The notes below the pieces were generated by a model that made no database searches, was not told the origin of the DNA, and saw nothing but the letters and a program-made list of their open reading frames with translations. Source: Candidatus Vecturithrix granuli (GTDB lineage Bacteria; Moduliflexota; Moduliflexia; Moduliflexales; Moduliflexaceae). From it: a DNA stretch of 64,000 nucleotides. Below are positions 1-64,000 of this stretch, in pieces. The DNA lies in assembly GCA_000739535.1 (NCBI GenBank), contig DF820475.1, positions 68,637 to 132,636 of the forward strand, in the 5' to 3' direction. Made by a program: the position numbers and the translations under genes. Position 1 is the stretch's first letter; each line of letters opens with the position of its first letter.

Positions 1-109
1 GCTGACACCCTGGGCTACCAGATTCCGCCCCGTTGGGGCTTAAAAGCTTATCCCGAACTCACGTTAACTATTAACTTTCGGGCTACAAAAGCATCGTTTC
101 GCCATGGTT

Positions 110-676
110 TCACAATTTGAGCATATCAGCCGCCATTTGCTGCGCGATCTGCCGCGCTTGATCGCCAATTTCTGAAGGGGTTGTGCAAAACGGCGCAATA
201 TATTTTCCCAGGATACGGCAGTGTAAATACTCCATTTCGCGCCTGAACACTTCCTGGATCAGGTCGCCGTTCTCTTCCGCGCTCCCTCCGCATGTTGCCA
301 GTAACATAACATGTTTGCCTTCCAGCAGGCAGCACATGTGCGCGGGATCTGCCCATTTGACTAAACAGTAATGCCGATCCATCAACGCTTTCATTTGCGC
401 CGGAAAATCCCACACATAGACGGGGCTGGCATACACTACAAGGTCAGCAAGGCGAATCTTTGCCATCACCTCGTTGAAATCGTCTCGTTGCACGCATCCC
501 GGTTCATCCAAAGTGCGCTGACAGGCGTCGCAGCCAAGACACCCTTGAATTGATATATCCGCAATGTTGATTCGTTCCACCTCATGCTGAGCCATAACCA
601 CTTCCTCAAAGGCTTTGAGAATGGCGGCAGTGTTGCCCTTTTTGCGTGGACTGCCCAGAATAGTTATTATTTTCAT
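110..676 (-). CDS. NADPH-dependent FMN reductase / iron-sulfur flavoprotein-like
   Basis: A 188-residue flavodoxin-fold protein. The N-terminus has the phosphate-binding loop GSPRKKGNT, typical of the NADPH-dependent FMN reductase / iron-sulfur flavoprotein family. Residues around 45-62 carry a compact cysteine set, CLGCDAC followed by a fourth Cys eight residues on, close to the cluster motif of archaeal-type iron-sulfur flavoproteins (family knowledge). The fold continues with YASPVYVWDFPAQMKALMDR, a usual FMN-site segment. It probably transfers electrons from reduced pyridine nucleotide or ferredoxin in the cytoplasm; the substrate cannot be told. I chose the ATG at 676 because GAGGA lies about 8 bases upstream; a GTG at 691 would extend it by five residues but overlaps that ribosome-binding site. 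It is a single gene, with a minus-strand regulator gene upstream. Confidence 0.85.
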   Translation of the reverse strand: MKIITILGSPRKKGNTAAILKAFEEVVMAQHEVERINIADISIQGCLGCDACQRTLDEPGCVQRDDFNEVMAKIRLADLVVYASPVYVWDFPAQMKALMDRHYCLVKWADPAHMCCLLEGKHVMLLATCGGSAEENGDLIQEVFRREMEYLHCRILGKYIAPFCTTPSEIGDQARQIAQQMAADMLKL

Positions 677-730
677 ACGATCATTCCTCACGGTTCATGA
701 CGCCAGGAGCGTAGATTGGTCTTATATTGT

Positions 731-973
731 TTACAAGAAGACTTTATAGTCGCTATGTAAAGCCTTTGTCAGACGTTTTGCCATATCTTTGCCGATAGAG
801 CGTTTGCCACGTTCCATTTCTGAAATATGGTGACGCTTGACCCCAATCATTTCTGCAAGCTGTGCTTGAGAGAGTTCTTCTCGATAGCGAAGCCCACGAA
901 TAGCGCTTCCAGGATGTATATCTGGACATAATTCTTCAAGGAGAACCGTTTGTTCAAAAGAATTTGTCTGCAT
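731..973 (-). CDS. XRE-family HTH regulator, orphan antitoxin-like
   Basis: An 80-residue protein whose residues 25-78 form a lambda-Cro/XRE helix-turn-helix (LSQAQLAEMIGVKRHHISEM, then RGKRSIGKDMAKRL). The short N-terminal extension and stand-alone size resemble HigA/HipB-type antitoxins, but the minus-strand sequence upstream (974-1230) has no toxin reading frame, so it is either an orphan antitoxin or a small autonomous repressor. The start ATG at 973 has only a weak TAGG ribosome-binding site. The flavoprotein gene downstream (start 676) is 55 bases away in the same direction and could be co-transcribed or regulated by it; that is inference. Confidence 0.75.
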   Translation of the reverse strand: MQTNSFEQTVLLEELCPDIHPGSAIRGLRYREELSQAQLAEMIGVKRHHISEMERGKRSIGKDMAKRLTKALHSDYKVFL

Positions 974-1066
974 AGCCTACTTATTGTTGTGAATTATCGG
1001 GACTTGTCAAGAGGAATCCTTATTCTTCAGTAATCATTTTACTCCTACTTCATTAAGTTTGTGGAA

Positions 1067-1232
1067 CTACAAGGAGAAGAAATAAGAAAAGGATATGCTT
1101 TGATGATTGAAATTCCCGGGACATCCTTTTCTTATCTGGCTCTTCTGTGGCAGTTGTAGAAAGCTACAAGGATTGAGTGTACAAAGGATTTCTGAGACGC
1201 CGGATACGGGCAGGACATCATCCCTTGTAAAT
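1067..1232. repeat. Dispersed CTACAAGGATT-type palindromic repeat
   Basis: Just downstream of the serine dehydratase stop is a stretch of inverted repeats: AAGAAAAGGAT pairs with ATCCTTTTCTT at 1079-1134, and GTAGAAAGCTACAAGGATT follows. The same CTACAAGGATT / AATCCTTGTAG words recur near 13076, 20570-20640, 34070, 54719, 58104 and 62036, so this belongs to a genome-wide short repeat family. The rest of the gap between the XRE gene and this repeat shows nothing recognisable. Confidence 0.55.
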
Positions 1233-2462
1233 TCAATCCTTGTAGTTTTCCACAATTTCCACGGAAGAACCTCCGTTATATGCAACAGCCAGGCCGCCGG
1301 TGGAAGTTTCACGGTAAAGGCCGGGCAGATCGTGTCCGGTTTGGCGCATGGCGGCGGCGACCTGATCAAAGGAAATGAGATGCCGGCCGTCGGAAAGCAG
1401 GGCGTATTCAGCGCAGTCGAGGGCGCGGGCGGCGGCCATGGCGTTGCGCTCGATGCAGGGAATCTGCACCAATCCGGCCACCGGATCGCAGGTCAGACCC
1501 AGATGATGTTCCAATCCCATTTCGGCTGCGTATTCGATTTGATGCGGGGATGCGCCCAGTAATTGCGCGGCGGCTGCGGCGGCCATGGCGCAGGCCGTGC
1601 CAACTTCGCCCTGACAGCCGACTTCAGCCCCGGAAATCGAGGCGTTCTTTTTGACAAGATTGCCCACCAATCCGGCGGTTGCTAAAGCGCGATAAATGCG
1701 CTGATTGGTATAATCGTTACGCTGCTGCAAATAATACAGCACGGCCGGCAGCACACCGCTTGAACCGCAGGTCGGGGCCGTAACCACAATGCCGCCGGCC
1801 GCGTTTTCTTCGGCCACAGCCAGCGCGTACGCGGTTAAAAAGCCGGTACGCTGCACGGCCGCGCTCAATTGCTGCGCCTGCTGGTAAATCTGACTTGCTT
1901 TGCGGCGCAATTTCAAGCCCCCGGGCAGTACACCTTCTTCATCCAATCCGCGCCGAATAGCGGCTTTCATGGCTTGCCAGATGCGACTGAAATGTTCCCA
2001 GAGCGATTCCCCTTCACATTCCTGGACGTACATCCAAAGCGGATTGCCGGAGTCGTCGGCCCAGCGTATCAGTTCGCGCATGTTCGCAAGCGGATACACG
2101 GCCGGCGGTTCCGGCTGGCCTTCTTCGCGCAGCGCCCCGCCGCCAACGCTGTACACGCGCCAGCTTGCCTGCACATTGCCCAGCGCGCTAAGGGCTTCGA
2201 ACAACATGCCATTCGGGTGAAAATCCGGCGTAATGTCCGCTCGTTCAATAATCTCCACCGGTTTCAGCGCGAGCGGCTGCGTGACGGCCGCATGAGTCAA
2301 ATGCCCGCGTCCGGTCGCCGCCAGACTACCATACAAGGTGACACGATATTTGGCCGCCTCTTTACAGCGTTCCGCAAACAGGGTCGCCGCGCGGCGCGGC
2401 CCCATCGTGTGGCTGCTCGACGGGCCCATGCCAATGCGATATAATTCCTGAAGTGATTCCAT
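1233..2462 (-). CDS. sdaA: L-serine dehydratase (L-serine ammonia-lyase), single chain
   Basis: A 409-residue [4Fe-4S] L-serine dehydratase, converting L-serine to pyruvate and ammonia in the cytoplasm. The N-terminal beta domain begins with the family signature GMGPSSSHTMGPRRA. The C-terminal alpha domain contains APTCGSSGVLPAVL and NASISGAEVGCQGEVGTACA, and the pair of cysteines spaced eleven apart in LTCDPVAGLVQIPCIERN; with the Cys of GCQGE these are the usual three cluster ligands. Both halves are in one chain, as in the proteobacterial type. I chose the ATG at 2462 (TAGG eight bases upstream) rather than a GTG at 2489, which lies inside a repeat. Mfd lies upstream on the same strand, separated by nested palindromes. 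The deduced role is amino-acid catabolism. Confidence 0.93.
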   Translation of the reverse strand: MESLQELYRIGMGPSSSHTMGPRRAATLFAERCKEAAKYRVTLYGSLAATGRGHLTHAAVTQPLALKPVEIIERADITPDFHPNGMLFEALSALGNVQASWRVYSVGGGALREEGQPEPPAVYPLANMRELIRWADDSGNPLWMYVQECEGESLWEHFSRIWQAMKAAIRRGLDEEGVLPGGLKLRRKASQIYQQAQQLSAAVQRTGFLTAYALAVAEENAAGGIVVTAPTCGSSGVLPAVLYYLQQRNDYTNQRIYRALATAGLVGNLVKKNASISGAEVGCQGEVGTACAMAAAAAAQLLGASPHQIEYAAEMGLEHHLGLTCDPVAGLVQIPCIERNAMAAARALDCAEYALLSDGRHLISFDQVAAAMRQTGHDLPGLYRETSTGGLAVAYNGGSSVEIVENYKD

Positions 2463-2473
2463 TATCGACCTAT

Positions 2474-2757
2474 TTAGCCCACTGAACACACGGAATACAC
2501 GGAAATTTTTTCAGATTTCCCCAACCAGATGGAGTCCACCTCGGAGGTGGACTCCATTTCTAAGAAGCTGTTTTAAAAGTTTGCAGGTGAGGAGTGCGAA
2601 AGCTCTGCTTTCGCTGTCAAAGCAGAGCTTTGACACTCCTGTTCACCTCTCTCGAAATGTCCGTTGCATGGACTTTTAAAACAGCTTCTAAGAATAATGC
2701 TATACCGAAAATTTCTCATTTTCTTTTTTCGTGTATTCCGTGTGTTCTGTGGGCTAA
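2474..2757. repeat. Long inverted-repeat element with two nested palindromes
   Basis: Outer arms 2474-2505 and 2727-2757 are near-perfect inverted copies beginning TTAGCCCAC, followed by the word ACACACGGAATACACG. Inside lie a perfect 14 bp-arm hairpin (2529-2542 / 2544-2557, core GGAGTCCACCTC) and a complete 125 bp MITE (2564-2688). The composite fills the whole space between mfd and sdaA. A relative of the outer arms occurs at 50413-50619. Confidence 0.8.
2564..2688. mobile_element. MITE copy 1 (125 bp, TIR GAAGCTGTTTTAAAAGT)
   Basis: A non-coding element with perfect terminal inverted repeats GAAGCTGTTTTAAAAGT (2564-2580 and 2672-2688), flanked on both sides by TAA, which looks like a 3 bp target-site duplication. 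The interior is itself a hairpin: GGAGTGCGAAAGCTCTGC at 2591-2608 mirrors GCAGAGCTTTGACACTCC at 2622-2639. A near-identical copy lies at 11664-11789 and a decayed one begins at 51059. No transposase is present in the window. Confidence 0.85.
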
Positions 2758-2765
2758 AATATTCT

Positions 2766-5700
2766 TCATTGAAAATTTTGTAAAATATTTCTGACGTATT
2801 CGATTTTTTCGGCGTTTTTCAGGCGTCTGGTCGGGATGACCAGGGCGCGGGCTGAAGGATGGCGAATCTGGTTGTCCGGATGTTTGAGCACGCGCCGGAT
2901 GTGTTCGGGGCTGACCGGACTGCTGTCATCGAAAAGCACTTTGACGGCCGGGCCTTCGACGGCCTGAATCTGCTGGATGCGCAGTTGCGCGGCCAGGAGC
3001 TTTAATTCTGCCAGCAACACGATATTTTGAGCTTCCTGCGGCAGTTTTCCGTAGCGGTCTTTGATTTCTTCTTCGACATCCATCAGTTGCGAATAATCTT
3101 TCGACGACATCAGGCGTTTATACATTTCGAGACGCTGATGAATGTCCGGGATATACTCTTCGGGAAAATGGGCGGAAACTTGCATGTCAATCTGCGGATA
3201 AAATTCCTCATCCAGAGGAATACCCTGGATCTCTTTCACGGTCTGATCGATAATCTGACAATACATGTCAAATCCAAGCGCGGCAATATGACCGGTTTGT
3301 TCCGCGCCCAGCAGATTGCCTGCGCCGCGAATTTCAAGGTCGTGCGTGGCCAGGCGAAAGCCGGAACCGAGTTCGCTCAATTCCTGAATTACGCGCAACC
3401 GTTTTTTGGCATCGGAACTTAATAATTTCTCATCCGGGATCAGCAGATACGCGTGCGCGCGCTCTTTGGACCGCCCGATTCGTCCGCGCAGTTGGTACAG
3501 TTGTGATAGACCGAATTCATGCGCGCGGTTGATGATAATCGTGTTCACCGAGGGAATATCCAGGCCCGATTCGACAATGGTAGTGCTCATCAGCACGTCA
3601 ATCTCTTTGTTGATAAAGCGCAGCATAATCTTTTCCAGCTCATGTTCTTTCAGTTGCCCGTGCGCCACAGCAACTCGGGCATGGGGGACAACGCGGCTGA
3701 CTCGCAGGGCAATGCCATCAATGGTTTCGACTTTGTTATGAATAAAAAACACCTGGCCCCCGCGTTGGATTTCGTTGTTGATGGCTTCGTAAATCACATC
3801 GTCATCAAAGCGCAGTACATACGTGCGTACCGCCAGACGACCTTCGGGCGGCGTTTCGATAATGCTCAAATCGCGCACACCCATAAGCGAGATATGTAAG
3901 GTGCGGGGAATTGGGGTTGCTGTGAGCGTTAGCACGTCAACCAACTTGCGATATTGCCGGATTTTCTCTTTGTGCGAAACCCCAAAGCGCTGCTCTTCGT
4001 CAATAATCACCAATCCCAGGTCTTTAAAGCCAATATCGCTTTGCAGTAAGCGATGCGTGCCGATCACAATATCAACAACTCCTTCTTTGAGACCTTTGAT
4101 GATTTCCTGTTGCTCTTTGCGGGTTTTAAAACGGCTTAGCAGGCCAACATTCACAGGATAGGCGGCAAAACGGGCTGAAAAGGTCTGGTAGTGCTGTTGG
4201 GCCAGCAGCGTGGTCGGAACGAGCAATGCGACCTGTTTTCCGTTCAGAACCGCACGAAAGGCGGCGCGCATGGCGACTTCGGTTTTGCCATAGCCGACAT
4301 CTCCGCATACCAGACGATCCATTGGTTTCGGAGAATCCATGTCGCGGGCGACGGCTTCGATGGCTTTGGCCTGATCCGGCGTTTCTTCATATTCAAAGGA
4401 GGCTTCAAATTCGCGGTAGAGATGGTCGTCAATTGCAAATTGCTGACCCGGCAACGCCTGACGAGCCGCATAGATTTCCAGCAGGTTTTGCGCCATTTTT
4501 TCGACCGAGGCTTTGACCCGTTCTTTGACCCGCGCCCAATTCGTACCCCCTAACTTGTCAATTTTGGGGCGACGTTGGTCCGCGCCTTTGTATTTCTGCA
4601 CCAGATCCAGCCGGTCAATCGGCACGTAGAGTTTATCGCCGCCGCTGTATTCCAGGTGTAAACATTCCATCGCAATGCGCTGCACCGTGATTTTCTTGAG
4701 CCCCAGATAGACGCCGATACCGTGATCCACGTGTACCACGTAATCATTCAGCTCTAATTCTCCCAGAGTCATCTGCGGCGTGACGGGTTTACGCTGGAGA
4801 TGGCGGCGGCGCACGGTTTTCTTACTCAACAATTCATCTTCATTCAGCCAGATCAAACGTTGCAGCGGGAAGATAAACCCGCAATTCAGCGTACCGACGA
4901 TAATGATGGCTTCAGGCGATGCCGGGCGGTTTTTTTCCTGGGATTTCTGGGAAGGTTGCGGCTCTAAAACCAGACGAGCCGGAACATGGTGTTCTTGCAG
5001 AATCTCTGCCAGACGTTTGGCCTGATGTTCCGTGTATGATGCGATAAAAATCTGCTGTCCATCTTCCAGCCATTCGCGCAGACGAGTAGTCGTCGCGGCG
5101 ATGTGCTGTTCTTTTTCCTCAGCGCCCTTTTCAGACGAGAGGATTGTATAGGCCCAATCAATCGAGCGAGTGGGGATGTTATAACGTGAATCGGCCCCAT
5201 AAAATTCCTTCTCCGGATCATCCCCAAAGGAGAGGGGAGCATCAGCATTCGCTTCAAGCGTCAGGGCGTTGTGCAACTCCAGGAGTTGCAGCGTGATACG
5301 CTGTCGCTGCTGAATTTGACTTGCCAGGTCATTCGGGGACAAAAACAGCTTTTCCGGTACAGGCACCAGAAATCCGCGTTCTTCGGTCTGCCGGAAATTG
5401 CGTTCAATCGTGTGTTGAAATTTGTGAGAGGCGTTTTCAATTTCAGAAAATTCATCCAAAAACAGCAGGGTTTCCGGCGGGAGATAATCAAACAGGGTTT
5501 CGAGTCTGCCGTGAAAATAGGGCGCATACCATTCAATTCCCGGAAAAAAAATTTTCTGATCAATGTGATCCATCAGCAACTTGAGGGCATTGTACGATGC
5601 GCCGACTTCGGAAACATACTCTTCAATTTGCTCTTTGGCTGCGGCGCAGGTCGAATCGGCCAGGATGATCTCGCACATCGGCAGCAGAAATACCATGTCC

Positions 5701-6341
5701 TGCGATTGATATGAGCGTTGGGTTTCCGGATCGAATTCACGAATGGCCTCGATTTCGTCGCCAAAAAATTCCAGACGAATCGGATTTTGACTGAGAGAGG
5801 GGAAAATGTCTATAATCCCGCCGCGCACACTGAATTCTCCGCGATTTTCGACCAGATGGGTATGTTTATACCCCGTATCAATCAACGCGGTGGTCAACTC
5901 ATCCCGGTCAAGCTCTTCGCCGACCTCAAGCAGGATCGTGAACTCATTCAACGCGCTGCGGGGCAGCGTGCGCTGCATCAGGGCTTCAACCGGCGTCACG
6001 ATGATAAGCGCTTGCTTATCAACCAATTTTTCCAGAATTGCGAGGCGTTCCGAGACGATTTCGCGGTGCGGCGAAGCATGGTCATAAGGGGCGACATTCC
6101 ATTGTGAATACAGATGGATGTGTTCCTGAGCGGTGGGGAGAATTCCCTTATGTTGAAAGCAGATCAAATCTTCGTAAAATTCCTCCGCCTCTTTTTGAGA
6201 GGGCGTGACAATGAGACAGGGGGTCGGGCGTTCCTGCTGCATCAACGCGATCAGGTAGGCTTTAGAAGATCCCCACAATCCGCCAATTGAAAGGGATTTT
6301 ATGCCATTATGGATATTATTCAGAAGAGGTTGTAGAGTCAT
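2766..6341 (-). CDS. mfd: Transcription-repair coupling factor Mfd
   Basis: An 1191-residue Mfd, the ATP-driven translocase that removes stalled RNA polymerase at DNA lesions and recruits UvrA. The N-terminal UvrB-like module is followed by the RNA-polymerase-interacting CarD-like domain starting near residue 535 (LNDYVVHVDHGIGVYLGLKK). The RecG-like motor follows, with Walker A GDVGYGKTEVAMRA, the DEEQ box VIIDEEQRFGVSHKEKI, and motif VI QLRGRIGRSKERAHAYLL. The C-terminal regulatory domain is present and length is normal (about 1150). The start ATG at 6341 fits the conserved N-terminus, though no strong ribosome-binding site is visible. It precedes sdaA on the same strand, but a composite repeat separates them, so co-transcription is uncertain. 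Confidence 0.97.
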   Translation of the reverse strand: MTLQPLLNNIHNGIKSLSIGGLWGSSKAYLIALMQQERPTPCLIVTPSQKEAEEFYEDLICFQHKGILPTAQEHIHLYSQWNVAPYDHASPHREIVSERLAILEKLVDKQALIIVTPVEALMQRTLPRSALNEFTILLEVGEELDRDELTTALIDTGYKHTHLVENRGEFSVRGGIIDIFPSLSQNPIRLEFFGDEIEAIREFDPETQRSYQSQDMVFLLPMCEIILADSTCAAAKEQIEEYVSEVGASYNALKLLMDHIDQKIFFPGIEWYAPYFHGRLETLFDYLPPETLLFLDEFSEIENASHKFQHTIERNFRQTEERGFLVPVPEKLFLSPNDLASQIQQRQRITLQLLELHNALTLEANADAPLSFGDDPEKEFYGADSRYNIPTRSIDWAYTILSSEKGAEEKEQHIAATTTRLREWLEDGQQIFIASYTEHQAKRLAEILQEHHVPARLVLEPQPSQKSQEKNRPASPEAIIIVGTLNCGFIFPLQRLIWLNEDELLSKKTVRRRHLQRKPVTPQMTLGELELNDYVVHVDHGIGVYLGLKKITVQRIAMECLHLEYSGGDKLYVPIDRLDLVQKYKGADQRRPKIDKLGGTNWARVKERVKASVEKMAQNLLEIYAARQALPGQQFAIDDHLYREFEASFEYEETPDQAKAIEAVARDMDSPKPMDRLVCGDVGYGKTEVAMRAAFRAVLNGKQVALLVPTTLLAQQHYQTFSARFAAYPVNVGLLSRFKTRKEQQEIIKGLKEGVVDIVIGTHRLLQSDIGFKDLGLVIIDEEQRFGVSHKEKIRQYRKLVDVLTLTATPIPRTLHISLMGVRDLSIIETPPEGRLAVRTYVLRFDDDVIYEAINNEIQRGGQVFFIHNKVETIDGIALRVSRVVPHARVAVAHGQLKEHELEKIMLRFINKEIDVLMSTTIVESGLDIPSVNTIIINRAHEFGLSQLYQLRGRIGRSKERAHAYLLIPDEKLLSSDAKKRLRVIQELSELGSGFRLATHDLEIRGAGNLLGAEQTGHIAALGFDMYCQIIDQTVKEIQGIPLDEEFYPQIDMQVSAHFPEEYIPDIHQRLEMYKRLMSSKDYSQLMDVEEEIKDRYGKLPQEAQNIVLLAELKLLAAQLRIQQIQAVEGPAVKVLFDDSSPVSPEHIRRVLKHPDNQIRHPSARALVIPTRRLKNAEKIEYVRNILQNFQ

Positions 6342-6530
6342 ACGTCAATATTCAGGTGATCAATCGTTCGTTTGTGGTCATAAAATTTTTTGTTAACTCA
6401 TCCTATTCCTTTGGGACAAAAGTTCTTACTCACAGGATTAGTCGGATATTGTCGAGCAGGTTTGAGTTGTCCGACAGAGCCACCTCAACCAGGATTTCCG
6501 AAGTACTAAAAATTTTCATCTGTGTGTATA

Positions 6531-6563
6531 AGAAACCGGGTTTTTTCAAAAAACCCGGTTTCT
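6531..6563. terminator. Perfect palindrome, probable terminator (AGAAACCGGG family)
   Basis: AGAAACCGGGTTTTTT (6531-6546) and its exact complement (6548-6563) are separated by one base. It sits eight bases past the stop of the minus-strand UspA-type gene and reads as a GC-rich stem flanked by A/T runs in both directions. The same sequence recurs at 43915-43947, so it is also a member of a dispersed repeat family. The rest of 6342-6530 holds nothing recognisable. Confidence 0.6.
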
Positions 6564-6571
6564 CTGCGCGT

Positions 6572-9100
6572 TTATCGGCAGATCAAGATTGGGCGCTGCA
6601 AATGTTCGAGCACTTGATCGACGGGCCGGCCAAAGAGAAATTCTCGTACCGGGCGTTCACCGTACCCACCAATGATCATAAAGTCGATCTGATGTTCCTG
6701 CATCACTTTCGGCAGCGTGTCGAGAAGTTTACCGCGCTGTTGCACAAACAGAGCCTCCACGTTTCGTCGTTTCAAATAACTTTTCACAAAGGAACGGGTA
6801 TGCGCATCCACATTTTCGGTCAGTACAACTAATGACACGCCCCAGCAGCCGGCCAGATAGGCGCTGACAAACAGGGCTTCATTGGCTTTCTGGGATCCAT
6901 CGTACGTGAGCAAGGCGCGATCGAATTCAACGGCCTCATCCGGTAAGGCGAAGATCGAGCGTGAACAGCGTCGGCTGATGCCTCGGAATTCTCCGTGTAA
7001 TCTGGGCGTCTTTGGCGAATCTGAAGTATAGAGTAAATGTAAGAGGACTAAATCAGCCTGATGAGCATATTCACAGATTTTTTGGGCGATATCGCCGGTT
7101 TCGATGAATAATTCGCCTTCTATATCGGCGTCGCGGCAGCGCTGTTCAAACTGGTGCTGCAAATTGAGCACCGTTTCTTTATAGCGTAAATGTTCGGAAG
7201 ACACCACGTATAATCCGACAAGTCCGGCTTCTTCGCGCTGAGCGATTTTCAAAGCCTGGTCCACCATCAGCCAGCCGTCAGGCTTGCCATTGATCGGGAC
7301 GAGGAGGTTCGTGAAGAGGTGTTCCTGCCGACGCTCTGCCGTTTCGACTTTTTGTCGCAGGATAGCTGCACGGACCGTTTCCTGAGTTCCCGCATTGACA
7401 ACATTACGCAGTTTTTGTCCCAGACGTGAAAAAATTGGCGCCGATTTCCTCGAACCAAAGCGATGCACAAGATCCGCGGCCGCAGTTTCGATAGACACTG
7501 GTTCATTGAGGTGTTTTTCAAGGGAATCACGATGTTCCGAAATCCACAGATAGAGATCGGTAGCGGTGAGGTCGGGAAAATCCCGCAGGAGATGCTGCTC
7601 AACGATCACCTTGAGCACAGGGAGGTAAATCTGATCATACCAATCAGTCACGGCTTCGTGATAGGCAATCTCCCGTTTCTGATCCAAACCCATAAAATAG
7701 CGGTGGACGTCAATATGTTCTTCCAGAATGCGATATTGTCCGGGAGCGCTCACGGTTAAATCGGCTTTGGGACGGAGTTCGAGCAAATGGGTATATGCGA
7801 GAAAATCAACATATTCGACTTTAATGATCAATTCATCAAGGTGAACGTAGGGGAAACTCTTCACGTTCGTCCAGCTTTCAGTAACGTAAATGTCGGTATG
7901 GCTGGCGTCAATGTGGCGCGAAATAGTTCGATGCTCGGAAATCCAGAGATACACATCCGTCAACGTTTTCTCAGAAAATTCTTCTTGGATGTGTTGATTC
8001 TGAATCAGTCGGACAAGGGGAAGATATACGGTATCATACCAGTGAATCACGGCTTCCTGGTACGAAATGTCACGCTTCTGTTCTAACCCCATAAAATAGC
8101 GATGAACGTTGATGTGATCTTCAAGAATCCGGTATTGGCCGGGAACAGTCACACGTAAATCCGCATCAGGGAAAAATCGCTTGATCTGGGTGCGATCCAG
8201 GAAATCATGGTATTCAGTTTCAATAATCAACCGATCGGTATCTTTCTGAGGCGAGGGTGGAATTTTTTCCCAGATTTCCGTAATGTAGGCTTCATCATAA
8301 AGGATGCCCAGGTGCCTGGCAAGGGGGCGATGTTCCGACACCCATAAATAGAGGTCTGTCGCCGTGCGCTGGGGAAAATCGCGTAAGATTCCTTGTTCCT
8401 CAATAATTTGGACTAAAGGCAGATAGATGTCGTCATACCAGTGAACCACGGCTTCTTGATAGGGAATCTCGCGTTGTTGGTCCAGTTCCATAAAATAGCG
8501 GTGAATATCGATTTGTTCTATGAGACATTGATATTTACCCGGCGCAGTAACCTGAAAATCTTCGCGTAACGAGCGCAATTGATCCAGACGAGTGGTTGCC
8601 AGAAAATCAGCATATTCAGCGGTGAGAATCAGTTCATCCGGCTGCATATCCGGCGTGAGCGGCGCTTTTGTCTCGACCCGGGTGACATACGCTTCGATCA
8701 GGTTTGCCCCAAGTTGTCGTGCGACGGACACGCGATGATTGCCGTCAGACACAAAATAGACCTCGCCAACTTGATACACTTCAATCGGAGGCAGACCGCC
8801 TTCAGCCCCAGTCACAAGCACGTCAATTGCCGCCCAGCGTTCCTGATCGCTTTCCTGTTTCGGCAGAAAATTGCGCGTGAAATCCTGGTAGCGATTAACG
8901 CTACCCACAATCGCATCAATCGGGATTTCTCGCAACTCGCGTTTTCTCGTTTTTGCTGCTTTGAGCTTTGTAGAAACCTCTTCATACGAAAGCAAGGAAG
9001 ACGACGCGCCTTTGAGAAACGCAAGAATTTGCTCTAATTGCGCCTGACGACGCGCTCGCCGAAAATCCTGGAGCGCAGAATAATACTGAAGATTGGACAT
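6572..9100 (-). CDS. ParB-like domain + three tandem repeats + double UspA protein
   Basis: An 842-residue multidomain protein. Residues about 55-145 resemble a ParB/sulfiredoxin-type domain, with YFVSDGNHRVSVARQLGA at 115-132. Three repeats of about 103 residues follow (about 156-258, 289-391, 422-524); each runs EY-DFL, a VTxPGxY turn, an IHRYFM motif, Q-R-I-Y-EAV, WYD-IYLP, FP-T-TDLYLW and ends SEHR. From about 593 to the end are two universal-stress domains; the last has GGYGERPVREFLFG, like the UspA nucleotide-binding loop. No signal peptide or membrane segment is seen, so it should be cytoplasmic. The paralogue immediately upstream has two repeats. Function is unknown; adenine-nucleotide sensing is a reasonable inference. 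The start ATG at 9100 agrees with the paralogue N-terminus (QDFRRARR). Confidence 0.82.
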   Translation of the reverse strand: MSNLQYYSALQDFRRARRQAQLEQILAFLKGASSSLLSYEEVSTKLKAAKTRKRELREIPIDAIVGSVNRYQDFTRNFLPKQESDQERWAAIDVLVTGAEGGLPPIEVYQVGEVYFVSDGNHRVSVARQLGANLIEAYVTRVETKAPLTPDMQPDELILTAEYADFLATTRLDQLRSLREDFQVTAPGKYQCLIEQIDIHRYFMELDQQREIPYQEAVVHWYDDIYLPLVQIIEEQGILRDFPQRTATDLYLWVSEHRPLARHLGILYDEAYITEIWEKIPPSPQKDTDRLIIETEYHDFLDRTQIKRFFPDADLRVTVPGQYRILEDHINVHRYFMGLEQKRDISYQEAVIHWYDTVYLPLVRLIQNQHIQEEFSEKTLTDVYLWISEHRTISRHIDASHTDIYVTESWTNVKSFPYVHLDELIIKVEYVDFLAYTHLLELRPKADLTVSAPGQYRILEEHIDVHRYFMGLDQKREIAYHEAVTDWYDQIYLPVLKVIVEQHLLRDFPDLTATDLYLWISEHRDSLEKHLNEPVSIETAAADLVHRFGSRKSAPIFSRLGQKLRNVVNAGTQETVRAAILRQKVETAERRQEHLFTNLLVPINGKPDGWLMVDQALKIAQREEAGLVGLYVVSSEHLRYKETVLNLQHQFEQRCRDADIEGELFIETGDIAQKICEYAHQADLVLLHLLYTSDSPKTPRLHGEFRGISRRCSRSIFALPDEAVEFDRALLTYDGSQKANEALFVSAYLAGCWGVSLVVLTENVDAHTRSFVKSYLKRRNVEALFVQQRGKLLDTLPKVMQEHQIDFMIIGGYGERPVREFLFGRPVDQVLEHLQRPILICR

Positions 9101-9293
9101 AATTATCGTGGTTCGAAATTCCGCCAGCAGGCGGTTTTTGCTTCACTATCTCCCCAGTCTGAAAACGGAACTTCGAATCTGTCCCTGGTATTTCAAAGAC
9201 AATTTGTACATCTAAAAACTACAACAGATTTGAGAAATCAACGGATTTGAAAACAACAAAAAAATTGTACCTGTAAATAATTCAGTTTTCCCC

Positions 9294-11426
9294 TTAACGA
9301 CAGAGAAATATCGGTATCTGGCTGCGACGCAGCACCTCATCAATGGCGCTGCCCAGCACCACTTCCAGGACAGGACTGTAACCATAACTCCCGGCAATAA
9401 TCAGGTTGCATTGATACGCCGCGGCCGCGGATAAAATAGCTTCGCCAATATGACCAGTTTCTTCAATAAACGTGGCTTCCACATTCCGGCGTTTGAGATA
9501 ACCTCGGGCCAGAGAGAGAATTTCCGAACTTCTGCGAGCATGTTCTTTGACTGTGACCACAACGATCGGAATCTGTAAATAGTTGCCTATATAGGCGCTG
9601 ACAAACAGTGCCTCATCGGCTTTACGGCTGCCATCATACGCTAACAAGGCGCGGTGGATAGCGGCGGATACTCGCGGAACCGCGAGCACAGGGCGAGAGC
9701 AGCGATGTAAAATTGTCCGAAATCCTGATTTCAAACGATCAAGCGGTTGCAATCCTGGCGGATGGGCGAGCGACAGAATAACCAGATCAGTCCAACGCGC
9801 GCGTTCACAAATTTTAAGCGCGATTTCACCAAATTCGATGGCTAATGCACCCTGGACTCCTGCCGCTTCACACCGTCTGGCAAATTCAATTTGCAGAGCG
9901 TGCGCGGCTTCACGGTCATACAGTTCCTTAGAAGTGACGACATGCAGCCCACACAGATATCCGTTTTCATGTCGGGCAAGCGGAATTGCCTGGTCCACGG
10001 CGCGCCAGCCTTCTTCTTTGCCATTGATGGGCACCAACATACTATTGAATAAGCGGTCGTTGCGACGAGTAGCGAGGATTTCCTTACGCCATTCCCCGGG
10101 CGGCGGACCGGCTTCGAATTCCTCCGGCGTCAATGCATCCAGGAGTTTCTCGCTCACTCTGGAAAAAATCCGTTCCGGTATCTGACTGAAATGCGCGGCC
10201 AGATCGGTTGCGGCGATTTCAGGCTGAATCCGCCATCCTAAGCGTTTTTCCAATTCGGCGTGATATTCAGCGATCCACAAATATAAATCCGCTTCAGTTC
10301 GATTGGGGAAATCTTGTAAAATTTCTTGTTTCCGGATAAATGCGACGATGGGCAGATACACGGTTTCATACCAGTGGACCACCGCTTCGTGATAGGGAAT
10401 GTCGCGCTGCTGTTCCACCCCCATAAAATACTGATGGATTTTGATATGCTGGCTCAACTCCTGGTATTTGCCGGGAGCGGTGACGCGGATATCGGCGTCA
10501 GGGCGAAGCTCTGCAATCCGGGTCTGTTCCAAAAAATCAACATGTTCTATGTCAAGAATCGTGGTATCTAAGGCGAAACCAGGCAGCATACGGAATTTGG
10601 TTTGAATGTCTGCCAGAGCGTTTTCGAGGTGGTTACTGCCTTCCTGTCGCATACTGGCGCGATATTCTGAGATCCACAGGTAAAGATCCGTGAGGGTGTA
10701 CTCAGGGAATTTTTTGACAATTTCATGCTTGCGGATAATCTGAATCATCGGCAGATAAATAGCGTCGTACCAATTCATGACCGCTTCATTATACGGAATT
10801 TCGCGTTGCTGTTCGATGCCCATGAAGTAACGGTGCTCCTCAATTTGTTCTTCCAACAGCCGGTATCTGCCAGGAATATTCATGGAGAGATCGCAGCCCG
10901 GACGAAGTTCATCCAAATGCGTATGAACTAAAAACTCGGCATATTCAGCTTTTCTGCTTAACTCATTCGGTTGAATGTCAGGGGTCAACGGCACCCGCGT
11001 TTGAATTTCCGTGACATAGGCTTCAATATATTTGGCACCTAGTTGCCGCGCAACAGACACGCGATGGTTGCCATCCAACACAAAATAGACTTCGCCAATC
11101 TGGTACACCTCGATGGGGGGAAACCCTTGCATGCCTTTGGCAATCGCCTGAATACTGGCCCAACGCTGTTGATCACTGTCGGATCTGGGCAGAAAACTGC
11201 GCGTAAAATCACGATAGCGTCCGACACTGCCGATAATGGCGTCTAACGGAATCTCTTTTAATTTTTTCCCGGACATCCCGCTCGCTTTCAATTGTTTGCG
11301 TACCTCTTCGTAAGACAGGAGATCATCTGATTTGCCTGTTATGTAAGACAACAATTGTTCCAGCGAAGCGCGTCGGCGCGCCCGGCGAAAATCTTGAATC
11401 GCTGATTGATATTGATATTTTTGCAT
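9294..11426 (-). CDS. ParB-like domain + two tandem repeats + double UspA protein (paralogue)
   Basis: A 710-residue paralogue of the downstream 842-residue protein, with the same architecture: QDFRRARRRASLEQLL at the N-terminus, a ParB-like block containing VLDGNHRVSVARQLGA, then two (not three) repeats with HRYFM / HQYFM, WYD-IYLP or WYETVYLP, and LYLWISEYR / LYLWIAEYH, and two UspA domains ending in AGSYGYSPVLEVVLGSAIDEV, which keeps the G-x2-G-x9-G-S nucleotide-binding pattern better than its neighbour does. The genes are in tandem, same strand, 193 bases apart, so they arose by duplication with gain or loss of a repeat unit. I do not recognise a named family for the repeat. The gap 9101-9293 shows no gene. 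Confidence 0.82.
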   Translation of the reverse strand: MQKYQYQSAIQDFRRARRRASLEQLLSYITGKSDDLLSYEEVRKQLKASGMSGKKLKEIPLDAIIGSVGRYRDFTRSFLPRSDSDQQRWASIQAIAKGMQGFPPIEVYQIGEVYFVLDGNHRVSVARQLGAKYIEAYVTEIQTRVPLTPDIQPNELSRKAEYAEFLVHTHLDELRPGCDLSMNIPGRYRLLEEQIEEHRYFMGIEQQREIPYNEAVMNWYDAIYLPMIQIIRKHEIVKKFPEYTLTDLYLWISEYRASMRQEGSNHLENALADIQTKFRMLPGFALDTTILDIEHVDFLEQTRIAELRPDADIRVTAPGKYQELSQHIKIHQYFMGVEQQRDIPYHEAVVHWYETVYLPIVAFIRKQEILQDFPNRTEADLYLWIAEYHAELEKRLGWRIQPEIAATDLAAHFSQIPERIFSRVSEKLLDALTPEEFEAGPPPGEWRKEILATRRNDRLFNSMLVPINGKEEGWRAVDQAIPLARHENGYLCGLHVVTSKELYDREAAHALQIEFARRCEAAGVQGALAIEFGEIALKICERARWTDLVILSLAHPPGLQPLDRLKSGFRTILHRCSRPVLAVPRVSAAIHRALLAYDGSRKADEALFVSAYIGNYLQIPIVVVTVKEHARRSSEILSLARGYLKRRNVEATFIEETGHIGEAILSAAAAYQCNLIIAGSYGYSPVLEVVLGSAIDEVLRRSQIPIFLCR

Positions 11427-11663
11427 ACGTACTGTGATTTATAGAGAACCTCGCGCCAGAGCAAGACTTTGACACGAGGAATGTTGTTTCATTATTTTGT
11501 GATATGGTGACGTTCACCTATGAGGCTGCTTTCACCAGAAATCTGTGTCAATTTCATTGAATTATGTTGAAAGTGTACAAGAATTGTCAAGCTTTTCCCG
11601 TATAACTCACCAAAATATCATACGCTTATGCTCTGAAGACTTGTGCAAACCTACACAATCTTA
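11427..11663. other. Upstream region of UspA gene pair, no gene seen
   Basis: AT-rich region upstream of the minus-strand UspA pair and ahead of the MITE. It should contain the promoter for that pair, but I cannot pick out a convincing -35/-10 pair on the minus strand. No coding frame of note. Confidence 0.4.
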
Positions 11664-11789
11664 GAAGCTGTTTTAAAAGTTTGCAGGTGAGGAGTGCGAA
11701 AGCTCTGCTTTTGCTGTCAAAGCAGAAGCTTTGACACTCCTATTCACCTCTCTCGAAATGCCCGTTGCATGGACTTTTAAAACAGCTTC
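11664..11789. mobile_element. MITE copy 2 (126 bp)
   Basis: Second full copy of the element at 2564-2688: the same terminal repeats GAAGCTGTTTTAAAAGT (11664-11680 and 11773-11789) and the same internal hairpin, with only a few substitutions and a one-base insertion. It is flanked by TTA on both sides (11661-11663 and 11790-11792), again a 3 bp duplication, differing from the TAA at copy 1. That supports transposition rather than segmental duplication. Confidence 0.85.
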
Positions 11790-11829
11790 TTAAGCTGGTA
11801 AGTAAGTATGAAGAATGTTTTTGAAGTTT

Positions 11830-12075
11830 TGACCCCTCCCGGCCTCTCTGACAAGAGCAGGGTATTGGATGCTGACAACCTCGTTCGCCCAGCCATCAAT
11901 GGCCGGTCTCAAAGCTGAAGCAGGCTCAAGCCCGCTGCTGAATTCCGAAGGACGCTTCAGCGTCCTTTCGCTTTGAGACTGGCGATTGATCGCCAGGAGG
12001 GCAGGACGCACAAATAAAATACCTACCCCTGTCAGTCCCGGTCTCTCCCAGAAGGAGAGGGTTTGGGGATGGAGT
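11830..12075. repeat. Composite palindromic repeat (GGCTGGTCTCAAAGC / CTTTGAGAC core)
   Basis: Inverted words CCAGCCATCAATGGCCGGTC and CTTTGAGACTGGCGATTGAT lie at 11890-11909 and 11971-11990, with an inner palindrome GGACGCTTCAGCGTCC at 11950-11965. Outer segments near 11840 and 12030 resemble the CCCTCACC / GGAGAGGG repeats seen at 44847 and 53419. A second copy of the core, inverted, lies at 62306-62419. No protein-coding signal. Confidence 0.7.
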
Positions 12076-12295
12076 CAAATAAAATATAAACACATCAGGT
12101 ATCATATTCAGGAATGAACCTGATTATAGAGCAGATTATAAAGACGAATTCAACTGACGTTTCCTCGGATTTTTTAGAAGCCTCTCCGAACCCCATTGAG
12201 ATGTTTTTTTCTATTGTTTCTGGTATGGCCCATAAAAGTAGAACAGTTGCGCTCCGGCACAAGATCATTTACAGGAACAATTTTTCAAAAAATGC

Positions 12296-12344
12296 TTGAC
12301 AGAAATTTAAAATATATATCATGACTTATGTCTGTCATAAGACA
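12296..12344 (+). promoter_or_regulatory. Promoter region with operator-like inverted repeat upstream of FadR-type gene
   Basis: A TTGACA box at 12296-12301 is followed by an inverted repeat at 12322-12344, TGACTTATG - TCTGT - CATAAGACA, with one mismatch in nine. A TATAAT at 12348-12353 lies just downstream. The arrangement suggests an autoregulatory operator of the FadR-type regulator encoded next. It also argues that an ATG at 12328, inside the repeat, is not the true start. Confidence 0.5.
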
Positions 12345-12381
12345 ACTTATAATTGATTCTTTTTTCATAATAAGATCCTCA

Positions 12382-13074
12382 ATGATAAAAAAACCTGTTG
12401 TGAACAAAATCCAGCGAAAAAGTGTGGCTTCTCAGGTTTATGACCAATTAAAGCACAACATCATCAATGGCACCTGGACGACAGGCGAGAAAATCCCCTC
12501 TGAAAACGAACTGGTCAAAATGCTGGGGGTCAGCCGGATTTCCGTGCGCGAAGCTCTGAAACAATTAGTGTCCCTGGGGTTGTTAGAAGCGCGGCAGGGG
12601 GAAGGCACCTTTGTCAAACAACTGGAAGCTGACTCGTATATGAGCGACTTTTTACCCCTGATGGTGCTGAATCGAGAGAATATTCTCGAACTGCTCAAAT
12701 ATCGGGAAATTATCGAGGTCGGAACCATTGAGCTGGCAGTCGAACGGGCAGACAATGCTGATATCCTCGCTCTAGAAGCGAATATCCGCCAGCATGAGAA
12801 ATTCAGAGATACTGTGGAACAAGCGGCGCAGGCCGATTTAGAGTTTCATCTCCTCATTGCTAAAGCCTCCAAAAATCCGTTTATCATCAAAGCCAATAGT
12901 CTGATCAAAGACGTGTTCCATGCGGTGATGGAGCAGATCGTTGTAAAGATGGGGACAGAACACGGGTTGTTTTATCATAAAAAGATGCTTGCGGCGCTGA
13001 AAGCCAGAGATAAGGACTTGTCGGTTGCTCTCATGAAAGAACACCTTGTTGATACTGAAAAGGCCATGGAATAA
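12382..13074 (+). CDS. FadR-subfamily GntR transcriptional regulator
   Basis: A 230-residue regulator. Residues about 12-75 form a GntR winged helix (VASQVYDQLKHNIINGTW, IPSENELVKMLGVSRISVRE, GLLEARQGEGTFV). The rest is the all-helical FCD ligand-binding domain of the FadR subgroup, with the usual polar positions DLEFHLLIAKASKNPF and a C-terminal HLVDTEKAME. FCD regulators typically respond to sugar acids or carboxylates and sit beside TRAP or dehydrogenase genes, as here: dctPQM follows 175 bases on. The start at 12382 (MIKKPVV) is preferred because the longer frame from 12328 would begin inside the operator-like repeat. It probably represses the TRAP and catabolic genes until the substrate is present. 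Confidence 0.87.
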   Translation: MIKKPVVNKIQRKSVASQVYDQLKHNIINGTWTTGEKIPSENELVKMLGVSRISVREALKQLVSLGLLEARQGEGTFVKQLEADSYMSDFLPLMVLNRENILELLKYREIIEVGTIELAVERADNADILALEANIRQHEKFRDTVEQAAQADLEFHLLIAKASKNPFIIKANSLIKDVFHAVMEQIVVKMGTEHGLFYHKKMLAALKARDKDLSVALMKEHLVDTEKAME

Positions 13075-13249
13075 GTAACTACAAGGATTGCTCATAAGCA
13101 AGGATTTCTGATATTTTTAAATTATTCGTTATCGCTTAAAAGAAGAGAGGTGATGCGCTTCAGAGAAAAAAGGAAGAGCGTTGTGAACAAGTTGTATGAC
13201 AATAGTAAATGATGGCGTCATGAACAAACTTTTTTAGGAGGAATATGCC

Positions 13250-14311
13250 ATGAAATACGTAAAAAACATTTTGATCCTTGCTGTTATTTTTGCTGTCGCG
13301 CTGAGCGGGAGCGTCTTCGCCCAAAAACTCAATCCGACCCCGGAAAATCCTGTGACTCTCCGAATTGGCACGCTGGATAAAGAAGATGATTTAGCGGTCG
13401 GATTGGAATACACGATGTGTAAAGTGTTTGAAGCCATGGTTGAAACGAACAGTGGCGGAGCAATTCAAGTGGAAGTGTATCATTCCGGATCATTGGGTCA
13501 GATGATGGCGCAAATTGAGGCCGTGCAGGCCGGGGAACAGGAAGCATTAACGGGAACGGCAGGCATTCCCTCGTTTTATCCGGCCTGGCAGGTGTTTTCG
13601 CTGCCGTATTTGTTTGATAATTCTGAGATTGCCGTGGAAGTGATGAACCATAGTGATTTTATGCGCAACCTGTACGAAGACATGCGCCAGAAAACCGGGC
13701 TGCGCGTGCTGGGCGTTGCTCAAAACGGGTTCCGGCATTTTACGAATAGTAAACGGCCTATTCGGACGCCTGAGGATCTGAAAGGGTTGAAGTTCCGGGT
13801 GATGCAGGGGCAGATTTACGTGAAAGTGGTGGAAGCCTTAGGCGCAGCCGCCACGCCGATCTCCTGGTCAGAGTTATACACGTCATTACAAACGGGTGTG
13901 GTAGATGGTCAGGAAAACCCGATTTCCGGGGTGAAGTTGGGGTCATTAGATGAGGTGCAGAAATATCTCACATTGGATGGGCATCTCTGGAGTGAAAACT
14001 ACTTGATCATTAACGACCAGTTTTTCAACAGTTTGCCCGCAAATCTTCAACAAGTGGTACTAGAAGCCGGTAGTCAGGCCGCACTCGCCGGAACCGCCTC
14101 GGAACACATTGCCTCCTATATCGTCGGGGTGGACTATTGCCTGAACCATGGTATGGAAATTTATAAACCCACGCCGGAAGAAATCGCCCAATTCAGAGAG
14201 CTGTGCCAGAAACCGGTAGCTGAATGGCTGCGAGGTGAAATCGGAGCAGAGATCGTTGACGGGATGTTGAAAACGGTGGAAGAGACCAAAGCCAAATTAG
14301 GGTATAAATAG
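13250..14311 (+). CDS. dctP: TRAP transporter substrate-binding protein DctP
   Basis: A 353-residue periplasmic DctP-family solute receptor. The N-terminus is a clear Sec signal (lysines, hydrophobic core, SVFA cleavage near residue 25). The family blocks are present: EVYHSGSLGQMMAQIEAVQAGEQEA, FSLPYLFDN, FRHFTNSKRPIRTPEDLKGLKFRV and the arginine-containing ligand loop FRVMQGQIYVKVVEALGA, then QTGVVDGQENPI. AGGAGGAAT lies eight bases before the ATG at 13250. The binding residues suit an organic acid such as a sugar acid, fitting the downstream GarR-like dehydrogenase, but the ligand cannot be named from sequence. A large palindrome follows the gene. Confidence 0.94.
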   Translation: MKYVKNILILAVIFAVALSGSVFAQKLNPTPENPVTLRIGTLDKEDDLAVGLEYTMCKVFEAMVETNSGGAIQVEVYHSGSLGQMMAQIEAVQAGEQEALTGTAGIPSFYPAWQVFSLPYLFDNSEIAVEVMNHSDFMRNLYEDMRQKTGLRVLGVAQNGFRHFTNSKRPIRTPEDLKGLKFRVMQGQIYVKVVEALGAAATPISWSELYTSLQTGVVDGQENPISGVKLGSLDEVQKYLTLDGHLWSENYLIINDQFFNSLPANLQQVVLEAGSQAALAGTASEHIASYIVGVDYCLNHGMEIYKPTPEEIAQFRELCQKPVAEWLRGEIGAEIVDGMLKTVEETKAKLGYK

Positions 14312-14338
14312 TCGTTAACTGAAAAGAATTTTGTTGCA

Positions 14339-14428
14339 AGCGCCTGACAGATTGCTTATAAGATTCCGGGAATCTTTGAGACTCCCGGAATCTATCGGGG
14401 TCTATCATTCTTATAACCTGCCAGGCGT
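14339..14428. repeat. Intercistronic palindrome between dctP and dctQ
   Basis: Nested inverted arms: GCGCCTG...CAGGCG at the ends, TTATAAG/CTTATAA next, and AGATTCCGGGA / TCCCGGAATCT in the centre. Its position directly after the binding-protein gene would suit transcript stabilisation or attenuation that raises DctP over the membrane subunits. A similar palindrome follows the binding-protein gene at 60205-60298. Confidence 0.6.
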
Positions 14429-14444
14429 CTGGACATGAACCTGT

Positions 14445-14975
14445 ATGAACGCACTCAACAGATGGTTCTCGGCGTTGAGCAACGCTGTGAATAAGATTAC
14501 TCAATACGTCTGCGTTGGCTTGATTGGCGTGGTGGTCGTGTTAGTCCTCGTGACGATATTTTTCCGGTATGTTCTGAGCATCGGCATCAATTGGAGTGAT
14601 GAACTGGCGCGCTACCTCAATATCTGGGTCGCGCTGTTAGGCGCAAGCGTCGCTTATAAATCCGGCGATCATGTCGGCGTCGAATTTTTCCGAAACCTTC
14701 TGCCAGATAAGGTCTTATGGTTCTTCAAGTTTGCCATGCGCTTTTTAATCCTCGGTATTCTGGCAGTTGCCGAGTATTATTTTTACCTGTACATTATACG
14801 CTCCAAAGCGTTGACGCCAGCCATGCAGATTCCGTATCGTTGGATTCAGGCGAGTTTATTAGTAGGATTCGCCATCATCCTGATTCATCATCTCAGTTTC
14901 ATTTTCAATGATCTTAATGAGTTATTCTCCCGACATCTCACGGTTGATCGCACCCGACACGTCACTCTTGATTAA
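14445..14975 (+). CDS. dctQ: TRAP transporter small permease DctQ
   Basis: A 176-residue DctQ protein with four predicted membrane segments (about 22-45, 55-72, 90-110, 135-155). It carries the family signature around residues 45-70: SIGINWSDELARYLNIWVALLGAS, with the conserved W-x-E/D-E pattern and a following SGDHVGVEFF. It is the small membrane partner of DctM in the TRAP sodium-substrate symporter. It lies 24 bases before dctM and 133 after dctP, in the usual P-Q-M order. Confidence 0.92.
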   Translation: MNALNRWFSALSNAVNKITQYVCVGLIGVVVVLVLVTIFFRYVLSIGINWSDELARYLNIWVALLGASVAYKSGDHVGVEFFRNLLPDKVLWFFKFAMRFLILGILAVAEYYFYLYIIRSKALTPAMQIPYRWIQASLLVGFAIILIHHLSFIFNDLNELFSRHLTVDRTRHVTLD

Positions 14976-14999
14976 CCCATTGCGTTCAAGGAGGACATA

Positions 15000-16289
15000 A
15001 TGATTCCATGGATTCTGATTCCTTTTGCGCTCTTAATGATTGCAGGCGTCCCGATTGCTTTTTGCCTCCTGTTTGCGACTTTTATTTTTCTGCACGCCTG
15101 GGGACAAATCGCGCCGACCATTATTCCCAAAAATATGTTTTCCGGGTTGGATTCCTTTCACCTGTTAGCCGTGCCGTTTTTCGTATTAGCGGGACAGGTG
15201 ATGAATAGAAGCGGCATCACAAACCGGCTGATTCATTTTTCAAATATCATGGTGGGGAAAATTCCCGGGGGGTTAGCGCAAGTGAATGTGTTCGTCAGCA
15301 TTATTTTCGCCGGCCTGACCGGTTCAGGGGTGGCCGATACCTCCGCGATCGGGTCGATCTTAATCCCGGCCATGGAAAAAGTCGGTTTTTCCAGACAATA
15401 CAGCGCTGCCGTCACCGCATCCTCTTCCGTGATCGGGCCGATTATCCCGCCCAGTATTCTTATGGTGATCTATGCCAATGTCATGGGGATTTCGGTGGGC
15501 AATCTGTTTTCCGGAGGCTTTGTCCCGGGAATTATGATCGGCATCGGCTTAATGATCCTGTGCTTTTATTACGCCGAAAAATATCATCATCCCCGACGGA
15601 CAGAAACGGTCTCCTGGCGAGAAATTCTCGTGGCGACCAAAGACGCCATTTTAGCTCTGATTATGCCGATCATTATTATCGGCGGCATTCTCGGCGGCAT
15701 TTTTACCCCAACGGAAGCTGCGGCCGTGGCCGTGGGGTATGCCCTTTTTATCGGCTTCTTTGTCTTCTGCTCCTTAAAACTCCGTGATCTGCCAGATTGT
15801 TTTCTGGAAAGCGCCAAAGTCAGTGGTATCATCTTGCTGATTATCTCCTGCGCCACGGCCTTCGGATGGGCGTTAACTATCGTACGCATGCCGGAAACTT
15901 TAGCGCAATACATCATTTCCATTTCTGTGAACCCTTATATTGTGATGCTGCTCATCAATCTCTTTTTATTGTTTATGGGAATGATTATGGAAGTGGGAGC
16001 CAATGTGATTATCCTGGCGCCGATTTTAGCTCCGTTGGCCATTAAACTCGGGGTCGATCCCTTACATTTTGCAATTATCATGATTGTGAATCTGAATATT
16101 GGATTGGCCACACCGCCGTTAGGAGTGTGCTTGTTTGTCGCAGCTCCCCTGGCGAAAATATCACTGGAAGATATCTCAAGAGCTATTTTCCCATTTTTAC
16201 TTGTTGAAATTGCCGTGCTTTTCCTGTTAACTTATCTGCCTTCACTGACGTTGTTGCTGCCGCGTCTGCTGATGGGATACGGACAGTAA
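15000..16289 (+). CDS. dctM: TRAP transporter large permease DctM
   Basis: A 429-residue DctM, the transport-channel subunit, with about twelve hydrophobic segments. Diagnostic blocks: FVLAGQVMNRSGIT, IIFAGLTGSGVADTSAIGSI, SSSVIGPIIPPSILMVIYA, GGIFTPTEAAAVAVGYAL and INLNIGLATPPLGVCLF-like sequence near residue 360-380. These match the transport helices and sodium-binding hairpins of the DctM family. AAGGAGG sits eight bases before the ATG. It works with DctQ in the inner membrane and DctP in the periplasm. The next gene begins four bases after its stop, so they are co-transcribed. Confidence 0.95.
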   Translation: MIPWILIPFALLMIAGVPIAFCLLFATFIFLHAWGQIAPTIIPKNMFSGLDSFHLLAVPFFVLAGQVMNRSGITNRLIHFSNIMVGKIPGGLAQVNVFVSIIFAGLTGSGVADTSAIGSILIPAMEKVGFSRQYSAAVTASSSVIGPIIPPSILMVIYANVMGISVGNLFSGGFVPGIMIGIGLMILCFYYAEKYHHPRRTETVSWREILVATKDAILALIMPIIIIGGILGGIFTPTEAAAVAVGYALFIGFFVFCSLKLRDLPDCFLESAKVSGIILLIISCATAFGWALTIVRMPETLAQYIISISVNPYIVMLLINLFLLFMGMIMEVGANVIILAPILAPLAIKLGVDPLHFAIIMIVNLNIGLATPPLGVCLFVAAPLAKISLEDISRAIFPFLLVEIAVLFLLTYLPSLTLLLPRLLMGYGQ

Positions 16290-16292
16290 AAT

Positions 16293-17375
16293 ATGGAGAC
16301 TTTTGCCCAAAGAATTCAACATCATCAGGCGTTTTGGGACAAAACGCCGGTTGAAAGGCCGTTAATAGGATTCCGGATCGGCGATTATTTACTTGCGAAT
16401 AAATTTCAAGCCGCCCTTCCGCTGCTGCAAGAAGGACATATCATCACGCCTGACATGCTCGAGGTTGACCGATTTCTGCCTGATTATGATCGCATGTATG
16501 CTCAAAGTCTGGAAACCGGGCAGGATATTTTTTGGACCGCAGAGCCTTTCACCGCGATTCCCTGGATGGAGGCGATGTTAGGGTGTGAAATTCGGGCCTC
16601 AGAGGCGAGTTTCACCTCGAAACCCTGGCTGAACGACCTTGCGGACATTGACCAGGTGCAGATCGATGAAGCTCACAATCCGTGGCTGGCGAAATATTTG
16701 GAATTTGTCGAGAAACTTACGACGCATTCGCAAGGGCGTTATCCGGCAGGGCAGCCGATTTTGCGCGGAACTTCAGATATGCTAGGCGCATTGCGCGGTC
16801 AGACTAATCTGGTCTTTGATTATCTCGATCAACCCCAGGCGATTCAACAACTTGCGCAGAAAGTGACAGGACTTTTCCGGCGGGTAGTACAACTACACCG
16901 CGAGGCAACGACGCCATTTCAGGACGGTTATACCATGGGCTTTTATCATCTCTGGTGTCCTGGTCCCTGTCTCTGGTTTCAGGATGATCTGGTTGCCTTA
17001 CTCTCGCCGCGTTTGTATCGAAAATATCTGTATGATCTCAATGTGCAGATGTGCCAGGGGTATGATTATACCTTATGTCACCTGCATCCGACCTCTTTTT
17101 TCATCCTTGATGACTTGTTACAGATCGAAGGGTTGAAAACGATTGAAATTAATAAGGATATTGGCGGCCCCTCGATTGCAGAAATGCTTCCCGAATTCCG
17201 AAAAGTGCTGCGCGAGAAGCGTCTGCTAATCTGGGGTGATCTGGATCAGGACGAGTTAGAACTGATCCTTGCCGAACTTCCTTACGAAGGGTTGTATCTG
17301 CATATTGTCGCACCAACCGTTACAGAGGCGCAGCGGCTCAAACAGTTTATTGAATCAAAAGGAAAACACGTATGA
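16293..17375 (+). CDS. Uroporphyrinogen decarboxylase-like protein
   Basis: A 360-residue protein of the URO-D/CMU1/MtbA fold as judged by its overall pattern: an N-terminal segment with VERPLIGFRIGDYLL, a central PILRGTSDMLGALRG, and a C-terminal YTLCHLHPTSFFILDDLL followed by a series of beta-alpha units ending GLYLHIVAPTVTEAQRL. In the family this barrel either decarboxylates uroporphyrinogen or transfers methyl groups with a zinc ligand; here the conserved CHLHP could supply metal ligands. No haem genes are near; it is the fourth gene of the TRAP operon, four bases behind dctM, so a role in metabolism of the imported acid is more likely than haem synthesis. The exact reaction is unknown. 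Confidence 0.75.
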   Translation: METFAQRIQHHQAFWDKTPVERPLIGFRIGDYLLANKFQAALPLLQEGHIITPDMLEVDRFLPDYDRMYAQSLETGQDIFWTAEPFTAIPWMEAMLGCEIRASEASFTSKPWLNDLADIDQVQIDEAHNPWLAKYLEFVEKLTTHSQGRYPAGQPILRGTSDMLGALRGQTNLVFDYLDQPQAIQQLAQKVTGLFRRVVQLHREATTPFQDGYTMGFYHLWCPGPCLWFQDDLVALLSPRLYRKYLYDLNVQMCQGYDYTLCHLHPTSFFILDDLLQIEGLKTIEINKDIGGPSIAEMLPEFRKVLREKRLLIWGDLDQDELELILAELPYEGLYLHIVAPTVTEAQRLKQFIESKGKHV

Positions 17376-17484
17376 TTTCAGATAATGACACTTACACGAG
17401 ATGAAAACCAGGAGTGTGAAGTAGCCTTTGCGAAAAAAGGGTAAACACTATTTTGCACTCCAGATTTACATGGGAGAACATACC

Positions 17485-18372
17485 ATGAAAAAAATCGGAT
17501 TTATTGGTCTTGGCGTTATGGGCAAACCGATGGCAAAAAATTTGCTCAAAGCTGGTTATGCTCTGAAGGTCTATGATATTGTGCCAGAGTTTGTCAGCGA
17601 CGTTGTCGCGGCAGGCGCTCAACAAGGCTCGTCGTCGAAGGATGTGGCGGCGTTTGGCGAGGTGATTATTACGATGCTGCCAAACTCACCGCACGTCAAA
17701 GAAGCCGTGCTTGGCCCGGATGGGGTGCTGGACGGCGCAAAACCAGGCGCGATTCTGGTGGATATGAGTTCGATTGCGCCGCTGGCCTCGCAAGAAATTT
17801 CTGCCAAAGTCGCGGAAAAAGGCGTTATTATGCTGGATGCGCCAGTCAGCGGCGGCGAGCCGAAAGCCATTGACGGCACTCTGGCTATTATGGTTGGTGG
17901 CCCCGAAGAGGCCTTTGAACAGGTGAAAGATATTCTGGCCGTGATGGGCGCATCTGTCACGAGAGTGGGCGAAATCGGCAGCGGAAATGTTACTAAACTC
18001 GCCAACCAGGTGATTGTGGCCTTGAATATCGCCGCCATGTCTGAAGCCATGGTGCTGGCAACAAAGGCGGGAGTGGATCCTGAAAAAGTGTTTGAAGCTA
18101 TTCGCGGTGGATTGGCGGGCAGTACTGTGTTGAATGCCAAAGTCCCCTTAGCTCTGAAAGGCAATTTCAAACCGGGCTTTCGCATCGAACTGCATATCAA
18201 AGATTTACAGAACGCTCTGGATACGGCGCATGAACTCGGCGTCCCGGTGCCGCTTTCCAGCGTGGTCATGGAAATCATGCAGGCGCTCAAGGTTGATGGC
18301 AAGGCCAAAGACGATCATGGCGGAATTATCCAATTTTACGAAAAACTTGCACACATTGAAGTAAGAAAATAA
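17485..18372 (+). CDS. 2-hydroxy-3-oxopropionate reductase-like dehydrogenase (GarR/3-HIBADH family)
   Basis: A 295-residue beta-hydroxyacid dehydrogenase. Rossmann motif GFIGLGVMGKPMAKNLLKAG at residues 5-24, substrate loop DAPVSGGEPKAIDGTL near 120-135, and the catalytic-lysine segment GNVTKLANQVIVALNIAAMSE near 168-190. It most resembles tartronate-semialdehyde reductase and 3-hydroxyisobutyrate dehydrogenase. The start at 17485 is preferred over 17428 because it opens directly on the Rossmann fold and has GGGAGAAC upstream. Within the TRAP cluster it would interconvert tartronate semialdehyde and glycerate, or a related hydroxyacid. Confidence 0.88.
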   Translation: MKKIGFIGLGVMGKPMAKNLLKAGYALKVYDIVPEFVSDVVAAGAQQGSSSKDVAAFGEVIITMLPNSPHVKEAVLGPDGVLDGAKPGAILVDMSSIAPLASQEISAKVAEKGVIMLDAPVSGGEPKAIDGTLAIMVGGPEEAFEQVKDILAVMGASVTRVGEIGSGNVTKLANQVIVALNIAAMSEAMVLATKAGVDPEKVFEAIRGGLAGSTVLNAKVPLALKGNFKPGFRIELHIKDLQNALDTAHELGVPVPLSSVVMEIMQALKVDGKAKDDHGGIIQFYEKLAHIEVRK

Positions 18373-18496
18373 TGTTGATGAGCAAATCATGTACCGCGAA
18401 ATTCCTTTTCGCGGATGTACCGCGAAACTGAAGTTTCGCGGCTGTATCAATGGTGCGCGAAACTGAAGTGTCGCGCTACATTTTCAAGGGAGATTT
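18373..18496. repeat. Tandem GCGAAACT(GAAGT) palindromic repeat
   Basis: Three imperfect units of GTACCGCGAAACTGAAGTTTCGCGG-type sequence between 18390 and 18475, each a short hairpin. A related hairpin (CGAAACTGAGGTTTCG) occupies 19317-19334 before the next gene. They separate the dehydrogenase and transketolase genes without interrupting the direction of transcription. Confidence 0.6.
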
Positions 18497-19315
18497 ATGA
18501 AAGCACAGTATGAAATAGAACTTATTCAACGTAAAGCGCGAATCATGCGCAAAAATATTGTCTTGATGTTAAAGACCGATAAAGGGCATTTAGGCGGTTC
18601 AATGTCTATTACTGATATTGTCGCAAGCCTGTATTTTGGGGTCATGAATTTTGATCCGAAGGATCCGCGCAAAAAAGACCGGGATCGCTTTATTCTCAGT
18701 AAAGGGCATTCTGTTTTAGCTCAATATGCGGCCTTAATCGAATTAGGATTAATGCCTGCGGATTTGCTTGATACCTTAAAAAGTTTGGGCAGTCCGCTTC
18801 AGGGGCACCCGGATATGAAATTATTTCCCGGCATAGAAGCCAATACCGGGGCTTTAGGACAGGGATTATCGCTTGCCAATGGCATCGCCCTTGCGGCCAG
18901 ATTGGATCGTGAAGATTTTTATATCTATGTCATCGTCGGCGACGGCGAACTCAGTGAAGGGCAAAATTGGGAAGCGGTCATGGCGTCCGCTCATTATAAG
19001 CTGAATCATGTGATTGCATTTATTGACAACAATGCGCTTCAGGCGACCGGCCCGATTCAGAGACGCTTTAATACTCAACCCTATTTACAAAAATTTCTCG
19101 GATTTGGCTGGAATGCCTATGAAATAGACGGACATTCCGTTCCGGAAATCCTCCAGGCTGTGGAAAACGCGAAAATGAGCACGGATAAACCCACAGCCAT
19201 CATTGCACATACCGTGAAAGGCAAAGGCGTCTCGTTTGCCGAAAATAACCCGGCCTTTCATCACAATAACATGACTCCTGAACAATATGAGCAAGCCCTG
19301 AAAGAACTTATGTAA
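18497..19315 (+). CDS. Transketolase, N-terminal subunit
   Basis: A 272-residue stand-alone N-terminal half of transketolase, which binds the pyrophosphate end of thiamine diphosphate. Motifs: GHLGGSMSITDIVASLYFG, DRFILSKGHSVLAQYA, GALGQGLSLANGIALAARL, and the ThDP motif GDGELSEGQNWEAVMAS...NN at about residues 150-180. GGGAG lies before the ATG at 18497. The C-terminal partner follows 100 bases later. Split transketolases of this type are common in bacteria and usually serve sugar or sugar-acid pathways in catabolic operons rather than being the main pentose-phosphate enzyme; that is consistent with this context. Confidence 0.93.
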   Translation: MKAQYEIELIQRKARIMRKNIVLMLKTDKGHLGGSMSITDIVASLYFGVMNFDPKDPRKKDRDRFILSKGHSVLAQYAALIELGLMPADLLDTLKSLGSPLQGHPDMKLFPGIEANTGALGQGLSLANGIALAARLDREDFYIYVIVGDGELSEGQNWEAVMASAHYKLNHVIAFIDNNALQATGPIQRRFNTQPYLQKFLGFGWNAYEIDGHSVPEILQAVENAKMSTDKPTAIIAHTVKGKGVSFAENNPAFHHNNMTPEQYEQALKELM

Positions 19316-19415
19316 GTCGAAACTGAGGTTTCGATTACAGCGAAAAGCGAGATTTCCAGGAGCGAAATAATAATTTCGCTCTCCATGTAACCCAGGAAAC
19401 AGGATGAGGAAGATT

Positions 19416-20354
19416 ATGAAATTAGGAAAAGCACCAAGAATCGCTTATGGAGAAGAACTCCTTGAGTTAGCAAAAAAAAATCAGGATATTGTGGCCTTAG
19501 ATGCTGATCTCAGCAAGTCAACCATGACCTGTCTGATCGAAGAACATTTTCCTGAACGTTTCTTTGAAATGAGTATCGCTGAACAAAATATGGTCGCTAC
19601 CGCCGCAGGCATGGCGTTAAAAGGTAAAATTCCGTTTGTGAATTCCTTTGCTGTCTTTCTGACCGGAAGAGCCTTTGACCAGATCAGGCAATCGGTCGCC
19701 TATCCGGTAACCAATGTCAAACTCTGTGGTTCCAGTTCGGGTTTTTCCGATTTTGGCGATGGCGCAACCCACCAGAGCATTGAAGACCTTGCCCTCATGC
19801 GCGCGCTGCCCAATATGATCGTGCTTTCGCCCGTTGATGAAATCGAAACCCGGGAAATGGTCAAATTTATGGTTGCACATAAAGGACCGGTCTATATTCG
19901 ACTCGACCGGAACGAGACCCCGATTATTCTAGATCAAGATTATCGCTTTGTGTTGGGAGAACCGACACTGATTAAACCAGGAACTGATGTGACGATCTTT
20001 GGAACCGGACAAATGGTCAGTCTATCGCTCAATGTCAGGGAACGTTTGGAAAAAGAAGGCGTTTCCTGTGAAATTGTGAATATCGGTACGATCAAGCCGA
20101 TGAAGCGCGATGCGATTATCGCCCTTGCTGAAAAAACCGGGGCAGTGGTGACGGTAGAAGAACATAACGTCTATGGCGGCCTGGGATCGGCAATTGCAGA
20201 AACACTGATGAAAACCAAAGTTCCGATTGTCCCGATTGGCGTCAAAGATCGTTTCGGCCAGTCAGCCAAAACCTATCCGGAATTGCTGGTCGAGTACGGA
20301 TTAACCGAAGATGCCGTCTGCGAAGCTGTGAAAGAAGTTCTGGCGGTGAAGTAA
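19416..20354 (+). CDS. Transketolase, C-terminal subunit
   Basis: A 312-residue C-terminal half of transketolase with the pyrimidine-binding domain (SIAEQNMVATAAGMALKGKIPFV, including the catalytic Glu that activates thiamine diphosphate) and the C-terminal transketolase domain (VTIFGTGQMVSLSLNVRE, AVVTVEEHNVYGGLGSAIAE). It forms the active enzyme with the preceding N-terminal subunit. I chose ATG 19416, five bases after GAGGA; ATG 19404 would add four residues. The shared promoter is probably that of the TRAP operon or lies in the repeat-rich gap upstream. Confidence 0.92.
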   Translation: MKLGKAPRIAYGEELLELAKKNQDIVALDADLSKSTMTCLIEEHFPERFFEMSIAEQNMVATAAGMALKGKIPFVNSFAVFLTGRAFDQIRQSVAYPVTNVKLCGSSSGFSDFGDGATHQSIEDLALMRALPNMIVLSPVDEIETREMVKFMVAHKGPVYIRLDRNETPIILDQDYRFVLGEPTLIKPGTDVTIFGTGQMVSLSLNVRERLEKEGVSCEIVNIGTIKPMKRDAIIALAEKTGAVVTVEEHNVYGGLGSAIAETLMKTKVPIVPIGVKDRFGQSAKTYPELLVEYGLTEDAVCEAVKEVLAVK

Positions 20355-20740
20355 AAGGCAGCGTACCTGCGAACAGTCGTGTTCGCAGAGGATTTCTACG
20401 AACACGACTGTTCGTCAGTACGGGGATTTTCAGAGGAGTTGTCATGAGCTTCGGCTCACCCGACACAATGAAACTACAGGAAGGGCGATAAGCAAGAATG
20501 CGCTTGATACATGATTCTTGCTTATCTCTATGCCTGTAGTTTCAGAGGAGTTGACATGAGCTGACGCTATGAAACTACAGGGATTTCACATAACCAGGGA
20601 TAAATCATCCTTGTTTATGAGTCATCCTTGTAGTTTTATAGGAGGTGATGTTAATTCAACTAAGGGGTATTACTGTTCTGAGTTTTATAATGAGAGATGT
20701 TCATGTACAGATAACTTTTAACAAAGTGAGGGAAAAGACT
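20355..20740. repeat. Repeat-filled leader before sugar ABC operon
   Basis: The gap contains a palindrome CGAACAGTCGTGTTCG / CGAACACGACTGTTCG (20368-20416); two direct copies of TTTCAGAGGAGTTG(T/A)CATG (20429-20446 and 20539-20556) that each place a good ribosome-binding site in front of a tiny frame that stops at once; and two CTACAGG/CCTGTAG-family hairpins (20466-20540, 20573-20637). These look like repeat expansion, not genes. The long frame starting at 20645 begins inside the last hairpin. Confidence 0.6.
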
Positions 20741-21691
20741 ATGAAAAAAATATGTATGTGTGTACTTGTGTTCATGTTTTCGTTGAGTGTGACACTCGCG
20801 TATGCTGAAGGCGAGCTGTATATGGGGGACAAGGATAAGACCTATGTTATTGCGTTTTCACAGGACGATATGAATAATGATTGGCGGGCTTCCCAGGTAA
20901 ACTCTGCCAAAAAGGAGGCTGAAAAGTATAAAAATGTCAAATTCATTTACACTGATGCGCAGGGCAGCTCTATGAAACAGGTGAATGATATTGAAGATCT
21001 CATTGCCCAGGGGGTTGATGCTATTTTGACAAGCCCCAGAGAGCAAAAACCACTCACTCCTGTTGTTGCAAAGGCTTATCAAGAAGGTATCCCGATTATT
21101 CTTCTTGATCGAAGAGTGGATGGAGATCAATATACAGCCTGGATTGGACCTGATAATGTGCCGATTGCCAAAGCTGCAGCGGAATATATGGGCAAACAAT
21201 TGAATGGAAAGGGAAAGATTATTCACCTGCAAGGAGTCCCCGGCTCAACTCCTCAGATCGAGAGATCCGATTATTTCATTGAAGTGCTGAAGGAGAAATA
21301 TCCTGACATTGAAATTGTTGCTCAACAGCCGGCTGATTTCTTACGCCAAAAGGCGCTTGAGGTCATGGAGAATTTGCTCCAGGCTCATCCGGATATTAAT
21401 GGTCTATATTCCGAAAGCGATAGTATGGCGTATGGAGCAATGCTTGCGTTTAAAAACGCCGGGATCGATATGGCGCCGCTTGTTGTTGTCGGAATTGACT
21501 ACATCACACAGGCCAAAGAAATGATCAAAGCTGGTCTTATGGATGCGACCTTTACTTTTGACACTTGCGGGAAAGAGGGTGTCCAGGCACTTGATAAGCT
21601 GTTTAAAGGGGAAACCATCCCGAAAGATCAGGTAGTGCCATCCACGATGGTGACGATCGAGAATGTTGATTCTGTAGAGCCGATCTTCTAA
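20741..21691 (+). CDS. Ribose/galactose-type ABC transporter substrate-binding protein
   Basis: A 316-residue periplasmic-binding protein of the PBP1 ribose/galactose class. It opens with a signal peptide (MKKICMCVLVFMF, cleavage near YAE around residue 22) and has the family blocks YVIAFSQDDMNNDWRASQV, IEDLIAQGVDAILTSPREQKPLTPVV, GIPIILLDRRVDGD and GLYSESDSMAYGAMLAFKNAGI. The start at 20741 is set by the signal peptide and by GTGAGGGA upstream; the frame extends to 20645 but without signal-sequence logic. ATPase and permease genes follow, so this is a complete sugar importer. The ligand is a monosaccharide; which one is not visible. Confidence 0.93.
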   Translation: MKKICMCVLVFMFSLSVTLAYAEGELYMGDKDKTYVIAFSQDDMNNDWRASQVNSAKKEAEKYKNVKFIYTDAQGSSMKQVNDIEDLIAQGVDAILTSPREQKPLTPVVAKAYQEGIPIILLDRRVDGDQYTAWIGPDNVPIAKAAAEYMGKQLNGKGKIIHLQGVPGSTPQIERSDYFIEVLKEKYPDIEIVAQQPADFLRQKALEVMENLLQAHPDINGLYSESDSMAYGAMLAFKNAGIDMAPLVVVGIDYITQAKEMIKAGLMDATFTFDTCGKEGVQALDKLFKGETIPKDQVVPSTMVTIENVDSVEPIF

Positions 21692-21812
21692 AAGAGCATC
21701 TGGAGAGGAGGTGTGGGCAAACACTTCCTCTCTGCTTAATCCTATCGAAAATAAGACGAATTATGCCTCTAAAATGGCTGTGTAGAAAATGGTGAAGGAT
21801 GGGGAGACCATC

Positions 21813-23300
21813 ATGGAACAGCAGAACGATTATATTCTTCGATTAGAAGGGATTTGCAAGTCTTTTGAGGGTGTGGATGCCCTTGTAGATGTGACGATTG
21901 GGATTCAACGGGGAGAAATTCATGGGATTGTCGGCGAAAATGGCGCAGGGAAATCAACGTTGATGAAAATTTTGTCGGGCGCGCTTGCCAGAGATCGAGG
22001 GGATATTTACTTAAATGAAGAGCACGTCCATATTCACAGCCCTCACGATGCCCAAAAGTTAGGAATCAGTATTATTTATCAGGAACGAAATCTTATCCCT
22101 GAAATGACCGTGGCTGAGAATATTTATTTGCACGATTTTCCAAAAACCAGCAGATTTCTGATTGATACAAGAACTCTGAACGCGAAAGCTCAGGAACTCA
22201 CCAATTCTCTGGGACACATCATTGATCCTTCAAGCAAAGCGGGGGATTTATCAGTCGCTTATCAACAAATTGTCGAAATCGCCAAAGCGTTGAGTTTCAA
22301 AGCGAATATCATCATTTTTGATGAACCCACCACGCCCCTCACGCGTAATGAGATCACGCTCCTGTTCGATACGATCCGATCTTTACAGAATAAGGGGGTA
22401 ACGATTATCTATATTTCGCATGTGCTTGAAGACATCTTAACCCTGTGCGATCGGGTGACCGTGCTGAAAGATGGGCGATTCATCCAAACCGTATCGACTC
22501 AGCAGACCACTCAGGATGAACTCATCAATTTAATGCTGGGGAGGAGTTTAAAAGAAAAATTTCCTGCCAGAGAGAAACGTATCGGGCGCAAATTCTTTTC
22601 TATCCTGGAAAAACAGGATCGCAAAGAAGTGTTGCATGTGAATCAGGGGGAAATCGTTGGGATCTTTGGGATTGTCGGTTCCGGAAGATCTGCACTCATG
22701 TTAAACATCTTCGGCGCTTCCCCTGATGGCAGATTTTTCGTGGAAATGGATGGCACACACCTTGAAAATACGACTCCGCTTGAGGCGATTAGACATGGAA
22801 TCGGGTTTGCGACAGAAGATCGGAAAAATTTGGGATTGCTGTTGGATATGAGCATTGATGAAAACATTATTATCAGTCTTATCGCAAAGAATGCCAATCT
22901 CGGGTATTTAAAACAACGAGAATATGCAAAAATTTCCACAAGATTTGCCGATTTCCTTAAGATCAAAATGGTGAGCCTCCGTCAATTCGTCAAAAATTTA
23001 AGCGGAGGCAATCAGCAGAAAGTGATTCTTTCGCGTTGGCTTGCAACCGAGTGTCAGGTCATTATTTTTGATGAACCGACGAAAGGGATTGATGTTGGGG
23101 CAAAAATCGAAATCTATAAATTAATGCACGATCTTGTCAACAAAGGCAATGGGATTATTATGCTCTCTTCTGAAGTCGAAGAAATCATCGGAATGAGCGA
23201 CAGAGTCTATATCATGAAAAATGGAAATGTTGTGAAGGAGTTACTTGACGACCGGATTACAGATGAAAATATCTTAACCTATGCCATGAAAGGAGCGTAA
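21813..23300 (+). CDS. Sugar ABC transporter ATPase with two nucleotide-binding domains (RbsA/MglA type)
   Basis: A 495-residue tandem ATPase. The first domain has Walker A GENGAGKSTL, a signature-like LSVAYQQIVEIAKAL and Walker B IIFDEPTT. The second has a degenerate Walker A GIVGSGRSA, signature LSGGNQQKVILSRWLA and Walker B VIIFDEPTKGIDVGAK. This asymmetry is normal for the ribose-type family. The start at 21813 has GGGGAGA upstream and fits the family N-terminus; 21789 is possible. It energises the permease encoded next (six bases after the stop). Confidence 0.95.
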   Translation: MEQQNDYILRLEGICKSFEGVDALVDVTIGIQRGEIHGIVGENGAGKSTLMKILSGALARDRGDIYLNEEHVHIHSPHDAQKLGISIIYQERNLIPEMTVAENIYLHDFPKTSRFLIDTRTLNAKAQELTNSLGHIIDPSSKAGDLSVAYQQIVEIAKALSFKANIIIFDEPTTPLTRNEITLLFDTIRSLQNKGVTIIYISHVLEDILTLCDRVTVLKDGRFIQTVSTQQTTQDELINLMLGRSLKEKFPAREKRIGRKFFSILEKQDRKEVLHVNQGEIVGIFGIVGSGRSALMLNIFGASPDGRFFVEMDGTHLENTTPLEAIRHGIGFATEDRKNLGLLLDMSIDENIIISLIAKNANLGYLKQREYAKISTRFADFLKIKMVSLRQFVKNLSGGNQQKVILSRWLATECQVIIFDEPTKGIDVGAKIEIYKLMHDLVNKGNGIIMLSSEVEEIIGMSDRVYIMKNGNVVKELLDDRITDENILTYAMKGA

Positions 23301-23305
23301 TACAC

Positions 23306-24205
23306 ATGGGATTTCTACGAAAATATGGCATTTATGTGGCAATAGTTGTCCTTTTTGCAGCGGGTGCTCTTCTTTCGCCAGCATTTTTGCAATCGAAGAA
23401 TTTGGTGAATGTGCTCAGACAAATCTCAGTAAACGGGATTCTTGCCATCGGGATGACCTTTGTCATCCTGACCGAGGGGATCGATTTATCCGTAGGTGCC
23501 ATATTAGCCATTGCAGGAGTCACAATGGCAAGATTGCAAATGCTGCCCGCGTTTTTTATTGTCGTGATCGGCGTCATCACGGGCAGTCTGGCCGGATTCC
23601 TCAATGGGTTGAATGTAGCGTATGGCAGAATTCCTCCGTTTATCGCAACGCTGGCCCTGATGACCTCAGGATACGGAGTCGCTCTCCTTATTTCCCGGGG
23701 GATGCCCGTGTTTATTGATGTGAAATATACAGCCTTTATCGGCTTAGGAAATGGCTATAATCCAATTCTGTTTTTTATCATCGCGGCTGCTCTTGCTGAT
23801 TTTATGTTAAAGAAGACCGGTTTTGGAAAATTCATTTATGCCCTGGGAGGGAATGAAGAGGCTGCCAGATTAAGTGGAGTTGCCGTCAAAAAGATCAAGT
23901 TATGTGCATACATGATCAGCGGATTTTTGGCAGCGCTGGCAGGGGTGATCGTGACTGCCCGGCTGACAGTAGGAGAACCGAATGCAGGCAAAGGATATGA
24001 GTTGGATGCTATCGCGGCAGCGGTTATTGGGGGAACCAGCCTGAGCGGGGGCATCGGAGGCGTCCGAGGAACTGTCGCGGGCGCATTGATTATCGGATTA
24101 ATTAATAATATTTTTAATCTCATCAATCTCGAGCCGTATTATCAATATATCTTCAAAGGCTTAATCATTCTTGGCGCGTTGTATATGGAAAAGAGGAAAA
24201 AGTAA
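23306..24205 (+). CDS. Sugar ABC transporter permease (RbsC type)
   Basis: A 299-residue inner-membrane permease with about eight to ten hydrophobic helices and the ribose-permease signatures GMTFVILTEGIDLSVGAILA (residues about 47-66) and AIAAAVIGGTSLSGGIGGVRGTVAGALIIG (near 225-255). It starts five bases after the ATPase stop. With the two preceding genes it makes a complete importer. Family members usually have ten segments. Confidence 0.95.
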   Translation: MGFLRKYGIYVAIVVLFAAGALLSPAFLQSKNLVNVLRQISVNGILAIGMTFVILTEGIDLSVGAILAIAGVTMARLQMLPAFFIVVIGVITGSLAGFLNGLNVAYGRIPPFIATLALMTSGYGVALLISRGMPVFIDVKYTAFIGLGNGYNPILFFIIAAALADFMLKKTGFGKFIYALGGNEEAARLSGVAVKKIKLCAYMISGFLAALAGVIVTARLTVGEPNAGKGYELDAIAAAVIGGTSLSGGIGGVRGTVAGALIIGLINNIFNLINLEPYYQYIFKGLIILGALYMEKRKK

Positions 24206-24227
24206 ATAGACATTACCACGACTAAGG

Positions 24228-24283
24228 CGGCGCAGCCGTGAATTCCCCTCCTGGGAGGGGAATTCACGGCTGCGCCGCCACAT
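24228..24283. repeat. Perfect palindrome after sugar ABC operon, possible terminator
   Basis: GGCGGCGCAGCCGTGAATTC at 24229-24248 is mirrored exactly by 24263-24282, giving a long GC-rich stem with CCTCCTGGGAGG at its centre, 22 bases past the permease stop. Part of the element, with CGCCACATACCTACCCTTGTCAGTC following, resembles the 11830-12075 composite. It could end the ABC transcript. Confidence 0.6.
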
Positions 24284-24463
24284 ACCTACCCTTGTCAGTC
24301 CCAGGAGGGGAACTGGGCGGTTTCGCCACTTTAAAAAATTATTCGCGATAATGTCTAATAATTACAATCCGTCTTTTGTAGAAGATGACGGATTCACTAA
24401 AAAAGCGATGTGTGAAGCCACTCAAACAATATTAACATTGGAGTAACAGGAGGTCAACAACTC

Positions 24464-25312
24464 ATGCACAATTTTCAAACATCATTACAAGACAAGGTCG
24501 GTATTTTGACCGGAGGTACAAGCGGATTCGGCTATGCGATGGTAAAAGCTCTGCTCGGTCAGGGCGCCAGACTTGCCGTCTTTTCCGTGGATGAACTCTC
24601 CGCAGAGGCGCGGACAGAACTGGCCCAGATTGGCGGTGGAGAAGTTGAATATTTTACCAAAGATATTATGGCGTCCGGCGCGGCGGAAGAAATGGTGGCG
24701 CAGACCATGGATCTCTTCAGAAAGCTCGATTTTGTGGTCGTGAACGCCGGATTCGCCATCCGGTTTGAGGAACCGCTTTTAGAACTTTCCCTGGAAAAGC
24801 TCGCTGCAAGTATGCGCACGCAATTTGAAATTTTTCCGATTGCCCTGGCTACTCTGTCGCTGGCCGCAGCGCGTGTAATGGCGCCGCGCTATGCCACCAT
24901 TCAGCCCGACAACACCGGGCATCGTCCAGATTCCGGAGCCATTGTTGTCACACTCTCCGAAACTTCACTTTGTCCGTTGCGTGATGATCTGATCGCGTAT
25001 GCGGCCGCCAAACGCGCGGCCCTGTCTGTAATGGAAAGTTTGACCGCCATCTTAGGCCCGAAAAACATCCGCGTCAACGGCATTGCGCCCGGCTTTGCCA
25101 ACACGGCCGGCCCGCGCAAATTCTACAGCCGCTATCCGCAGATCCAGGCCGACATTGAAGCGAAAACCCATTTCAAACCGTCATTTATGGATCCCGGCGC
25201 AGTTGTGCCGGCAGTCCTCTATCTGCTCACGGATAATTATGTGACCGGCAGCGTGATCCCGTTAGACGGCGGCTACAACATCGAACTCAAGAGGTATTTT
25301 CAGGAGAAGTAG
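24464..25312 (+). CDS. SDR-family oxidoreductase (probable sugar-acid / sugar dehydrogenase)
   Basis: A 282-residue classical short-chain dehydrogenase. NAD(P)-binding TGGTSGFGYAM at residues 17-27, the NAG motif at VVNAGFA near 95, catalytic Ser in VTLSETSLCP near 167, and Tyr-Lys in YAAAKRAALS near 180-185, then NGIAPGFANT and a C-terminal DGGYNIE. All catalytic positions are present. AGGAGG lies upstream of the ATG at 24464. It is the last plus-strand gene of the carbohydrate island, and may oxidise the imported sugar or reduce a keto-acid derivative; the substrate is not determinable. Confidence 0.85.
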   Translation: MHNFQTSLQDKVGILTGGTSGFGYAMVKALLGQGARLAVFSVDELSAEARTELAQIGGGEVEYFTKDIMASGAAEEMVAQTMDLFRKLDFVVVNAGFAIRFEEPLLELSLEKLAASMRTQFEIFPIALATLSLAAARVMAPRYATIQPDNTGHRPDSGAIVVTLSETSLCPLRDDLIAYAAAKRAALSVMESLTAILGPKNIRVNGIAPGFANTAGPRKFYSRYPQIQADIEAKTHFKPSFMDPGAVVPAVLYLLTDNYVTGSVIPLDGGYNIELKRYFQEK

Positions 25313-25327
25313 TGTTAGTTGAAAAGT

Positions 25328-25405
25328 TCGTAGTTCGCGCTTTAGCGCGTTTTCCGTCTGTTTCCCGCCTGAAGACGGAAGAACTCGCTAAAGCGAGAAC
25401 TACAA
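25328..25405. terminator. Palindrome between convergent SDR and rlmD genes
   Basis: GTAGTTCGCGCTTTAGCG near 25330-25347 is mirrored by CGCTAAAGCGAGAACTAC at 25385-25402, and an inner pair TTCCGTCT / AGACGGAA forms the top of the hairpin. It stands in the convergent gap and could stop transcription from both sides, but lacks a typical T-run, and it also looks like a dispersed repeat. Confidence 0.5.
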
Positions 25406-25416
25406 ACCAGTTCACT

Positions 25417-26772
25417 CTATACCCTGATTAAATTGACGACGGTTTCAATATGATAGGTGTGTGGAAACATATCCACCGGCTGGACTTCTTTGATCGTATA
25501 ATTCCCATCCATGATCATCGCCACATCCCGCGCCAGAGTGGCCGGATTACAGGAAACATAAATAATCTGCCGCGGACTGGCCTCGAGCATATATTTGACG
25601 ACTTTTTTGGATAAACCGGCGCGCGGCGGATCAATCACCATCACATCGGGTTCTAGCGGGACAACTTCCGGCAATACTTTGCGGACCTCGCCGCAATAGA
25701 ACTGCACATTGGAGAGATGATTGCGTTCTGCGTTTTGTTCCGCATTGCGCACCGCTTCTTCGATCAATTCGATTCCATACACCATTTTGGCTCGCGACGC
25801 CAGATGCAGGGCAATTGAGCCGGTGCCGCAATATAAGTCAACCGCAATCCCGCGCTCGTCAATGTCGGCCATGCGCTGAATGGTTTGATAGAGTATTTCG
25901 CTTTGCCGGGTATTGGTTTGAAAAAAGCTTTTGGCGGAAATTTCAAAGGAAAAATCATTAATGGTTTCCCGAATTGTCGGCTCGCCGTACAACAGATATT
26001 CTTCCTGTCCCTGACTGCTTTGCCCTATCTGTCGGTTAATCGTGTGCACAATGCTGGTCATGCGCGGAAATCCGGCTATCAGATAGCGCACAAAACGATC
26101 CATCTGCGGAAAGTACTCGGCCGAGGTGACAATATTGAGCATCACATTGCCCGTGTGTTTTCCCTCGCGGACGATCACATGACGCAGCAAACCTTCTCCG
26201 CTCGTATTTGAGAAGGCTTTGAAATTTTGTTTTCGCGCAAAATCGCGGCACAAATCGAACAGTTCAACGCTCGCTTCCGATTGCAGATAACAGGTGGACA
26301 GGTCAAGCAGTTGATCCCAGCGTCCCGAATAGTGCTGCCCTAAAATCAATTGGCCGTTCTCATCCTCGCCAAAGGTAAATTCCATTTTGTTGCGATAATA
26401 CCAGGGCGATTCCATGCCCAGGATGTCATTCACGCGGACATCCTGAATCTTGCCGATATGAGCTAAAGCTTCAGCCACCTGCTGCTGCTTGAATTGCAAC
26501 TGATCTTCGTACTTCAAATATTGCCATTTACACCCACCGCAGCGGCCGAAATATTCGCAGCGCGGCGTGATACGCAAGGGTGAAGAGTCTATGAGTTCCA
26601 CCAGTTTGCCAAAAGCAAAATTCTTCTTGCGCTTTGTAATTTCTATAATTCCGCGATCTCCTGGAATTCCTCCCTGCACAAACACCACCATACCACTGTC
26701 AATCCGGGCAATGGCTTCACCGCCCAGGGCTAAATTCTCAAGCGTGAGTTCAATTCGATTGCCTGCTTTCAT
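25417..26772 (-). CDS. rlmD: 23S rRNA (uracil-C5)-methyltransferase, RlmD/RumA family
   Basis: A 451-residue TrmA/RlmD-family enzyme using S-adenosylmethionine to methylate a uridine in 23S rRNA. It has an N-terminal TRAM domain (IELTLENLALGGEAIARIDSG), the [4Fe-4S] cysteines CEYFGRCGGCKWQ near residues 70-83, and the catalytic domain with VDLYCGTGSIALHLA (SAM), VIDPPRAGLSKK and VSCNPATLARD containing the catalytic Cys. I chose the ATG at 26772 (MKAGNRIELTL) because the longer frame to 26829 reads into a CTCCTTTGGGGG repeat. The iron-sulfur motif favours RlmD (position 1939-type) over RlmCD, but the target base is inference. Confidence 0.9.
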   Translation of the reverse strand: MKAGNRIELTLENLALGGEAIARIDSGMVVFVQGGIPGDRGIIEITKRKKNFAFGKLVELIDSSPLRITPRCEYFGRCGGCKWQYLKYEDQLQFKQQQVAEALAHIGKIQDVRVNDILGMESPWYYRNKMEFTFGEDENGQLILGQHYSGRWDQLLDLSTCYLQSEASVELFDLCRDFARKQNFKAFSNTSGEGLLRHVIVREGKHTGNVMLNIVTSAEYFPQMDRFVRYLIAGFPRMTSIVHTINRQIGQSSQGQEEYLLYGEPTIRETINDFSFEISAKSFFQTNTRQSEILYQTIQRMADIDERGIAVDLYCGTGSIALHLASRAKMVYGIELIEEAVRNAEQNAERNHLSNVQFYCGEVRKVLPEVVPLEPDVMVIDPPRAGLSKKVVKYMLEASPRQIIYVSCNPATLARDVAMIMDGNYTIKEVQPVDMFPHTYHIETVVNLIRV

Positions 26773-26970
26773 AATTTGCGCTATCCTTTGACTCCACCCC
26801 AGGCTTCTCTCCTTTGGGGGAAGGAACAAGGATGGAGTGAAAAATTCTCGATGTCCAAAAAACTCAATTTTTAATCATAAATTGTATGTCTGATTTCATG
26901 TCAAGGCATTTTAAAATGAACTTTACTGAGTTGTTGCGAACGTTCTCAACTAAAAACTGGGAAAATTTGC

Positions 26971-27000
26971 TTGACAGCCCGCCGTTTTTCTTTCCATGTT
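26971..27000 (+). promoter_or_regulatory. Candidate promoter for methyltransferase gene
   Basis: TTGACA at 26971-26976 is a full -35 match; CATGTT at 26995-27000 is a weak -10 at 18 bp spacing. It lies about 70 bases upstream of the plus-strand methyltransferase start. The rest of the 26773-27067 gap holds only repeat debris next to rlmD. Confidence 0.35.
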
Positions 27001-27067
27001 CATGAGCACACATAATTCGGGAGAGTTTTTTAAAAAATAATCGCACTCATAGAAAAGGAAAAAAATC

Positions 27068-28093
27068 ATGAAGGATACACGAAAATTCATTGCTGTCGGT
27101 GAAAATATTCATTGCAGTCGCATTTATAAAGTTGGTGGAAGTTTTGTCAAACCCTGCGCAGACGGCGCATACGCGATTGTTTATAGTGCTGATGGTCAGG
27201 AACAGTGCGTCCCGATTCCCCAGCATATTCTTGAATCGGAAGCCTGGGCAAAGGGTAAAGTCAAACACGCAGCGGTCGCAATGTGGCAAGGATTCTATGG
27301 CGACGAAGCTGCCAAACACGCCGGTATCGCATATCTGGAACACATGGCTCGCATTCAGGAATCTTGCGGCGCATCGTTCCTGGATGTCAATGTTGATGAA
27401 TTCAGTAACGATCTCGATGAGCGCGTACGCCTGATGCAGTGGGTTGTTGGCGTACTGCAAAACACTTCTTCCATCCCTTTGAGTATCGATTCCTCAGACC
27501 TCAACATTCTGCAAGCCGGACTCGAAGCTTGTGATCCATCGCGCGGCAGGCCGATGGTCAATTCCGTGTCGCTGGAACGCGCCGCCGCCATTGAGATTGC
27601 GCATGAAAAAGGCGCGGTAGTCATTGCCGGAGCCACTGGCGAAAGCAGTATGCCGCAAAATGTAGAGGAACGTGTGCAAAATCTTAAACTCCTGGTCAAA
27701 AAACTTCATGAGGCCGGATTCGAAGATGAGGAGATTTATTTAGACCCACTGGTGTTCCCCGCTTCAGTTGATTCGAACAACGGCAAAATGATTCTTGAGG
27801 CCATTAAAATCCTGCGTCAAACCTATGGCGAAGCGATTCACTTTGCTCCGGGATTAAGCAATGTATCGTATGGCTTGCCGAATCGCAGACTCCTGAACCA
27901 AGTATTTACCTATCTTTGTGTTGAACAGAGCTGTGACGGCGGTATTGTCGATCCCCGGCAAATCAATGATGATATATTGAATTCACTGGATACCACGACC
28001 AACGCGTTCCAATTAGCCAAAGCCTTTCTGGTCGGAGAAGATGAATATGGCATGAATTATATTCGCGCCGTCCGCAAAGGCAAAATTCAATAG
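27068..28093 (+). CDS. Methyltetrahydrofolate methyltransferase-like (pterin-binding) protein
   Basis: A 341-residue TIM-barrel of the dihydropteroate synthase / AcsE / MtrH superfamily. Conserved pterin-site elements are visible: VGENIHCSR at the N-terminus, CGASFLDVNVDE near 97-108, SIDSSDLNILQAGL near 139, VNSVSLE near 162, YLDPLVFPASVDS near 227, and GLSNVSYGLPNRRLLNQVF near 262-280. Proteins of this group move the methyl group of methyl-tetrahydrofolate to a corrinoid protein. No corrinoid-protein gene is adjacent. MetV/MetF that make methyl-THF lie 14 kb away, so a link between them is likely. AAGGA precedes the ATG. Confidence 0.85.
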   Translation: MKDTRKFIAVGENIHCSRIYKVGGSFVKPCADGAYAIVYSADGQEQCVPIPQHILESEAWAKGKVKHAAVAMWQGFYGDEAAKHAGIAYLEHMARIQESCGASFLDVNVDEFSNDLDERVRLMQWVVGVLQNTSSIPLSIDSSDLNILQAGLEACDPSRGRPMVNSVSLERAAAIEIAHEKGAVVIAGATGESSMPQNVEERVQNLKLLVKKLHEAGFEDEEIYLDPLVFPASVDSNNGKMILEAIKILRQTYGEAIHFAPGLSNVSYGLPNRRLLNQVFTYLCVEQSCDGGIVDPRQINDDILNSLDTTTNAFQLAKAFLVGEDEYGMNYIRAVRKGKIQ

Positions 28094-28275
28094 AGATTAT
28101 CGGAAATAGAATACTGATAGGGCTGATTGGACTGATCTTCACTGATTTTTCGGGAGCAGCAACGCGCGTTCCACACCGTAATCACGACCGCGAGCCTTGT
28201 CCTGAATTCGTCGTTATATCAGTGAACATCAGCCCAATCAATCCCATCAGTGTTCTATTTCCGATAATCTCTAAT
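28092..28275. repeat. Long inverted repeat between methyltransferase and ferritin-like genes
   Basis: Arms at 28092-28137 and 28229-28275 are near-exact inverted copies: AGAGATTATCGGAAATAGAA pairs with TTCTATTTCCGATAATCTCT, and the words CTGAT, GGGCTGATTGG continue inward. The loop includes GCAACGCGCGTT. The right arm is open in frame and falsely lengthens the next gene upstream. Confidence 0.8.
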
Positions 28276-28290
28276 GAGAAAAGGGGAGCT

Positions 28291-28785
28291 ATGACGTTTC
28301 AATTCAATGCGGAACTGATTTTTGAAATCGGAGTGCAAATCGAAAAAAATGGCAAAGCGTTTTACCTGGAAGCCGCCAAAAACGCGACAGATGAAACCAG
28401 TAAAGCCTTATTCACGGAACTTGCAGACTGGGAAAGTGCGCACATTGCCTTGTTTCAACAACTCAAAGCCGAATTGCCTGAGATGGCCGGGGCAGATAAT
28501 CTGTTTGACCCTGAAAATGAACTGATCAGCTATCTGCAAGCCGCCGCAGACAGCCACGTGTTTGAGAACTCCGCCGACATTGCCTATTTAGTCGCCCAAT
28601 GCCGCTCCACCGTGGACGTGTTCGATTTAGCCCTCACATTTGAAAAGGACTCCGTCGTCTATTATACTACGATGAAGAAAGTGGTGCCAGATTATCTGGG
28701 ACAGGCAAAAATTGATCGACTGATTGATGAAGAACTCAAACACATTGCCATTCTCAATACAAAGAAAAAGTTCCTGACTGCATAA
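28291..28785 (+). CDS. Ferritin-like / rubrerythrin-type diiron protein
   Basis: A 164-residue four-helix protein. Candidate diiron ligands: Glu in KNGKAFYLEAA (near 23-30), the E-x2-H of DWESAH (near 53-58), Glu in TFEKDSVVYY (near 123), and E-x2-H in DEELKHI (near 148-154). It matches the rubrerythrin core without the C-terminal rubredoxin domain, a form often linked to peroxide handling in anaerobes. The start at 28291 has AAGGGGAGC seven bases before it; the longer frame from 28222 only translates the inverted repeat. It follows the methyltransferase gene at a distance of about 200 bases. Confidence 0.85.
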   Translation: MTFQFNAELIFEIGVQIEKNGKAFYLEAAKNATDETSKALFTELADWESAHIALFQQLKAELPEMAGADNLFDPENELISYLQAAADSHVFENSADIAYLVAQCRSTVDVFDLALTFEKDSVVYYTTMKKVVPDYLGQAKIDRLIDEELKHIAILNTKKKFLTA

Positions 28786-28942
28786 TGCCCAGAATCAATG
28801 GTAACGCTGAACGCGTGTAAACCAGTATCGGCATATTCTGTTTTTATCTATAATTCCATGTCTTGATTTTGCGTATATAGGCACTGTTACTCCTATTATA
28901 TCCAGTCGAATAAAACAATTTGGCAATTAAGAGGTTGTTCTC

Positions 28943-30907
28943 ATGAGAATCTCACATATCAGTCTTAAATGGCGATTAGTTATGATCTGCATTGTCCTGA
29001 TAAGCATTCCCATTCTCATCTTAGGCTTTTTGAGTTATCAAGCAGCAAAAAAAGAGATTTACGCCTCGGTCGAGCAGAAATTACGCGAGCAAGTCGTCAT
29101 GATCGCCAATCATCTTGAGACTGCGATCACCTTGACTCAAAACAAAGTGAACACAGATTTGAAGGTGGCGCATAACCTCCTCTATGCTTCCGGAACGGCA
29201 AGATTGGATCAAGATCTGACAATTGCGATAGATGCCGTCAATCAGAGCACCGGAGACCGAAATGTGATCGAGGTGCCCGTAATGACGATTAATGATGAGA
29301 TGTTGATGTATAATGATGACATCGTGAATAACATTCAGAAATTGGTTGGCGGCACCGCGACGATTTTTCAGGTGATTCCGGACGGGATGCTTAGAATTTC
29401 AACAACCGTGTTAAAGGCAGATGGCACCAGAGCGATCGGCACCTTTATCCCTACAGATTCGCCGGTGTATCAAACGATCATGCGCGGAGAAACCTTTTAT
29501 GGCAGAGCCTATGTGGTCAATGTCTGGCATCAAACCGCGTATGAGCCAATAACTGATGCTCAGGGGAATATCATCGGCGCGCTGTATGTAGGGGAGAAAG
29601 AGGCTTCAGAAACCATTCTGGAAAATCTGGCCCAACTCGTTGTCGGAAAAACCGGCTACATCTGGATCATAAATACACAAGGGGAATATATCCTTTCGTA
29701 TAAACGCGAGCGCGATGGGCAAAGTATTTTGGATTCACAGGATAGTCAGGGAAGATATTTTGCGCAGGGATGGGTTGAAAACGCGCTGACCCTGCTCAAG
29801 GGGGAAAGCATGATTGATTACTATCCCTGGATGAATCCAGGTGAAACCATCCCACGTCTGAAAATTGCGGCCTATACCTATTTTCCGGACTGGAGTTGGG
29901 TCGTCGGTTCAAGCGCATACATCGAAGATTTTATGGATAACCTGAAACAGATTCGCAATATGAGTCTGTTTGTGTCGTGTGGGGCCATTTTTGTTGGATC
30001 GTGTGCAGCCTATCTGTTTGTATTATTCCTTGTCAAGCGATTCAACAAGCTGATCCAGCAGATGAATGCCATGGCCCGGGGAGATTTAACCGTAACGTTC
30101 ACCGTGAAACAACGGGATGAAGTCGGAGTTTTGGCTGAGACATTCCAGGAGATGACCTCTAAACTCCGGCAAGTAGCGACCGAAGTCAAAAAAGCCGCTG
30201 AAAATGTCGCTTCCGGCAGTCAAACGCTAAACATCGGCGCAGAAAATCTCTCGCAGGGAGCGACTCAACAAGCTGTGGCAACAGAACACGCCTTATTGCT
30301 CGTAGAACAGATCGTCGCCAATATCATCCAGAATGCTGATAATGCCGGACGAACCGAAACCATTGCGCTCAGTGTGGTGAATGACGCCAAAACCAGTCAA
30401 CATGCAGTGGCCGAAGCGGTGAGCGCCATGCACTCGATTGCCCGGGAGATCGCGGTAATCGACGAGATTGCCGGTCAGACCCGGTTATTGTCGCTGAATG
30501 CCACAATTGAAGCGGCACGCGCCCAGGAACACGGCAAAGGATTTGCGGTAGTGGCCTCAGAAGTCCGGGAACTTGCAGAACAAAGCCAGGAAGCAGCGCT
30601 GAAAATCAATGAACTGGTAACCTCCAGGGTCGAACTCGCCGGACACGCCGAGGAAAAGCTCAACAAACTCGTTCCACGTATTGAAGAAACCGCCCTGTTG
30701 GTGCATGAAATCAGCGCTGCCAGCAAAGCACAACATAGCGGTGCAAACCAGATTAACCAGGTGATTCAACAATTAAATCAGGCCGCTCAAAATAATGCCT
30801 CAATTGCAGAAGAAACTGCCGATACGGCGGAAAAGCTGGCGATCCAGGCAAGGCAACTTCAGCAAACAATGAGTTTTTTTACCCTCACAACTGCGTCAGA
30901 ATCATAA
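28943..30907 (+). CDS. Methyl-accepting chemotaxis protein with Cache sensor
   Basis: A 654-residue chemoreceptor. Transmembrane helix 1 lies at about 11-32, followed by a periplasmic Cache-type sensor of about 300 residues (double Cache or Cache_3-Cache_2, with [20 protein letters not shown] near 236-255 and [13 protein letters not shown] near 320), helix 2 at about 345-368, a HAMP domain ([25 protein letters not shown]), and the signalling domain with the hairpin tip [40 protein letters not shown]. No C-terminal CheR-docking pentapeptide is seen. GAGG precedes the ATG. The ligand is probably a small organic acid or amino acid (Cache-domain knowledge), unresolved. Confidence 0.95.
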
Positions 30908-30920
30908 ATTGATCAGATTC

Positions 30921-31676
30921 TTACGCCTTAAGAATCGTAATACCGCGTTCTAAATAGGGGACGAGCAAGGTTTCAGACACATCGCGTTCTGTGACAAGGC
31001 AGGTCAATTCGCTCAGCGGAGCCACCACATAGGAGGCGGCCGTGCGTAATTTTTCCGCCGATACCAACGCCACGACTTCCGCCGCGCTTTCAATCATGGC
31101 CTGCTTGACATAAGTTTCCTCTAAATTTTGCGTGCTGATGCCAATATCCGGGTGCAGGCTGCAGATGCCTAACATACAAATATCAGCCCGGATTTTGCGC
31201 AAGGTTTCGATAGCTGCCGCGCCAATTGTGACCAGCGAATCCTGGTAAAGTCGTCCGCCAATGAGGATTACCTCGACTGACGTATGATCTTTTAAGGCTA
31301 CCGCAGCCGGAGGACTATTCGTAATAACCGTCGCCCGCAGGTCGGCAGGCAGATATTGAGCGACCAACACATTGGTTGTGCCGCCATCCAGAATAATCAC
31401 CTGCCCATGTTGCACTAAACCGGCGGCTGCCTGCGCAATATGCTGTTTAGCCGAAGACGCCTGCTGCTGTCGCGCCGTATAGTTCATCGTCGCCGGAGAA
31501 CGCAGCAAAGCCCCGCCATGAACGCGCTGAATCAGGCCGTCAGCAGCCATCTCGCGCAAATCGCGCCGGATCGTATCTTCGGACACCCCCAGTTCCCGAC
31601 TCAATTCTGTCGCTACGACTCGTCCATTCCGTGTCAATCGTTCTAAAATAAATTGTCGTCGTTCTGCATTAAACAT
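30921..31676 (-). CDS. DeoR-family transcriptional regulator
   Basis: A 251-residue repressor. N-terminal DeoR winged helix: RRQFILERLTRNGRVVATELSRELGVSEDTIRRDLREMAADGLIQRVHGGAL. The C-terminal DeoRC sensor has the sugar-phosphate pattern ILDGGTTNVLVAQYLP, TVITNSPPAAVAL, and ILIGGRLY. It is divergent from an MFS transporter gene; the 181-base shared gap has direct repeats suitable as operators. It probably represses the transporter until a phosphorylated sugar or polyol accumulates. Confidence 0.92.
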   Translation of the reverse strand: MFNAERRQFILERLTRNGRVVATELSRELGVSEDTIRRDLREMAADGLIQRVHGGALLRSPATMNYTARQQQASSAKQHIAQAAAGLVQHGQVIILDGGTTNVLVAQYLPADLRATVITNSPPAAVALKDHTSVEVILIGGRLYQDSLVTIGAAAIETLRKIRADICMLGICSLHPDIGISTQNLEETYVKQAMIESAAEVVALVSAEKLRTAASYVVAPLSELTCLVTERDVSETLLVPYLERGITILKA

Positions 31677-31767
31677 AAAAATAGTCCCTGAAAATCCTTT
31701 TGCTTTTTGTGTTGAGAAATCCTTGGAATTATTTATATAAAAAATGCAGTTTTTGTCCAGAAAAATC

Positions 31768-31805
31768 TTGACAATTCTTGTTTGTGCACATTTATTCTTG
31801 TTTGT
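31768..31805 (+). promoter_or_regulatory. Candidate MFS promoter with DeoR-type direct repeats
   Basis: TTGACA (31768-31773) and TTTATT (31791-31796) form a 17-spaced promoter for the plus-strand MFS gene. Two copies of ATTCTTGTTTGT (31774-31785 and 31794-31805), 20 bases apart, fall in the spacer and over the -10. DeoR-family proteins usually bind such T-rich direct repeats, so the adjacent regulator is the likely ligand. Confidence 0.5.
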
Positions 31806-31857
31806 ATGTATTTCATCGTATTTCTACATGATTTTGTCGTTTAAGGAGTAAAAAAAT

Positions 31858-33057
31858 ATGAGAACACATTCTCAAAAAATAACGCGAGACGCCTTCACCT
31901 GGCTGGTATATTTGATGTTAGGTTACTATAGTTACTTACTAAACGGATTGGGGCCGATCATGCCGTTTTTACGGGCTGAATTAAACATGTCATATACTGT
32001 CAGCAGTTTGCACTTCAGCGCGTTCGCCATTGGCATGTTAATTGCCGGGCTTGGCGGCGACCGACTTGCGCGGCGTTTTGGTCGGCGGCGGACATTCTGG
32101 TTCGGTGCGCTCGGCATGACCGGCGGAGTATTGTTGCTGTTGGTCGGAGCGCACCCGACGTTCACAATTGCTGGAACACTTCTGATGGGAACGATTGGCT
32201 CGCTGCTGCTGGTAATGATTCCGGCGGCGCTTTCAGATCGCTATGGCTCGCAGCGGGCAGTTGCCCTGAGCGAGTCCAATGTGATTGGCAGTTTATGCGC
32301 TGGAATCGCGCCCATCATTGTCGGCATCTTTGTCAGCCTGCATTGGGGCTGGCGCGGTGCCTTGCTCATTGGAATCCTGTTTATCTTGTGGCTCTGGAGT
32401 CGTTTTCGGCGAGTGTCTTTTCCTGAAGCTCAGATTGCCGCTCTCTCGTATCCATCCTCATCCCACAGCAAATTACCAGGGATCTATTGGTTCTATTGGA
32501 GTCTGCTAGTACTGGCCGTATCGGTGGAATTTTGTATCATTTTTTGGAGTGCGACGTTCCTGGAAGCGGTCAGACACGTTCCCCGCGCCGACGCCGCCCT
32601 GATTATGAGTTTGTTTCTGGCAGCCATGATGCTTGGGCGTTTACTTGGCAGTTGGCTTTCAAGCCGGGCGCAGAGTGAAGAAATCGTCCTCAGCTCGGTT
32701 GCAGTGTGTCTCGCAGGGTTTTTATTGCACTGGTGGGTTCCTTTGGTTCCTCTCTCGATGATCGGGTTGTTTCTGGCGGGCATTGGGGTGGCAAATTTGT
32801 ATCCGCAGATTCTGGCGCTGGCAGTCGGCAGCGCAGAGACTCAGACGAACCTCGCCAGCGCTCGCGCTTCCCTGGCTTCCGGACTGGCGATTCTGCTGTT
32901 GCCCTTATTACTCGGCGGACTTGCTGATCTGACCGGCCTCTGGTATGCCTATGGCATCGTCGTGATTTTAGTCGTATTGGTCGGAAGCGGAATTTTCTTT
33001 ACGCGTTCTGCCGCTCAGGTACAGCCTTTCGCTCTGGAAGCTCACAGAGCAAAATAA
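31858..33057 (+). CDS. MFS transporter
   Basis: A 399-residue major-facilitator protein with about twelve hydrophobic helices. The loop 2-3 motif is GLGGDRLARRFGRRRTFWFGAL at about 62-83 (family G-x3-D-R-x-G-R-R). A central gap near 195-210 separates the two six-helix halves. The substrate cannot be told; the adjacent DeoR-type regulator points to a sugar or polyol. GGAG precedes the ATG. Confidence 0.9.
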   Translation: MRTHSQKITRDAFTWLVYLMLGYYSYLLNGLGPIMPFLRAELNMSYTVSSLHFSAFAIGMLIAGLGGDRLARRFGRRRTFWFGALGMTGGVLLLLVGAHPTFTIAGTLLMGTIGSLLLVMIPAALSDRYGSQRAVALSESNVIGSLCAGIAPIIVGIFVSLHWGWRGALLIGILFILWLWSRFRRVSFPEAQIAALSYPSSSHSKLPGIYWFYWSLLVLAVSVEFCIIFWSATFLEAVRHVPRADAALIMSLFLAAMMLGRLLGSWLSSRAQSEEIVLSSVAVCLAGFLLHWWVPLVPLSMIGLFLAGIGVANLYPQILALAVGSAETQTNLASARASLASGLAILLLPLLLGGLADLTGLWYAYGIVVILVVLVGSGIFFTRSAAQVQPFALEAHRAK

Positions 33058-33076
33058 GGAATTGACGAATTATGAA

Positions 33077-33106
33077 ACCTGGCCGGTTTTCGAAAACCGG
33101 TCAGGT
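33077..33106. terminator. Convergent palindrome after MFS gene
   Basis: ACCTGGCCGGTTTTC (33077-33091) and GAAAACCGGTCAGGT (33092-33106) form a 15 bp stem with one G-T pair and no real loop, 19 bases past the MFS stop and 25 before the stop of the minus-strand gene. It could serve as a bidirectional terminator, or be another repeat. Confidence 0.5.
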
Positions 33107-33131
33107 CTGAGTCAATCCTGGTGAATAATTC

Positions 33132-33977
33132 TCAATATTCTGCCGGAAGCTGTTCGAGTTCAGCGTAGGTGAAGACCGGACCATCCACGCACACATACTT
33201 TGGCCCGATGTTGCAGCGGCCGCATTTGCCGATGCCGCATTTCATGCGGTTTTCCAGAGAAAGAATAATATCTTCCTTTTGGAATCCGAGTTCCAGCAGC
33301 ACCGGAATCGTAAAGCGGATCATGATCGGCGGGCCGCAGACCAGAGCCAGCGCTTTCTGCGCCGATGGGGCAACCTCTTTCAGCACATTCGGCACCATGC
33401 CAACCCTTCCCTGCCAATTGTTTTGCGGTGCGCGATCAACGGTTAACACAAGCTGCATCTCAGAATGCGCTGCCCACTGCTTCAAGGTGTCTTTATACAA
33501 GAGTTCTCCTGGTTCTCTCGCGCCATAAATCACAGTAATCGCGCCAAAACACGCTCGGTACCTTTCGTGCAGCATGTAAGTGATAGCCGAACGCAAAGTA
33601 GTAAAGGCAAACCCGCCGGAGACAATCACGATATTTTTGCCTTCCATGCGCTGCCAGGGGAACGTATTCCCTAGTGGCCCGCGAATTCCGATCTGACGGC
33701 CAGGTTCTGAATTATGCAGTTCATTCGTCACCGTTCCGGTGCGTTTGACAGTAAATAGCAGATACCCCTGTTCTGTCGGCGATGAAGCAATCCCAAACGG
33801 GGATTCTCCTGCGCCAAACACCGAAAGTTCGGCAAACTGTCCGGGTAAGTATGTAAACGCCTCAGCATCCTCTGCATGCTGAAAGACCAGTTTGAAGGTT
33901 TTGAGATCTTTTGCGCTGTTTTCAAGCGTGATCTCATCAATCCTGGCAGGATAGGGAATATACGGATTTTTCATCAT
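33132..33977 (-). CDS. FAD/NAD(P)-binding electron-transfer subunit (AsrB / HydG / PyrK-like)
   Basis: A 281-residue ferredoxin-NADP-reductase-fold protein: FAD-domain signature LPGQFAELSVFGAGESPFGIAS at about residues 44-65, NAD(P)-site blocks NIVIVSGGFAFTTLRSAI and LALVCGPPIMIRF, and a C-terminal [2Fe-2S] set CGIGKCGRCNIGPKYVCVDGPVF near 245-268. This is the architecture of sulfhydrogenase gamma, anaerobic sulfite reductase B and PyrK. The usual partner (an AsrA/HydB-like protein) is not adjacent but one is encoded at 54764-55786. It is alone on the minus strand. It likely moves electrons from NAD(P)H to an iron-sulfur partner. Confidence 0.85.
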   Translation of the reverse strand: MMKNPYIPYPARIDEITLENSAKDLKTFKLVFQHAEDAEAFTYLPGQFAELSVFGAGESPFGIASSPTEQGYLLFTVKRTGTVTNELHNSEPGRQIGIRGPLGNTFPWQRMEGKNIVIVSGGFAFTTLRSAITYMLHERYRACFGAITVIYGAREPGELLYKDTLKQWAAHSEMQLVLTVDRAPQNNWQGRVGMVPNVLKEVAPSAQKALALVCGPPIMIRFTIPVLLELGFQKEDIILSLENRMKCGIGKCGRCNIGPKYVCVDGPVFTYAELEQLPAEY

Positions 33978-34243
33978 TCACATTGTTTGTTGTTTCACGT
34001 TAGAATTCCAGGAAAAGAGCGAAGCAGGTATGCTTTTGGCAGTTCTCCTGATCCTCATCTTCTTGCATAGAATCCTTGTAGTTTTATCGGTTGTCAAGGA
34101 AAATTTCAAACGGAAGCCCTATTTTTACTTTGTCATGTAACGCGTGAATAGCGTTGTTTCGGGAATGGAACGCCATAGAATTTCCGAAACAACAAACTAA
34201 AGAAAGAACTACGAACCTTATAGGCCTCTTTCGGTTTTTTTTC
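33978..34243. other. Gap with dispersed repeat and inverted repeat
   Basis: Contains ATAGAATCCTTGTAG (34068-34082, CTACAAGGATT family) and an imperfect palindrome of TTGTTTCGG and CCGAAACAA words at 34158-34195. No coding frame. Confidence 0.4.
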
Positions 34244-34271
34244 TTGACACTTCAGAGGGGTGTTTTATAGC
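34244..34271 (+). promoter_or_regulatory. Candidate promoter of ridA operon
   Basis: TTGACA (34244-34249) is separated by 16 bases from TATAGC (34266-34271). It lies about 207 bases upstream of ridA, leaving a long leader that contains a stable stem-loop. Confidence 0.45.
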
Positions 34272-34303
34272 GCAGTACACATAAGAACTTGTTGTTTTGG
34301 GAA

Positions 34304-34350
34304 TCTGCCTGTGCGTGTTCGCACCTCTCTGCGTGCAACGCACAGGCAGA
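34304..34350 (+). other. 13 bp stem-loop in ridA leader
   Basis: TCTGCCTGTGCGT (34304-34316) pairs perfectly with ACGCACAGGCAGA (34338-34350), enclosing a 21-base loop. It follows the candidate promoter by about 30 bases and precedes ridA by 130. It could be a regulatory leader, a short ncRNA or simply another repeat; I do not recognise a known RNA class. Confidence 0.35.
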
Positions 34351-34478
34351 CGCCCACAGGTGAGTCTTCGAAATTCTCGCAGCAACGCTCATGATTCAGA
34401 TTTATCACTCATAAAGCGTCAACTCTCAGTTGAGCGTATTCTGACGATCGGCTGAGGAGACCAGACGTTTGAACAACC

Positions 34479-34862
34479 ATGACCAAAACGATTATTGCAA
34501 CCGACGCCGCCCCCAAAGCTATTGGCCCGTATTCTCAGGCCGTTCGGGGGGGAGACTTTCTGTTTCTTTCTGGTCAAATCGCTATTAATCCGGCAACCGG
34601 AGAACTTGTTTCAGAATCCTTTGCGGCACAGGTGCGCCAGATTTTCAAAAATATCGAAGCCGTGTTAAAAGCCGCCGGGTCCAATTTCAGCCAGGTCGTC
34701 AAAGCAACAGTCTTTTTAAAAGATATGGGGCAATTTGCGGAAATGAACGGCATTTACGCCGAATATTTTCCCAATGATCCACCGGCCCGCTCGGCGGTTC
34801 AGGTCGCCAAACTGCCCAAAGACGTGGATATTGAAATCGAAATGATTGCTTTTCTGGGCTAA
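34479..34862 (+). CDS. ridA: RidA family reactive imine/enamine deaminase
   Basis: A 127-residue YjgF/RidA protein. N-terminal PKAIGPYSQAVRGGDFLFLSGQIA, the central NIEAVLKAAGSNFSQVVKATVFLKD, and the C-terminal PARSAVQVAKLPKDVDIEIE hold the conserved arginine and glutamate of the active cleft. The family hydrolyses 2-aminoacrylate and related enamines released by PLP enzymes, such as serine/threonine dehydratases. It is the first gene of a plus-strand group with dtd, an MBL hydrolase and a nucleosidase. Confidence 0.95.
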   Translation: MTKTIIATDAAPKAIGPYSQAVRGGDFLFLSGQIAINPATGELVSESFAAQVRQIFKNIEAVLKAAGSNFSQVVKATVFLKDMGQFAEMNGIYAEYFPNDPPARSAVQVAKLPKDVDIEIEMIAFLG

Positions 34863-34890
34863 ACAGTAAGTAGTGGGACAAGATTATCTG

Positions 34891-34986
34891 CATGTTTTTT
34901 TGCCACAGAGACACGGAGAACACAGAGATTCACCCGTATTCTCTTCACATTTTCTCTGTGTTCTCCGTATCTCTGTGGCAAACATG
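34891..34986. repeat. Palindromic CACAGAGACACGGAGAACACAGAG repeat
   Basis: TTTGCCACAGAGACACGGAG at 34899-34918 is mirrored by the RC sequence ending at 34982; arms of about 30 bases surround a 24-base spacer, and weak pairing extends outward (CATG / CATG, GACAA / TTGTC). It sits between ridA and dtd. The CACAGAGACACGGAGAACAC word is a repeat type seen in many bacterial genomes. Confidence 0.75.
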
Positions 34987-35041
34987 AGACGGTAATTTTG
35001 TCAAAGTACTTATTTGCATAATCACCGTAGGTGAATACATC

Positions 35042-35479
35042 ATGCGCATGGTGATACAACGGGTCACAGAAGCCTCTGTGACCGTCAATGATCAGGTTAT
35101 CGGTCAAATCGGCAAGGGTATTGCGGTGCTGCTCGGTGTTGCGAAAGGGGATACTGAGAAGGAAGCCGATTATCTGGCGCAGAAACTGATCAATTTACGT
35201 ATTTTTGAAGATGACGCCGGCAAAATGAACCGCTCAGTGCAAGAGATTGGCGGGGAAGTATTAGTGGTGTCACAGTTTACCCTGCTTGGCGATTGTCGGA
35301 AGGGGCGGCGTCCCGGGTTTTCTAATGCTGCGCCCCCGGAAGAAGCAGATCGCCTTTATCTCTATTTTGTCGAACAATTGCGGACACAAGGACTACACAT
35401 CGAAACCGGCCAATTCCAGGCAATGATGCTCGTGAAAATTTATAATGATGGGCCAGTGACCTTTGTTATTGAGAATTGA
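35042..35479 (+). CDS. dtd: D-aminoacyl-tRNA deacylase
   Basis: A 145-residue DTD, which hydrolyses D-amino acids or glycine from tRNA. The active-site motifs [23 protein letters not shown] (near 80-102) and [15 protein letters not shown] (near 129-143, including the invariant NDGPVT) are intact. The N-terminus [15 protein letters not shown] is canonical. It is full length and close to the MBL hydrolase gene (29 bases). Confidence 0.97.
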
Positions 35480-35507
35480 AGATTGAGAAAATGAGAAATG
35501 GTGTTGT

Positions 35508-36125
35508 ATGTTTATAGATACTGTTGTTGTCGGGCCACTTCAGGAAAACAGTTATGTTGTGGCCTGTGAACAAAGCAAAGAAGCTGTAATTATTGATCCC
35601 GGAGCTGAAGCGGAGCGTATCTATCGCGTTGTTACGTTTCATGGGTTTCGTCTGAAATATATCATGAATACCCATGGGCATCTTGATCATATCGGTGGAA
35701 TTGCCGATCTTGTAAGCAAAACTGGCGCGCCTTTTTTGCTGCATCAGGCTGATTTGTACTTGATTGAAAATATTGATCAAGAACCCCTGCAAGCCTATCT
35801 TCAGGTGCCAACTCCTCCTGCACCGCAGCAATTGCTGCAAGACGGAGATCGCATTACGGTTGGCTCGCTTGAATTTCAGGTGTTGCACACGCCCGGACAT
35901 ACACCCGGTTCCGTCTGTTTTTTGACAGGAAACGTGCTCTTCTCCGGGGATACCTTGTTTGCGAATTCGATCGGCCGCACGGATCTGCCCGGCGGCAATC
36001 ATGAGCAATTGCTGGCCTCGATTCGGGAGAAACTCTTCCCCCTTGATGATAGCGTCAGAGTCTATCCCGGGCATGGGAATGCCACCACGATCGGCATGGA
36101 ACGCGGGTATAATCCGTTTTTTTAA
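35508..36125 (+). CDS. MBL-fold metallohydrolase (glyoxalase II-like)
   Basis: A 205-residue metallo-beta-lactamase-fold protein. Metal ligands: MNTHGHLDHIGG (H-x-H-x-D-H) near residues 55-66, HTPGHTPGS near 128-136, SGDTLFANSIGRTDLPGG near 147-164, and the last His in YPGHG near 190-194. It is the short YcbL/GloB-like type, possibly hydrolysing S-lactoylglutathione or another thioester. No strong ribosome-binding site precedes the ATG at 35508. Half of an AGAAACC(G/A)GG palindrome follows the stop. Confidence 0.92.
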   Translation: MFIDTVVVGPLQENSYVVACEQSKEAVIIDPGAEAERIYRVVTFHGFRLKYIMNTHGHLDHIGGIADLVSKTGAPFLLHQADLYLIENIDQEPLQAYLQVPTPPAPQQLLQDGDRITVGSLEFQVLHTPGHTPGSVCFLTGNVLFSGDTLFANSIGRTDLPGGNHEQLLASIREKLFPLDDSVRVYPGHGNATTIGMERGYNPFF

Positions 36126-36164
36126 GATGAGAAACCAGGTTTTGTTGAATACTTGAGATCACTC

Positions 36165-36233
36165 CAGCGAATTAAAGAATTCAACGGATATATGGTCGAA
36201 TCTTATCCGTTCCTTTCCTTAATTCGTTGTAGT
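36165..36233. repeat. Palindrome upstream of nucleosidase gene
   Basis: GCGAATTAAAGAATTCAACG near 36168-36187 and its inverted counterpart CGTTCCTTTCCTTAATTCG near 36207-36226 form a long imperfect stem. The AACGGAT word is shared with the nested palindrome at 50471-50565. The downstream gene starts about 15 bases after it with no clear ribosome-binding site. Confidence 0.6.
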
Positions 36234-36244
36234 GTTCTTGTATA

Positions 36245-37090
36245 ATGACACAAATCGCCATCCTGTGTGCGCTGCCGGCGGAAATTGCGCCGTTTAAGCG
36301 GGCGTTGCAGCTTGAACAAGCGCGTCAATCCGGGGTTATACTCTGCTGGAGTGCGAAACATGGTGCGAAAACAATTACGCTTGTGCAGACCGGCGTGGGG
36401 AAAGTTCAGGCCGCTGCCGCTGCGCAGCAGGTGATCATGGAATATGCGCCTGACGCCATGTTTTCCTGTGGTACCGCCGGCAGCTTGTGTGCACAAGCGC
36501 GCATCGGCGACATTGTGCTTGGCGCAGCTACTCTGCAACATGATTACGGCTTTATTCTGCCGGACGCCTTTATCCCCTTCGGGTTTCTTATGCGCCGCAC
36601 ACGCGGGAAAGCCATATTTTTACGTGAATTCCCGGCAGATGCGGATCTCTTGAATGCCGCCAAAATTCTTGAGGTTGAGAAAGTCTGCACCTTTTCAGGA
36701 AAAATTTTAAGCGGGGATCAGGTGATTTTTTCCGCAGCAAAACGCGCGGTCCTGGCGCAGCAGTTTCAGGCGCTGGCGGTGGATATGGAAAGCGCGGCGA
36801 TTGCGCAGATTTGCGCCATTCATCAGGTTCCTTTTCTGGCTGTGAGAGGACTCTCGGATTTTGCGGATGAATCGTCCTTCCCGCTGGATGTCTCCAAAAT
36901 CGATCTGAATGAGGTTGGGGAATCAGCGTCGGGTTCTTTTGGCGACAAACTCAGCTTGTTGACGAAAGTAGTCAGGTACTTTGCGCGGCATCCTGCGGCT
37001 TTCCGCCTTTCCTTGCAAGCGCGGCAGAATATCAGCATGGCTGCCAGGCAATCCGCCCGATTTACGCTCGCCTTGCTGGAACGTCTCTGA
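36245..37090 (+). CDS. Nucleoside phosphorylase-fold protein (MTA/SAH nucleosidase-like)
   Basis: A 281-residue PNP/UDP-family protein. Features: IAILCALPAEIAPFKRAL at the N-terminus, VQTGVGKVQAAAAAQ and FSCGTAGSLCAQARIGDIVLG in the first half, and the purine/ribose-site block AVDMESAAIAQICAIHQVPFLAVRGLSDFA near 175-205. These fit methylthioadenosine/S-adenosylhomocysteine nucleosidase or a related phosphorylase (futalosine hydrolase, hopanoid-linked phosphorylase). It has an unusual C-terminal tail of about 55 residues rich in basic and aromatic positions. Substrate not determinable. Confidence 0.8.
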   Translation: MTQIAILCALPAEIAPFKRALQLEQARQSGVILCWSAKHGAKTITLVQTGVGKVQAAAAAQQVIMEYAPDAMFSCGTAGSLCAQARIGDIVLGAATLQHDYGFILPDAFIPFGFLMRRTRGKAIFLREFPADADLLNAAKILEVEKVCTFSGKILSGDQVIFSAAKRAVLAQQFQALAVDMESAAIAQICAIHQVPFLAVRGLSDFADESSFPLDVSKIDLNEVGESASGSFGDKLSLLTKVVRYFARHPAAFRLSLQARQNISMAARQSARFTLALLERL

Positions 37091-37580
37091 TAACACTACG
37101 ACTGCATTGTTAAGGTTTTAATCAGCAGACAGAGACTTGTCAACTACACTTTGACATAATGCTCCTGCTTTGTCAAGATTTGCCTGGTGGGGTCGTAGTT
37201 CCACTTTCCAGCCGGAGAAAGCGCTAAAACACCTCTAATTGTCAACCCTACTGTAAATTGGGGGTGTCGATATTCTTTACAATATTCTATTTCTTAATGT
37301 CATTGTAAAATGGGGAGTTACAGGAATCAGTCAAAAAGGGTGTAGGTTTTTCGACACTTTTTACATGGGAGGGAATTCATTGTGAGAAGGGCGGATCTGG
37401 CGTTTTTTGTTCTGGGAGGTATCGGAATACTTTACAAAAGGCCTCATTGTTCCTCTCGGTTTTTACAAAATTTTTAGACAGAGATTCAAAAATTGCAAGC
37501 TAAATTTGACCGTATTGCAGGGGTTTTAACGAATTTATAAAAATTTTTTCATAAATGGCACAAGTTGACATGGAGTCTGC
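37091..37580. other. Long non-coding region upstream of riboswitch
   Basis: About 490 bases with no convincing coding frame. AT-rich, with several TTTACAAAA / TTTTACAA words and a repeated GGGTGT(C/A)G-TTCGACA theme, but no clear inverted repeat of the kind seen elsewhere. It may contain the transcription start for the leader; TATAAT at 37582-37587 is the best -10-like match, with no good -35 at normal spacing. Confidence 0.35.
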
Positions 37581-37607
37581 ATATAATAGATGGCAGAAGA
37601 AGAGAAA

Positions 37608-37686
37608 AGCAGAAAAAGCCAAACTCGTCGTGAGACGGGGGCGGAAAGCCATGGGTCTTCAAGCAGAAGACAGCCGGGTTGCCTCC
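37608..37686 (+). ncRNA. Cyclic di-GMP-I (GEMM-I) riboswitch aptamer
   Basis: The GEMM-I pattern is recognisable: a first helix CTCGTC-GTGA-GACGGG (37624-37639) capped by a GNRA tetraloop, the linker GGCGGAAAGCC (37640-37650; consensus ACGCAAAGC), a second helix GTCTTC / GAAGAC (37655-37671), and the closing GCCGGGTTGCC (37673-37683). The tetraloop, linker and closing strand are the best-conserved parts of the class. One linker base departs from consensus (CGGAAAGC for CGCAAAGC) and the outermost 5' strand is weak, so confidence is good but not complete. Confidence 0.75.
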
Positions 37687-37763
37687 ACAACTTACGGAGG
37701 TATGGTTATGAAAAAGTGTTTTATCACTCAATAGCTGGTGATGTAGCTTTCTACGCTTTTTTT
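37682..37763 (+). promoter_or_regulatory. Riboswitch expression platform: SD-sequestering hairpin and octapeptide frame
   Basis: CCTCC (37682-37686) at the end of the aptamer pairs with GGAGG (37696-37700), the ribosome-binding site of a tiny frame starting ATG 37708 (MKKCFITQ, stop TAG 37732-37734). Since CC also belongs to the aptamer closing strand, ligand binding and SD sequestration should compete. A short GTAG-CTTT-CTAC hairpin with seven T residues follows (37743-37763) and may terminate the leader. Whether the target is the octapeptide, a truncated former gene or folD is unclear. Confidence 0.5.
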
Positions 37764-37794
37764 GGCAGGTGAAAAAGGGTCGTATGTTTTTTTC

Positions 37795-37824
37795 TTGACA
37801 TTCCCACAACCTGCTTTTTTGAAT
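37795..37824 (+). promoter_or_regulatory. Candidate folD promoter
   Basis: TTGACA at 37795-37800 with TTGAAT at 37819-37824 (18 bp). It lies between the riboswitch leader and folD, so folD may also be transcribed independently of the riboswitch. Confidence 0.35.
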
Positions 37825-37873
37825 ATGAGGCATTTATTATGTTATTAGGGAATATGAAGGAGGGAAATAAATC

Positions 37874-38761
37874 ATGGCTGCGACAATTATTGACGGAAAA
37901 AAAATTGCGGAAACGATTCAACAGGAATTGGCGGAAGAAATCAAACAGTTACAGGCCGAACATCACCTGACTCCCGGATTAGCCGTCGTGCTCGTGGGTG
38001 AAAACCCTGCCTCAAAGGTGTATGTGCGCAACAAGAACAAAGCCTGCCACGACATCGGTATTTATTCCGAACAGCACAACCTACCGCAAGAAGCTTCAGA
38101 ACAAGAATTATTAGCACTCATTCAACAACTCAACCATGATGACAAGATTCACGGAATTCTGGTACAACTGCCTTTGCCGGATCATATTGATGAACATAAG
38201 GTGATTAATACTATTTTGCCTGAAAAAGATGTGGATGGATTTCATCCGGTGAACATCGGCAAATTGATGATCGGTGAAAAAGGCTTTCGTCCCTGTACGC
38301 CCTTTGGGGTGCAGAAAATGTTAAGCTATTCGGGCGTACCGATTGACGGCGCGCACGTGGTGGTAGTGGGGCGAAGTAATATTGTCGGCAAGCCGATCGC
38401 CAACATGCTGCTGCAAAAGCAACCAGACGCCAACGCCACCGTCACGGTCTGTCATTCACGCACGAAGGATTTAGCCGCGATTACCCGTCAGGCCGATATT
38501 TTGATCGCCGCTATCGGCCAGCCTGAAATGATTACAGCGGAGATGGTCAGCGAAAATGCGGTCGTAATTGACGTGGGCGTCAATCGCATTGAAGACCCGG
38601 CCAGTAAAACCGGGTATCGTTTAGTCGGTGATGTCAAATTTGACGAAGTTTCCCAAAAATGTAAAGCGATTTCCCCGGTTCCCGGCGGAGTGGGGCCAAT
38701 GACGATTACCATGTTGCTCTATAACACGGTCGAATCCGCGAAACAGTCGCTTGAACGCTAA
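37874..38761 (+). CDS. folD: Bifunctional methylene-THF dehydrogenase / methenyl-THF cyclohydrolase
   Basis: A 295-residue FolD, oxidising methylene-THF to methenyl-THF and hydrolysing it to 10-formyl-THF, or running in reverse in the reductive direction. The catalytic Tyr and Lys lie in [16 protein letters not shown] near 46-61; further signatures are [46 protein letters not shown] and the C-terminal [27 protein letters not shown] precedes the ATG. It heads a long plus-strand series leading into hdr, metV and metF, which suits a methyl-branch role: FolD would supply methylene-THF to the MetF reductase. A palindrome follows the stop. Confidence 0.97.
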
Positions 38762-38765
38762 AGTT

Positions 38766-38800
38766 TTAGACTCCCGGAGTCTGGGAGACTCCGGGAGTCT
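38766..38800. terminator. Palindrome between folD and hdrA
   Basis: AGACTCCCGGAGTC (38768-38781) is mirrored by GACTCCGGGAGTCT (38786-38799). The stem is GC-rich and followed by TGTGC rather than a T-run, so termination would be partial. The words are shared with the palindrome at 14361-14393 (AGATTCCGGGA / TCCCGGAATCT). Confidence 0.5.
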
Positions 38801-38815
38801 TGTGCAAAGCCTATT

Positions 38816-41164
38816 ATGGGAAAATATTCGATCATTGGAGCGGGAATCAGCGGCTGTACGGTGGCTCTGGAACTGGCCGGACAGGGGCATGAGGTGACGC
38901 TGCTTGAAGCAAAATCGGTCATTGGCGGAGCGGTTCTGGACTACGCTTGTAAGGCGACCGATGAGTGCAGCCGCTGCGGTGTGTGCGTGGCTGTGACGCA
39001 GATTTCACAGGCAATTCAGCATCAGCGGATTACGACCATTGTCGCAGCGTCGTTGCAGGCGGTCAACCCCCATAATACGCACCTCGATTTCAGGCTTACC
39101 AGGAAAAATCCCGCGATTGATTATCATATCTGTACATTCTGCGATCTGTGCATTTCAGCCTGTCCCGAAGGGTGCATCACCAAAATACAGCGCGGCGAAT
39201 TAATCCAATACGCATTTGAGTATGAACGTTGCCGCCTGCATCAGGGAAATGCCTGTGGCTTATGCGCTGAACAGTGCCCGCAGCAGGCGATTTCAGCCCA
39301 ATCTTTGTTTACAGAAATGCAGTTCAGCAGTGACGCCGTCTTGATTGCCACAGGCCATGCGCCCTACAACGCCGCGCAGCACGTTCGTTTCGGGTACGGA
39401 CGACTTGCAAACGTGATGACCGGTCTTGAGGCCGAACAGATCTTAAGCCGTCAAAGTTCCTTAGGCGATCCCGCAGAGGATGTCGCCTTTATCCAGTGTG
39501 TCGGTTCCCGCGATCCGCGCATCGGCCGGAATTACTGTTCAAGCGTGTGCTGTGCGTATGCCTTGCGTCTGGCGCATATAATCAAATATCGTCACCCTGA
39601 AACGCCGGTTACGATCTATTACATTGATATTCAGCATTTTGATAAAACCTTTTCCTTATTCAGAAAAAGCGTTGAAGCGAGCGGCGTCCGTTTTGTGCGC
39701 GGGATACCGTTTCTGATTGATCGTTCGAGCAGCGGGAAATTGAAATTACACATTGAAAATATGGATGGCGAAGAGACGATTGTTGAACATGATCGCGTCG
39801 TGCTGTCAGTGGGCATGGGGCCGGCTGACGACGCCTCACAATGTGCGTCGTTCTTTGGCCTGGAGCGCGATCAATTCGGATTTTTTACGTCATCTACTCT
39901 GCCGAACGTATTTGTCAGCGGCACCTGTCAGGAACCGCAGAGCATTTCCGAAAGCATGACCGCTGCTCGTGCGATTGCCCTTGGTATGCTGGCTTGCAGC
40001 GGTTCTGTAAACAATGAACAACGCACTGCTCAGCGTCCAGGCAATGCCCTTGCAGATCGTTCTTTCGAACGCAAAAAAATCCCCTTGCAGCAGCAGGTGC
40101 TCGTGCTTGGCGATGGGATCGCCGCAAAAACAGTCGTGCAGGAATTACAAGGTTTGCACTATCCCGTTGCTTGTGTTGAGTCGGAAAATTTGCTGGAATT
40201 CGATGGAAATATCGGCAATTTTACCGCGAAAATCCGGACATCGGGCAATGTAAAATCTCAATCCTTCGGAGCGGTTGTGCTAGCCCCGCAGGAAAGCATT
40301 GCGAAGAATTTCGACCTGGGGCCCCATATTGCCTCATTCGCTGAGATTGACCAACTTCTTGATGAGTTAGCGACGCGCCGTGGGCCAATCTCCATCGGGT
40401 TGGTATTAGACCTGGAACGGGATGAGTCCAAAGCCAGCACAGAAACAGCATTCCAAATTGCAAAACACATCCAGATGCAGCCACGCTATCAGGCGTTCTT
40501 ATTTTGCCGCGACGTGCGCGTGGCTGCTAAAGACTTGGAAATGCGGTACGATGAGGTCAGGCAGGCCGGCGTGAATATCATCAAGTATGAAGGGCAGCTT
40601 ACCTTTGTACCAGCTGAAAATGGCGTGACAATCAGCTGTTGTGATCACATTTTACACCAGACCATCAGCGTCTATTGCGACCGGGTCGCCGTCAGTCCGT
40701 GGGAACTTGCCGCTCCGGAAAAGAACCCTCTGGCAGCATTCACCGGCGTTTCGACAGACACGTATCATCAGATGCAGGACAACAATATTCACCTGTTTCC
40801 GATTGACACCAATCGCCCCGGGATTTTTGTGGTAGGGGCCTGTCACGGGCAGCATTATCTGCCTCAAATCATGCAGGAAGCAAAAGCTGCTGCCCTTGAA
40901 GTTCACGCCTTACTTTCGCAAAAAGAGCTTGAAGTTGAATTATCCAACGCCGTGATTGACCCGGATAAATGTATTCTGTGCCTGACCTGTCTGCGGAGTT
41001 GTCCTCACAAAGCCATCTGGATCAACCACGAAAAAGGCGCGGCCGAAAGCCTGCCGCAGGTATGCAAAAAATGCGGCATCTGCGCCGGCGAATGTCCGGC
41101 CAAAGCCATAGAATTGCCGCTGTATCCGGATCGAGTCATCGAATGGCACAAATGTGACGAATGA
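38816..41164 (+). CDS. hdrA: HdrA-like flavin iron-sulfur oxidoreductase
   Basis: A 782-residue HdrA-family protein. N-terminal FAD motif IIGAGISGCTVALELAGQGHEVTLLEA (residues 5-31); the HdrA cluster CKATDECSRCGVC (about 46-58); ferredoxin motifs CTFCDLCISACPEGC (about 104-118) and CGLCAEQCPQ (about 148-157); the HdrA signature IQCVGSRDPRIGRNYCSSVCCAYAL (about 224-248); a second Rossmann-like segment LVLGDGIAAKTVV near 430; and two C-terminal [4Fe-4S] motifs CILCLTCLRSCP and CKKCGICAGECP. HdrA is the bifurcating flavoprotein of heterodisulfide-reductase complexes. It is the first redox gene after folD and is followed by an mvhD-like gene and metVF, the order seen in acetogen HdrABC-MvhD-MetVF complexes, except that HdrB is missing. 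Confidence 0.9.
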   Translation: MGKYSIIGAGISGCTVALELAGQGHEVTLLEAKSVIGGAVLDYACKATDECSRCGVCVAVTQISQAIQHQRITTIVAASLQAVNPHNTHLDFRLTRKNPAIDYHICTFCDLCISACPEGCITKIQRGELIQYAFEYERCRLHQGNACGLCAEQCPQQAISAQSLFTEMQFSSDAVLIATGHAPYNAAQHVRFGYGRLANVMTGLEAEQILSRQSSLGDPAEDVAFIQCVGSRDPRIGRNYCSSVCCAYALRLAHIIKYRHPETPVTIYYIDIQHFDKTFSLFRKSVEASGVRFVRGIPFLIDRSSSGKLKLHIENMDGEETIVEHDRVVLSVGMGPADDASQCASFFGLERDQFGFFTSSTLPNVFVSGTCQEPQSISESMTAARAIALGMLACSGSVNNEQRTAQRPGNALADRSFERKKIPLQQQVLVLGDGIAAKTVVQELQGLHYPVACVESENLLEFDGNIGNFTAKIRTSGNVKSQSFGAVVLAPQESIAKNFDLGPHIASFAEIDQLLDELATRRGPISIGLVLDLERDESKASTETAFQIAKHIQMQPRYQAFLFCRDVRVAAKDLEMRYDEVRQAGVNIIKYEGQLTFVPAENGVTISCCDHILHQTISVYCDRVAVSPWELAAPEKNPLAAFTGVSTDTYHQMQDNNIHLFPIDTNRPGIFVVGACHGQHYLPQIMQEAKAAALEVHALLSQKELEVELSNAVIDPDKCILCLTCLRSCPHKAIWINHEKGAAESLPQVCKKCGICAGECPAKAIELPLYPDRVIEWHKCDE

Positions 41165-41249
41165 TGGGGTGCTTATCACTGTTTTATATTCTTTTCGGAA
41201 TTTTGAGCAAATTCGTGTTATTCGTGATCTTCGATGACTCCTTAACGCA

Positions 41250-41627
41250 ATGATGAAGGAACAGAAGAAAATTGTGGTATTCTGTTGTGAAAATTCGGCC
41301 TATAAAGCGGCGCAGGCAGTGCAGGATTCCACGCTGCTTGAGGCAATAGATATTGTACGCCTGCCCTGTTCCGGAAAGATTGAGATTGGCCTGGTGTTAA
41401 AATGTTTTGAGCAAGATGTGCCCGGCGTGCTGATTCTGGCCTGTCCGATTGATAATTGTCAATATCTGACCGGCAATAAACGCGCGCGCAAACGGGTGGA
41501 GATGATCAAACAAGCCCTGCGCAACGCCGGCTATGACCAGAACAGAGTCAAACTCGACTTTCTGTCGTCAGTTGATACGCATAAATTCATCAATAGCGTG
41601 AAAGAAATGTTGACTGCTAAAGATTGA
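41250..41627 (+). CDS. Divergent MvhD-like hydrogenase iron-sulfur subunit
   Basis: A 125-residue protein of the MvhD/FlpD family, which hands electrons to HdrA through a [2Fe-2S] cluster. Matching blocks are IVVFCCENSAYKAA, RLPCSGKIEIGLVLKCFE and LILACPIDNCQYLTGNKRARKR. Compared with the usual FxCNWCSYAGAD motif (intact in the second copy at 50630-51058), the first pair reads FCCENS: the second usual Cys position is Ser and an extra Cys sits one residue earlier. The PCSGK and C-x5-C blocks are kept. It may therefore hold a different cluster or bind a different partner. It lies 85 bases after hdrA and 77 before metV. Confidence 0.83.
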   Translation: MMKEQKKIVVFCCENSAYKAAQAVQDSTLLEAIDIVRLPCSGKIEIGLVLKCFEQDVPGVLILACPIDNCQYLTGNKRARKRVEMIKQALRNAGYDQNRVKLDFLSSVDTHKFINSVKEMLTAKD

Positions 41628-41692
41628 ATGTTGGATGTTAAATGGTGAAAGTCTGATCGCCAATAATTCAACATTTAACATCTAACATTCAA
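41624..41692. repeat. Palindrome between mvhD-like gene and metV
   Basis: TTGAATGTTGGATGTTAAAT (41624-41643) is mirrored by ATTTAACATCTAACATTCAA (41673-41692) with one mismatch. The left arm overlaps the TGA stop of the mvhD-like gene. The metV gene begins 12 bases after the right arm. Confidence 0.7.
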
Positions 41693-41704
41693 CATTAATA
41701 CGCC

Positions 41705-42376
41705 GTGATTACTGCTGTTCAAAAGCCGTTTGAAGAAATTATTACGATGATTCAGGGGTACGAAAAACTCTTGATCCTCGGCTGCGGCTCCTGCGTGACG
41801 GTCTGTATGGTCGGAGGCGAAAAAGAAGTGGGCATTCTGGCCTCTACGCTGCGCCTGGCGCATAAGAAACAAAGCCGCTTCATGGAGATTCAAGAAGCCA
41901 CGATTACCCGCCAGTGCGATCGTGAATTTTTTGATGAGGTCAAAGATAATATCGCCTGGGCTGACGCCGTGTTATCCTTAGCCTGCGGCGTAGGCGTACA
42001 ATTTTGCAGCGAAGTGTTTCCGGGCAAGCGCGTGCTGCCGGCCCTGAACACCAAATTCTACGGTACAACCGAGCAGCAGGGAATTTGGACAGAGCGCTGC
42101 GGCGGCTGCGGAACCTGTGTGCTGGCTGATTTTGGGGGAATTTGTCCGATTGCGCGTTGCTCCAAAAGTCTGCTGAATGGCCCTTGCGGAGGGTCTGCCC
42201 ATGGCAAATGCGAGGTTGACCCGGACAATATTGACTGCGCCTGGCAGCTTATCTATGATCGCATGACCGCCCTGGGACTCTTGCACAAACTAGAAGAAAA
42301 TTATCCGATCAAAGATTGGAGCGCCGGACGCGACGGCGGCCCGGGCAAAATCGTCAGAGAAGATATGTTGTTATAA
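41705..42376 (+). CDS. metV: MetV, zinc-binding partner of methylene-THF reductase
   Basis: A 223-residue protein of the MTHFR C-terminal-type (MetV) family. The N-terminal half has LLILGCGSCVTVCMVGGEKEV; the C-terminal half carries the Cys-rich set ERCGGCGTCVLADFGGICPIARCSKSLLNGPCGGSAHGKCEV, matching the zinc/iron-sulfur motif of MetV. In acetogens MetV binds MetF and connects it to electron donors (established for Moorella-type complexes). The start is a GTG at 41705 with no evident ribosome-binding site; the repeat ends just upstream. It lies 15 bases before metF. Confidence 0.9.
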   Translation: MITAVQKPFEEIITMIQGYEKLLILGCGSCVTVCMVGGEKEVGILASTLRLAHKKQSRFMEIQEATITRQCDREFFDEVKDNIAWADAVLSLACGVGVQFCSEVFPGKRVLPALNTKFYGTTEQQGIWTERCGGCGTCVLADFGGICPIARCSKSLLNGPCGGSAHGKCEVDPDNIDCAWQLIYDRMTALGLLHKLEENYPIKDWSAGRDGGPGKIVREDMLL

Positions 42377-42391
42377 GCAGAAAGAGCATGT

Positions 42392-43348
42392 ATGAATACT
42401 AACGCATTCAAAGCCGGAAGTCGTTTGGAAAAAGTGCTGTATGCCGGACATTTTGCAGTCACGTCAGAGCTTGGCCCGCCGAAAAGCGCGGATGTGGATG
42501 TGATTCTCACAAAGGTCGGCTATCTAAAAGGTTACGTAGATGCGGTGAACATCACCGATAATCAAACCTCGATTGTGCGCATGTCCTCGCTGGCGACCGG
42601 ACTGATTGCCATGCAGCATGGATTGGAGCCGGTCGTGCAGATCACCTGTCGCGACCGCAACCGGATTGCGATTCAGAGCGATGTACTCGGAGCTTATGCC
42701 CTGGGGATCAGAAATATCCTCTGTTTGACCGGGGATCATCAGAAATTTGGCAATCATCCGACCTGCAAAAACGTGTATGACCTGGATTCAATCCAACTTA
42801 TCCACACCCTGAAAACCATGCGGGATGCGAAGACCTTCCTGTGCGGCGACGAGATCAGGAACAGCAAAAAATCACCGATTATGGAGCCGCGCATTTTTAT
42901 CGGCGGGGCCGCCAATCCTTTTGGCGATCCCTTTGAATTTCGGGTGATCCGCTTAGCCAAAAAAGTTAAAGCCGGCGTGGATTTCATCCAAACTCAATGT
43001 ATTTACGACATGGAACGCTTTGAAAAATGGATGGCTCTGGTACGTGAACGCGGATTGCACGAGCAAGTCAAGATTCTGGCTGGCGTCACGCCTTTGAAAT
43101 CAGCCAAAATGGCAATGTATATGCGCGACCATGTGGCTGGCTTAAAAATCCCGGATGTTTATATTGAACGGTTAATACAAGCAAAAGACGCCGCTGCCGA
43201 AGGGATTAATATCTGCGTTGAACAAATTCAACACCTTCGCACCATCGCGGGCGTGGCCGGCGTGCACATCATGGCAATTGAATGGGAACAGCGCGTGCCG
43301 GAAATTGTCGAAAGGGCTGGCTTGCTGCCGAGGCCAGAAGTTAAGTGA
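42392..43348 (+). CDS. metF: Methylenetetrahydrofolate reductase
   Basis: A 318-residue MetF TIM barrel that reduces methylene-THF to methyl-THF through FAD. Diagnostic blocks: FAVTSELGPPKSADVD near 22-37, AVNITDNQTSIVRMSSLATG near 52-71, RDRNRIAIQSDVLGAYALGIRNILCLTGDH near 88-117, and VDFIQTQCIYDMERFEKWM near 196-214. There is no NAD(P)H-binding extension, consistent with a bacterial MetF supplied by partner subunits. It follows metV closely, and the hdrC-like gene follows after a palindrome. Confidence 0.95.
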   Translation: MNTNAFKAGSRLEKVLYAGHFAVTSELGPPKSADVDVILTKVGYLKGYVDAVNITDNQTSIVRMSSLATGLIAMQHGLEPVVQITCRDRNRIAIQSDVLGAYALGIRNILCLTGDHQKFGNHPTCKNVYDLDSIQLIHTLKTMRDAKTFLCGDEIRNSKKSPIMEPRIFIGGAANPFGDPFEFRVIRLAKKVKAGVDFIQTQCIYDMERFEKWMALVRERGLHEQVKILAGVTPLKSAKMAMYMRDHVAGLKIPDVYIERLIQAKDAAAEGINICVEQIQHLRTIAGVAGVHIMAIEWEQRVPEIVERAGLLPRPEVK

Positions 43349-43448
43349 CTAAAACGACTAAAGTTTATAAGTGTCTAAAATTGTAAGATCTTGTGATTTT
43401 AGCCCACTTGTCACTTTAGTCATTTTAGTCACTTTAGTCACTTTAAAT
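43344..43448. repeat. Palindromic GTCACTTTAGTCA repeat overlapping the end of metF
   Basis: The metF stop region AAGTGACTAAAACGACTAAAG is mirrored by CTTTAGTCATTTTAGTCACTT at 43411-43431, with an extra GTCACTT unit. The right arm is open in frame and would add a spurious Val/Leu/Thr-rich leader to the next gene if the first ATG at 43371 were used. Confidence 0.75.
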
Positions 43449-43931
43449 ATGGAAACAATCACACTCACGAAACTTGATCCGAATTTTAAATTCGAGCTTG
43501 CCGAAAAGCCCGGCGCGGCCAATATTCGCAAATGCTATGCCTGCGGCACGTGTACGGCCGGATGCCCGGTGTTTCACGTGGAGCATACCTATAATCCGCG
43601 CAAACTGATTCATAAGATTCTGCTCGGTATGCGCGAACAGGTACTCAGTTCCAAGGTAATCTGGCTCTGTCTGCGCTGTTATACCTGTACGGCCAATTGT
43701 CCGCATGACGTTGATTTTTCCAATATCATGATGAGCCTGCGCGAGATGGCGATTGAAGAAGGCTATGCGCCGCCGGAAATCCTTGAGCAAATTGACTTCC
43801 TGACGACTGCTGCCAATGATTTACGTAAGGATTGTATTAATCTCTTCTTGCATGAAGGCGACATAACAAAAGAGCAAATCCGGGAGAATTTCGAAAAAAT
43901 GCTGCAACAGATAGAGAAACCGGGTTTTTGA
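43449..43931 (+). CDS. hdrC: HdrC-like iron-sulfur subunit
   Basis: A 160-residue protein with two [4Fe-4S] motifs: CYACGTCTAGCP near residues 27-38 and CLRCYTCTANCP near 68-79, followed by the HdrC pattern HDVDFSNIMMSLREMAIEEGY. HdrC carries electrons between HdrA and HdrB in heterodisulfide-reductase-type complexes. I place the start at 43449 (METITLTK) because the longer frame begins within a repeat. The last five residues EKPGF and the stop codon are supplied by an AGAAACCGGG palindrome at 43915-43947, an unusual repeat-derived C-terminus. No HdrB gene is present in the window. Confidence 0.88.
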   Translation: METITLTKLDPNFKFELAEKPGAANIRKCYACGTCTAGCPVFHVEHTYNPRKLIHKILLGMREQVLSSKVIWLCLRCYTCTANCPHDVDFSNIMMSLREMAIEEGYAPPEILEQIDFLTTAANDLRKDCINLFLHEGDITKEQIRENFEKMLQQIEKPGF

Positions 43932-43947
43932 CAAAAACCCGGTTTCT
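43915..43947. repeat. AGAAACCGGGTTTTT palindrome overlapping the hdrC stop
   Basis: AGAAACCGGGTTTTT (43915-43929) and AAAAACCCGGTTTCT (43933-43947) are exact complements with a GAC loop. The stop TGA of the hdrC-like gene lies in the loop, and the 5' arm encodes its last residues. Same repeat as 6531-6563. Confidence 0.8.
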
Positions 43948-43972
43948 TCCAGGTTTGCATGGGTTCGAAAAT

Positions 43973-44845
43973 ATGGAAAATAATAAAGTGGGCGCCGTGA
44001 TGGTGGTTGGAGCCGGGATTGCCGGAATTCAGGCATCTTTGGATCTGGCGGACAGCGGCTATAAAGTCTATCTGGTGGAGAAAGATCCATCCATTGGCGG
44101 TGTGATGACGCAACTGGATAAAACCTTTCCCACCAACGACTGCTCGATGTGCATTGTCTCCCCCAAATTGGTCGAGTGCAGCCGCCATGCTAACGTTGAA
44201 TTGTTAACATATTCAGACATCGAGAAGGTACAGGGGGAAGCCGGACATTTCACGATTCGGGTCAATAAAAAAGCGCGCTCCGTTGATCCGGCGAAGTGCA
44301 CCGGCTGCCGCGAGTGCATGACAGCCTGCCCGGTCAGCAAGCGCATTCAGATCCCGGAAACCATAGAGCAGGAAGAGACTGAAGAAACGCACATCACGGA
44401 TCAGATTATCGCGAAATACGGCGGTAAAAAACAGGCCTTGATTATGATCCTCCAGGACGTGCAGAACCGTTTTCATTATCTGCCTGAAGCCGCCCTGCGC
44501 CGGATCAGTACGCGCTTAGAACTCTCGTTTGCAGAAATTTACGGCACTGCCAGCTTTTATAAAGCTTTCAGCCTTGAACCGAGGGGACAACACATCATTC
44601 AGGTCTGCATGGGCACAGCCTGCCATGTGCGCGGCGCACAACGCATTTTAGAAGAATTCGAACGCCTGTTGAGCATCAACACCGGACAGACCACCGAAGA
44701 TCGCCTGTTTACTTTGGAAACCGTCAATTGTCTGGGAGCCTGCGCGCTGGGGCCGATTGTGACGGTTGACGAGGGCTATCACGGCAATATGACCCCGGGC
44801 GGAGCGGCGAAATTGATTGACAGATATGCCAAGAATAAAAGATAA
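43973..44845 (+). CDS. Fusion of HdrA N-terminal half with NuoE-like [2Fe-2S] domain
   Basis: A 290-residue fusion. Residues 1-120 are the FAD half of an HdrA: VMVVGAGIAGIQASLDLADSGYKVYLVEK at 9-37, DCSMCIVSP near 55-63, LLTYSDIEKVQG near 77-88, and the first ferredoxin motif CTGCRECMTACP near 108-119. There HdrA sequence stops. From about residue 140 a NuoE/HoxE thioredoxin-like domain follows (ALIMILQDVQNRFHYLP; cysteines in VCMGTACHVRG and NCLGACALGP), the usual [2Fe-2S] entry to NuoF. The missing HdrA half is fused to the NuoG-like protein at 47169. I chose ATG 43973; earlier frame lies in a repeat. It precedes the NuoF gene. Confidence 0.87.
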   Translation: MENNKVGAVMVVGAGIAGIQASLDLADSGYKVYLVEKDPSIGGVMTQLDKTFPTNDCSMCIVSPKLVECSRHANVELLTYSDIEKVQGEAGHFTIRVNKKARSVDPAKCTGCRECMTACPVSKRIQIPETIEQEETEETHITDQIIAKYGGKKQALIMILQDVQNRFHYLPEAALRRISTRLELSFAEIYGTASFYKAFSLEPRGQHIIQVCMGTACHVRGAQRILEEFERLLSINTGQTTEDRLFTLETVNCLGACALGPIVTVDEGYHGNMTPGGAAKLIDRYAKNKR

Positions 44846-44846
44846 C

Positions 44847-45058
44847 CTCACCCCCGGCCCTGCCTCCAAAGGAAAGGGGAGAAAAGTTCCCTCCTCCTTT
44901 GGAGGCAGGGCTGTTAAGTTCTACGCAATTTTGTCATCTCGACTTCGCTCGATGACCGGAACACCGGGCGTCGAGCGAAGTCAAGACGGCCTTTCTGACG
45001 AGAACTTAATAGCCATAGCCCTGCCCTTTGGGGGAGGGTTGGGGAGGGGGTAAAAACA
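44847..45058. repeat. Nested composite repeat (GTTAAGTTCT element inside a CCCTGCC repeat)
   Basis: Outer layer: CTCACCCCCGGCCCTGCCTC and the facing GCCCTGCCCTTTGGGGGAGG (44848-44912 and 45017-45050). Inside sits an element with ends GTTAAGTTCT (44913-44922) and AGAACTTAA (45001-45009), and inside that a GTCATCTCGACTTCGCTCGA / TCGAGCGAAGTCAAGA palindrome (44932-44986). The same stack recurs at 53419-53640. Confidence 0.8.
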
Positions 45059-45060
45059 GC

Positions 45061-46989
45061 ATGAACAGATTAGGATCCAGCCAGGAACTTGCACAGCTAC
45101 GCGCTACGTTTGAAACGCAAAGCTCGCAAAAACCGATTGAGGTGATTATCTCAACCCATGCGTCTTGCTGTCTGTTGCGAGGCAGTCAGGCGGTGGCCGA
45201 CGCATTTCAGGCAGAACTTGCCCGCGCCGGGTTGACGGAACAGGTCAATGTGCGTTTGACCGGTTGCCTGGGGTTTTGTGAGATCGAACCAATGGTGATT
45301 ATCGCGCCGCAAAAGGAGTGCGAAAGTTCTACTTTCGCGAGCAAGGAGTGCGAAAGTTCTACTTTCGCAAGTAATGTGCTCTATCAAAAAGTGACGCCCG
45401 AAGATGTCAGACCGATCATCAGCGACACTATTCAGCAGCAGCAGATTATCGAACGCCTGCTCTATGTGGAGCCATTGACAAAAGAAAAAAAGGTCGGTAA
45501 AGCGGATGTGTCCTTCTATCAAAAACAGTATCGCCTGGTGTCGGGGTTGAATGAATATCTCAATCCACGGCGGATTGAAGATTACATCGCCATCGGTGGG
45601 TATTCCGCCTTAGCAAAGGTGTTGGACAGCCTGTCGCCGGAAGAGGTGATTGAAGCCATCAAAGCCTCTGGTCTGCGCGGCAGAGGTGGCGGCGGTTTTC
45701 CGACAGGTCGCAAATGGGAAACCTGTCGTAAGGCTGAAAGCGAAGACGGTGTGCGCTATATCATCTGTAATGCCGACGAAGGGGATCCGGGCGCATATAT
45801 GGATCGTTCGGTACTGGAAGGCAACCCGCATTCGGTGCTGGAAGGCATGATTATCGCTTCGTATGCGGTTGGATCGCACGAAGGCTATGTGTATGTGCGC
45901 GCTGAATATCCGCTGGCGGTCGAACATCTGAATCTGGCCTTAGCGCAGGCCGAAAACTATGGCTTGTTAGGACACAATATTTTGGGAAGCGGACACGATT
46001 TCAGCATTCACGTGGCTAAAGGGGCCGGAGCCTTTGTGTGCGGCGAATCAACCGCGTTGATGGCCTCCCTCGAAGGCCGCGTCGGGCGACCGCGCGCCAA
46101 ATACGTGCATACCGTTGAACGCGGCTTGTGGAATAAACCGAGCTGCCTCAATAATGTGGAAACCTTTGCCAATGTCCCGCGCATCCTGGAAAAAGGGGTT
46201 GACTGTTTCCGGCAAATCGGCACTGAAGGCAGCAAGGGCACGAAAATTTTTTCCTTAGTGGGCAAAATTCATAACACCGGCCTGGTAGAAGTACCGATGG
46301 GAATTTCTCTGCGGGAGATCATTTTTGAGCTTGGCGGCGGCATCCCCAAAGGCAAAAAATTTAAAGCCGTACAGACCGGCGGCCCTTCCGGCGGCTGCCT
46401 GCCGGAAAAGTTGTTGGATTTACACGTTGATTTCGACGAATTGAGCAAAGCCGGGTCTATGATGGGTTCGGGCGGCATGATCGTGATGGATGAGGACACC
46501 TGCATGGTGGATGTGGCCCGCTATTTCCTCAATTTTCTCAAAGGCGAATCCTGCGGCAAATGTGTGCCCTGCCGCGAAGGGGTCCGGCGCATGTTACAAA
46601 TTTTGGAACGCATTTGTCACGGGCAGGGGCAGGAGGAGGATTTAGCCACCCTGGAAGAACTGGGCGAATATCTCAAAGATTCCGCCTTATGCGCGCTGGG
46701 GACGACCGCAGCCAATCCGGTGCTCAGCACCTTAACTTATTTCCGGGATGAATATCTGACTCATATTCGTGAAAAATATTGCCCGGCTGGCGTGTGTAAG
46801 GACTTGTTTCAATTCAAAATCGCCCCGGAGGCCTGTACCGGCTGCGGCGTATGCCGCAAACAGTGCCCGACCGCGGCCATCAGCGGCGAACGCAAAGCGG
46901 TGCATATTATTGATCAAGCGACCTGCATCCGCTGCGGCGTGTGCTATGATGTCTGCCGCTTTGATGCAATTCGAAAAGCACGATTATAA
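45061..46989 (+). CDS. NuoF-like NADH dehydrogenase subunit with ferredoxin tail and repeat insertion
   Basis: A 642-residue NuoF/HoxF/HydB-type protein. It has an N-terminal thioredoxin-like [2Fe-2S] domain (HASCCLLRGSQ, TGCLGFCEIEPMV), the FMN/NADH domain (GLRGRGGGGFPTGRKWE near 203-219; CNADEGDPGAYMDRSVLEGNPH near 238-259; GAYVC-like GAGAFVCGESTALMASLEG near 320), the N3 [4Fe-4S] motif SCGKCVPCREGVRRM near 495-510, and two C-terminal ferredoxin motifs CTGCGVCRKQCP and CIRCGVCYDVC. It would oxidise NADH or reduce NAD. Residues 85-104 are two copies of KECESSTFAS, coded by a tandem 30-base palindromic repeat inserted in frame. ATG 45061 chosen; the frame before it is repeat. Confidence 0.92.
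   Translation: MNRLGSSQELAQLRATFETQSSQKPIEVIISTHASCCLLRGSQAVADAFQAELARAGLTEQVNVRLTGCLGFCEIEPMVIIAPQKECESSTFASKECESSTFASNVLYQKVTPEDVRPIISDTIQQQQIIERLLYVEPLTKEKKVGKADVSFYQKQYRLVSGLNEYLNPRRIEDYIAIGGYSALAKVLDSLSPEEVIEAIKASGLRGRGGGGFPTGRKWETCRKAESEDGVRYIICNADEGDPGAYMDRSVLEGNPHSVLEGMIIASYAVGSHEGYVYVRAEYPLAVEHLNLALAQAENYGLLGHNILGSGHDFSIHVAKGAGAFVCGESTALMASLEGRVGRPRAKYVHTVERGLWNKPSCLNNVETFANVPRILEKGVDCFRQIGTEGSKGTKIFSLVGKIHNTGLVEVPMGISLREIIFELGGGIPKGKKFKAVQTGGPSGGCLPEKLLDLHVDFDELSKAGSMMGSGGMIVMDEDTCMVDVARYFLNFLKGESCGKCVPCREGVRRMLQILERICHGQGQEEDLATLEELGEYLKDSALCALGTTAANPVLSTLTYFRDEYLTHIREKYCPAGVCKDLFQFKIAPEACTGCGVCRKQCPTAAISGERKAVHIIDQATCIRCGVCYDVCRFDAIRKARL
45313..45372 (+). repeat. Tandem in-frame palindromic repeat inside nuoF
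   Basis: Two copies of a 30-base unit (45313-45342, 45343-45372) with core GCGAAAGTTCTACTTTCGC. The same word occurs in an intergenic palindrome at 56010-56089 and, in related form, as the interior of the MITEs. Unit length is a multiple of three, so the frame is kept and each adds KECESSTFAS. Confidence 0.85.
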
Positions 46990-47004
46990 CTTGTGAGGTG
47001 CCTC

Positions 47005-47172
47005 ATGACCACCCATGATCAACATGACATCATCCGGTCTGTAGAAAACGGTGAATGGCAGTCTGTAGAGAATTTTGAAGACGTCAAAAAAAGCTTGATA
47101 CAGGCTGCATCCAAAACAGCGTTAAAGAATTATCGTATTAATGTCAGAATTTCAAGGAATCCGGGAAAGTGA
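47005..47172 (+). pseudogene. Truncated CopG/BrnA-type antitoxin remnant
   Basis: A 55-codon frame with GAGGTG upstream: MTTHDQHDIIRSVENGEWQS..., then LIQAASKTALKNYRINVRIS and RNPGK before TGA. The sequence matches the N-terminal and ribbon start of BrnA/CopG-type antitoxins (ESFENGEW..., then KDKRINIRIS in typical members), but it stops where the ribbon-helix-helix helices (usually EGIPYQTLI) should follow. The TGA overlaps the GTG start of the next gene (GTGA). No toxin gene is adjacent. It is probably the remnant of a toxin-antitoxin locus caught inside the redox operon. Confidence 0.6.
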
Positions 47173-50100
47173 ATATTACAATTAATGGCAAAAGCGTTCA
47201 GGTTGAAGAGGGGCAGACGATCCTTGAAGTCGCCAAAGACCTGAATATCGGCATTCCGACCCTCTGCTTTCACTCTGCGCTCGAAGCTTATGGCGGCTGC
47301 CGCTTATGCGTGGTTGAGGCCCGGCGCGGCAGGTGGTCGAAACTGGTCACGTCGTGCAATTACGAAGTCTGGGACGGATTGGAAGTCTTGACGAATTCCG
47401 AGCGCGTTCATAAAAGCCGTAAAATGACCGTCGAACTATTATTGGCGCGCTGCCCGGAAGTCGAAGCGCTGCAACGCCTGGCGCGCGCCTATAAAATCAG
47501 CGAGCCGCGTTTCCCCAAAGAGCAGGATGATTGCGTTTTATGCGGCTTGTGTGTGCGCATCTGTCAGGAGCGTATGGGGGTCGGCGCGGCTAGCTTTGTA
47601 GGACGCGGCGCGGAAGTTCGCGTTGACACGCCGTACAGCCGAGGCAGCGAGGTCTGCATCACCTGCGGTGCGTGCGTGAGCGCCTGTCCGACGCAATCCA
47701 TTCGCCTGAACAGCGTATTTCCGCAAAAACTTGTACCGCAAAAAGCGGAATTCGAGCTGGGGTTGAAAGAACGCCCGACCATCTACATCCCTTTTACCCA
47801 GGCGCTGCCGAATGTGCCGGTGATAGATCGCAGCAATTGCGTCCATTTTTATAACGGCGCGTGTAAAACCTGTCAGGAGATCTGCCCGGCCGAGGCCATT
47901 GATTACACCCAGGAAGATGAAGCCGTGGAGCTTGACGTTGGCGCGGTCATCTTAACGCCCGGATTTTGCCTGTACGATGCGGCTCAGAAACCGCAATACG
48001 GCTATGCGCTGTATCCGAACGTTGTTACCAGCTTGCAGTTCGAACGCCTTCTCTCTGCCAGTGGGCCGTGCATGGGGGAAGTACGACGTCCTTCGGATCA
48101 GCGGATTCCCCATCGCATTGCTTTTATCCAGTGTGTGGGTTCCAGAGAAACGGAACACAACTTTTGTTCTTCCGTGTGCTGCATGTACGCCATCAAAGAA
48201 GCCATCATCGCCAAAGAACATGAAAAAGACGTGATGTGCGATATTTTTTACATGGACATCCGCGCGTATGGTAAGGGTTTCGACGCCTATTACGATCGCG
48301 CCAAAGAGATCGGGATCCACTTCACCCCCTGCCGTCCTTCAAAAATCGAAGAGATTCACGCCAATCACAACCTACTCATCACGTACATTGAAGAAGATGG
48401 AACCTGCCAGCGCAAAGAATTCGAGATGGCCGTGCTGTCCGCCGGATTTCAACCGCCGGAACAGGTGCAGGAGTTGGCAGACAAATTTGGGCTGGCGTTG
48501 AATCAGCATGGCTTTGCCGTGACCGATCCCTTTGATCCGGTCGCCACATCGCGCAAAGGGGTATATGTGTGCGGCCCATTTTCCGAACCGAAAGATATCC
48601 CCGAAACCGTAGTCGAAGCCTCAAACGCCTCATCGCGTGCTATGATTGACCTGGCGGAGGTGCGCGGCACCCAGATTGTCGAACATCCGCTGCCTCCGGA
48701 GCGGGATGTACGCGGAGAACCGCCGCGCATCGGCGTCTTTGTCTGCCATTGCGGTCGTAATATCGGCGCCTATGTGGATGTACCCTCGATTGCGGACTAT
48801 GCCAAAACGCTCCCCCATGTCGTGTATAGCACGGATACACTCTACACCTGTTCTTCGGACACACAGGTCTTCATCAAAGACGCCATTCTCGAGCACCATC
48901 TGAATCGCATTGTTGTCGCCTCCTGTTCGCCGCGCACGCATGAACCGCTGTTCCAGGAAACCATCCGCGAAGTCGGACTCAATCCGCATCTCTTTGAAAT
49001 GGCGAATATCCGCGATCAGTGCTCCTGGGTGCACATGTTTGAGCATGACTCAGCAACCGCAAAATCCAAAGATCTGGTCAGAATGGCAGTTGCAAAATCG
49101 GCGTTGACCGAACCGCTGATTTCCATCCCGCTCGACGTGACGGCCAAAGCCTTAGTGCTCGGCGGCGGGGTCGGCGGCATGACCGCCGCGCTTGGGATTG
49201 CGAACCAGGGCTACGAGGTCTTTCTGGTCGAAAAAACCGCCAATTTAGGTGGAAATGCCCTGAAGATCGAACACGATTTGTACGGCAATGATGTCAGAAA
49301 ATATCTTAAAGCCCTGCAAAATCAAGTCCGGACTCATCCGTTGATCACAGTATTTACCAATGCCCAGATTGCTAAAGTTGACGGATTTATCGGTAACTTT
49401 GTGAGTACGATCGAGACGCGGAACGTTATGCCAAAGCAAGCTTTGGCACTCCAGACGCAGCAGACAGAGGTGAAACACGGCGTGGTAATCGTTGCTACTG
49501 GCGGCAGTGAACATGCGCCGACAGAATATCTGTACGGAACCAATTCCCGCGTGAAAACCCTGCTTGATTTGAGCGAGGCTCTGGCAACTGGCGAGTTTAC
49601 GGTTCCTGATACGGTGGTGATGATTCAGTGTGTCGGGTCGCGCGAACCCGATCATAATTATTGCAGCCGCATCTGCTGCGCCGGGGCCATTAAAAATGCG
49701 ATCCGCATGAAAAAGATGAATCCTGACGCAAACATTTTCATTCTGTATCGCGACATCCGCACCTATGGCTTTCGCGAAGAATATTACGGCGTCGCCCGCG
49801 ATCTAGGGATCAACTTTATTCGCTACACATTGGAACGCAAACCGGGTGTGACCGCAGAGAATGGAAACTTGACGGTCAGCGTGTATGATGCGATTCTGGA
49901 CGCAACATTGGAAATCTCAACGGATTTGCTGGTGTTAAGCAGCCGGATCGATCCGAACCCGGATAATGACCACATTTCCCAACTCTTGAAAGTGCCCTTA
50001 AATAGCGAGAAATTCTTCTTAGAGGCGCATGTCAAACTGCGTCCGGTCGAATTTGCGACCGATGGGGTCTATGTCTGCGGCTTAGCCCACTATCCTAAAG

Positions 50101-50408
50101 ATATCAAAGAAACGATTTCGCAGGCCATGGCGACCGCCGGACGGGCTGCCACGGTGTTGAGTAAAGACAAAATCGAAGCGGCCGGGAAGATTGCCTATGT
50201 CAACGCCGTGCGCTGCAGCGGCTGCGGCGCGTGTGTAACGGTCTGCGCCTATAATGCGATCAGCCTGGATAACGAACGGCAAATTGCGGTGATTAACGAA
50301 GCCTTATGCAAAGGCTGCGGCGCGTGCGCTGCCACCTGCCGCGGGAGCGCGATTAAACTGCATGGCTTTGAAGATGAACAGATTCTGCGTATGTTAAACG
50401 TGCTTTAA
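47169..50408 (+). CDS. NuoG N-terminus + HdrA C-half + complete HdrA fusion protein
   Basis: A 1079-residue protein. Residues 1-75 are a NuoG-like [2Fe-2S] domain (TLCFHSALEAYGGCRLC...TSCNYEV); CVLCGLCVRICQE (about 121-133) and CITCGACVSACP (about 165-176) are ferredoxin motifs. At about 200 the sequence joins HdrA exactly past its first ferredoxin: RPTIYIPFTQALPNVPVIDR, CKTCQEICPAEAIDYTQ, SLQFERLLSASGP, IQCVGSRETEHNFCSSVCC. A whole second HdrA begins near 520 (IGVFVCHCGRNIGAYVDV), with FAD motif VLGGGVGGMTAALGIAN near 662 and IQCVGSREPDHNYCSRICC near 818, and C-terminal ferredoxin motifs CSGCGACVTVC and CKGCGACAATC. GTG start at 47169 overlaps the preceding TGA. Confidence 0.88.
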   Translation: MNITINGKSVQVEEGQTILEVAKDLNIGIPTLCFHSALEAYGGCRLCVVEARRGRWSKLVTSCNYEVWDGLEVLTNSERVHKSRKMTVELLLARCPEVEALQRLARAYKISEPRFPKEQDDCVLCGLCVRICQERMGVGAASFVGRGAEVRVDTPYSRGSEVCITCGACVSACPTQSIRLNSVFPQKLVPQKAEFELGLKERPTIYIPFTQALPNVPVIDRSNCVHFYNGACKTCQEICPAEAIDYTQEDEAVELDVGAVILTPGFCLYDAAQKPQYGYALYPNVVTSLQFERLLSASGPCMGEVRRPSDQRIPHRIAFIQCVGSRETEHNFCSSVCCMYAIKEAIIAKEHEKDVMCDIFYMDIRAYGKGFDAYYDRAKEIGIHFTPCRPSKIEEIHANHNLLITYIEEDGTCQRKEFEMAVLSAGFQPPEQVQELADKFGLALNQHGFAVTDPFDPVATSRKGVYVCGPFSEPKDIPETVVEASNASSRAMIDLAEVRGTQIVEHPLPPERDVRGEPPRIGVFVCHCGRNIGAYVDVPSIADYAKTLPHVVYSTDTLYTCSSDTQVFIKDAILEHHLNRIVVASCSPRTHEPLFQETIREVGLNPHLFEMANIRDQCSWVHMFEHDSATAKSKDLVRMAVAKSALTEPLISIPLDVTAKALVLGGGVGGMTAALGIANQGYEVFLVEKTANLGGNALKIEHDLYGNDVRKYLKALQNQVRTHPLITVFTNAQIAKVDGFIGNFVSTIETRNVMPKQALALQTQQTEVKHGVVIVATGGSEHAPTEYLYGTNSRVKTLLDLSEALATGEFTVPDTVVMIQCVGSREPDHNYCSRICCAGAIKNAIRMKKMNPDANIFILYRDIRTYGFREEYYGVARDLGINFIRYTLERKPGVTAENGNLTVSVYDAILDATLEISTDLLVLSSRIDPNPDNDHISQLLKVPLNSEKFFLEAHVKLRPVEFATDGVYVCGLAHYPKDIKETISQAMATAGRAATVLSKDKIEAAGKIAYVNAVRCSGCGACVTVCAYNAISLDNERQIAVINEALCKGCGACAATCRGSAIKLHGFEDEQILRMLNVL
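49428..49452 (+). repeat. In-frame palindrome inside the NuoG-HdrA gene
   Basis: TGCCAAAGCAAGCTTTGGCA (49429-49448), followed by CTCC, has 9-base perfect arms. Read on the other strand it is GGAGTGCCAAAGCTTGC..., a relative of the MITE interior and of the nuoF insertion. It codes MPKQALALQ at residues 754-762, in a loop of the second HdrA domain. Confidence 0.65.
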
Positions 50409-50412
50409 GAAC

Positions 50413-50619
50413 TGCCCACGAAACACACGAAAAGACACGAAAAAAAGAATGAAAAGAGGCGTTGGTCGTTGTTTCGGCCAACACTACAACGGATTTGGGA
50501 ATGGAACAGATTGTCCAGATCATTATCCGTTGAATTCTCAAATCCGTTGTAGTATTAGCCGAAACGATGATCAATATTTTCATTCTTTTTCCGTGTCTTT
50601 CCGTGTGTTCCGTGGGCCA
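50413..50619. repeat. Nested inverted repeat between NuoG-HdrA and mvhD
   Basis: Outer arms 50413-50455 and 50577-50619 pair along CCCACGAAACACACGAAAAG and its counterpart. An inner palindrome has arms GTTTCGGCCAACACTACAAC (from 50471) and GTTGTAGTATTAGCCGAAAC (to 50565). The outer arms are related to the 2474-2757 element. The mvhD frame runs back into the repeat up to 50567, but this is not coding. Confidence 0.8.
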
Positions 50620-50629
50620 TTCTTCTGCT

Positions 50630-51058
50630 ATGGAAAATTGGGAACCGAAAATTGTGGCGTTTTTATGTAACTGGTGTTCGTATGCCGGGGCGGATCTGGC
50701 CGGAGTCAGCCGTTTACAATACGGCACAAATATCCGGGTGATTCGGGTGCCTTGCTCAGGACGCGTGAATCCGTTGTATATCCTCAAAGCCTTGCAAAAC
50801 GGCGCAGATGGTGTGCTGGTTTCCGGCTGTCATCCGGGAGATTGTCACTACATCAGCGGCAATCTGGCGGCGCGGCGCAAATTTGCCCTGATCAAAAATT
50901 TGCTGGAATATGTAGGCCTTGAACCGCAGCGAGTGCAATTCTCCTGGGTATCGGCGTCCGAAGGACAACGCTTTGCAACCCTGATCAACAAAGTCATCGA
51001 AGATGTCAAAAAAGTCGGCCCGGCCAAAAAACTTGTGAAGAACTTGAGCGAATTCTAA
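50630..51058 (+). CDS. mvhD: MvhD/FlpD-type hydrogenase iron-sulfur subunit
   Basis: A 142-residue MvhD with all canonical motifs: AFLCNWCSYAGADLAGVSR near residues 9-27, RVPCSGRVNPLYILKAL near 41-57, and GVLVSGCHPGDCHYISGN near 62-80. MvhD binds a [2Fe-2S] cluster and links an electron source (hydrogenase or dehydrogenase) to HdrA. The start at 50630 (MENWEPKIV) leaves the preceding repeat. It follows the NuoG-HdrA gene and so probably binds one of its HdrA domains. The stop TAA coincides with the flank of a decayed MITE copy. Confidence 0.92.
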   Translation: MENWEPKIVAFLCNWCSYAGADLAGVSRLQYGTNIRVIRVPCSGRVNPLYILKALQNGADGVLVSGCHPGDCHYISGNLAARRKFALIKNLLEYVGLEPQRVQFSWVSASEGQRFATLINKVIEDVKKVGPAKKLVKNLSEF

Positions 51059-51130
51059 GAAACTGTTTTAAAAGTCTATGTCACGGGCAATTTAAGTCAC
51101 GACTCACAGGAGTGTCATCGCTTGTCTTTG
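51059..51130. mobile_element. Decayed, inverted MITE fragment
   Basis: GAAACTGTTTTAAAAGTCTA (51059-51078) followed by TGTCACGGGCAATTT and CACAGGAGTGTCA aligns to the reverse complement of the 125 bp element, with scattered substitutions; the second end is lost. It abuts the TAA stop of mvhD, where TAA also equals the flanking triplet of copy 1. Confidence 0.6.
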
Positions 51131-51201
51131 ACCGCTTTTTACAAACAAAAGTTCAAAAATTTTATTTATTACAGCATTTTTACCCTACAGGATAAATAAA
51201 G

Positions 51202-51231
51202 TTGACACTCGTAAAAAAAAGGAACTAATAA
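51202..51231 (+). promoter_or_regulatory. Candidate promoter of chemoreceptor gene
   Basis: TTGACA (51202-51207) and TAATAA (51226-51231), 18 bp apart, about 70 bases upstream of the chemoreceptor start. AT-rich context and AAGGAAA ribosome-binding site before the ATG at 51299. Confidence 0.45.
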
Positions 51232-51298
51232 TAATCTTGTAAGTGATTATCATTAATTTTTTTGCACATCAGAAAGAAGCATTAAAAAGGAAAATAGT

Positions 51299-53251
51299 AT
51301 GTATAAAATGAGTCTTAGAAACAAACTGATATTTACCATTATTCCACTGATGATCATCACAATTACCATCTTGATGATCATTTCCTATTGGCAGTCCTCG
51401 CGGGCGATTCTATCGCAAAATACAGAATATTTGGAACAAATCGTCCAAAAGACGGTTGATGAACTAACCTTCTGGATTGAAGAACGGGAACGCGAGATCA
51501 CGTTACTCAGCCAGGAGACTCTCCTGCACAAGGCATGTTCAGGACAGGATCTGGCAGAAGCGCAGCAACGCTTAACCAGCTACCACCAACAGTCCCCGGT
51601 GTATGAAGCGATCTTTTTGACCGATCCGCAAGGGGTGGTTTTGATGACTTCAACGCAACAGCAGATCGGACTTGATTTGACACAAAAACCAGAATATGCC
51701 GAAAATATCGCCCAGGCGCAACAGGGGCAGCTCTGGATTGGAACGGTTGAAAAAGCACCTGACACTGGCAGACCGGTCGTCTTAATTACCGCGCCGATTA
51801 TGGTAAACGACAAAATGATTGGAATTCTTGGAACTCCTATTGAAGTAGATTATTTTTCAGAGCAGCGTGTCAGCCAGCAAAAAGTCGGGAAGGATGGGTA
51901 CTTCACGATGTTAGATCAAACCAAGAAAATCCTGGCGCACCCGGATAAAAAAATGATCATGACGGCAGCTACTCTGGGGTCGGCTCTGGGGCCCGATAGC
52001 CAGACGCAGAAGCAGGGTCAATATGTTTATGACTGGAATGGCGTTGAGAAAATCATGAACTTTCAAACTTGCCCACGCACCGGGTGGTTGGTGGCAGCGA
52101 CAATTACAAAAGATGAACTTTTTCAAGAAATCAATCGTTCCCGGAACATGGCGATTGGGTTAGGAATCGGCTGTATTGTCGTGGCGTCGCTGGCAATCTG
52201 GTGGATTATGGTGAACAACCTCTCCGCTCCGATCCGCGCAACCGTCGAATTTGTCAAAAAGGTGTCCGCTGGAGACCTCTCTGAGATCATGGAGGTGAAT
52301 CGTCAGGATGAGTTAGGTGTGTTATTACAGGCCATGAGTCAGATGATTATGAAACTCCGGCAGGTGGTGTCAGATGTCAAATACGCGGCAGAGAATGTGG
52401 CTTCTGGCAGTCAAGGTATGAGCGCCAGCGCAGAAATCATGTCGCAGGGCGCGACCGAACAAGCGACAGCCTCAGAAGAAGCGTCAGCTTCCATGCAAGA
52501 AATGACCGCCAATATTCGTCAGAATGCGGAGAATGCCTTACAAACCGAAAAGCTGGCGCTGCAAGCGGCTGAGGACGCACGCCTCAGCGAAGCAGCCGTC
52601 ACACAAGCGGCTCAGGCCATGCAGCAAATTGCTCAAAAAGTCGCAATTATTGATGACATTAGCCGGCAAACCCGCATGCTCTCGCTGAATGCGACGATTG
52701 AGGCTGCCCGCGCGCAAGAGTATGGGAAAGGGTTCGCAGTGGTCGCGTCGGAAGTTCGGGCGTTAGCCGAACGCAGCCAGACCGCGGCCGCAGAAATCAC
52801 CGAACTCGCCAGTTCATCGGTGATTATCGCTGAAAAAGCCGGCGGGATGTTGCAACAACTTGTACCCCATATTCAACAGACCGCCGAATTAGTGCAAGAG
52901 ATTGCGGCTGCCACTCGGGAGCAAGATACCGGGACCCAACAGATCAATCAGGCGATTCTCCAACTGGATCAGGTCACACAGCAGAATTCTTCCACCTCCG
53001 AGGAATTAGCCGCGACCTCCGAAGAGTTGGCCGGACAAGCTGAAATGCTCCAGCAGACCATTGCCTTTTTCAAAACGGATGACACTCATCATGACCACCT
53101 GCTGCCAGAAGAGCGCGAGGCAATCCGTCAGAGGGAGCAAAAAAAATCAACTCCTACAGCTAGTGCCTCTACCGCCCATCAGAAGGTGCGGAGTGAGAAG
53201 GCAACAGCAGTTGAAAGGGACGCCCATGATGATGAGTTCGAGCGATTTTAG
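51299..53251 (+). CDS. Methyl-accepting chemotaxis protein with double Cache sensor
   Basis: A 650-residue chemoreceptor. TM1 at about 10-30, a dCache_1-like periplasmic sensor ([60 protein letters not shown]), TM2 at about 280-303, HAMP ([28 protein letters not shown]), and a cytoplasmic signalling tip [39 protein letters not shown]. The C-terminal tail is long, charged and ends in [12 protein letters not shown]. It sits inside the Hdr/Nuo redox cluster, between mvhD and the FrhB-like gene. This may be coincidence, or a receptor for a substrate of the pathway. It has its own promoter. Confidence 0.95.
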
Positions 53252-53454
53252 CTGAAAGCGTCGAGGGGCAAGGGACAACCTTTCGGATTGACGCTGCCGA
53301 TGTTTCCTCAGACAACCGTATAATCAGCGCAAATTTTATGAAAAATTACGCTGATGGTGCTTGACAGTTCGAACGTTGAAAATTATACGGGACATGAAGT
53401 AACTAACTCACGGTACGCACCCTCATCCCTGCCCCTTCTCCCAAAGCAGGGCTG
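53252..53454. other. Gap after chemoreceptor, start of composite repeat
   Basis: Includes an imperfect palindrome around 53315-53390 (CCGTATAATCAGCGCAAATTT against AAAAATTACGCTGATGG and AATTATACGG) and the left layer of the composite repeat (ACCCTCATCCCTGCCCCTTC at 53419-53438). No gene. Confidence 0.4.
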
Positions 53455-53640
53455 TTAAGTTCTACGGATGCTTGTCATCTCGACTTCGCTCGATGACCGG
53501 AAACCGCACGTCGAGCGAAGTCGAGACGGGTATGTTTTAGAAGAACTTAACAGCCCTGCTCTTCTAAAAGGCGAGGGGAAAGAGGTGAGCGTTCTCCGTG
53601 TTCCCCTCACCCTTTGGGAGAGGGGGCAGGGGTGAGGGGA
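53419..53640. repeat. Nested composite repeat (second stack)
   Basis: Outer CCCTCATCCCTGCCCC and GGGGGCAGGGGTGAGGGG surround a GTTAAGTTCT (53455-53464) / AGAACTTAAC (53543-53552) element, which in turn encloses a TCTCGACTTCGCTCGATGAC / GTCGAGCGAAGTCGAGA palindrome (53479-53527). Arrangement and junction (GCAGGGCT before the inner element) match 44847-45058. Confidence 0.8.
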
Positions 53641-53707
53641 CTGTGTAACATAAATTATGAATAATACGTTTGAAATTTTTAACGGACATTGAGCAGGCAC
53701 TTCATTT

Positions 53708-54709
53708 ATGGAACAACAACTTCAGGAGATTGCCAGATCGCTGATTGTGCAACAGGAAATTGACCTGTTGATCGGTTATGAACAAGGGTCCTTGCCGTTG
53801 ACAAGCAGACCGTTGTTTATCAAAGTCAAAGGCGCAAAACAGCCGGAAAAATCGGTCGAAAAACTGGCCTGGAATGCTTTTTGCTCGAATAATCTGGCGG
53901 TCTTTCTGCCTAAATATTTTGAGCGCACTCCTTTTGCCCGCAAACATCCGCCCAAACCGAGGATCGGGATCATCGCCAAAGGCTGCGATTTACGCTCGAT
54001 TGTGACGCTCATCAAAGAAAAACAAGCGCCGCGAGAGAACCTGGTCTTGATTGGCGTTCCCTGTCAGGGCATGATTGATCGCCGCAAAATCGAAGAGCGG
54101 ATGGCAGGCGAAACTGTCCGCGATTATCAGGAGCAGGAGGGAATCTTGAACCTTACAACCGGCAGCGGGAAAACGTATGCTCTGAGCAAAGAAGAGGTGT
54201 TGCAAGAGGCTTGCCGTGAGTGTCGTTACCCCATGCCCGCAGGCGTGGATTATCTGATCGAAGGGACCGCCAGAAATCCGGCGCAAAACAGCTATGCGCA
54301 GATTGAGGCATTTGAAGCCCAAACGCCCCAGGAACGCTGGGCCTATTTCGAACAGGAAATGGCAAAATGTATTCGCTGCTACGCCTGCCGCCAGGCCTGC
54401 CCGACCTGTTGGTGCAAAGAGTGTTTTGCCGAACAGACGGATTTGAAATGGATCGGGGCCAGCACGAATCTGTCGGATGCCATGATCTTTCATCTGACCC
54501 GTATTTTTCACCAGGCCGGACGCTGCGTGGAGTGCGACGCCTGTTACCGCGCCTGTCCGATGGGGATTGACTTACGCACCTTTACCAAAAAAATCGGCAA
54601 GGATGTCGAACACTTGTTCCAATTTACGCCAAATTTTGATCCGGACACGATCCCGCCGATTTCGACGTTTAAAGAAACGGATAGCGACAGCTTTATCACG
54701 GAACCGTAG
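53708..54709 (+). CDS. Dicluster [4Fe-4S] electron-transfer protein with FrhB-like domain
   Basis: A 333-residue iron-sulfur protein. The N-terminal two-thirds resembles FrhB/FdhB-type flavin- or F420-binding subunits (IGIIAKGCDLRSIVTLIKE, NLVLIGVPCQGMIDRRKIEE), with CRECRYPMPAGVDY near 175. The C-terminal third has two cluster motifs, CIRCYACRQACPTCWC near 221-236 and CVECDACYRACPMG near 273-286, the second HdrC-like. No membrane segments. It is followed by an AsrA/HydB-like gene 54 bases later; the pair would pass electrons between NADH/ferredoxin and the Hdr complex. This assignment to a role is inference. Confidence 0.75.
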   Translation: MEQQLQEIARSLIVQQEIDLLIGYEQGSLPLTSRPLFIKVKGAKQPEKSVEKLAWNAFCSNNLAVFLPKYFERTPFARKHPPKPRIGIIAKGCDLRSIVTLIKEKQAPRENLVLIGVPCQGMIDRRKIEERMAGETVRDYQEQEGILNLTTGSGKTYALSKEEVLQEACRECRYPMPAGVDYLIEGTARNPAQNSYAQIEAFEAQTPQERWAYFEQEMAKCIRCYACRQACPTCWCKECFAEQTDLKWIGASTNLSDAMIFHLTRIFHQAGRCVECDACYRACPMGIDLRTFTKKIGKDVEHLFQFTPNFDPDTIPPISTFKETDSDSFITEP

Positions 54710-54763
54710 GGAATTGGGTAACTACAGGAATGAGGAATAAGCAAGAATTTGAGGATTGAGGTT

Positions 54764-55786
54764 ATGCATCAAGGAATTTTGACAAAGCAGGAATTGAACG
54801 CGCTGATCAGCGCGGCGGCGCAAGAGGCAGAGGTGTATGCCCCGGCCAAAGGCCGGAATGGGGTTGAGTATCTCAAAACGAGCGGAGCAGAGCAGGTAGC
54901 TTTTGACTATGTGAATATCAAGCTTTCACCCAAAAGCCTGTTTTTTCCGCAAAAAGAAGTGATTTGCCGCTTTTGCGGCGATACCCTGAGTGACGCGCCT
55001 GCGCCGGAAGAAAAGCTGATTGTCCTGGGCGCGAGACCTTGCGATGTCCGTTCCCTGCTGTGTCTGGATAAGGTCTTTGCCGATCAGACCAGTCAGTTTG
55101 CCGATCCCTATTATCTCTCGCGCCGAAATAATGCTCTCATCATCACCTTCGCCTGTCATACACCGGCCCCAACCTGTTTCTGCACTACCGTCGGCGGCAG
55201 TCCGACTGAACCCACCGGCTCGGATATTCTGGCGACAGAATTAGAGGATGAACTGCTGTTTGAAGCCTGCTCTGAGAAAGGCGGCACGTTTCTGGAAACT
55301 TATAAGACCTTCTTTCAGCCGCCAACCGAGGAGCATCTCAGAAGAAAAGATGAACAGGCCGCGCAGGCCGCCGAGCAGTTGCACGAATTCAATATTGAGG
55401 GCATCAAAGCGAAACTTGACCGCCTCTTTGAAGAAAGTGTGTGGGAAACACTCACCAACACCTGTTTAGGCTGCGGCGTGTGTACCTATTTATGCCCTAC
55501 CTGCCATTGTTTTGATATCAGCGACGAAACCAACGCCAAAGGCGAAGGCGTGCGTCTGCGCACCTGGGATTCCTGTCAATATCCCCTCTTTACGCTGCAC
55601 GCCTCCGGTCATAATCCGCGCGTCAACAAAAAGCAGCGTATGCGCCAGCGCATCATGCACAAATTTTCCTATACCGTGGAGAACGTGGATGACATTTATT
55701 GCGCCGGCTGCGGCCGCTGCGTCATCCATTGCCCCGTCAACCTGGACATCCGCGAAATGTTGCAGACCCTCGTTCTTGCGCCGTAG
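54764..55786 (+). CDS. AsrA/HydB-like [4Fe-4S] dicluster protein
   Basis: A 340-residue protein of the anaerobic sulfite reductase A / sulfhydrogenase beta family. Typical blocks are VNIKLSPKSLFFPQKEVIC, LGARPCDVRSLLCLDKVF near 88-105, and two C-terminal cluster motifs CLGCGVCTYLCPTCHCFD near 230-247 and CAGCGRCVIHCPVNLD near 313-328. AsrA-type subunits accept electrons from an FAD/NAD(P)H subunit (AsrB/HydG-like); one is encoded at 33132-33977. The ATG at 54764 has GAGG five bases upstream; a TTG at 54749 is less likely. No sulfite reductase (AsrC) gene is present. Confidence 0.85.
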   Translation: MHQGILTKQELNALISAAAQEAEVYAPAKGRNGVEYLKTSGAEQVAFDYVNIKLSPKSLFFPQKEVICRFCGDTLSDAPAPEEKLIVLGARPCDVRSLLCLDKVFADQTSQFADPYYLSRRNNALIITFACHTPAPTCFCTTVGGSPTEPTGSDILATELEDELLFEACSEKGGTFLETYKTFFQPPTEEHLRRKDEQAAQAAEQLHEFNIEGIKAKLDRLFEESVWETLTNTCLGCGVCTYLCPTCHCFDISDETNAKGEGVRLRTWDSCQYPLFTLHASGHNPRVNKKQRMRQRIMHKFSYTVENVDDIYCAGCGRCVIHCPVNLDIREMLQTLVLAP

Positions 55787-56145
55787 GCGATACGGTATTG
55801 TAGTAAAAATGAGCAGTTCCTTAGAAAGAGTGGTGATTTCGATTGATCTTCATTCACGCCTGCCTGCTCAGGCAAACGTGAACCCATTTCTCAGTCAATC
55901 CGAGAAATCCAGAAAAACTGCTACTGCTGACGATTCATGCCCCTTGCTCTGTAAAAAGATTGGCAAAAAAGAAGGGTAGTGTCAAGCGAAAAATTTTTGT
56001 TACTGTATGCCGGAGTACAAAAGTTCTACTTTTGCGTGTCAATTTTCCGGCAAACACTCACTTACGAAAGTAGAACTTTCGCACTCCGGCCAGATGGCAC
56101 AGAATTATTTGCAGCAACAAAATTTCGTTTCGACAGATTTTTGTC
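55787..56145. other. Gap with GGAGTGC-family palindrome
   Basis: The convergent gap contains a palindrome (56010-56089): CCGGAGTACAAAAGTTCTAC mirrored by GAAAGTAGAACTTTCGCACTCCGG, whose right arm carries the same core as the nuoF insertion. A short ATTTCGATTGATCTTCATTCA segment near 55837 suggests degraded repeat. No gene. Confidence 0.55.
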
Positions 56146-56832
56146 TCAAAGAGCGCAGGTCCATTTCCCTTTGAGCGTGGGGGTCTGCAACGACCGGTTT
56201 AGTTCTGCAAGAAACTGCTGGCGCGGGATTTCTCGCGCTCCCAGGCTGAGTAAATGTTCGGTGGTCACCTGACAGTCAATCAGATCAAATCGGAAAGATT
56301 TGACATATTCAACCAAATAATAGAGAGCGACTTTGGAAGCGTTACTTTGACGACAGAACATGGATTCCCCGAAAAAACAGCGTCCTAATGAGACGCCATA
56401 GAGACCTCCCGCCAATTTCCCTGCGTTCCAGACTTCAATCGAATGGGCATAGCCGCTATGATGAAGTCTGGTATAAGCCGCAATCATCTCATCCGTAATC
56501 CAGGTGCCCTGTTGTTCAGGCCGCCAGATAGCGGCGCAGGCTGTCATTACCTGCGTGAATGCGGTATCCATTGTCACCTGGAAGCGGCGTTGTTTGATAA
56601 TTTTGCGCAAACTTTTTGACGCTCTGAACTCTTCGGGATACAGAACAAGACGGGGGTCAGGTGACCACCAGAGAATCGGGTCGCCTTCCGAATACCAGGG
56701 GAAAATACCCATGCTATAGGCGAGCAGCAACCGCTGTTCACGCAAATCGCCCCCCACCGCTAACAACCCATCGGGTTCCGAAACGTGCGGAGGGGGGAAG
56801 ACAATATCTTCTGTCAAAAGATAGATGGGCAT
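56146..56832 (-). CDS. aat: Leucyl/phenylalanyl-tRNA-protein transferase
   Basis: A 228-residue Aat, which adds leucine or phenylalanine from tRNA to N-terminal Arg/Lys of proteins, making them ClpS/ClpAP substrates. Motifs: FPPPHVSEPDGLLAVGGDLREQRLLLAYSMGIFPWYSEGDPILWWSPDPR at residues 12-61 and HSIEVWNAGKLAGGLYGVSLGRCFFGESMFCRQSNASKVAL near 135-175. Full length with all core motifs. It is the last gene of the minus-strand group, 20 bases after the aminotransferase stop. Confidence 0.97.
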   Translation of the reverse strand: MPIYLLTEDIVFPPPHVSEPDGLLAVGGDLREQRLLLAYSMGIFPWYSEGDPILWWSPDPRLVLYPEEFRASKSLRKIIKQRRFQVTMDTAFTQVMTACAAIWRPEQQGTWITDEMIAAYTRLHHSGYAHSIEVWNAGKLAGGLYGVSLGRCFFGESMFCRQSNASKVALYYLVEYVKSFRFDLIDCQVTTEHLLSLGAREIPRQQFLAELNRSLQTPTLKGKWTCAL

Positions 56833-56852
56833 AAATGTTTATCGTACCCGTT

Positions 56853-57956
56853 CTACTGGCCGGGATACAGGGCAATAATTGCTTGATCCAGGGCTGTTAA
56901 CACCATATTGATCATTTCTGTTGTCGCCCCGGTGCCCATGTGACCGACTCGAAAGACCTTGCCTTTGAGTTCTCCAAGACTGCCAGCCAACGCGATTCCC
57001 TGTTCTTCTCGCAGGTACGCGAGGAGTTCTGCGACTTTATTGCGCGGGTCTCTGGCTGATGTGACCCCATGAGAAGCAGAATTGTCAGGTACGCACAATT
57101 CAAAACCTCGCGCTTGAAGTCCTTGCCGTAATTGGCGCGTACACGCACGATGCCGATCGAAGCGAGCCTCAAGCCCCTCCTCAAGAACGCGATCAATCCC
57201 TTTTCGCAGGGCTTTCAAATTGTTCACGGCATGGGTAATTGGCTGCGGATGCCAATCTCCCCATTGTTTTTCATATTTCTTCCAGATTTTGAAATTCAGA
57301 AACCAACCGGGACTTTTGACGTGCTCAATCCGTTTCCAGGCATTTTTTCCGACCGCCGCTAAGCCAAGTCCTGGCGGGGATTCAAGCCCTTTTTGAGAGG
57401 CCGACACACACAGATCAATGCCCCAGGCATCCATTTCAAGCGGCTCAATGGCTAAGGATGAGACTGCATCAATAATACACAATACCCCATACTTTCGGCA
57501 GAGTTGCGCGGCCTCCTGAACCGGTGTCAACATTCCAATCGAAGTTTCACAATGGACAAGAGCCAGCGCATCAAACTGGTTTCGGCGCAGCGTATCTTCG
57601 AGTTGATCGAGATCGATCTGCTGCCCGACAGGGAACTCCAGGGTATGGACTTGCGAGGAATAGGTCCGCGCGATTTCTTCCAGCCGTTCGCCAAAGAATC
57701 CATTTTTCGGAATCAGCAGTTTTCCATCAGGAAACACCGTTGCGGCAAAAGCTGCATCGAGTCCGGCGCTTCCGGACCCGGGAAAGATAAACAGATCTCC
57801 GTCGGTCTGAAAAATCTTTTGCAGCAGCCGTGAGGTTTCGTAATAGAATTCTGCCCATTCCTTGCCATAATGAGGCGTCATTGGTTTGGCCATCACGGCC
57901 AGTACATCAGGATCGACTTCAACCGGTCCGGGAATCATTAAGCGTAAATTTTTCAT
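56853..57956 (-). CDS. Alanine/serine-glyoxylate aminotransferase family PLP enzyme
   Basis: A 367-residue class-V aminotransferase of the AGXT / serine-pyruvate aminotransferase group. N-terminal LMIPGPVEVDPDVLAVMAKPMTPHYGKEW, the FPGSGSAGLDAAFAATVFP substrate loop, IIDAVSSLAIEPLEMDAWGIDLCVSASQKGLESPPGLG near 175-212 with the PLP lysine (SASQKGL), and a C-terminal FRVGHMGTGATTEMI. The start at 57956 (MKNLRLM) fits the family; the longer frame to 58064 is repeat-like. It lies downstream of a polar amino-acid ABC operon on the same strand and likely transaminates the imported amino acid with glyoxylate or pyruvate. Confidence 0.9.
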   Translation of the reverse strand: MKNLRLMIPGPVEVDPDVLAVMAKPMTPHYGKEWAEFYYETSRLLQKIFQTDGDLFIFPGSGSAGLDAAFAATVFPDGKLLIPKNGFFGERLEEIARTYSSQVHTLEFPVGQQIDLDQLEDTLRRNQFDALALVHCETSIGMLTPVQEAAQLCRKYGVLCIIDAVSSLAIEPLEMDAWGIDLCVSASQKGLESPPGLGLAAVGKNAWKRIEHVKSPGWFLNFKIWKKYEKQWGDWHPQPITHAVNNLKALRKGIDRVLEEGLEARFDRHRACTRQLRQGLQARGFELCVPDNSASHGVTSARDPRNKVAELLAYLREEQGIALAGSLGELKGKVFRVGHMGTGATTEMINMVLTALDQAIIALYPGQ

Positions 57957-58133
57957 AGAACTCTGTGGAAGACGATGTTCAGGAAACAGAAAGTCACTTC
58001 CTGCAACTTGAACTTGTTGTCTTCGTCTTTCATGTGCCCGGCACTTCGGAAGTGCCGGGCACATTCTTTCAAAACATTCGTTTTCAGGGAATATTCATAA
58101 AATCCTTGTCTTATGAGAAATCCTTGTAGTTCC

Positions 58134-58859
58134 TTACAAAATCTGGCTCAAAAATCGCCGCGCACTTTCATGTTCGGCGTTGTTAAAAAATTCTGTCGGA
58201 GCTTTGGTTTCAACTAACTGTCCCTGATCCATGAAAGAAATTTTATCAGCGGCCTCACGGGCGAACCCCATCTCGTGCGTCACAACAATCATGCTTCTGC
58301 CCTCGTCAGCTAAATCTTTCATCACTTCGAGCACTTCGCCAATCATTTCAGGGTCCAGGGCTGAAGTCGGTTCATCGAATAGAATGAGGTCCGGTTCCAT
58401 TGTCAACGCCCGCACAATCGCTGCGCGTTGTTTTTGACCGCCCGACAGTTGATACGGGAAGGCGCGAATTTTTTCTTTCAATCCGACGCGTTCAAAATAA
58501 CGGATAGCTCTTTGCTCTACCTCAGGCCGATGGTGGTGAAGCGACTTGATTGGACCGAGCATCGCATTTTCAAGAATGGTCAAATGGGGGAACAAATTAA
58601 AATCCTGGAACACCATCGCCACATGTTTGCGAACATTCCTGGCTGTATGCTTATTCACAGGGGTTTCTTCAAAGGTAATCGTTCCGGCGCTCACGGTTTC
58701 GAGATAATTGATACAGCGAATCAGCGTACTCTTCCCTGCGCCGCTTCGTCCGCAAATAATATGCGTTTCTCCTTCAAAAAAGGAAGCGGAAAGGTTGTCA
58801 AGAACGATATGATCGCCAAATTTCTTTGTGACATGTTGAAATTCTACCAGCACCCTCAA
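58134..58859 (-). CDS. Polar amino-acid ABC transporter ATPase (GlnQ type)
   Basis: A 241-residue ATPase with Walker A GRSGAGKSTLIRCINYLE near 37-54, Q-loop FQDFNLFPHLTILENAM, signature LSGGQKQRAAIVRALTMEP and Walker B LILFDEPTSALDPEM, with H-loop VVTHEMGFA. It is typical of glutamine/polar amino-acid importers. Probable TTG start at 58859, with GGAGG about ten bases upstream; a GTG at 58853 is also possible. Its operon order on the minus strand is binding protein, two permeases, this ATPase. Confidence 0.93.
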   Translation of the reverse strand: MRVLVEFQHVTKKFGDHIVLDNLSASFFEGETHIICGRSGAGKSTLIRCINYLETVSAGTITFEETPVNKHTARNVRKHVAMVFQDFNLFPHLTILENAMLGPIKSLHHHRPEVEQRAIRYFERVGLKEKIRAFPYQLSGGQKQRAAIVRALTMEPDLILFDEPTSALDPEMIGEVLEVMKDLADEGRSMIVVTHEMGFAREAADKISFMDQGQLVETKAPTEFFNNAEHESARRFLSQIL

Positions 58860-58905
58860 TGCTCAAGAACCTCCGAACAAAAGTTGTCTCCTCTTCCAGC
58901 GTATT

Positions 58906-59529
58906 CTACGTCAACCGTTTTTCCAAAAACAGCGAAAGACGCTCAAGTGAAAAGCACACGATAAAAAAAAGAAAACCGACCAGGAAGTAAATTAAGATTG
59001 GTTGATAGACCACTTGCATGGCTTGCCGGGCGTTGTAGAGAATTTCCATCACGCCCAGGGCTGAAACTAATGCGGTATCTTTAACCAGAATAATATATTG
59101 TCCGACAATAGCCGGCAGGGTTGACCGCCATACCTGAGGAATGATAATATGCAGCATCTTTTGATGAAATCGGAGTGCAAGAGAATCAGCGGCTTCAAAT
59201 TGTCCTTTCGGGAGCGCGCGGATTCCCCCTCGAATAATCTCTGAGATATAGGCGGCATGGTACATACTGAGTCCAAACAATGCCGCTATGCGAGCACTGC
59301 CAAATCCTCCGACAAAAAAGAGCAGCAGCAGAAACACTAAGGGCGGAATGCCTCGCATCGCAATCAGATAAGCTGAAAGAAGCTGATATACTCCTGGAAT
59401 TCTCGCAAACTGGATGATACCAACCAACATGCCGAGCGCGAGGGACAACAGGACACACACCGGGACAAGTCGGATGACTTCGAGAAATCCTGCGCCGAGA
59501 AAACGAAAAATAACGATGAGATCAGCCAC
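58906..59529 (-). CDS. Polar amino-acid ABC permease 2 (HisM/GlnP type)
   Basis: A 207-residue permease of five hydrophobic helices with the family EAA-type loop EAADSLALRFHQKMLHIIIPQVWRSTLPAIVGQYIILVKDTALVS near 110-155. It also has MRGIPPLVFLLLLFF near 58-72. It pairs with the permease encoded just upstream in transcription (59531-60184, one base apart). The two form the heterodimeric channel. Confidence 0.93.
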   Translation of the reverse strand: MADLIVIFRFLGAGFLEVIRLVPVCVLLSLALGMLVGIIQFARIPGVYQLLSAYLIAMRGIPPLVFLLLLFFVGGFGSARIAALFGLSMYHAAYISEIIRGGIRALPKGQFEAADSLALRFHQKMLHIIIPQVWRSTLPAIVGQYIILVKDTALVSALGVMEILYNARQAMQVVYQPILIYFLVGFLFFIVCFSLERLSLFLEKRLT

Positions 59530-59530
59530 A

Positions 59531-60184
59531 TTACCTCCTTACCCGGACTTTGTGTTCGAGCACTCTTGAACTGGTATTCAGGACAAGATACAGGCCGATA
59601 TACAAAATTGCGGTGACAAAAAATCCGGTCGTATCAAACGTCCTGGTGTAGATTTTGTTGGCAACCCTGGTTAACTCAACAATCATAATTAAAGAAAGCA
59701 GCGAGGTATCTTTGATAATAATCGAGATCTGACCGGTGATCGCAGGAATAGCATCGCGGATGGCCTGGGGTAGAATGGCGTAACGCAGAACCTGGACTTG
59801 CGATAACCCCAGGCTCTGGGCGGCTTCCCATTCTCCTTTGCGAATCGCCTGGATATTCCCGCGCAAAATTTCGGCGATGAAAGCGCCCTCATTCAGGGTA
59901 ATTCCTACGATACCGCAGGTCATGGGAGACAGGCGAATCCCGATGAAGGGCAGGCCGTAAAAGATAAAAAATAATTGTACGAGTAAAGGGGTGTTTCGAA
60001 AGGCAGAGACATACACCGCAAAGGTCTTGCTTAAGACAGGCTCACGGAGGGCAATTACAGAGGCCGCCAGGATTCCCATGATGACAGAAAGAATCGTACA
60101 CCCCGCAAAAGCGCCCAGGGTCACTCCTAATCCATTCAGAAACTCAGGCCACCACTTGACCACAATATACCAGTTAAAATCCAT
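59531..60184 (-). CDS. Polar amino-acid ABC permease 1 (GlnP type)
   Basis: A 217-residue permease of five helices. Family signatures: FRNTPLLVQLFFIFYGLPF near 65-83 and GEWEAAQSLGLSQVQVLRYAILPQAIRDAIPAITGQISIIIKDTSLLSLI near 117-166 (EAA loop). It is the first of the two permeases in the operon. A palindrome separates it from the binding-protein gene. Confidence 0.93.
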   Translation of the reverse strand: MDFNWYIVVKWWPEFLNGLGVTLGAFAGCTILSVIMGILAASVIALREPVLSKTFAVYVSAFRNTPLLVQLFFIFYGLPFIGIRLSPMTCGIVGITLNEGAFIAEILRGNIQAIRKGEWEAAQSLGLSQVQVLRYAILPQAIRDAIPAITGQISIIIKDTSLLSLIMIVELTRVANKIYTRTFDTTGFFVTAILYIGLYLVLNTSSRVLEHKVRVRR

Positions 60185-60204
60185 GGATGTCCTCCCCTTC
60201 CGGG

Positions 60205-60298
60205 GCTATTCAATTTTCGTCAGAAATAGCATCTCGACTCCGCTCGACGGGCCGTGTTCCGGTCATCGAGCGAAGTCGAGATGATGAAAATACGGAGA
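60205..60298. repeat. Palindrome between binding-protein and permease genes
   Basis: ATCTCGACTCCGCTCGACG (60231-60249) pairs with TCATCGAGCGAAGTCGAGAT (60267-60286), extending to TTCAATTTTCGT and ACGGAGAATTGA. It is the TCTCGACTTCGCTCGA family seen at 44932 and 53479, here without the outer layers, placed right after the binding-protein gene as in the dctP-dctQ gap. Confidence 0.7.
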
Positions 60299-60303
60299 AT
60301 TGA

Positions 60304-61104
60304 TCAACTTGCGGACTCAATAGTTGGCGTCCATTCATACCCCAACCATTTTTTGAACATTTCAGCGTACCGTCCGTCCATCTTAATTAAGCGCATGAAA
60401 AGATCGAAGGTGTTCCCTAATTTAAACGAGTCGTAACGAACGGCAAAGGCAAAGGAATCCCAGGCAAGCGGTTCAGGAATCAATTCGAATTGATCGGGAT
60501 ACATTTGCATAGCGGCCACGAGCTGGAGTTTATCATTCAAATAGCCGTCAGCTCGCTTTGTTGAGAGCGCGATCGCATTGTCAGCATTGGTCGGATTGGT
60601 TCTCACAGTCGCATCCGGGAGTTTTTGTTCAGCTACTTGTTCCCAAATAGAGCCAGTGGTACAGGTAAGAACCACGTTTCCTTTATTCACCTCTTCAAGC
60701 GTGCTGAACTCCCCTTTCCGCACTAATACGTGTGCGGTCATGTTGACATAGGGTTCTGTATAATAAAGTTTGGCCGAGCGCTGCACGGTTCTCGTCAGCG
60801 GCGCGGCTAACATATCAACTTTTTCGGTCAGTAAAGAAGGAATGACCCCTGCCCATTCATAGGAGTTGATTTCAAGTTCCACACCTAATTCTTCTGCAAA
60901 TAATCGCGCCAATTCAACCGTAAAACCGGTCACTTCTCCGGTATTGGGATCTTTAAACACCCAGGGCGGCGTCCCGATCTCGGTACCAATCACTAATTTT
61001 CCGCGCGCAAGAATTTGATCCATTGCATCTTCAGCCGTCACGGTTGCCGCCAAAAGAAGAAGAACTGCGAATATGCAAACAAACGATGCCCCAATTTTCT
61101 TCAT
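60304..61104 (-). CDS. Polar amino-acid ABC transporter substrate-binding protein
   Basis: A 266-residue family-3 periplasmic binding protein. N-terminal signal peptide (residues 1-24; MKKIGASFVCIFAVLLLLAA, cleavage near VTAE). The mature part has ARGKLVIGTEIGTPPWVFKDPNTGEVTGFTVELARLFAEELGVE and the hinge segments VDMLAAPLTRTVQRSAKLYYTEPYVN. The ligand is likely a polar amino acid or derivative. The N-terminal residues and operon position agree with the GlnH/ArtI group. AGGAGG precedes the start on the minus strand (near 61110). Confidence 0.93.
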   Translation of the reverse strand: MKKIGASFVCIFAVLLLLAATVTAEDAMDQILARGKLVIGTEIGTPPWVFKDPNTGEVTGFTVELARLFAEELGVELEINSYEWAGVIPSLLTEKVDMLAAPLTRTVQRSAKLYYTEPYVNMTAHVLVRKGEFSTLEEVNKGNVVLTCTTGSIWEQVAEQKLPDATVRTNPTNADNAIALSTKRADGYLNDKLQLVAAMQMYPDQFELIPEPLAWDSFAFAVRYDSFKLGNTFDLFMRLIKMDGRYAEMFKKWLGYEWTPTIESAS

Positions 61105-61304
61105 ACTGTTGCCTCCTTACTGAAAATAATGGTTACTTTTACACTTCTAGCACAGAAATGTTTCAGTGGTTGTAAAACAAAGCAAGACTTTATGGGAACT
61201 TCTGAAATCGTGTCAATAAAAAAATAAGGCGAGGCGACGAAATGAACCTGTTCGTCGTACACGCTTTAGGCCGCTGAAGCGGCTACTACAAACCTTACAA
61301 CGCA

Positions 61305-62012
61305 TTAAGGTTTCTTTTGACGAAAGAGATAGATTGACACACCAACATTCTCGCGGATAGCCTGTTTGATTGCTTCCGGGTTCTTCTCGCAAAATAGCAG
61401 CGTTTTCCAGGAATAGACATGGCGCAGTTCATGGAAGTCGGAATTGGCGATATAATTGAACTTTTTAAGCCCGATCACATTAAAGAGATCGTCGCGGTTA
61501 GCGACTTCCCAGGCGTCAAATAAAGTGGCAAAAGTTTCATGATTGTTCCACAGGTGAATAGACTGCTGTACCTGCGTGTGTCCCCGCTGCGCCGGATGAC
61601 AGGCGATCGCAATGCCACCCTGAGTATGAATCTGTTCAATAATCGCTTCGACAGTCTGATCCGGAGAGACATATTCTTTGATGTCAATCCCTAACAGATG
61701 GAATTTTTGGGAATCATTGGTAATTTCCATGCCCGGCAGCAGCAGCATGTGATACTTCTCCCAGGCGCGCTTCGATGCCTTCCAAAGGGATTTCAGGTAA
61801 TTCTGAAAGGCCGCGTATTCAATCCCCGGAATCCGGTGTCCCTGGTCTTGATGTCGTTTAAGCGTTTCGCTATCTAACACATGATCCGTAATCGCAATCA
61901 CATCAAACCCCTTTTCCCCGTATAATTCGATGATTTCCTCTAACGAAAGTTCGCCGTCGCTGGCGTTCGTGTGAATATGAAAATCGCACAATAAGCAGTG
62001 TTCTTTCAACAT
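61305..62012 (-). CDS. PHP-domain phosphoesterase
   Basis: A 235-residue PHP-domain protein. Metal-binding motif DFHIHTNASDGELSLEEIIELY near 11-32, DVIAITDHV near 37-45, GMEITND near 95, CHPAQRG near 139 and NSDFHEL near 191-197 provide the usual histidine/aspartate ligands. Related to the PHP domains of DNA-polymerase-associated or histidinol-phosphatase proteins, but too short for PolX. Likely a stand-alone phosphoesterase or nuclease; substrate unknown. It lies alone between the ABC operon and a repeat-rich gap. Confidence 0.9.
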   Translation of the reverse strand: MLKEHCLLCDFHIHTNASDGELSLEEIIELYGEKGFDVIAITDHVLDSETLKRHQDQGHRIPGIEYAAFQNYLKSLWKASKRAWEKYHMLLLPGMEITNDSQKFHLLGIDIKEYVSPDQTVEAIIEQIHTQGGIAIACHPAQRGHTQVQQSIHLWNNHETFATLFDAWEVANRDDLFNVIGLKKFNYIANSDFHELRHVYSWKTLLFCEKNPEAIKQAIRENVGVSIYLFRQKKP

Positions 62013-62305
62013 CAGTGACTCTCCTCATTCATAAGAACTACAAGAATAAAATATAAGCAAGAATTTCTTTTCAGTTTCAAGCAAAGCCCGCCATGCTCGC
62101 AACGGATTGAGATTGAATGGCTTTGCGGGCTTCGCGGACTTTGCGAGCAAGAGAACAGATTTCTTGATAATAACTTCATTCTACTTTGTCAAGTTTCATG
62201 AATAGTATTCGTAGCTATTTAGCACATAGTGCTTCAAGTATTGTAGAAAAGACGGTCTCACCTGTCCCCTTATCCTCCCTGACAGGGGAGGTAGAACTTT
62301 TAGGA
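62013..62305. other. Gap upstream of PHP gene, repeats
   Basis: Contains an AACTACAAGAATAAAATATAAGCAAG member of the CTACAAGGATT family (62036-62063) and an imperfect palindrome AAGCCCGC...GCTCGCAA / TTTGCGGGCTT (62082-62160). No gene. Confidence 0.45.
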
Positions 62306-62419
62306 CCTCCTGGCGATCAATCGCCAGTCTCAAAGCTGAAGGACGCTGAAGCGCCCTGAGGAATTAATGAGTGGACTTCAGCCTGCTTCAACTTTGAGAC
62401 CAGCCATTTATGGCTGGGC
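62306..62419. repeat. Composite palindromic repeat, second copy
   Basis: CTCCTGGCGATCAATCGCCA near 62308-62327 with GTCTCAAAGCTGAAGGACG, and the opposite half CTTCAACTTTGAGACCAGCC ending near 62404, with TTTATGGCTGGG, matches the 11830-12075 core in the opposite orientation. Present in two places about 50 kb apart. Confidence 0.7.
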
Positions 62420-62526
62420 AGAATCTATTGCTATAATACGTTATCGCCTACAGCGAAAAGATGAACCAGGTTGAATTCCTTTATTTTTTTACTTGACAGA
62501 TCTGGCGCAATATTTCTTTTACCTGA

Positions 62527-62571
62527 ATGTAGTATTTACAACATTTTTTTTTAATGTAGTATATACAACAT
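62527..62571 (+). promoter_or_regulatory. Twin operator-like sites upstream of RpiR-type regulator
   Basis: ATGTAGTATTTACAACAT (62527-62544) and ATGTAGTATATACAACAT (62554-62571) are near-palindromes spaced 27 bases apart. They lie directly before the regulator start at 62581; a TTGACA at 62493-62498 is upstream. The TGTA...TACA pattern recalls sites of RpiR-family regulators such as HexR, so autoregulation is likely. Confidence 0.6.
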
Positions 62572-62580
62572 CATTGGAAA

Positions 62581-63387
62581 ATGAAAAAAGCAGAAAATCC
62601 TCTTTCCTTAGTAGAAAAACAGTACGATAAACTCAGCAAAGTCGGAAAACGGATAGCTGATTATGTGCAATTGCACCCGGATAAAACGATTCTCTTATCG
62701 TTGCAAGTGCTCTCGGAAAAATGTTCGGTCAGTGATGCTTCGGTCTTGCGTTTTTGCCGTGCGCTGGGTTTTTCCGGGTATCAGGATTTCAAGGCCGCGC
62801 TGGTCCCGGAACTCCTCAAACAAGGAACCAATATTTACCAGGAGATCGGCGTTGATGATGATTTTACGGCTGTCCGCGAAAAATTCCTGGAGAATCTGAA
62901 CAACGATATCCGAAAAACGCTCATGTCCTACTCTCAGGAAAGGATTAAATCGGTCTCGGACCGAATTATTCGTTCCAAACATATCATTATCATTGGCCTG
63001 GCCGGTTCAGCCGGGGTTGCCAGAATTTTTAATGACTGCCTATTAGGCTTAGGAATTTACAGCGCCTATTTGTCTGATCGGGTTGAGATCGAGCGGGTGG
63101 TTTCACAGCTTGATCAAGATGGGACACTCTTTGGGATCTCGCACTCCGGTGAAACCCAGGAGGTTGTTTATGCGTTGAAGAAGGGTAAGGAAAATCGAGT
63201 GTACACGATAGGAATGACAAACTTCGCTTCGTCCTCGGTCGCGAAGTATTCCGATGTGATCCTTCTGACGACAGTACCGGAAAATTTATTAGGGAGTTAT
63301 TCTTGCCAACCGCGTATCGCCCAATTGGCCCTTCTGGAATTTATCACCTTTGAGATCAGCATACGTTTTAACAAAGGAGGTGGTTGA
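62581..63387 (+). CDS. MurR/RpiR-family transcriptional regulator
   Basis: A 268-residue regulator. N-terminal HTH_6 domain: YDKLSKVGKRIADYVQLHPDKTILLSLQVLSEKCSVSDASVLRFCRALGFSGYQDFK at residues 15-71. C-terminal SIS sugar-phosphate-binding domain (GLAGSAGVARIFNDCLLGLG, FGISHSGETQEVV near 185-197). It lies next to a carbohydrate binding-protein gene and has the twin operator sites upstream. It should sense a phosphosugar and regulate the following transporter. No strong ribosome-binding site is seen before the ATG. Confidence 0.93.
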   Translation: MKKAENPLSLVEKQYDKLSKVGKRIADYVQLHPDKTILLSLQVLSEKCSVSDASVLRFCRALGFSGYQDFKAALVPELLKQGTNIYQEIGVDDDFTAVREKFLENLNNDIRKTLMSYSQERIKSVSDRIIRSKHIIIIGLAGSAGVARIFNDCLLGLGIYSAYLSDRVEIERVVSQLDQDGTLFGISHSGETQEVVYALKKGKENRVYTIGMTNFASSSVAKYSDVILLTTVPENLLGSYSCQPRIAQLALLEFITFEISIRFNKGGG

Positions 63388-63487
63388 GGGGGAGTTGAAG
63401 ATTGTGATTACCTGTTGTATCAGTTCGGGTCACTTCAGGGTGGCTGCGTTGCGTTCAATGAATGGTCTAATATAGAGGAGGTTGCTT

Positions 63488-64000
63488 ATGAAAAAAATAT
63501 TCGTAATCGGTGGGGTTGTTGGCCTGATATTAATACAGGCTGGTCTCTGTTTGACGGCTGAACCAACCAGGATCCGGGTGCTGATGATGGCTTCGGCAGC
63601 CGGGAAGGGGCTGCCTGAAATGGTTGCTGACTTCGAGAGTAAGAATCCAAACATCAAAGTGGAAGAAATTACCTACAGCCCGGAAAAGGACTATGAAACA
63701 AAATCAGAGCTGGAGCTAGCCGCCGGAGGCGGAACTTATGATGTCGTCTGGGTCACTGGTGGGGCCTATCAAAGATGGGTCCATCATGGGTGGATTATGG
63801 ATCTCTTACCCTTTATTCATGATCCCAAACTGACCGATGCCGCCAGTTTCAATTTTGAAGATTTTATAGGCGGAGCAATCCGATTCTTCACGGTCGAAGG
63901 GAAACTGTATGCGCTTCCCATTCTGCATTCGACGCAAGTCCTCTTTTATCGCAAGGACATTTTCGAAAAATTCGGAATTGCTGCTCCTCCAGACACCTGG
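63488..64000 (+). CDS. Sugar ABC transporter substrate-binding protein (partial, runs off the window)
   Basis: First 171 residues of a family-1 (MalE/UgpB-like) solute-binding protein. Signal peptide: MKKIFVIGGVVGLILIQAGL, with cleavage near LTAEP. The mature part has VLMMASAAGKGLPEMVADFESKNPNIKVE, ELELAAGGGTYDVVWV, and a hinge IRFFTVEGKLYALPILHSTQVLFYRKDIFEKFG. GAGGTTGCTT precedes the ATG at 63488. The RpiR-type regulator upstream indicates a carbohydrate ligand. The 3' end lies beyond the window. Confidence 0.85.
   Translation, partial: MKKIFVIGGVVGLILIQAGLCLTAEPTRIRVLMMASAAGKGLPEMVADFESKNPNIKVEEITYSPEKDYETKSELELAAGGGTYDVVWVTGGAYQRWVHHGWIMDLLPFIHDPKLTDAASFNFEDFIGGAIRFFTVEGKLYALPILHSTQVLFYRKDIFEKFGIAAPPDTW

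Follow-up and report, generated by a model that had tools for sequence, protein, structure and literature searches.

The route by which electrons reach or leave methylene-tetrahydrofolate (methylene-THF) reductase (MTHFR) is an open question in the energetics of acetogens and syntrophs. In the Hdr-type MTHFR of Moorella thermoacetica and Sporomusa ovata, MetVF is found beside HdrA, HdrC and MvhD, HdrA carries a bifurcation signature, and the presumed donor NADH is modelled as reducing both methylene-THF and ferredoxin (PMC5861303, PMC7483475). For the Moorella enzyme, neither the second electron acceptor nor the part played by HdrBC is settled. The metFV-hdrA-mvhD cluster of Thermacetogenium phaeum lacks hdrB, which, like hdrC, is located elsewhere in that genome (PMC6895022). 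Related parts recur in the FlxABCD-HdrABC NADH dehydrogenase of Desulfovibrio and in the Bam-Bfu benzoyl-CoA reductase, where NuoEFG-like BamGHI is joined by HdrA, an MvhD-like protein and a tungsten enzyme. The Bfu paper (PMC9304861) does not refer to an MTHFR (0 matches for methylene, MetF and tetrahydrofolate).

The window analyzed here is a 64,000-nucleotide stretch of the assembly of “Ca. Vecturithrix granuli”, an anaerobe. Its positions 37874-55786 hold a cluster of open frames, all on the plus strand, whose expected domains were confirmed by domain search. The cluster genes, together with one displaced gene on the minus strand, are as follows.

33132..33977, minus strand: FlxA-like FAD/NAD(P)H oxidoreductase subunit of the HydG/AsrB/ShyC family (FAD_binding_6, NAD_binding_1 and DHODB_Fe-S in Pfam; HydG/AsrB/ShyC in NCBIfam)
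37874..38761, plus strand: folD, methylene-THF dehydrogenase/cyclohydrolase (Pfam); a 78% identical folD closes the L026 cluster
38816..41164, plus strand: HdrA1, an additional HdrA-like protein that bears 2x[4Fe-4S] at its C-terminus (domains); its homologue is first in the L026 and L029 clusters
41250..41627, plus strand: MvhD1/FlpD, divergent (PF02662); in the alignment, Ser replaces one cysteine of the MvhD2 pattern
41705..42376, plus strand: MetV, Zn/Fe-S subunit of MTHFR (PF12225, MetV C-terminal domain)
42392..43348, plus strand: MetF, methylene-THF reductase catalytic subunit (PF02219; identity 79% to L026, 74% to L029)
43371..43931, plus strand: HdrC of a clade not adjacent to HdrB (TIGR03290, partial; HdrC tree); the true start is probably later than annotated
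43928..44845, plus strand: HdrA N-terminal half fused to a NuoE/HydC-like [2Fe-2S] domain (domains; same order in L029)
45028..46989, plus strand: NuoF/HydB (BfuB)-type FMN subunit (domains; PDB matches)
47169..50408, plus strand: NuoG-type, BfuA-like N-terminus fused to HdrA-HdrA (Fer2, HdrA and HdrA domains)
50567..51058, plus strand: MvhD2, equivalent to FlxD (PF02662; identity 80-83% in L025 and L026)
51299..53251, plus strand: methyl-accepting chemotaxis protein, which interrupts the cluster, is absent between mvhD2 and flxC in L026 and is probably unrelated
53708..54709, plus strand: FlxC-like Fe-S subunit; a 60-65% identical gene lies directly behind mvhD2 in L025 and L026
54749..55786, plus strand: FlxB-like Fe-S subunit of the ShyB/HydB-sulfhydrogenase/AsrA family (58% identical in L026)

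As in the Hdr-type MTHFR, metV and metF adjoin hdrA and mvhD. A genome-wide search found MetV in a single copy and no FlpD outside the cluster. Unlike the Moorella and Sporomusa systems, the window has no HdrB, an HdrC of another clade, an extra HdrA1 and MvhD1, and a Flx module. The absence of HdrB, part of the original prediction, was borne out: the cluster encodes no CCG protein, and the only one in the 8.38-Mb assembly is GlcF-like and stands beside a GlcD-like end, so that an HdrB with two CCG domains was found neither in the cluster nor in the whole assembly. A separate hdrABC set, named beforehand as one of two findings that would count against the prediction, is likewise absent from this genome. 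In contrast to T. phaeum, HdrC is encoded within the cluster; in the HdrC tree it groups with HdrC2 proteins, split (100/99) from the HdrCs that partner HdrB. All seven fully read HdrA-MvhD-MetVF loci in the survey keep hdrCB. MetV as a disguised HdrB was rejected, as profile comparison of the two gave a probability of 0.3%; because of this lack of profile similarity, the statement that MetV takes the seat of HdrB describes gene content only. A PDB sequence search with MetV returned no match, and an AlphaFold model of MetV built from a two-sequence alignment (pLDDT 43) was too poor to use.

Two Spirochaetota MAGs share the neighborhood around metVF; conservation thus extends beyond metVF itself, and the second of the adverse findings did not appear either. 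The order in L029 is HdrB-free and identical to that of the window up to the L029 contig end, whereas L026 has a near-identical order, also without HdrB, with GltD in place of NuoEFG. In all three loci metVF lies between hdrA1-mvhD1 and hdrC, and the window MetV pairs with that of L026 in the tree (100/99). The cluster and the same arrangement in spirochaete genomes suggest a distinct NADH-linked variant of the known acetogen complex. A conserved, natural version of this kind, which lacks HdrB and has a HydBC-type core in place of the NADH module, shows which parts the complex can do without.

The multiplication of HdrA noted earlier (HdrA1, HdrA_N-NuoE and NuoG-HdrA-HdrA) was confirmed by domain search, as was the building of NuoEFG-type domains into HdrA. 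The frame with the NuoE domain starts with an HdrA N-terminus. NuoE, NuoF and the NuoG N-terminus occupy the exact position of the GltD NADH module in the Moorella-type HdrA (HdrL), and the GltD insertion point in the 1505-aa protein of L026 is the same as that of NuoE in the window. NuoF carries an N-terminal [2Fe-2S] cluster and C-terminal 2x[4Fe-4S], the extra domains of HydB-type subunits, and its best PDB matches are such subunits of bifurcating hydrogenases (7t2r_B and 7q4v_B; 607 residues). With its FMN domain, N3-type [4Fe-4S] and accompanying BfuC, it has the makeup of a BfuB, while the BfuA-like Fer2 and 4Fe-4S N-terminus is fused to HdrA-HdrA. Judged by these domains, NuoEF is of the HydBC/“Bfu” bifurcating type. 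Of the two HdrA domains encoded at 47169-50408, the first retains the E and K of the HdrA flavin-domain bifurcation signature, E356/K409 (PMC9430772), and the second has S and K; HdrA1 has E with R instead of K. The window thus shares with Bam-Bfu a HydBC/NuoEF-type core, HdrA and MvhD but has MetVF as its substrate module, which adds MTHFR to the modules found with HydBC/Bfu cores.

The two genes at the end of the cluster, formerly called FrhB-like and AsrA-like, are present, but their identity is corrected to FlxC- and FlxB-like (ShyB/AsrA family) within a Flx module that includes mvhD2. The Flx names are presumptive and are based on the literature instead of a match to a Flx profile. FlxD, FlxC and FlxB follow in order, while FlxA, encoded on the minus strand outside 37874-55786, is separated from them by 17-20 kb. 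This FlxA is 79% identical to the L026 gene directly behind FlxC-FlxB, and in L026 (Spirochaetales) FlxA is contiguous with the FlxBCD genes. Compared with FlxABCD-HdrABC of Desulfovibrio, with which the window shares FlxA-, B-, C- and D-like subunits, HdrA and HdrC, HdrB is lacking, FlxA is displaced, MetVF is present and NuoEF is added.

On balance, the gene content favors an HdrB-free variant of the Hdr-type MTHFR, a methylene-THF reductase/methyl-THF dehydrogenase that would be large, soluble and linked to NAD(H) and would more likely run oxidatively in this host. The complex is probably electron bifurcating or confurcating. The proposal of a new NADH-dependent bifurcating methyl-branch complex thus holds for the conserved HdrB-free set but not for an unrelated new complex, as the locus is rather an Hdr-type MTHFR variant with NuoEFG for GltD and with Flx genes. 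NADH would be exchanged at NuoF (FMN) and/or FlxA (FAD), and MvhD2 and Fe-S clusters would relay electrons to the flavin of HdrA in the 1079-residue protein with the bifurcating signature. From there, one branch would lead through HdrC and MetV to the MetF flavin, without HdrB, and the other to ferredoxin. Overall, the complex would catalyze methylene-THF + 2 NADH + Fd(ox) <-> methyl-THF + 2 NAD+ + Fd(red), a reaction expected to lie close to equilibrium and therefore to be reversible. The HdrB-free order in L026 and L029, E356/K409, the HydB-type NuoF and the HdrC clade support such a complex; against it, methyl-THF oxidation in T. phaeum proceeded without NAD+, and a test for ferredoxin-driven confurcation was negative (PMC6895022). 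A bolder scheme, which we regard as rather doubtful, would place two bifurcation/confurcation centers in series (HydBC-type FMN and HdrA FAD) with a direct, HdrB-free HdrC-to-MetV route, enabling a non-acetogen to use NAD+ for the oxidation of methyl groups to formate/CO2 despite the -200 mV barrier. An HdrB-free cluster offers a clean system for the question of direct electron feeding from HdrA/HdrC to MetVF.

The direction in which the complex runs would depend on the host. The genome search suggested originally found Fhs and an [FeFe] hydrogenase, and the genome also has formate dehydrogenase, Rnf and corrinoid methyltransfer loci; the methyl-branch set of Fhs, FolD, MetVF and formate dehydrogenase is complete. 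No match to PF03598 (CdhC/AcsB), the sole search for acetyl-CoA synthase, was found in the ~94%-complete, ~10.8%-contaminated assembly, whereas the domain is present in all five relatives. Acetogenesis by the host is therefore unlikely. Since acetyl-CoA synthase is undetected while corrinoid loci, Fhs, formate dehydrogenase, Rnf and hydrogenase are present, oxidative use is likelier, with the complex running in the confurcating direction from methyl-THF to formate/CO2; in spirochaete relatives with acetyl-CoA synthase, the same machine may serve the Wood-Ljungdahl pathway. Cluster and genome content together suggest methyl oxidation without acetyl-CoA synthase.

Reductive use of the same complex is a credible though less probable alternative. 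As a Wood-Ljungdahl remnant from a spirochaete-like donor, the complex would then make methyl-THF out of formate/CO2 or serine and feed methionine synthesis or methyl transfer. This reading fits the presence of Fhs, FolD and formate dehydrogenase, acetyl-CoA synthase in close relatives and the occurrence of MetV in one of four sampled genomes of the host phylum, as expected from acquisition. It is opposed by the missing CdhC domain, by a second, HMT-fused MTHFR elsewhere in the genome, which could be the methionine-synthesis enzyme, and by methyl-transfer loci that also carry an activase and a methyl-THF methyltransferase, a combination pointing to methyl input. The methyltransferase-like gene at 27068, once proposed as a partner, is weakened as methyl donor because no corrinoid partner lies close to it and a fuller set exists at L162.

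Two machines in one locus, a stand-alone ferredoxin-dependent MetVF and an independent Hdr-Nuo-Flx NADH/ferredoxin oxidoreductase with an unknown partner, are unlikely. S. ovata MetVF was purified without Hdr subunits and was active with ferredoxin, although pull-downs showed MetV binding to HdrA, with HdrB not detected (PMC9430772). Similar Hdr-Nuo-Flx superclusters without MetVF occur in two genomes (G004 and G005), which also counts against the complex; however, they contain HdrB, and in G005 the MetVF cluster has none. Separate machines are also opposed by the finding that the window, L026 and L029 all have metVF inside the run, flanked by hdrA1-mvhD1 on one side and hdrC on the other.

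That an HdrB of the organism was lost from the assembly (93.8% complete, 10.75% contamination) is very improbable, even though hdrBC stands apart from metVF-hdrA in T. phaeum (PMC6895022), given that L026 and L029 show the same order without HdrB, that a search of the L029 genome (G008) likewise yielded no HdrB and that the window HdrC falls outside the HdrB-partner clade.

An origin of the contig from contamination is disfavored because 18-mer repeats of the window and neighboring C9 stretches also occur in most of the other contigs sampled from the assembly. Matches numbered 10-258 in 10 of 11 assembly stretches and 1 in the other, compared with 0-5 in six foreign controls, and the shared repeats include ones between the cluster genes.

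Frame-by-frame reading with Pfam and NCBIfam placed the methylene-tetrahydrofolate (THF) reductase genes of “Ca. Vecturithrix granuli” in a same-strand run, with a related gene upstream on the other strand:

37874-55786, plus strand: folD, HdrA1, MvhD1, MetV, MetF, HdrC, HdrA_N-NuoE, NuoF, NuoG-HdrA-HdrA, MvhD2, MCP and two Fe-S proteins, in this order
33132-33977, minus strand: FAD/NAD-binding protein of the HydG/AsrB family

HdrA1 has 782 aa, the gene between HdrC and NuoF encodes an HdrA N terminus fused to a NuoE domain, and a 1,079-aa protein joins a NuoG-type N terminus to two HdrA units. The original prediction of multiplied HdrA, added NuoEFG domains and missing HdrB was borne out, the last in both the cluster and the assembly. 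Intergenic gaps are −4 to 85 bases from folD through the HdrA_N-NuoE gene and 158 to 240 bases from there up to MCP. The two terminal Fe-S genes, 39 bases apart, are set off by MCP and 456 bases, and the final protein belongs to the sulfhydrogenase beta/AsrA family.

Of the five loci returned by a scan with the 1,079-aa protein as the query, four lie in Spirochaetota metagenome-assembled genomes, and two Spirochaetota loci conserve the gene neighborhood with metVF inside it. L029 matches the window order exactly until its contig ends (hdrA1-mvhD1-metV-metF-hdrC-HdrA_N/NuoE-NuoF-NuoG). L026 reads hdrA1 (two frames)-mvhD1-metV-metF-hdrC-HdrA (1,505 aa)-mvhD2-FlxC-FlxB-FlxA-202 aa-folD; compared with their window counterparts, MetV, MetF and FlxA are each 79% identical, MvhD2 80% and FolD 78%. 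This order and these identities link the gene at 33132, despite its minus-strand position, with the cluster as FlxA and identify the last cluster genes as an FlxDCBA-like module, named after the established Desulfovibrio FlxABCD-HdrABC genes.

The lack of HdrB is a feature of the lineage and not an assembly gap, as indicated by genome searches, HdrB-less relatives, the HdrC tree and MetV pairing. In the 8.38-Mb assembly (93.8% complete, 10.75% contaminated), the sole CCG-family protein (374 aa) is GlcF-like, judged by its neighbors, a GlcD-like end and an alcohol dehydrogenase-like gene; the single CCG protein in the genome of L029 is a GlcD-GlcF-type fusion. No hdrB occurs in the L026 cluster or in that of L029 as far as its contig reaches. 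The window HdrC groups with the second HdrC of MetVF-less superclusters, separately from HdrB-partner HdrCs, and in the MetV tree the window and L026 sequences make up a separate pair (support, 100/99 in each tree). Across the phylum to which L026 belongs, MetV exceeded the cutoff in 43 of the 392 genomes surveyed. All seven HdrA-MvhD-MetVF loci read including their upstream part (L131 to L137) contain hdrC-hdrB, with MvhD not seen in two; L131, L132 and L133 also carry a second, divergent MetF-like gene (∼33% identity to the window MetF) upstream of hdrCB-hdrA-mvhD-metVF. HdrB exists in genomes G005 and G004 within a separate Hdr-Nuo-Flx supercluster without MetVF. These Hdr-NuoEFG-MvhD superclusters (L157/L167/L168 on C68 of G005 and L158 on C130 of G004) carry HdrB, HdrC and a second HdrC, and that of G005 terminates with a complete FlxDCBA set.

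The Moorella HdrA has an additional N-terminal part with a GltD domain binding FAD and NAD(P)H (PMC9430772), and HdrA-GltD-type fusions are called HdrL in Desulfobacterium (PMC2702500). The 1,505-aa protein of L026 is of this kind. At its GltD position the window chain is split, with HdrA_N joined into NuoE, NuoF separate and the NuoG N terminus joined into HdrA-HdrA. The same NuoEFG swap occurs in L131, whose cluster does contain HdrB; which NADH module a cluster carries is thus not tied to whether it has HdrB. The window NuoF matches HydB subunits of bifurcating hydrogenases from end to end, with both additional Fe-S domains included in the match. The first HdrA domain of the 1,079-aa protein has the E/K pair that is the criterion for bifurcating HdrA; the second keeps only K, and HdrA1 has E and R.

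This architecture fits a reversible, NAD(H)- and ferredoxin-coupled methylene-THF reductase. The redox potentials of methylene-THF/methyl-THF and NAD are −200 and −320 mV (PMC5861303), and in Moorella and Sporomusa the energy left from NADH-driven reduction is thought to serve ferredoxin reduction (PMC5861303, PMC7483475). Methyl-THF oxidation with NAD+ requires a push, to which ferredoxin confurcation is one answer; in Thermacetogenium phaeum, a test of such confurcation was unsuccessful (PMC6895022). The cluster products are predicted to assemble into one bifurcating complex, with electrons passing along HdrA-HdrC-MetV-MetF, that would perhaps run in the oxidative direction. NuoF and FlxA would offer a double NADH entry, and tandem bifurcation, as proposed for the benzoyl-CoA reductase complex Bam (PMC9304861), is possible.

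Among the genes sought elsewhere in the genome, Fhs and an [FeFe] hydrogenase were found, together with RnfC; hdrB was not, nor, in a domain search of the assembly, was CdhC/AcsB, a domain present in five of five relatives. Other one-carbon genes include five corrinoid-cap proteins, one of them in the L162 run below, a homocysteine methyltransferase-methylene-THF reductase fusion and the following:

L017:4475-7165 (C19), minus strand: alpha subunit of a formate dehydrogenase, its frame broken by a single TGA where selenocysteine is expected, with NuoE/NuoF genes close by
L162:6095-11288 (C21): UroD-type methyltransferase, corrinoid protein, methyl-THF:corrinoid methyltransferase and RACo/AcsV-type activase in one run

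The MetH/AcsE-like pterin-binding methyltransferase at 27068-28093 stands alone, lacks a corrinoid protein in its vicinity and carries an N-terminal extension of ∼70 residues. An MtgC/MtbC-like corrinoid protein lies immediately behind a TAXI-TRAP-type transporter (L161:3789-8177, C18); similar transporters, all called by eye, lie upstream of hdrA1 in L026/L139 and on the window's own contig (L024:14978-18598).

In the open-licence full-text literature examined, MetF/MetV-HdrA-NuoE/NuoF-MvhD-FlxABCD combinations are represented by HdrABC-MvhD-MetVF systems that are already known and by the split arrangement of T. phaeum; no MetVF-Hdr cluster that lacks HdrB but includes NuoEFG and Flx is described there. 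By its lack of HdrB the window cluster falls outside the Hdr-type reductases in the strict sense; it probably works like them. A further type of reductase partner occurs in L144 (G135), L082 (G139), L084 and L091, where MetVF lies beside NuoE and a NuoF-GltD fusion and Hdr genes are absent; L144 has a molybdopterin (formate dehydrogenase-like) subunit upstream. In L093/L143 (G076), a short NuoG-NuoE-NuoF, its NuoF without extra Fe-S domains, immediately precedes metV-metF, again without Hdr genes.

Acquisition from a spirochaete-like donor fits, without being proven by, the GC content of the cluster (0.509, versus 0.480 and 0.470 in the flanks) and the rarity of MetV in the host phylum (one of four genomes examined). 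Repeats in common tie the contig to the remaining assembly. Within nuoF, a palindromic repeat present as two tandem 30-nt copies (45313-45372) keeps the reading frame and inserts ∼20 residues after the N-terminal [2Fe-2S] domain, ahead of the FMN domain; the palindrome recurs at 2594-2615 and 56063-56084, with related repeats on further contigs.

Follow-up and report, generated by a model that had tools for sequence, protein, structure and literature searches.

A split HdrA that may carry a Bfu-type NADH module in its ferredoxin port, in Candidatus Vecturithrix granuli and in other bacteria and archaea

Genes at the locus

The window, which is the whole 64,000-nucleotide stretch of Candidatus Vecturithrix granuli contig DF820475.1 analysed here, contained the ordered genes folD, a 782-aa HdrA-like gene, mvhD, metV, metF, hdrC, two HdrA-containing genes with nuoF between them, mvhD, a chemoreceptor-like gene and two Fe-S genes (Table 1). 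Spirochaetota relatives retained this order from the HdrA-like gene onward. The 782-aa flavoprotein (38816-41164) showed altered Cys spacing and adjoined metV/metF. A 650-aa protein resembling methyl-accepting chemotaxis receptors (51299-53251) separates mvhD from the two Fe-S genes; in L023, L024 and L026 these two genes come directly after mvhD with no receptor gene between.

Table 1. Features of the split HdrA cluster in the window.
Feature	Position	Strand	Evidence and content
782-aa HdrA-like flavoprotein and second MvhD	38816..41627	+	conserved in L024, L025
metV and metF, methylene-THF reductase	41705..43348	+	PF12225, PF02219; same order in L023-L025
HdrC-like subunit	43371..43931	+	TIGR03290 6e-25, under its cut-off
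HdrA N-terminal half	43973..44347	+	FAD GxGxxG, Cys194/Cys197 loop, first four-Cys motif of inserted ferredoxin (44297-44329)
NuoE/BfuC domain, behind HdrA half	44375..44845	+	PF01257, 5e-50
NuoF/BfuB	45028..46989	+	thioredoxin-like N-terminus, FMN domain, 4Fe-4S domain, C-terminal 2[4Fe-4S]; TIGR01959
NuoG/BfuA-type N-terminus	47169..47723	+	[2Fe-2S] and 2[4Fe-4S] domains; PF13510 and Fer4 matches, HydA/HoxU matches
HdrA C-terminal half	47745..48668	+	5odc 262 to about 565; second four-Cys motif (47838-47885), E356, K409, Cys386/399/403/404
Second HdrA unit	48717..50366	+	cluster domain at the N-terminus, TrxR domain lacking the inserted ferredoxin, ferredoxin at the C-terminus
MvhD-like subunit	50567..51058	+	PF02662 2.5e-55
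Two Fe-S proteins, second AsrA/ShyB-like	53708..55786	+	conserved downstream in Spirochaetota loci

HdrA divided between two chains

The initial annotation had read the 290-residue protein at 43973-44845 as the FAD region and first ferredoxin motif of HdrA continued by NuoE, and profile search and alignment confirmed both the coordinates and the fusion. Its residues 2-123 aligned to Methanothermococcus wolfeii HdrA (5odc) 136-260 with E 8e-42 (phmmer); the open reading frame can also be read as 305 residues from 43928, in which case residues 17-138 correspond to this segment. The 1079-residue protein at 47169-50408, annotated as NuoG-type clusters joined to HdrA just after the missing point, was likewise as described: residues 1 to about 185 were NuoG/HoxU-like and HdrA resumed at 5odc 262. 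Within this protein, residues 193-395 aligned to 5odc 262-462, 517-746 to 2-232, and 897-1076 to 465-646.

Alignment to full-length HdrA, proposed as a check on the two halves, revealed a single break within the inserted ferredoxin domain, with no overlap and no gap of consequence. The first half retains CTGCRECMTACP and stops right behind CTGCRECMTACPV; the second half is opened by AEFELGLKERPTIYIPFTQALPNVPVIDRSNC, picks up at EFELGLKERPTIYIPFTQALPNVPVID and retains the second four-Cys motif. In unsplit homologues, such as L011, AEFELGLKERPTIYIPFTQALPNVPVIDRSNC comes directly next. Overlapping or non-matching ends, the finding that would have spoken against complementary halves, were looked for and were absent.

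Bifurcating-type HdrA, a flavoprotein that splits electrons, is a single polypeptide, and here it is encoded by two genes with nuoF in between. The FAD GxGxxG motif, E356, K409 and Cys386/399/403/404 were all present, distributed across the two chains, and the eight Cys of the inserted 2[4Fe-4S] ferredoxin were found as four invariant Cys per chain.

The long chain had also been credited with a complete extra HdrA. This did not hold, because the second HdrA unit has no inserted ferredoxin and no Cys197, and carries Ser at the position of E356. Cys197 was missing from the second unit in all tandem proteins compared; therefore the short chain is the sole source of Cys197 within the pair.

The AlphaFold single-chain models were middling, with mean pLDDT of 76 and 73 for the two chains. 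The short-chain model was weakest at 44-57 and 103-127, corresponding to the Cys194/197 loop and the half ferredoxin, and the long-chain model at 118-218. In fold comparison, residues 517-1071 of the long chain matched HdrA, and the short chain matched NuoE with its HdrA half barely covered. Low confidence at the split ferredoxin may fit an absent partner or thin alignments alike, and it was given no weight.

The NADH module

The best PDB sequence match of the NuoE domain was 7t2r_C, from a bifurcating NiFe hydrogenase, and the closest solved protein to NuoF was the BfuB subunit (7t2r_B, E 5e-223) of such a hydrogenase from A. mobile. Bfu enzymes are recognised by a BfuB with C438, C476 or T, H525, C531 and C536, together with a C-terminal 2[4Fe-4S] domain, and the His of the B2 cluster is absent from non-bifurcating homologues (PMC9304861). 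The window NuoF has all five B2 ligands in register (C438, C476, H525, C531 and C536, A. mobile numbering) as well as the C-terminal 2[4Fe-4S] domain, and the H-x5-C-x4-C motif that holds B2 ligands was found in every full-length split NuoF. Homologues of BfuC and BfuA are also present, both fused to the HdrA halves. The inserted module is thus a predicted Bfu core of the bifurcating type, since the B2 ligands including the His are complete and 7t2r_B is the nearest solved protein. The initial annotation had not recognised NuoF as the Bfu bifurcating type.

Two features of nuoF genes were observed in passing. At 45313-45372, the window nuoF contains a 23-bp repeat twice (GAGTGCGAAAGTTCTACTTTCGC, with inverted-repeat ends), in frame and encoding KECESSTFAS-KECESSTFAS; the repeat gave 46 matches over many contigs of the same genome and the reversed control gave 0. 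This element is a short interspersed repeat tolerated within a conserved protein, and its presence on many contigs ties the window contig to the genome. On the reverse strand of L149 (G104:C35), a split HdrA cluster contained a NuoF of 1031 aa fused to a GltD/NfnB domain, which replaces its C-terminal ferredoxin.

Recurrence of the split

Scanning 84,980 species genomes once for HdrA'-NuoE reading frames brought up 18 further loci over both domains, which belonged to Spirochaetota (L023-L026), Altiarchaeales (L027), Stahlbacteria/WOR-3 (L028, L033, L036, L038), Thermoplasmatota (L029, L030, L034, L035, L044, L077), and Desulfobacterota and 'Deltaproteobacteria' (L031, L032, L037). Five more (G004, G104, G137, G149, G286) came from a survey of 385 genomes, giving 23 split loci beyond the window, in bacteria and archaea. 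The order hdrA'-nuoE, nuoF, nuoG-hdrA'' was found in 22/22 continuing contigs, the window included; L025 and L030 stop at a contig edge and were left out of this count. The junction was identical in all split sequences compared (N- and C-halves aligned with those of the window, further ones by inspection). G104 appeared to be a HdrA'-NuoE without partner, a reading that was rejected once the region was extended and nuoG-hdrA'' was found downstream.

The search of related genomes suggested by the initial annotation thus found the same split in these 23 loci. An intact HdrA at the same locus, which might have marked the split as an artefact, was also looked for; relatives keep the split, and the intact and GltD forms are homologous alternatives that give no indication of a frameshift. 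Its repeated occurrence across numerous bacteria and archaea suggests that the split is a genuine, reused means of hard-wiring NADH to HdrA.

Do the halves form one HdrA?

Cys194 and Cys197 were invariant in 20/20 N-halves, and E356, K409 and Cys386/399/403/404 in 17/17 C-halves. The first-motif Cys (C109/C112/C115/C119) were invariant in 19 rows, and over the split loci all eight Cys of the inserted ferredoxin were invariant, four per chain. In ordinary 2[4Fe-4S] ferredoxins, each cluster is ligated by three Cys of one motif and one of the other, and with the eight Cys divided four and four the clusters should therefore be common to both chains. E356 and K409 are marks of bifurcating HdrA flavins (PMC12054007, PMC9430772), and Cys197 serves the partner HdrA as a ligand of its N-terminal cluster (PMC9012536).

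Three loci (G004, G137, G286) contained one type I HdrA that is split, and the second HdrA unit was absent from those genes; the N-terminal domain is on the short chain and the C-terminal ferredoxin ends the long chain. The halves of G004 span 5odc 4-259 and 252-646, and they adjoin hdrC and an HdrB-like reading frame, the latter identified by reading its sequence. Two closely related Thermoplasmata have different forms at the same locus, with neighbours 94-98% identical: L065:2296-6780 encodes a one-piece HdrA-GltD and L077:1874-7950 the split HdrA-NuoEFG, the shared HdrA stretches compared being about 76-77% identical in DNA. The short chain is under purifying selection between L024 and L025, with dN/dS of 0.13 in the HdrA half and 0.09 in the NuoE part.

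On these sequence data, we put at about 80% the probability that the two halves form one HdrA whose ferredoxin port is occupied by the NADH module. The complementarity proposed earlier, with NuoF encoded between the halves, was borne out by matching ends, identical junctions in unrelated phyla and conservation of the shared ligands; the proposed link of NADH chemistry to HdrA by this arrangement was upheld by the junctions, the ligands, the splits of a single HdrA and the same-locus swap.

It could be argued that the halves do not rebuild one HdrA, the piece borne by NuoE being a docking tag while the NuoG-linked HdrA works through the second TrxR alone, since the second unit brings a Rossmann motif of FAD type and a C-terminal ferredoxin of its own. 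We consider this improbable: catalytic and ligand residues are retained in both halves at every locus tested, G004, G137 and G286 have no second unit to take over, and in the window lineage this unit is without E356 and Cys197. An artefact of assembly, binning or frameshift, or recent decay of an ordinary HdrA, might be considered for a genome with 10.75% estimated contamination, but would be extremely unlikely given the identical junction in many independent assemblies of two domains, the halves being separate genes with nuoF between, the purifying selection on the short chain, and the nuoF repeat shared with many other contigs of the same genome. The artefact or frameshift reading was rejected because the split recurs across many assemblies.

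If the halves do rebuild HdrA, the module between them could still be a plain NADH dehydrogenase feeding HdrA and not a bifurcating Bfu core. Bifurcation is not readable from sequence with certainty, and direct input from NADH has been suggested for HdrA of the GltD type (PMC12054007); the B2 motif with H525 and the C-terminal 2[4Fe-4S] in all full-length split NuoF argue for the Bfu core, which makes a plain dehydrogenase the less probable module, though one to be taken seriously.

History of the split

In the HdrA-core tree the split form was not one clade (AU test against one clade, p 3e-91, quick tree), and the NuoF proteins of split loci are spread over four or more positions among the other BfuB proteins. 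A single origin by descent was accordingly not supported. The split form is scattered over the trees, which speaks of a complex history; given the identical junction and gene order, transfer with part replacement, reversions and repeated insertion are all possible.

Proposed electron route and metabolic role

We propose that a Bfu-type NADH module (NuoE as BfuC, NuoF as BfuB, the NuoG N-terminus as BfuA) was inserted at gene level into the HdrA ferredoxin port. Once assembled, possibly through the docking of NuoE and NuoG on NuoF that the initial annotation had proposed, the halves would restore a single FAD domain and a single 2[4Fe-4S] ferredoxin domain, so that the flavin site would form only upon assembly and the iron-sulfur clusters of the port would be liganded by both chains. 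The second HdrA unit may have its N-terminal cluster ligated by Cys197 of the NuoE chain. Electrons entering from NADH or leaving to it would pass FMN, the BfuA clusters, the inserted ferredoxin clusters and the FAD of the split HdrA, a route that would replace free ferredoxin at the port. Beyond the FAD, they might go to HdrC/MetVF, and via the second HdrA unit to MvhD.

The genes metVF, hdrC, hdrA and mvhD form one cluster at 38816-51058, and also in L023-L025, as in the Hdr-type methylene-THF reductase; the initial annotation had not mentioned MetVF here. No HdrB was found beside the window's HdrC, and the sole CCG protein of the genome lies on another contig. The genome encodes formate-THF ligase but gave no match to CdhC, the acetyl-CoA synthase family, and with the single CCG protein elsewhere, classic acetogenesis is not indicated. 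Going by gene order and the Moorella Hdr-type enzyme, the window reaction is likely the reduction of methylene-THF linked to NADH, or the opposite reaction, with a low-potential carrier coupled to it; that the split HdrA serves MetVF as an NADH-linked Hdr-type methylene-THF reductase has roughly even odds on the same analogy. Elsewhere the split HdrA adjoins HdrC, HdrBC or further HdrA genes, and the module is therefore not bound to MetVF.

Taken furthest, this would be one hard-wired enzyme with bifurcating centres of two kinds, namely the FMN/iron-sulfur core of Bfu and the FAD of HdrA, the latter arising only where two separately translated chains meet and share clusters, with the port as a socket for NuoEFG, GltD or bare cluster chains; we advance this whole picture tentatively and rate it somewhat below even. 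How anaerobes pass electrons among NADH, ferredoxin and the metabolism of C1 compounds or sulfur is governed by HdrA complexes. With its port split in a conserved way, HdrA would come naturally in two pieces, so that the build-up of a bifurcating flavin site could be tested by mixing subunits, and one route by which NADH is wired to Hdr-type methylene-THF reductases would be revealed. Domain-wise annotation ('NuoE', 'FAD-dependent oxidoreductase') would mask this arrangement.

Comparison with related and known systems

The same scan found tandem HdrA without insert in 30 reading frames and with GltD in the ferredoxin domain in 28. Eight intact tandem HdrA loci have mvhD, nuoE and nuoF downstream as separate genes, and nuoG too where the contig continues; these resemble BamDEFGHI, as assigned by gene order. 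Three Desulfofustis-type proteins (L050:3883-7572, L069:2439-6317, L085:8842-12606) are one-chain HdrA with 2[4Fe-4S] and NuoG-type 2[4Fe-4S] stretches at the split site, without NuoE or an FMN domain, and with mvhD, metV and metF downstream; they may be collapsed descendants of the split form. The same-locus exchange between L065 and L077, together with these one-chain forms, suggests that the HdrA ferredoxin port is a swappable input socket.

In the portions of the open-access literature searched, no description of a split HdrA or of an HdrA-NuoE/NuoG fusion was found. HdrABC-MvhAGD of methanogens (5odc) shares homologous HdrA domains, cofactor ligands and Cys197 with the window, but there HdrA is a single chain and the port is used by free ferredoxin. 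The Hdr-type methylene-THF reductase of Moorella and Sporomusa (HdrCBA-MvhD-MetVF, PMC9430772) likewise has metV, metF, hdrC, mvhD and a two-TrxR HdrA clustered, whereas in the window HdrA is split with NuoEFG and the cluster contains no hdrB. In Bam-Bfu (class II benzoyl-CoA reductase BamDEFGHI, PMC9304861) a BfuABC module also occurs with HdrA; there BamE (HdrA) is intact, BfuA and BfuC are separate proteins and the partner enzyme is another one, while in the window HdrA is split and BfuA and BfuC are fused to it.

GltD-inserted HdrA has been published as type III HdrA (PMC12054007); ANME-1 HdrA 9-11 have an NfnB-like insert (PMC9012536), HdrL was described as a heterodisulfide reductase/glutamate synthase fusion (PMC2702500), and the Moorella HdrA of the MetVF complex is a GltD variant with reported NADH:benzyl viologen activity (PMC9430772). 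Type III HdrA, HdrL and Moorella HdrA, like the split form, have a pyridine-nucleotide module within the inserted ferredoxin domain, and the Moorella form shares the tandem scaffold and the MetVF association with loci found here. In these proteins GltD is in cis, immediately ahead of the second Cys motif of one polypeptide; in the split form, whose two chains in the window contain no GltD, the insert is NuoE/F/G, lies just after the first motif, and leaves HdrA as two proteins. The NuoEFG split is the counterpart of GltD-inserted HdrA with another module and a slightly shifted insertion point, and GltD-inserted HdrA and Bam-Bfu are its nearest known forms.

Follow-up and report, generated by a model that had tools for sequence, protein, structure and literature searches.

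In-frame insertion of REPs into protein-coding genes is itself already known: intragenic REPs with GTAG or CGTC tags, giving rise to 'REP-decorated' proteins, are described in several genera, and more than half of them form dimers or groups that encode 20 to 30 residues (Di Nocera et al. 2013, PMC3733652). The same article argues that REP insertions may be neutral in flexible parts of proteins and treats RPE-4 and RPE-6 as intragenic repeats of R. conorii. REPs are also reported in frame within the RAYT genes of subclass 2.4, in a peripheral region, and non-GTAG structures adjoin RAYT subclasses 2.6 and 3 (PMC6006769); the RAYT substrates described in PMC2817692 and PMC8266576 have a GT(A/G)G head.

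The window (the whole 64,000-nucleotide stretch of DNA analyzed) contains two 30-bp units arranged head-to-tail at 45313-45372, which differ from each other at 2 positions (28/30 identical). The insert opens at codon 85 of ORF 45061-46989, leaves the frame intact, and encodes KECESSTFAS KECESSTFAS (residues 85-104), so that the coordinates and translation given by an earlier sequence-only reading are correct, as is its remark that each copy contributes one cysteine (two in total). That reading described a 30-base palindromic unit; the repeat is indeed 30 bp, but the element proper is a 24-base unit, GGAGTGC...CGC, starting at 45315. The host gene and the two copies are as follows.

45061..46989, + strand: host gene, predicted HydB/NfnB-type electron-bifurcating subunit of 642 aa, with Trx-like [2Fe-2S], FMN/NADH-binding 51K, and 4Fe-4S domains
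45313..45342, + strand: in-frame 30-bp unit, copy 1 (AAGGAGTGCGAAAGTTCTACTTTCGCGAGC), residues 85-94, REP proper at 45315-45338
45343..45372, + strand: in-frame 30-bp unit, copy 2 (AAGGAGTGCGAAAGTTCTACTTTCGCAAGT), residues 95-104, REP proper at 45345-45368

The tryptic context in the predicted protein is K/ECESSTFASK/ECESSTFASNVLYQK. Both copies belong to the TTCTA subtype of the REP and share a 5' dinucleotide AA that is rare in the family (5 of 286 sites), and the second copy terminates in AAGT, as do several intergenic TTCTA-type members. They form a direct tandem in the same orientation, whereas most REP doublets of the genome are inverted, and no target-site duplication can be assigned at the window insert. 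A 19-base core has 8 matches in the window at up to 3 mismatches (2 of which are already counted sites seen on the opposite strand), whereas 100 dinucleotide shuffles average 0.06.

The host gene had been labeled NuoF-like, but by its domains and predicted fold it is nearest to HydB/NfnB-type bifurcating subunits and not to complex I NuoF. It has the domain order of such subunits (Trx-like 2Fe-2S, 51K FMN domain, SLBB, and 4Fe-4S), and its AlphaFold2 model (mean pLDDT of 89.6, from an alignment of 46 sequences) matches HydB/NfnB/StnB-type bifurcating subunits (8a6t_B, TMq 0.88; 9mqx_B, 0.89). The host gene has the Pfam domains and retains the positions that do not vary among 46 proteins, with the 2Fe-2S_thioredx match at 21.1 bits, under the Pfam cutoff of 24.8. 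Residues 85-103 are the sole segment with a pLDDT below 50, a low-confidence loop in a confident model, and are flanked by strands 79-83 and 106-108; mapping onto a structural model, as the sequence-only reading had proposed, thus places the insert between two strands of the N-terminal Trx-like [2Fe-2S] domain, where in the model it is most simply a floppy loop.

Of 110 fetched loci that match the host gene, 98, one of them the genome's own copy (L031), span the N-terminal domain with no stop, and the other 12 were dropped. In the alignment of these homologous loci the 20 residues are missing from all 97 relatives that cover the domain, the best of which (L073, ∼65% identity) reads IINPQ-G-ILYREV at the site where the window reads IIAPQ-[20]-N-VLYQKV. 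By this comparison the 60 bases are an insertion relative to the relatives, all of which lie outside the genus, the nearest being ∼65% identical.

The inserted element is a REP-like palindrome, GGAGTGCGAAAGYTCTRCTTTCGC, made up of a 5' head (GGAGT) and a 7-bp stem (GCGAAAG/CTTTCGC). With up to 1 mismatch allowed, its core, GCGAAAGYTCTRCTTTCGC, has 268 places across the 8.38 Mb of the genome and a reversed-pattern control has 0, and neither core nor REP was found in three other genomes of the order (G001 to G003). The stretches fetched around most sites amount to 1,083,497 bases with overlaps removed, and contain 227 core places against the 268 genome-wide. The sites are chiefly intergenic and frequently form inverted doublets. 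The family conforms to a broad definition of REPs (imperfect palindromes of 20 to 60 bp with about a hundred or more copies, mainly extragenic, with inverted doublets of the BIME/REPIN kind, and a RAYT gene flanked by the same REP) but lies outside the canonical GTAG-REP superfamily, which has 5' GT(A/G)G at the hairpin foot: here GGAGT directly precedes 190 of 200 exact cores, and the bases further upstream are variable. As read by hand, the CTCTG form of the REP has no stops in six frames and the TTCTA form has none in five, with a TAG in one reverse frame. Being stop-free in nearly every frame, the REP should be harmless to translation when the net length inserted is a multiple of three.

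The sequence-only reading also noted an intergenic palindrome sharing the core of the insert, which is an inverted REP doublet, and a resemblance of that core to the interior of a MITE, which likewise holds: two MITE-like elements contain the same GGAG-headed palindrome.

56012..56035, + strand: REP of the intergenic inverted doublet, left member, diverged
56064..56087, − strand: REP of the intergenic inverted doublet, right member
2563..2689, + strand: MITE-like element with terminal inverted repeats AGAAGCTGTTTTAAAAGT around a REP doublet, REP at 2591-2614
11663..11790, + strand: second MITE-like element of the same makeup, REP at 11691-11714

The REP doublets inside these AGAAGCTGTTTTAAAAGT-ended elements are instances of one mobile element nested in another type. 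Among the 218 sites of a first sample, 27 are classed within a MITE-like element, and all 27 are of the CTCTG subtype.

The genome has 12 Y1_Tnp matches, one of which (G000:C18:825665-826210) codes for a RAYT flanked on either side by this REP, in both orientations; the REP (at up to 4 substitutions) is absent from the fetched loci of the other 11, which extend ∼1.5 kb each side. The C18 RAYT passes the NCBIfam model REP_Tyr_transpos NF047646 (94.5 bits, cutoff 80), matches Escherichia coli TnpAREP (4er8; E value of 4.5e-9), and retains an NHYH motif and a YLLYNP tyrosine motif, the roles of the motifs being as in PMC6006769. From its sequence and flanks, this HUH tyrosine transposase is probably what moves the GGAGT REP. 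A search of 289 genomes gives eight RAYT homolog loci from seven other genomes (27 to 39% identity), and GGA(G/C)T-headed palindromes lie beside the RAYT gene in seven of the eight (L251, on one side, L252, L253, and L255 to L258), the repeats of L254 instead starting GGAAG or GGACG. The homologs with such palindromes stem from other families than this genome's, and their flanks, read by eye in the eight loci, support a class of GGA(G/C)T-headed REPs. Locus L258 (G211, 2,680 bases) contains a distant RAYT homolog edged by a dense array of GGAGT/GGACT-headed palindromes.

The C18 RAYT gene sits amid a DISARM/Dpd/Druantia-like defense operon (L213:2275-15962; G000:C18:818000-837500). DISARM sets consist of a drmMI or drmMII methylase with drmA, drmB, and drmC. 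The genes neighboring the RAYT resemble DruE/DrmA-like (1,757 aa), DpdE/DrmD-like (988 aa), and DrmMI proteins, the last being a 1,515-aa ORF taken as 1,491 aa from a later start; the best PADLOC matches in the operon are DrmMI (3.8e-227), DpdE (1.5e-167, with DrmD at 1.2e-76), and DruE (1.1e-79, with DrmA weaker). No REP lies inside the C18 RAYT gene itself, and both its neighbors and the distant metabolic gene of the window have them.

Codon-score and open-frame criteria were applied to 290 sites (286 once overlaps are removed), a sample that takes in ∼85% of the core places and may therefore miss some decorated genes. Twenty-seven of the 290 lie within open frames, and the 25 clear ones are all in five genes: the window gene (2 sites), the three genes that surround the RAYT (21), and a gene on C19 (2). 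Two weak candidates were set aside, L154:4068 with 45 codons open before it and a codon score of −0.01, and L212:3874 with just 62 codons open on either side. When up to 4 substitutions are allowed, 28 copies grouped into 10 clusters are found in the five coding sequences, every one of them in frame, with 2 in the window gene, 2, 6, and 16 in the three RAYT neighbors (24 in total), and 2 in the C19 gene; no metabolic gene other than that of the window was found decorated. The C19 locus (L264:2190-5813, minus strand; G000:C19:253000-259500) codes for an HmaA/DrmD-like helicase followed by an HmaB-like methylase, and the helicase (1,207 aa) has an in-frame REP doublet in another frame, SAKALLS/PKQSFGTP.

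As in the window gene, homologs of two of the decorated defense genes lack the REP stretches. They are absent from 12 aligned homologs of the 988-aa helicase, of which L240 stops short of the second cluster, and from 3 of 3 homologs of the methylase, where not all edges are clean and L247 carries an insertion of unrelated sequence at one of the sites. Forward coding copies read ECES or ECQS in 13 of 15 cases, and reverse copies are AKAE-like (8 of 13) or (R/P)KQSF (5 of 13). The first copy of a cluster is in the ECES/ECQS frame in 8 of 10 clusters; the chance of at least 8 of 10 in any one frame is ∼0.01 by hand calculation and the clusters are possibly not independent, so we make no claim of frame preference.

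These copies share with REP-decorated proteins a genome-wide REP family that enters ORFs in frame, is often grouped, and has many members in DNA-processing genes, but the head here is GGAGT and not GTAG or CGTC, and the host in the window is an electron-bifurcating Fe-S enzyme, most of the other decorated genes being defense genes near the RAYT (PMC3733652). The C18 locus resembles described RAYT/TnpAREP REPtrons in having an HUH tyrosine transposase gene flanked by a dispersed REP and in its inverted doublets (Nunvar 2010, PMC2817692; PMC8266576; PMC6006769), and departs from them in its head, GGA(G/C)T where theirs is GT(A/G)G. The REPs within subclass 2.4 RAYT genes likewise keep the frame (PMC6006769), but here the RAYT is clean, and its neighbors and a distant metabolic gene are decorated. 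The string 'GGAG' does not appear in the main text of PMC2817692, PMC3733652, PMC3116915, and PMC8266576, and in the literature outside supplementary tables we found no GGAGT-headed REP class, no pairing of GGAG with RAYT or REPIN, and no RAYT inside a defense operon with decorated neighbors; the GGAGT head may nevertheless already be tabulated among the non-GTAG structures of PMC6006769, as part of a fringe already noted there.

The sequence-only reading compared the insert to the Rickettsia palindromic elements, and the likeness stands insofar as both are dispersed palindromes in frame within unrelated proteins (PMC10969869; PMC3733652). It does not extend to origin, since the element is the REP of a RAYT/REP system whose RAYT is flanked by the same REPs. 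RPE-1 type elements are ∼150 bp in the description given in PMC10969869, while the unit here is 24 to 30 bp, RAYT-linked, and in a nonrickettsial genome, and on account of its size the insert was not assigned to the RPEs. To call the insert an independent case is fair, although it is not a first, as in-frame REPs outside Rickettsia are published (PMC3733652, PMC6006769). The enterobacterial RU-1 to RU-3/ERIC repeats are also small mobile repeats translated in ORFs but are 103- to 168-bp MITE-like elements and not REP/RAYT, unlike the family of the insert (PMC2759123).

The best explanation of the tandem REP pair is that a copy placed by the RAYT in a loop was then duplicated, and that it is a tolerated selfish insertion and not an adaptation, a reading to which we give a probability of about 0.83. 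The RAYT encoded elsewhere in the genome would have placed one copy in the host loop, and a tandem duplication of the 30-bp unit would then have made the second; the shared rare AA and the same orientation suggest one insertion followed by duplication. A REP that is stop-free in nearly every frame, a net length that is a multiple of three, and a tolerant loop would together account for its persistence as a translated, presumably neutral insertion, and selection on the host gene would purge insertions of other net lengths. Counting against this are the GGAGT head, unlike GT(A/G)G, the direct arrangement of the window copies, the unusual 5' flank, and the lack of an assignable target-site duplication. 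A role for the insert, either as an mRNA hairpin adjusting how the operon is translated or how stable its message is, or as a cysteine loop serving as a redox-sensitive or interaction site, is improbable: its RNA forms a strong hairpin (−24.2 kcal/mol, z −4.43) and an Fe-S protein gains two cysteines, but any REP folds so, the RNAs of the intergenic doublet and of the RAYT flank folding well too, the same peptide occurs in unrelated helicases and methylases, and no relative has anything at the site.

Misplacement or miscounting of the repeat during assembly is less probable still. The genome is a draft of 21 contigs, in which some repeats have runs of N close by, with a completeness of 93.79 and a contamination estimate of 10.75, but the 60 bases keep the frame exactly between stretches of homologous coding sequence, and the two units are not identical (2 differences), although the copy number could nonetheless be wrong. 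REP copies are found on contigs C2 to C21, and their presence on both the window contig (C9) and the RAYT contig (C18) argues that these come from one organism. That the palindrome arrived within the 127-bp MITE-like element, or is what such an element left behind, has marginally lower odds again. The MITE interior contains the same palindrome, but 45313-45372 has no trace of the AGAAGCTGTTTTAAAAGT ends found at 2563-2689, for which reason a MITE-derived insert was rejected; moreover, the insert is TTCTA where all MITE-classed sites are CTCTG, and the palindrome is far commoner outside MITEs than inside. Least credible, to the point of being negligible, is that the 20 residues are native to the protein family and conserved in it, the case that the sequence-only reading had set against itself: the orthologs checked lack them throughout, and they match a dispersed genomic repeat.

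The window insert is an in-frame insertion of a REP with a head unlike the published GTAG and CGTC tags, within a central Fe-S redox enzyme. A RAYT lying among genes with 24 in-frame REPs constitutes a natural experiment, in which a nearby HUH transposase may remodel proteins without breaking them, and it makes testable both a shift in RAYT head recognition from GTAG to GGAGT and the use of REP peptides as marks of permissive loops. More tentatively, and at somewhat less than even odds, a GGA(G/C)T REP class with its own RAYT clade may extend across bacterial families, its copies in this genome having repeatedly entered coding sequence in frame, mainly in defense helicases and methylases around the RAYT. 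On that reading, either the RAYT and its REPs would be part of defense operon evolution, for example, through diversification of loop length, or the operon would tolerate insertions to an unusual degree, and the HydB-type enzyme would be an outlying case far from it.

The HydB/NfnB-type host gene is clustered (41705-50408) with MetF-like, HdrC-like, HdrA-NuoE fusion, and HdrA-like genes, a set suggestive of a bifurcating methylene-THF reductase complex. ORF 43928-44845 consists of an N-terminal HdrA piece fused to a NuoE/HoxE-like domain, and one match spans both parts in 6 of 80 relative loci. The gap preceding the host gene (44845-45060) contains more inverted repeat-like sequence, with motifs TTTGGAGGCAGGGC and TCGACTTCGCTCGA/GTCGAGCGAAGTC, apparently a separate repeat family. 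At its 5' end the HdrC-like ORF has four tandem copies of the 9-mer GTCACTTTA (43410-43445), and its true start probably lies downstream of them.
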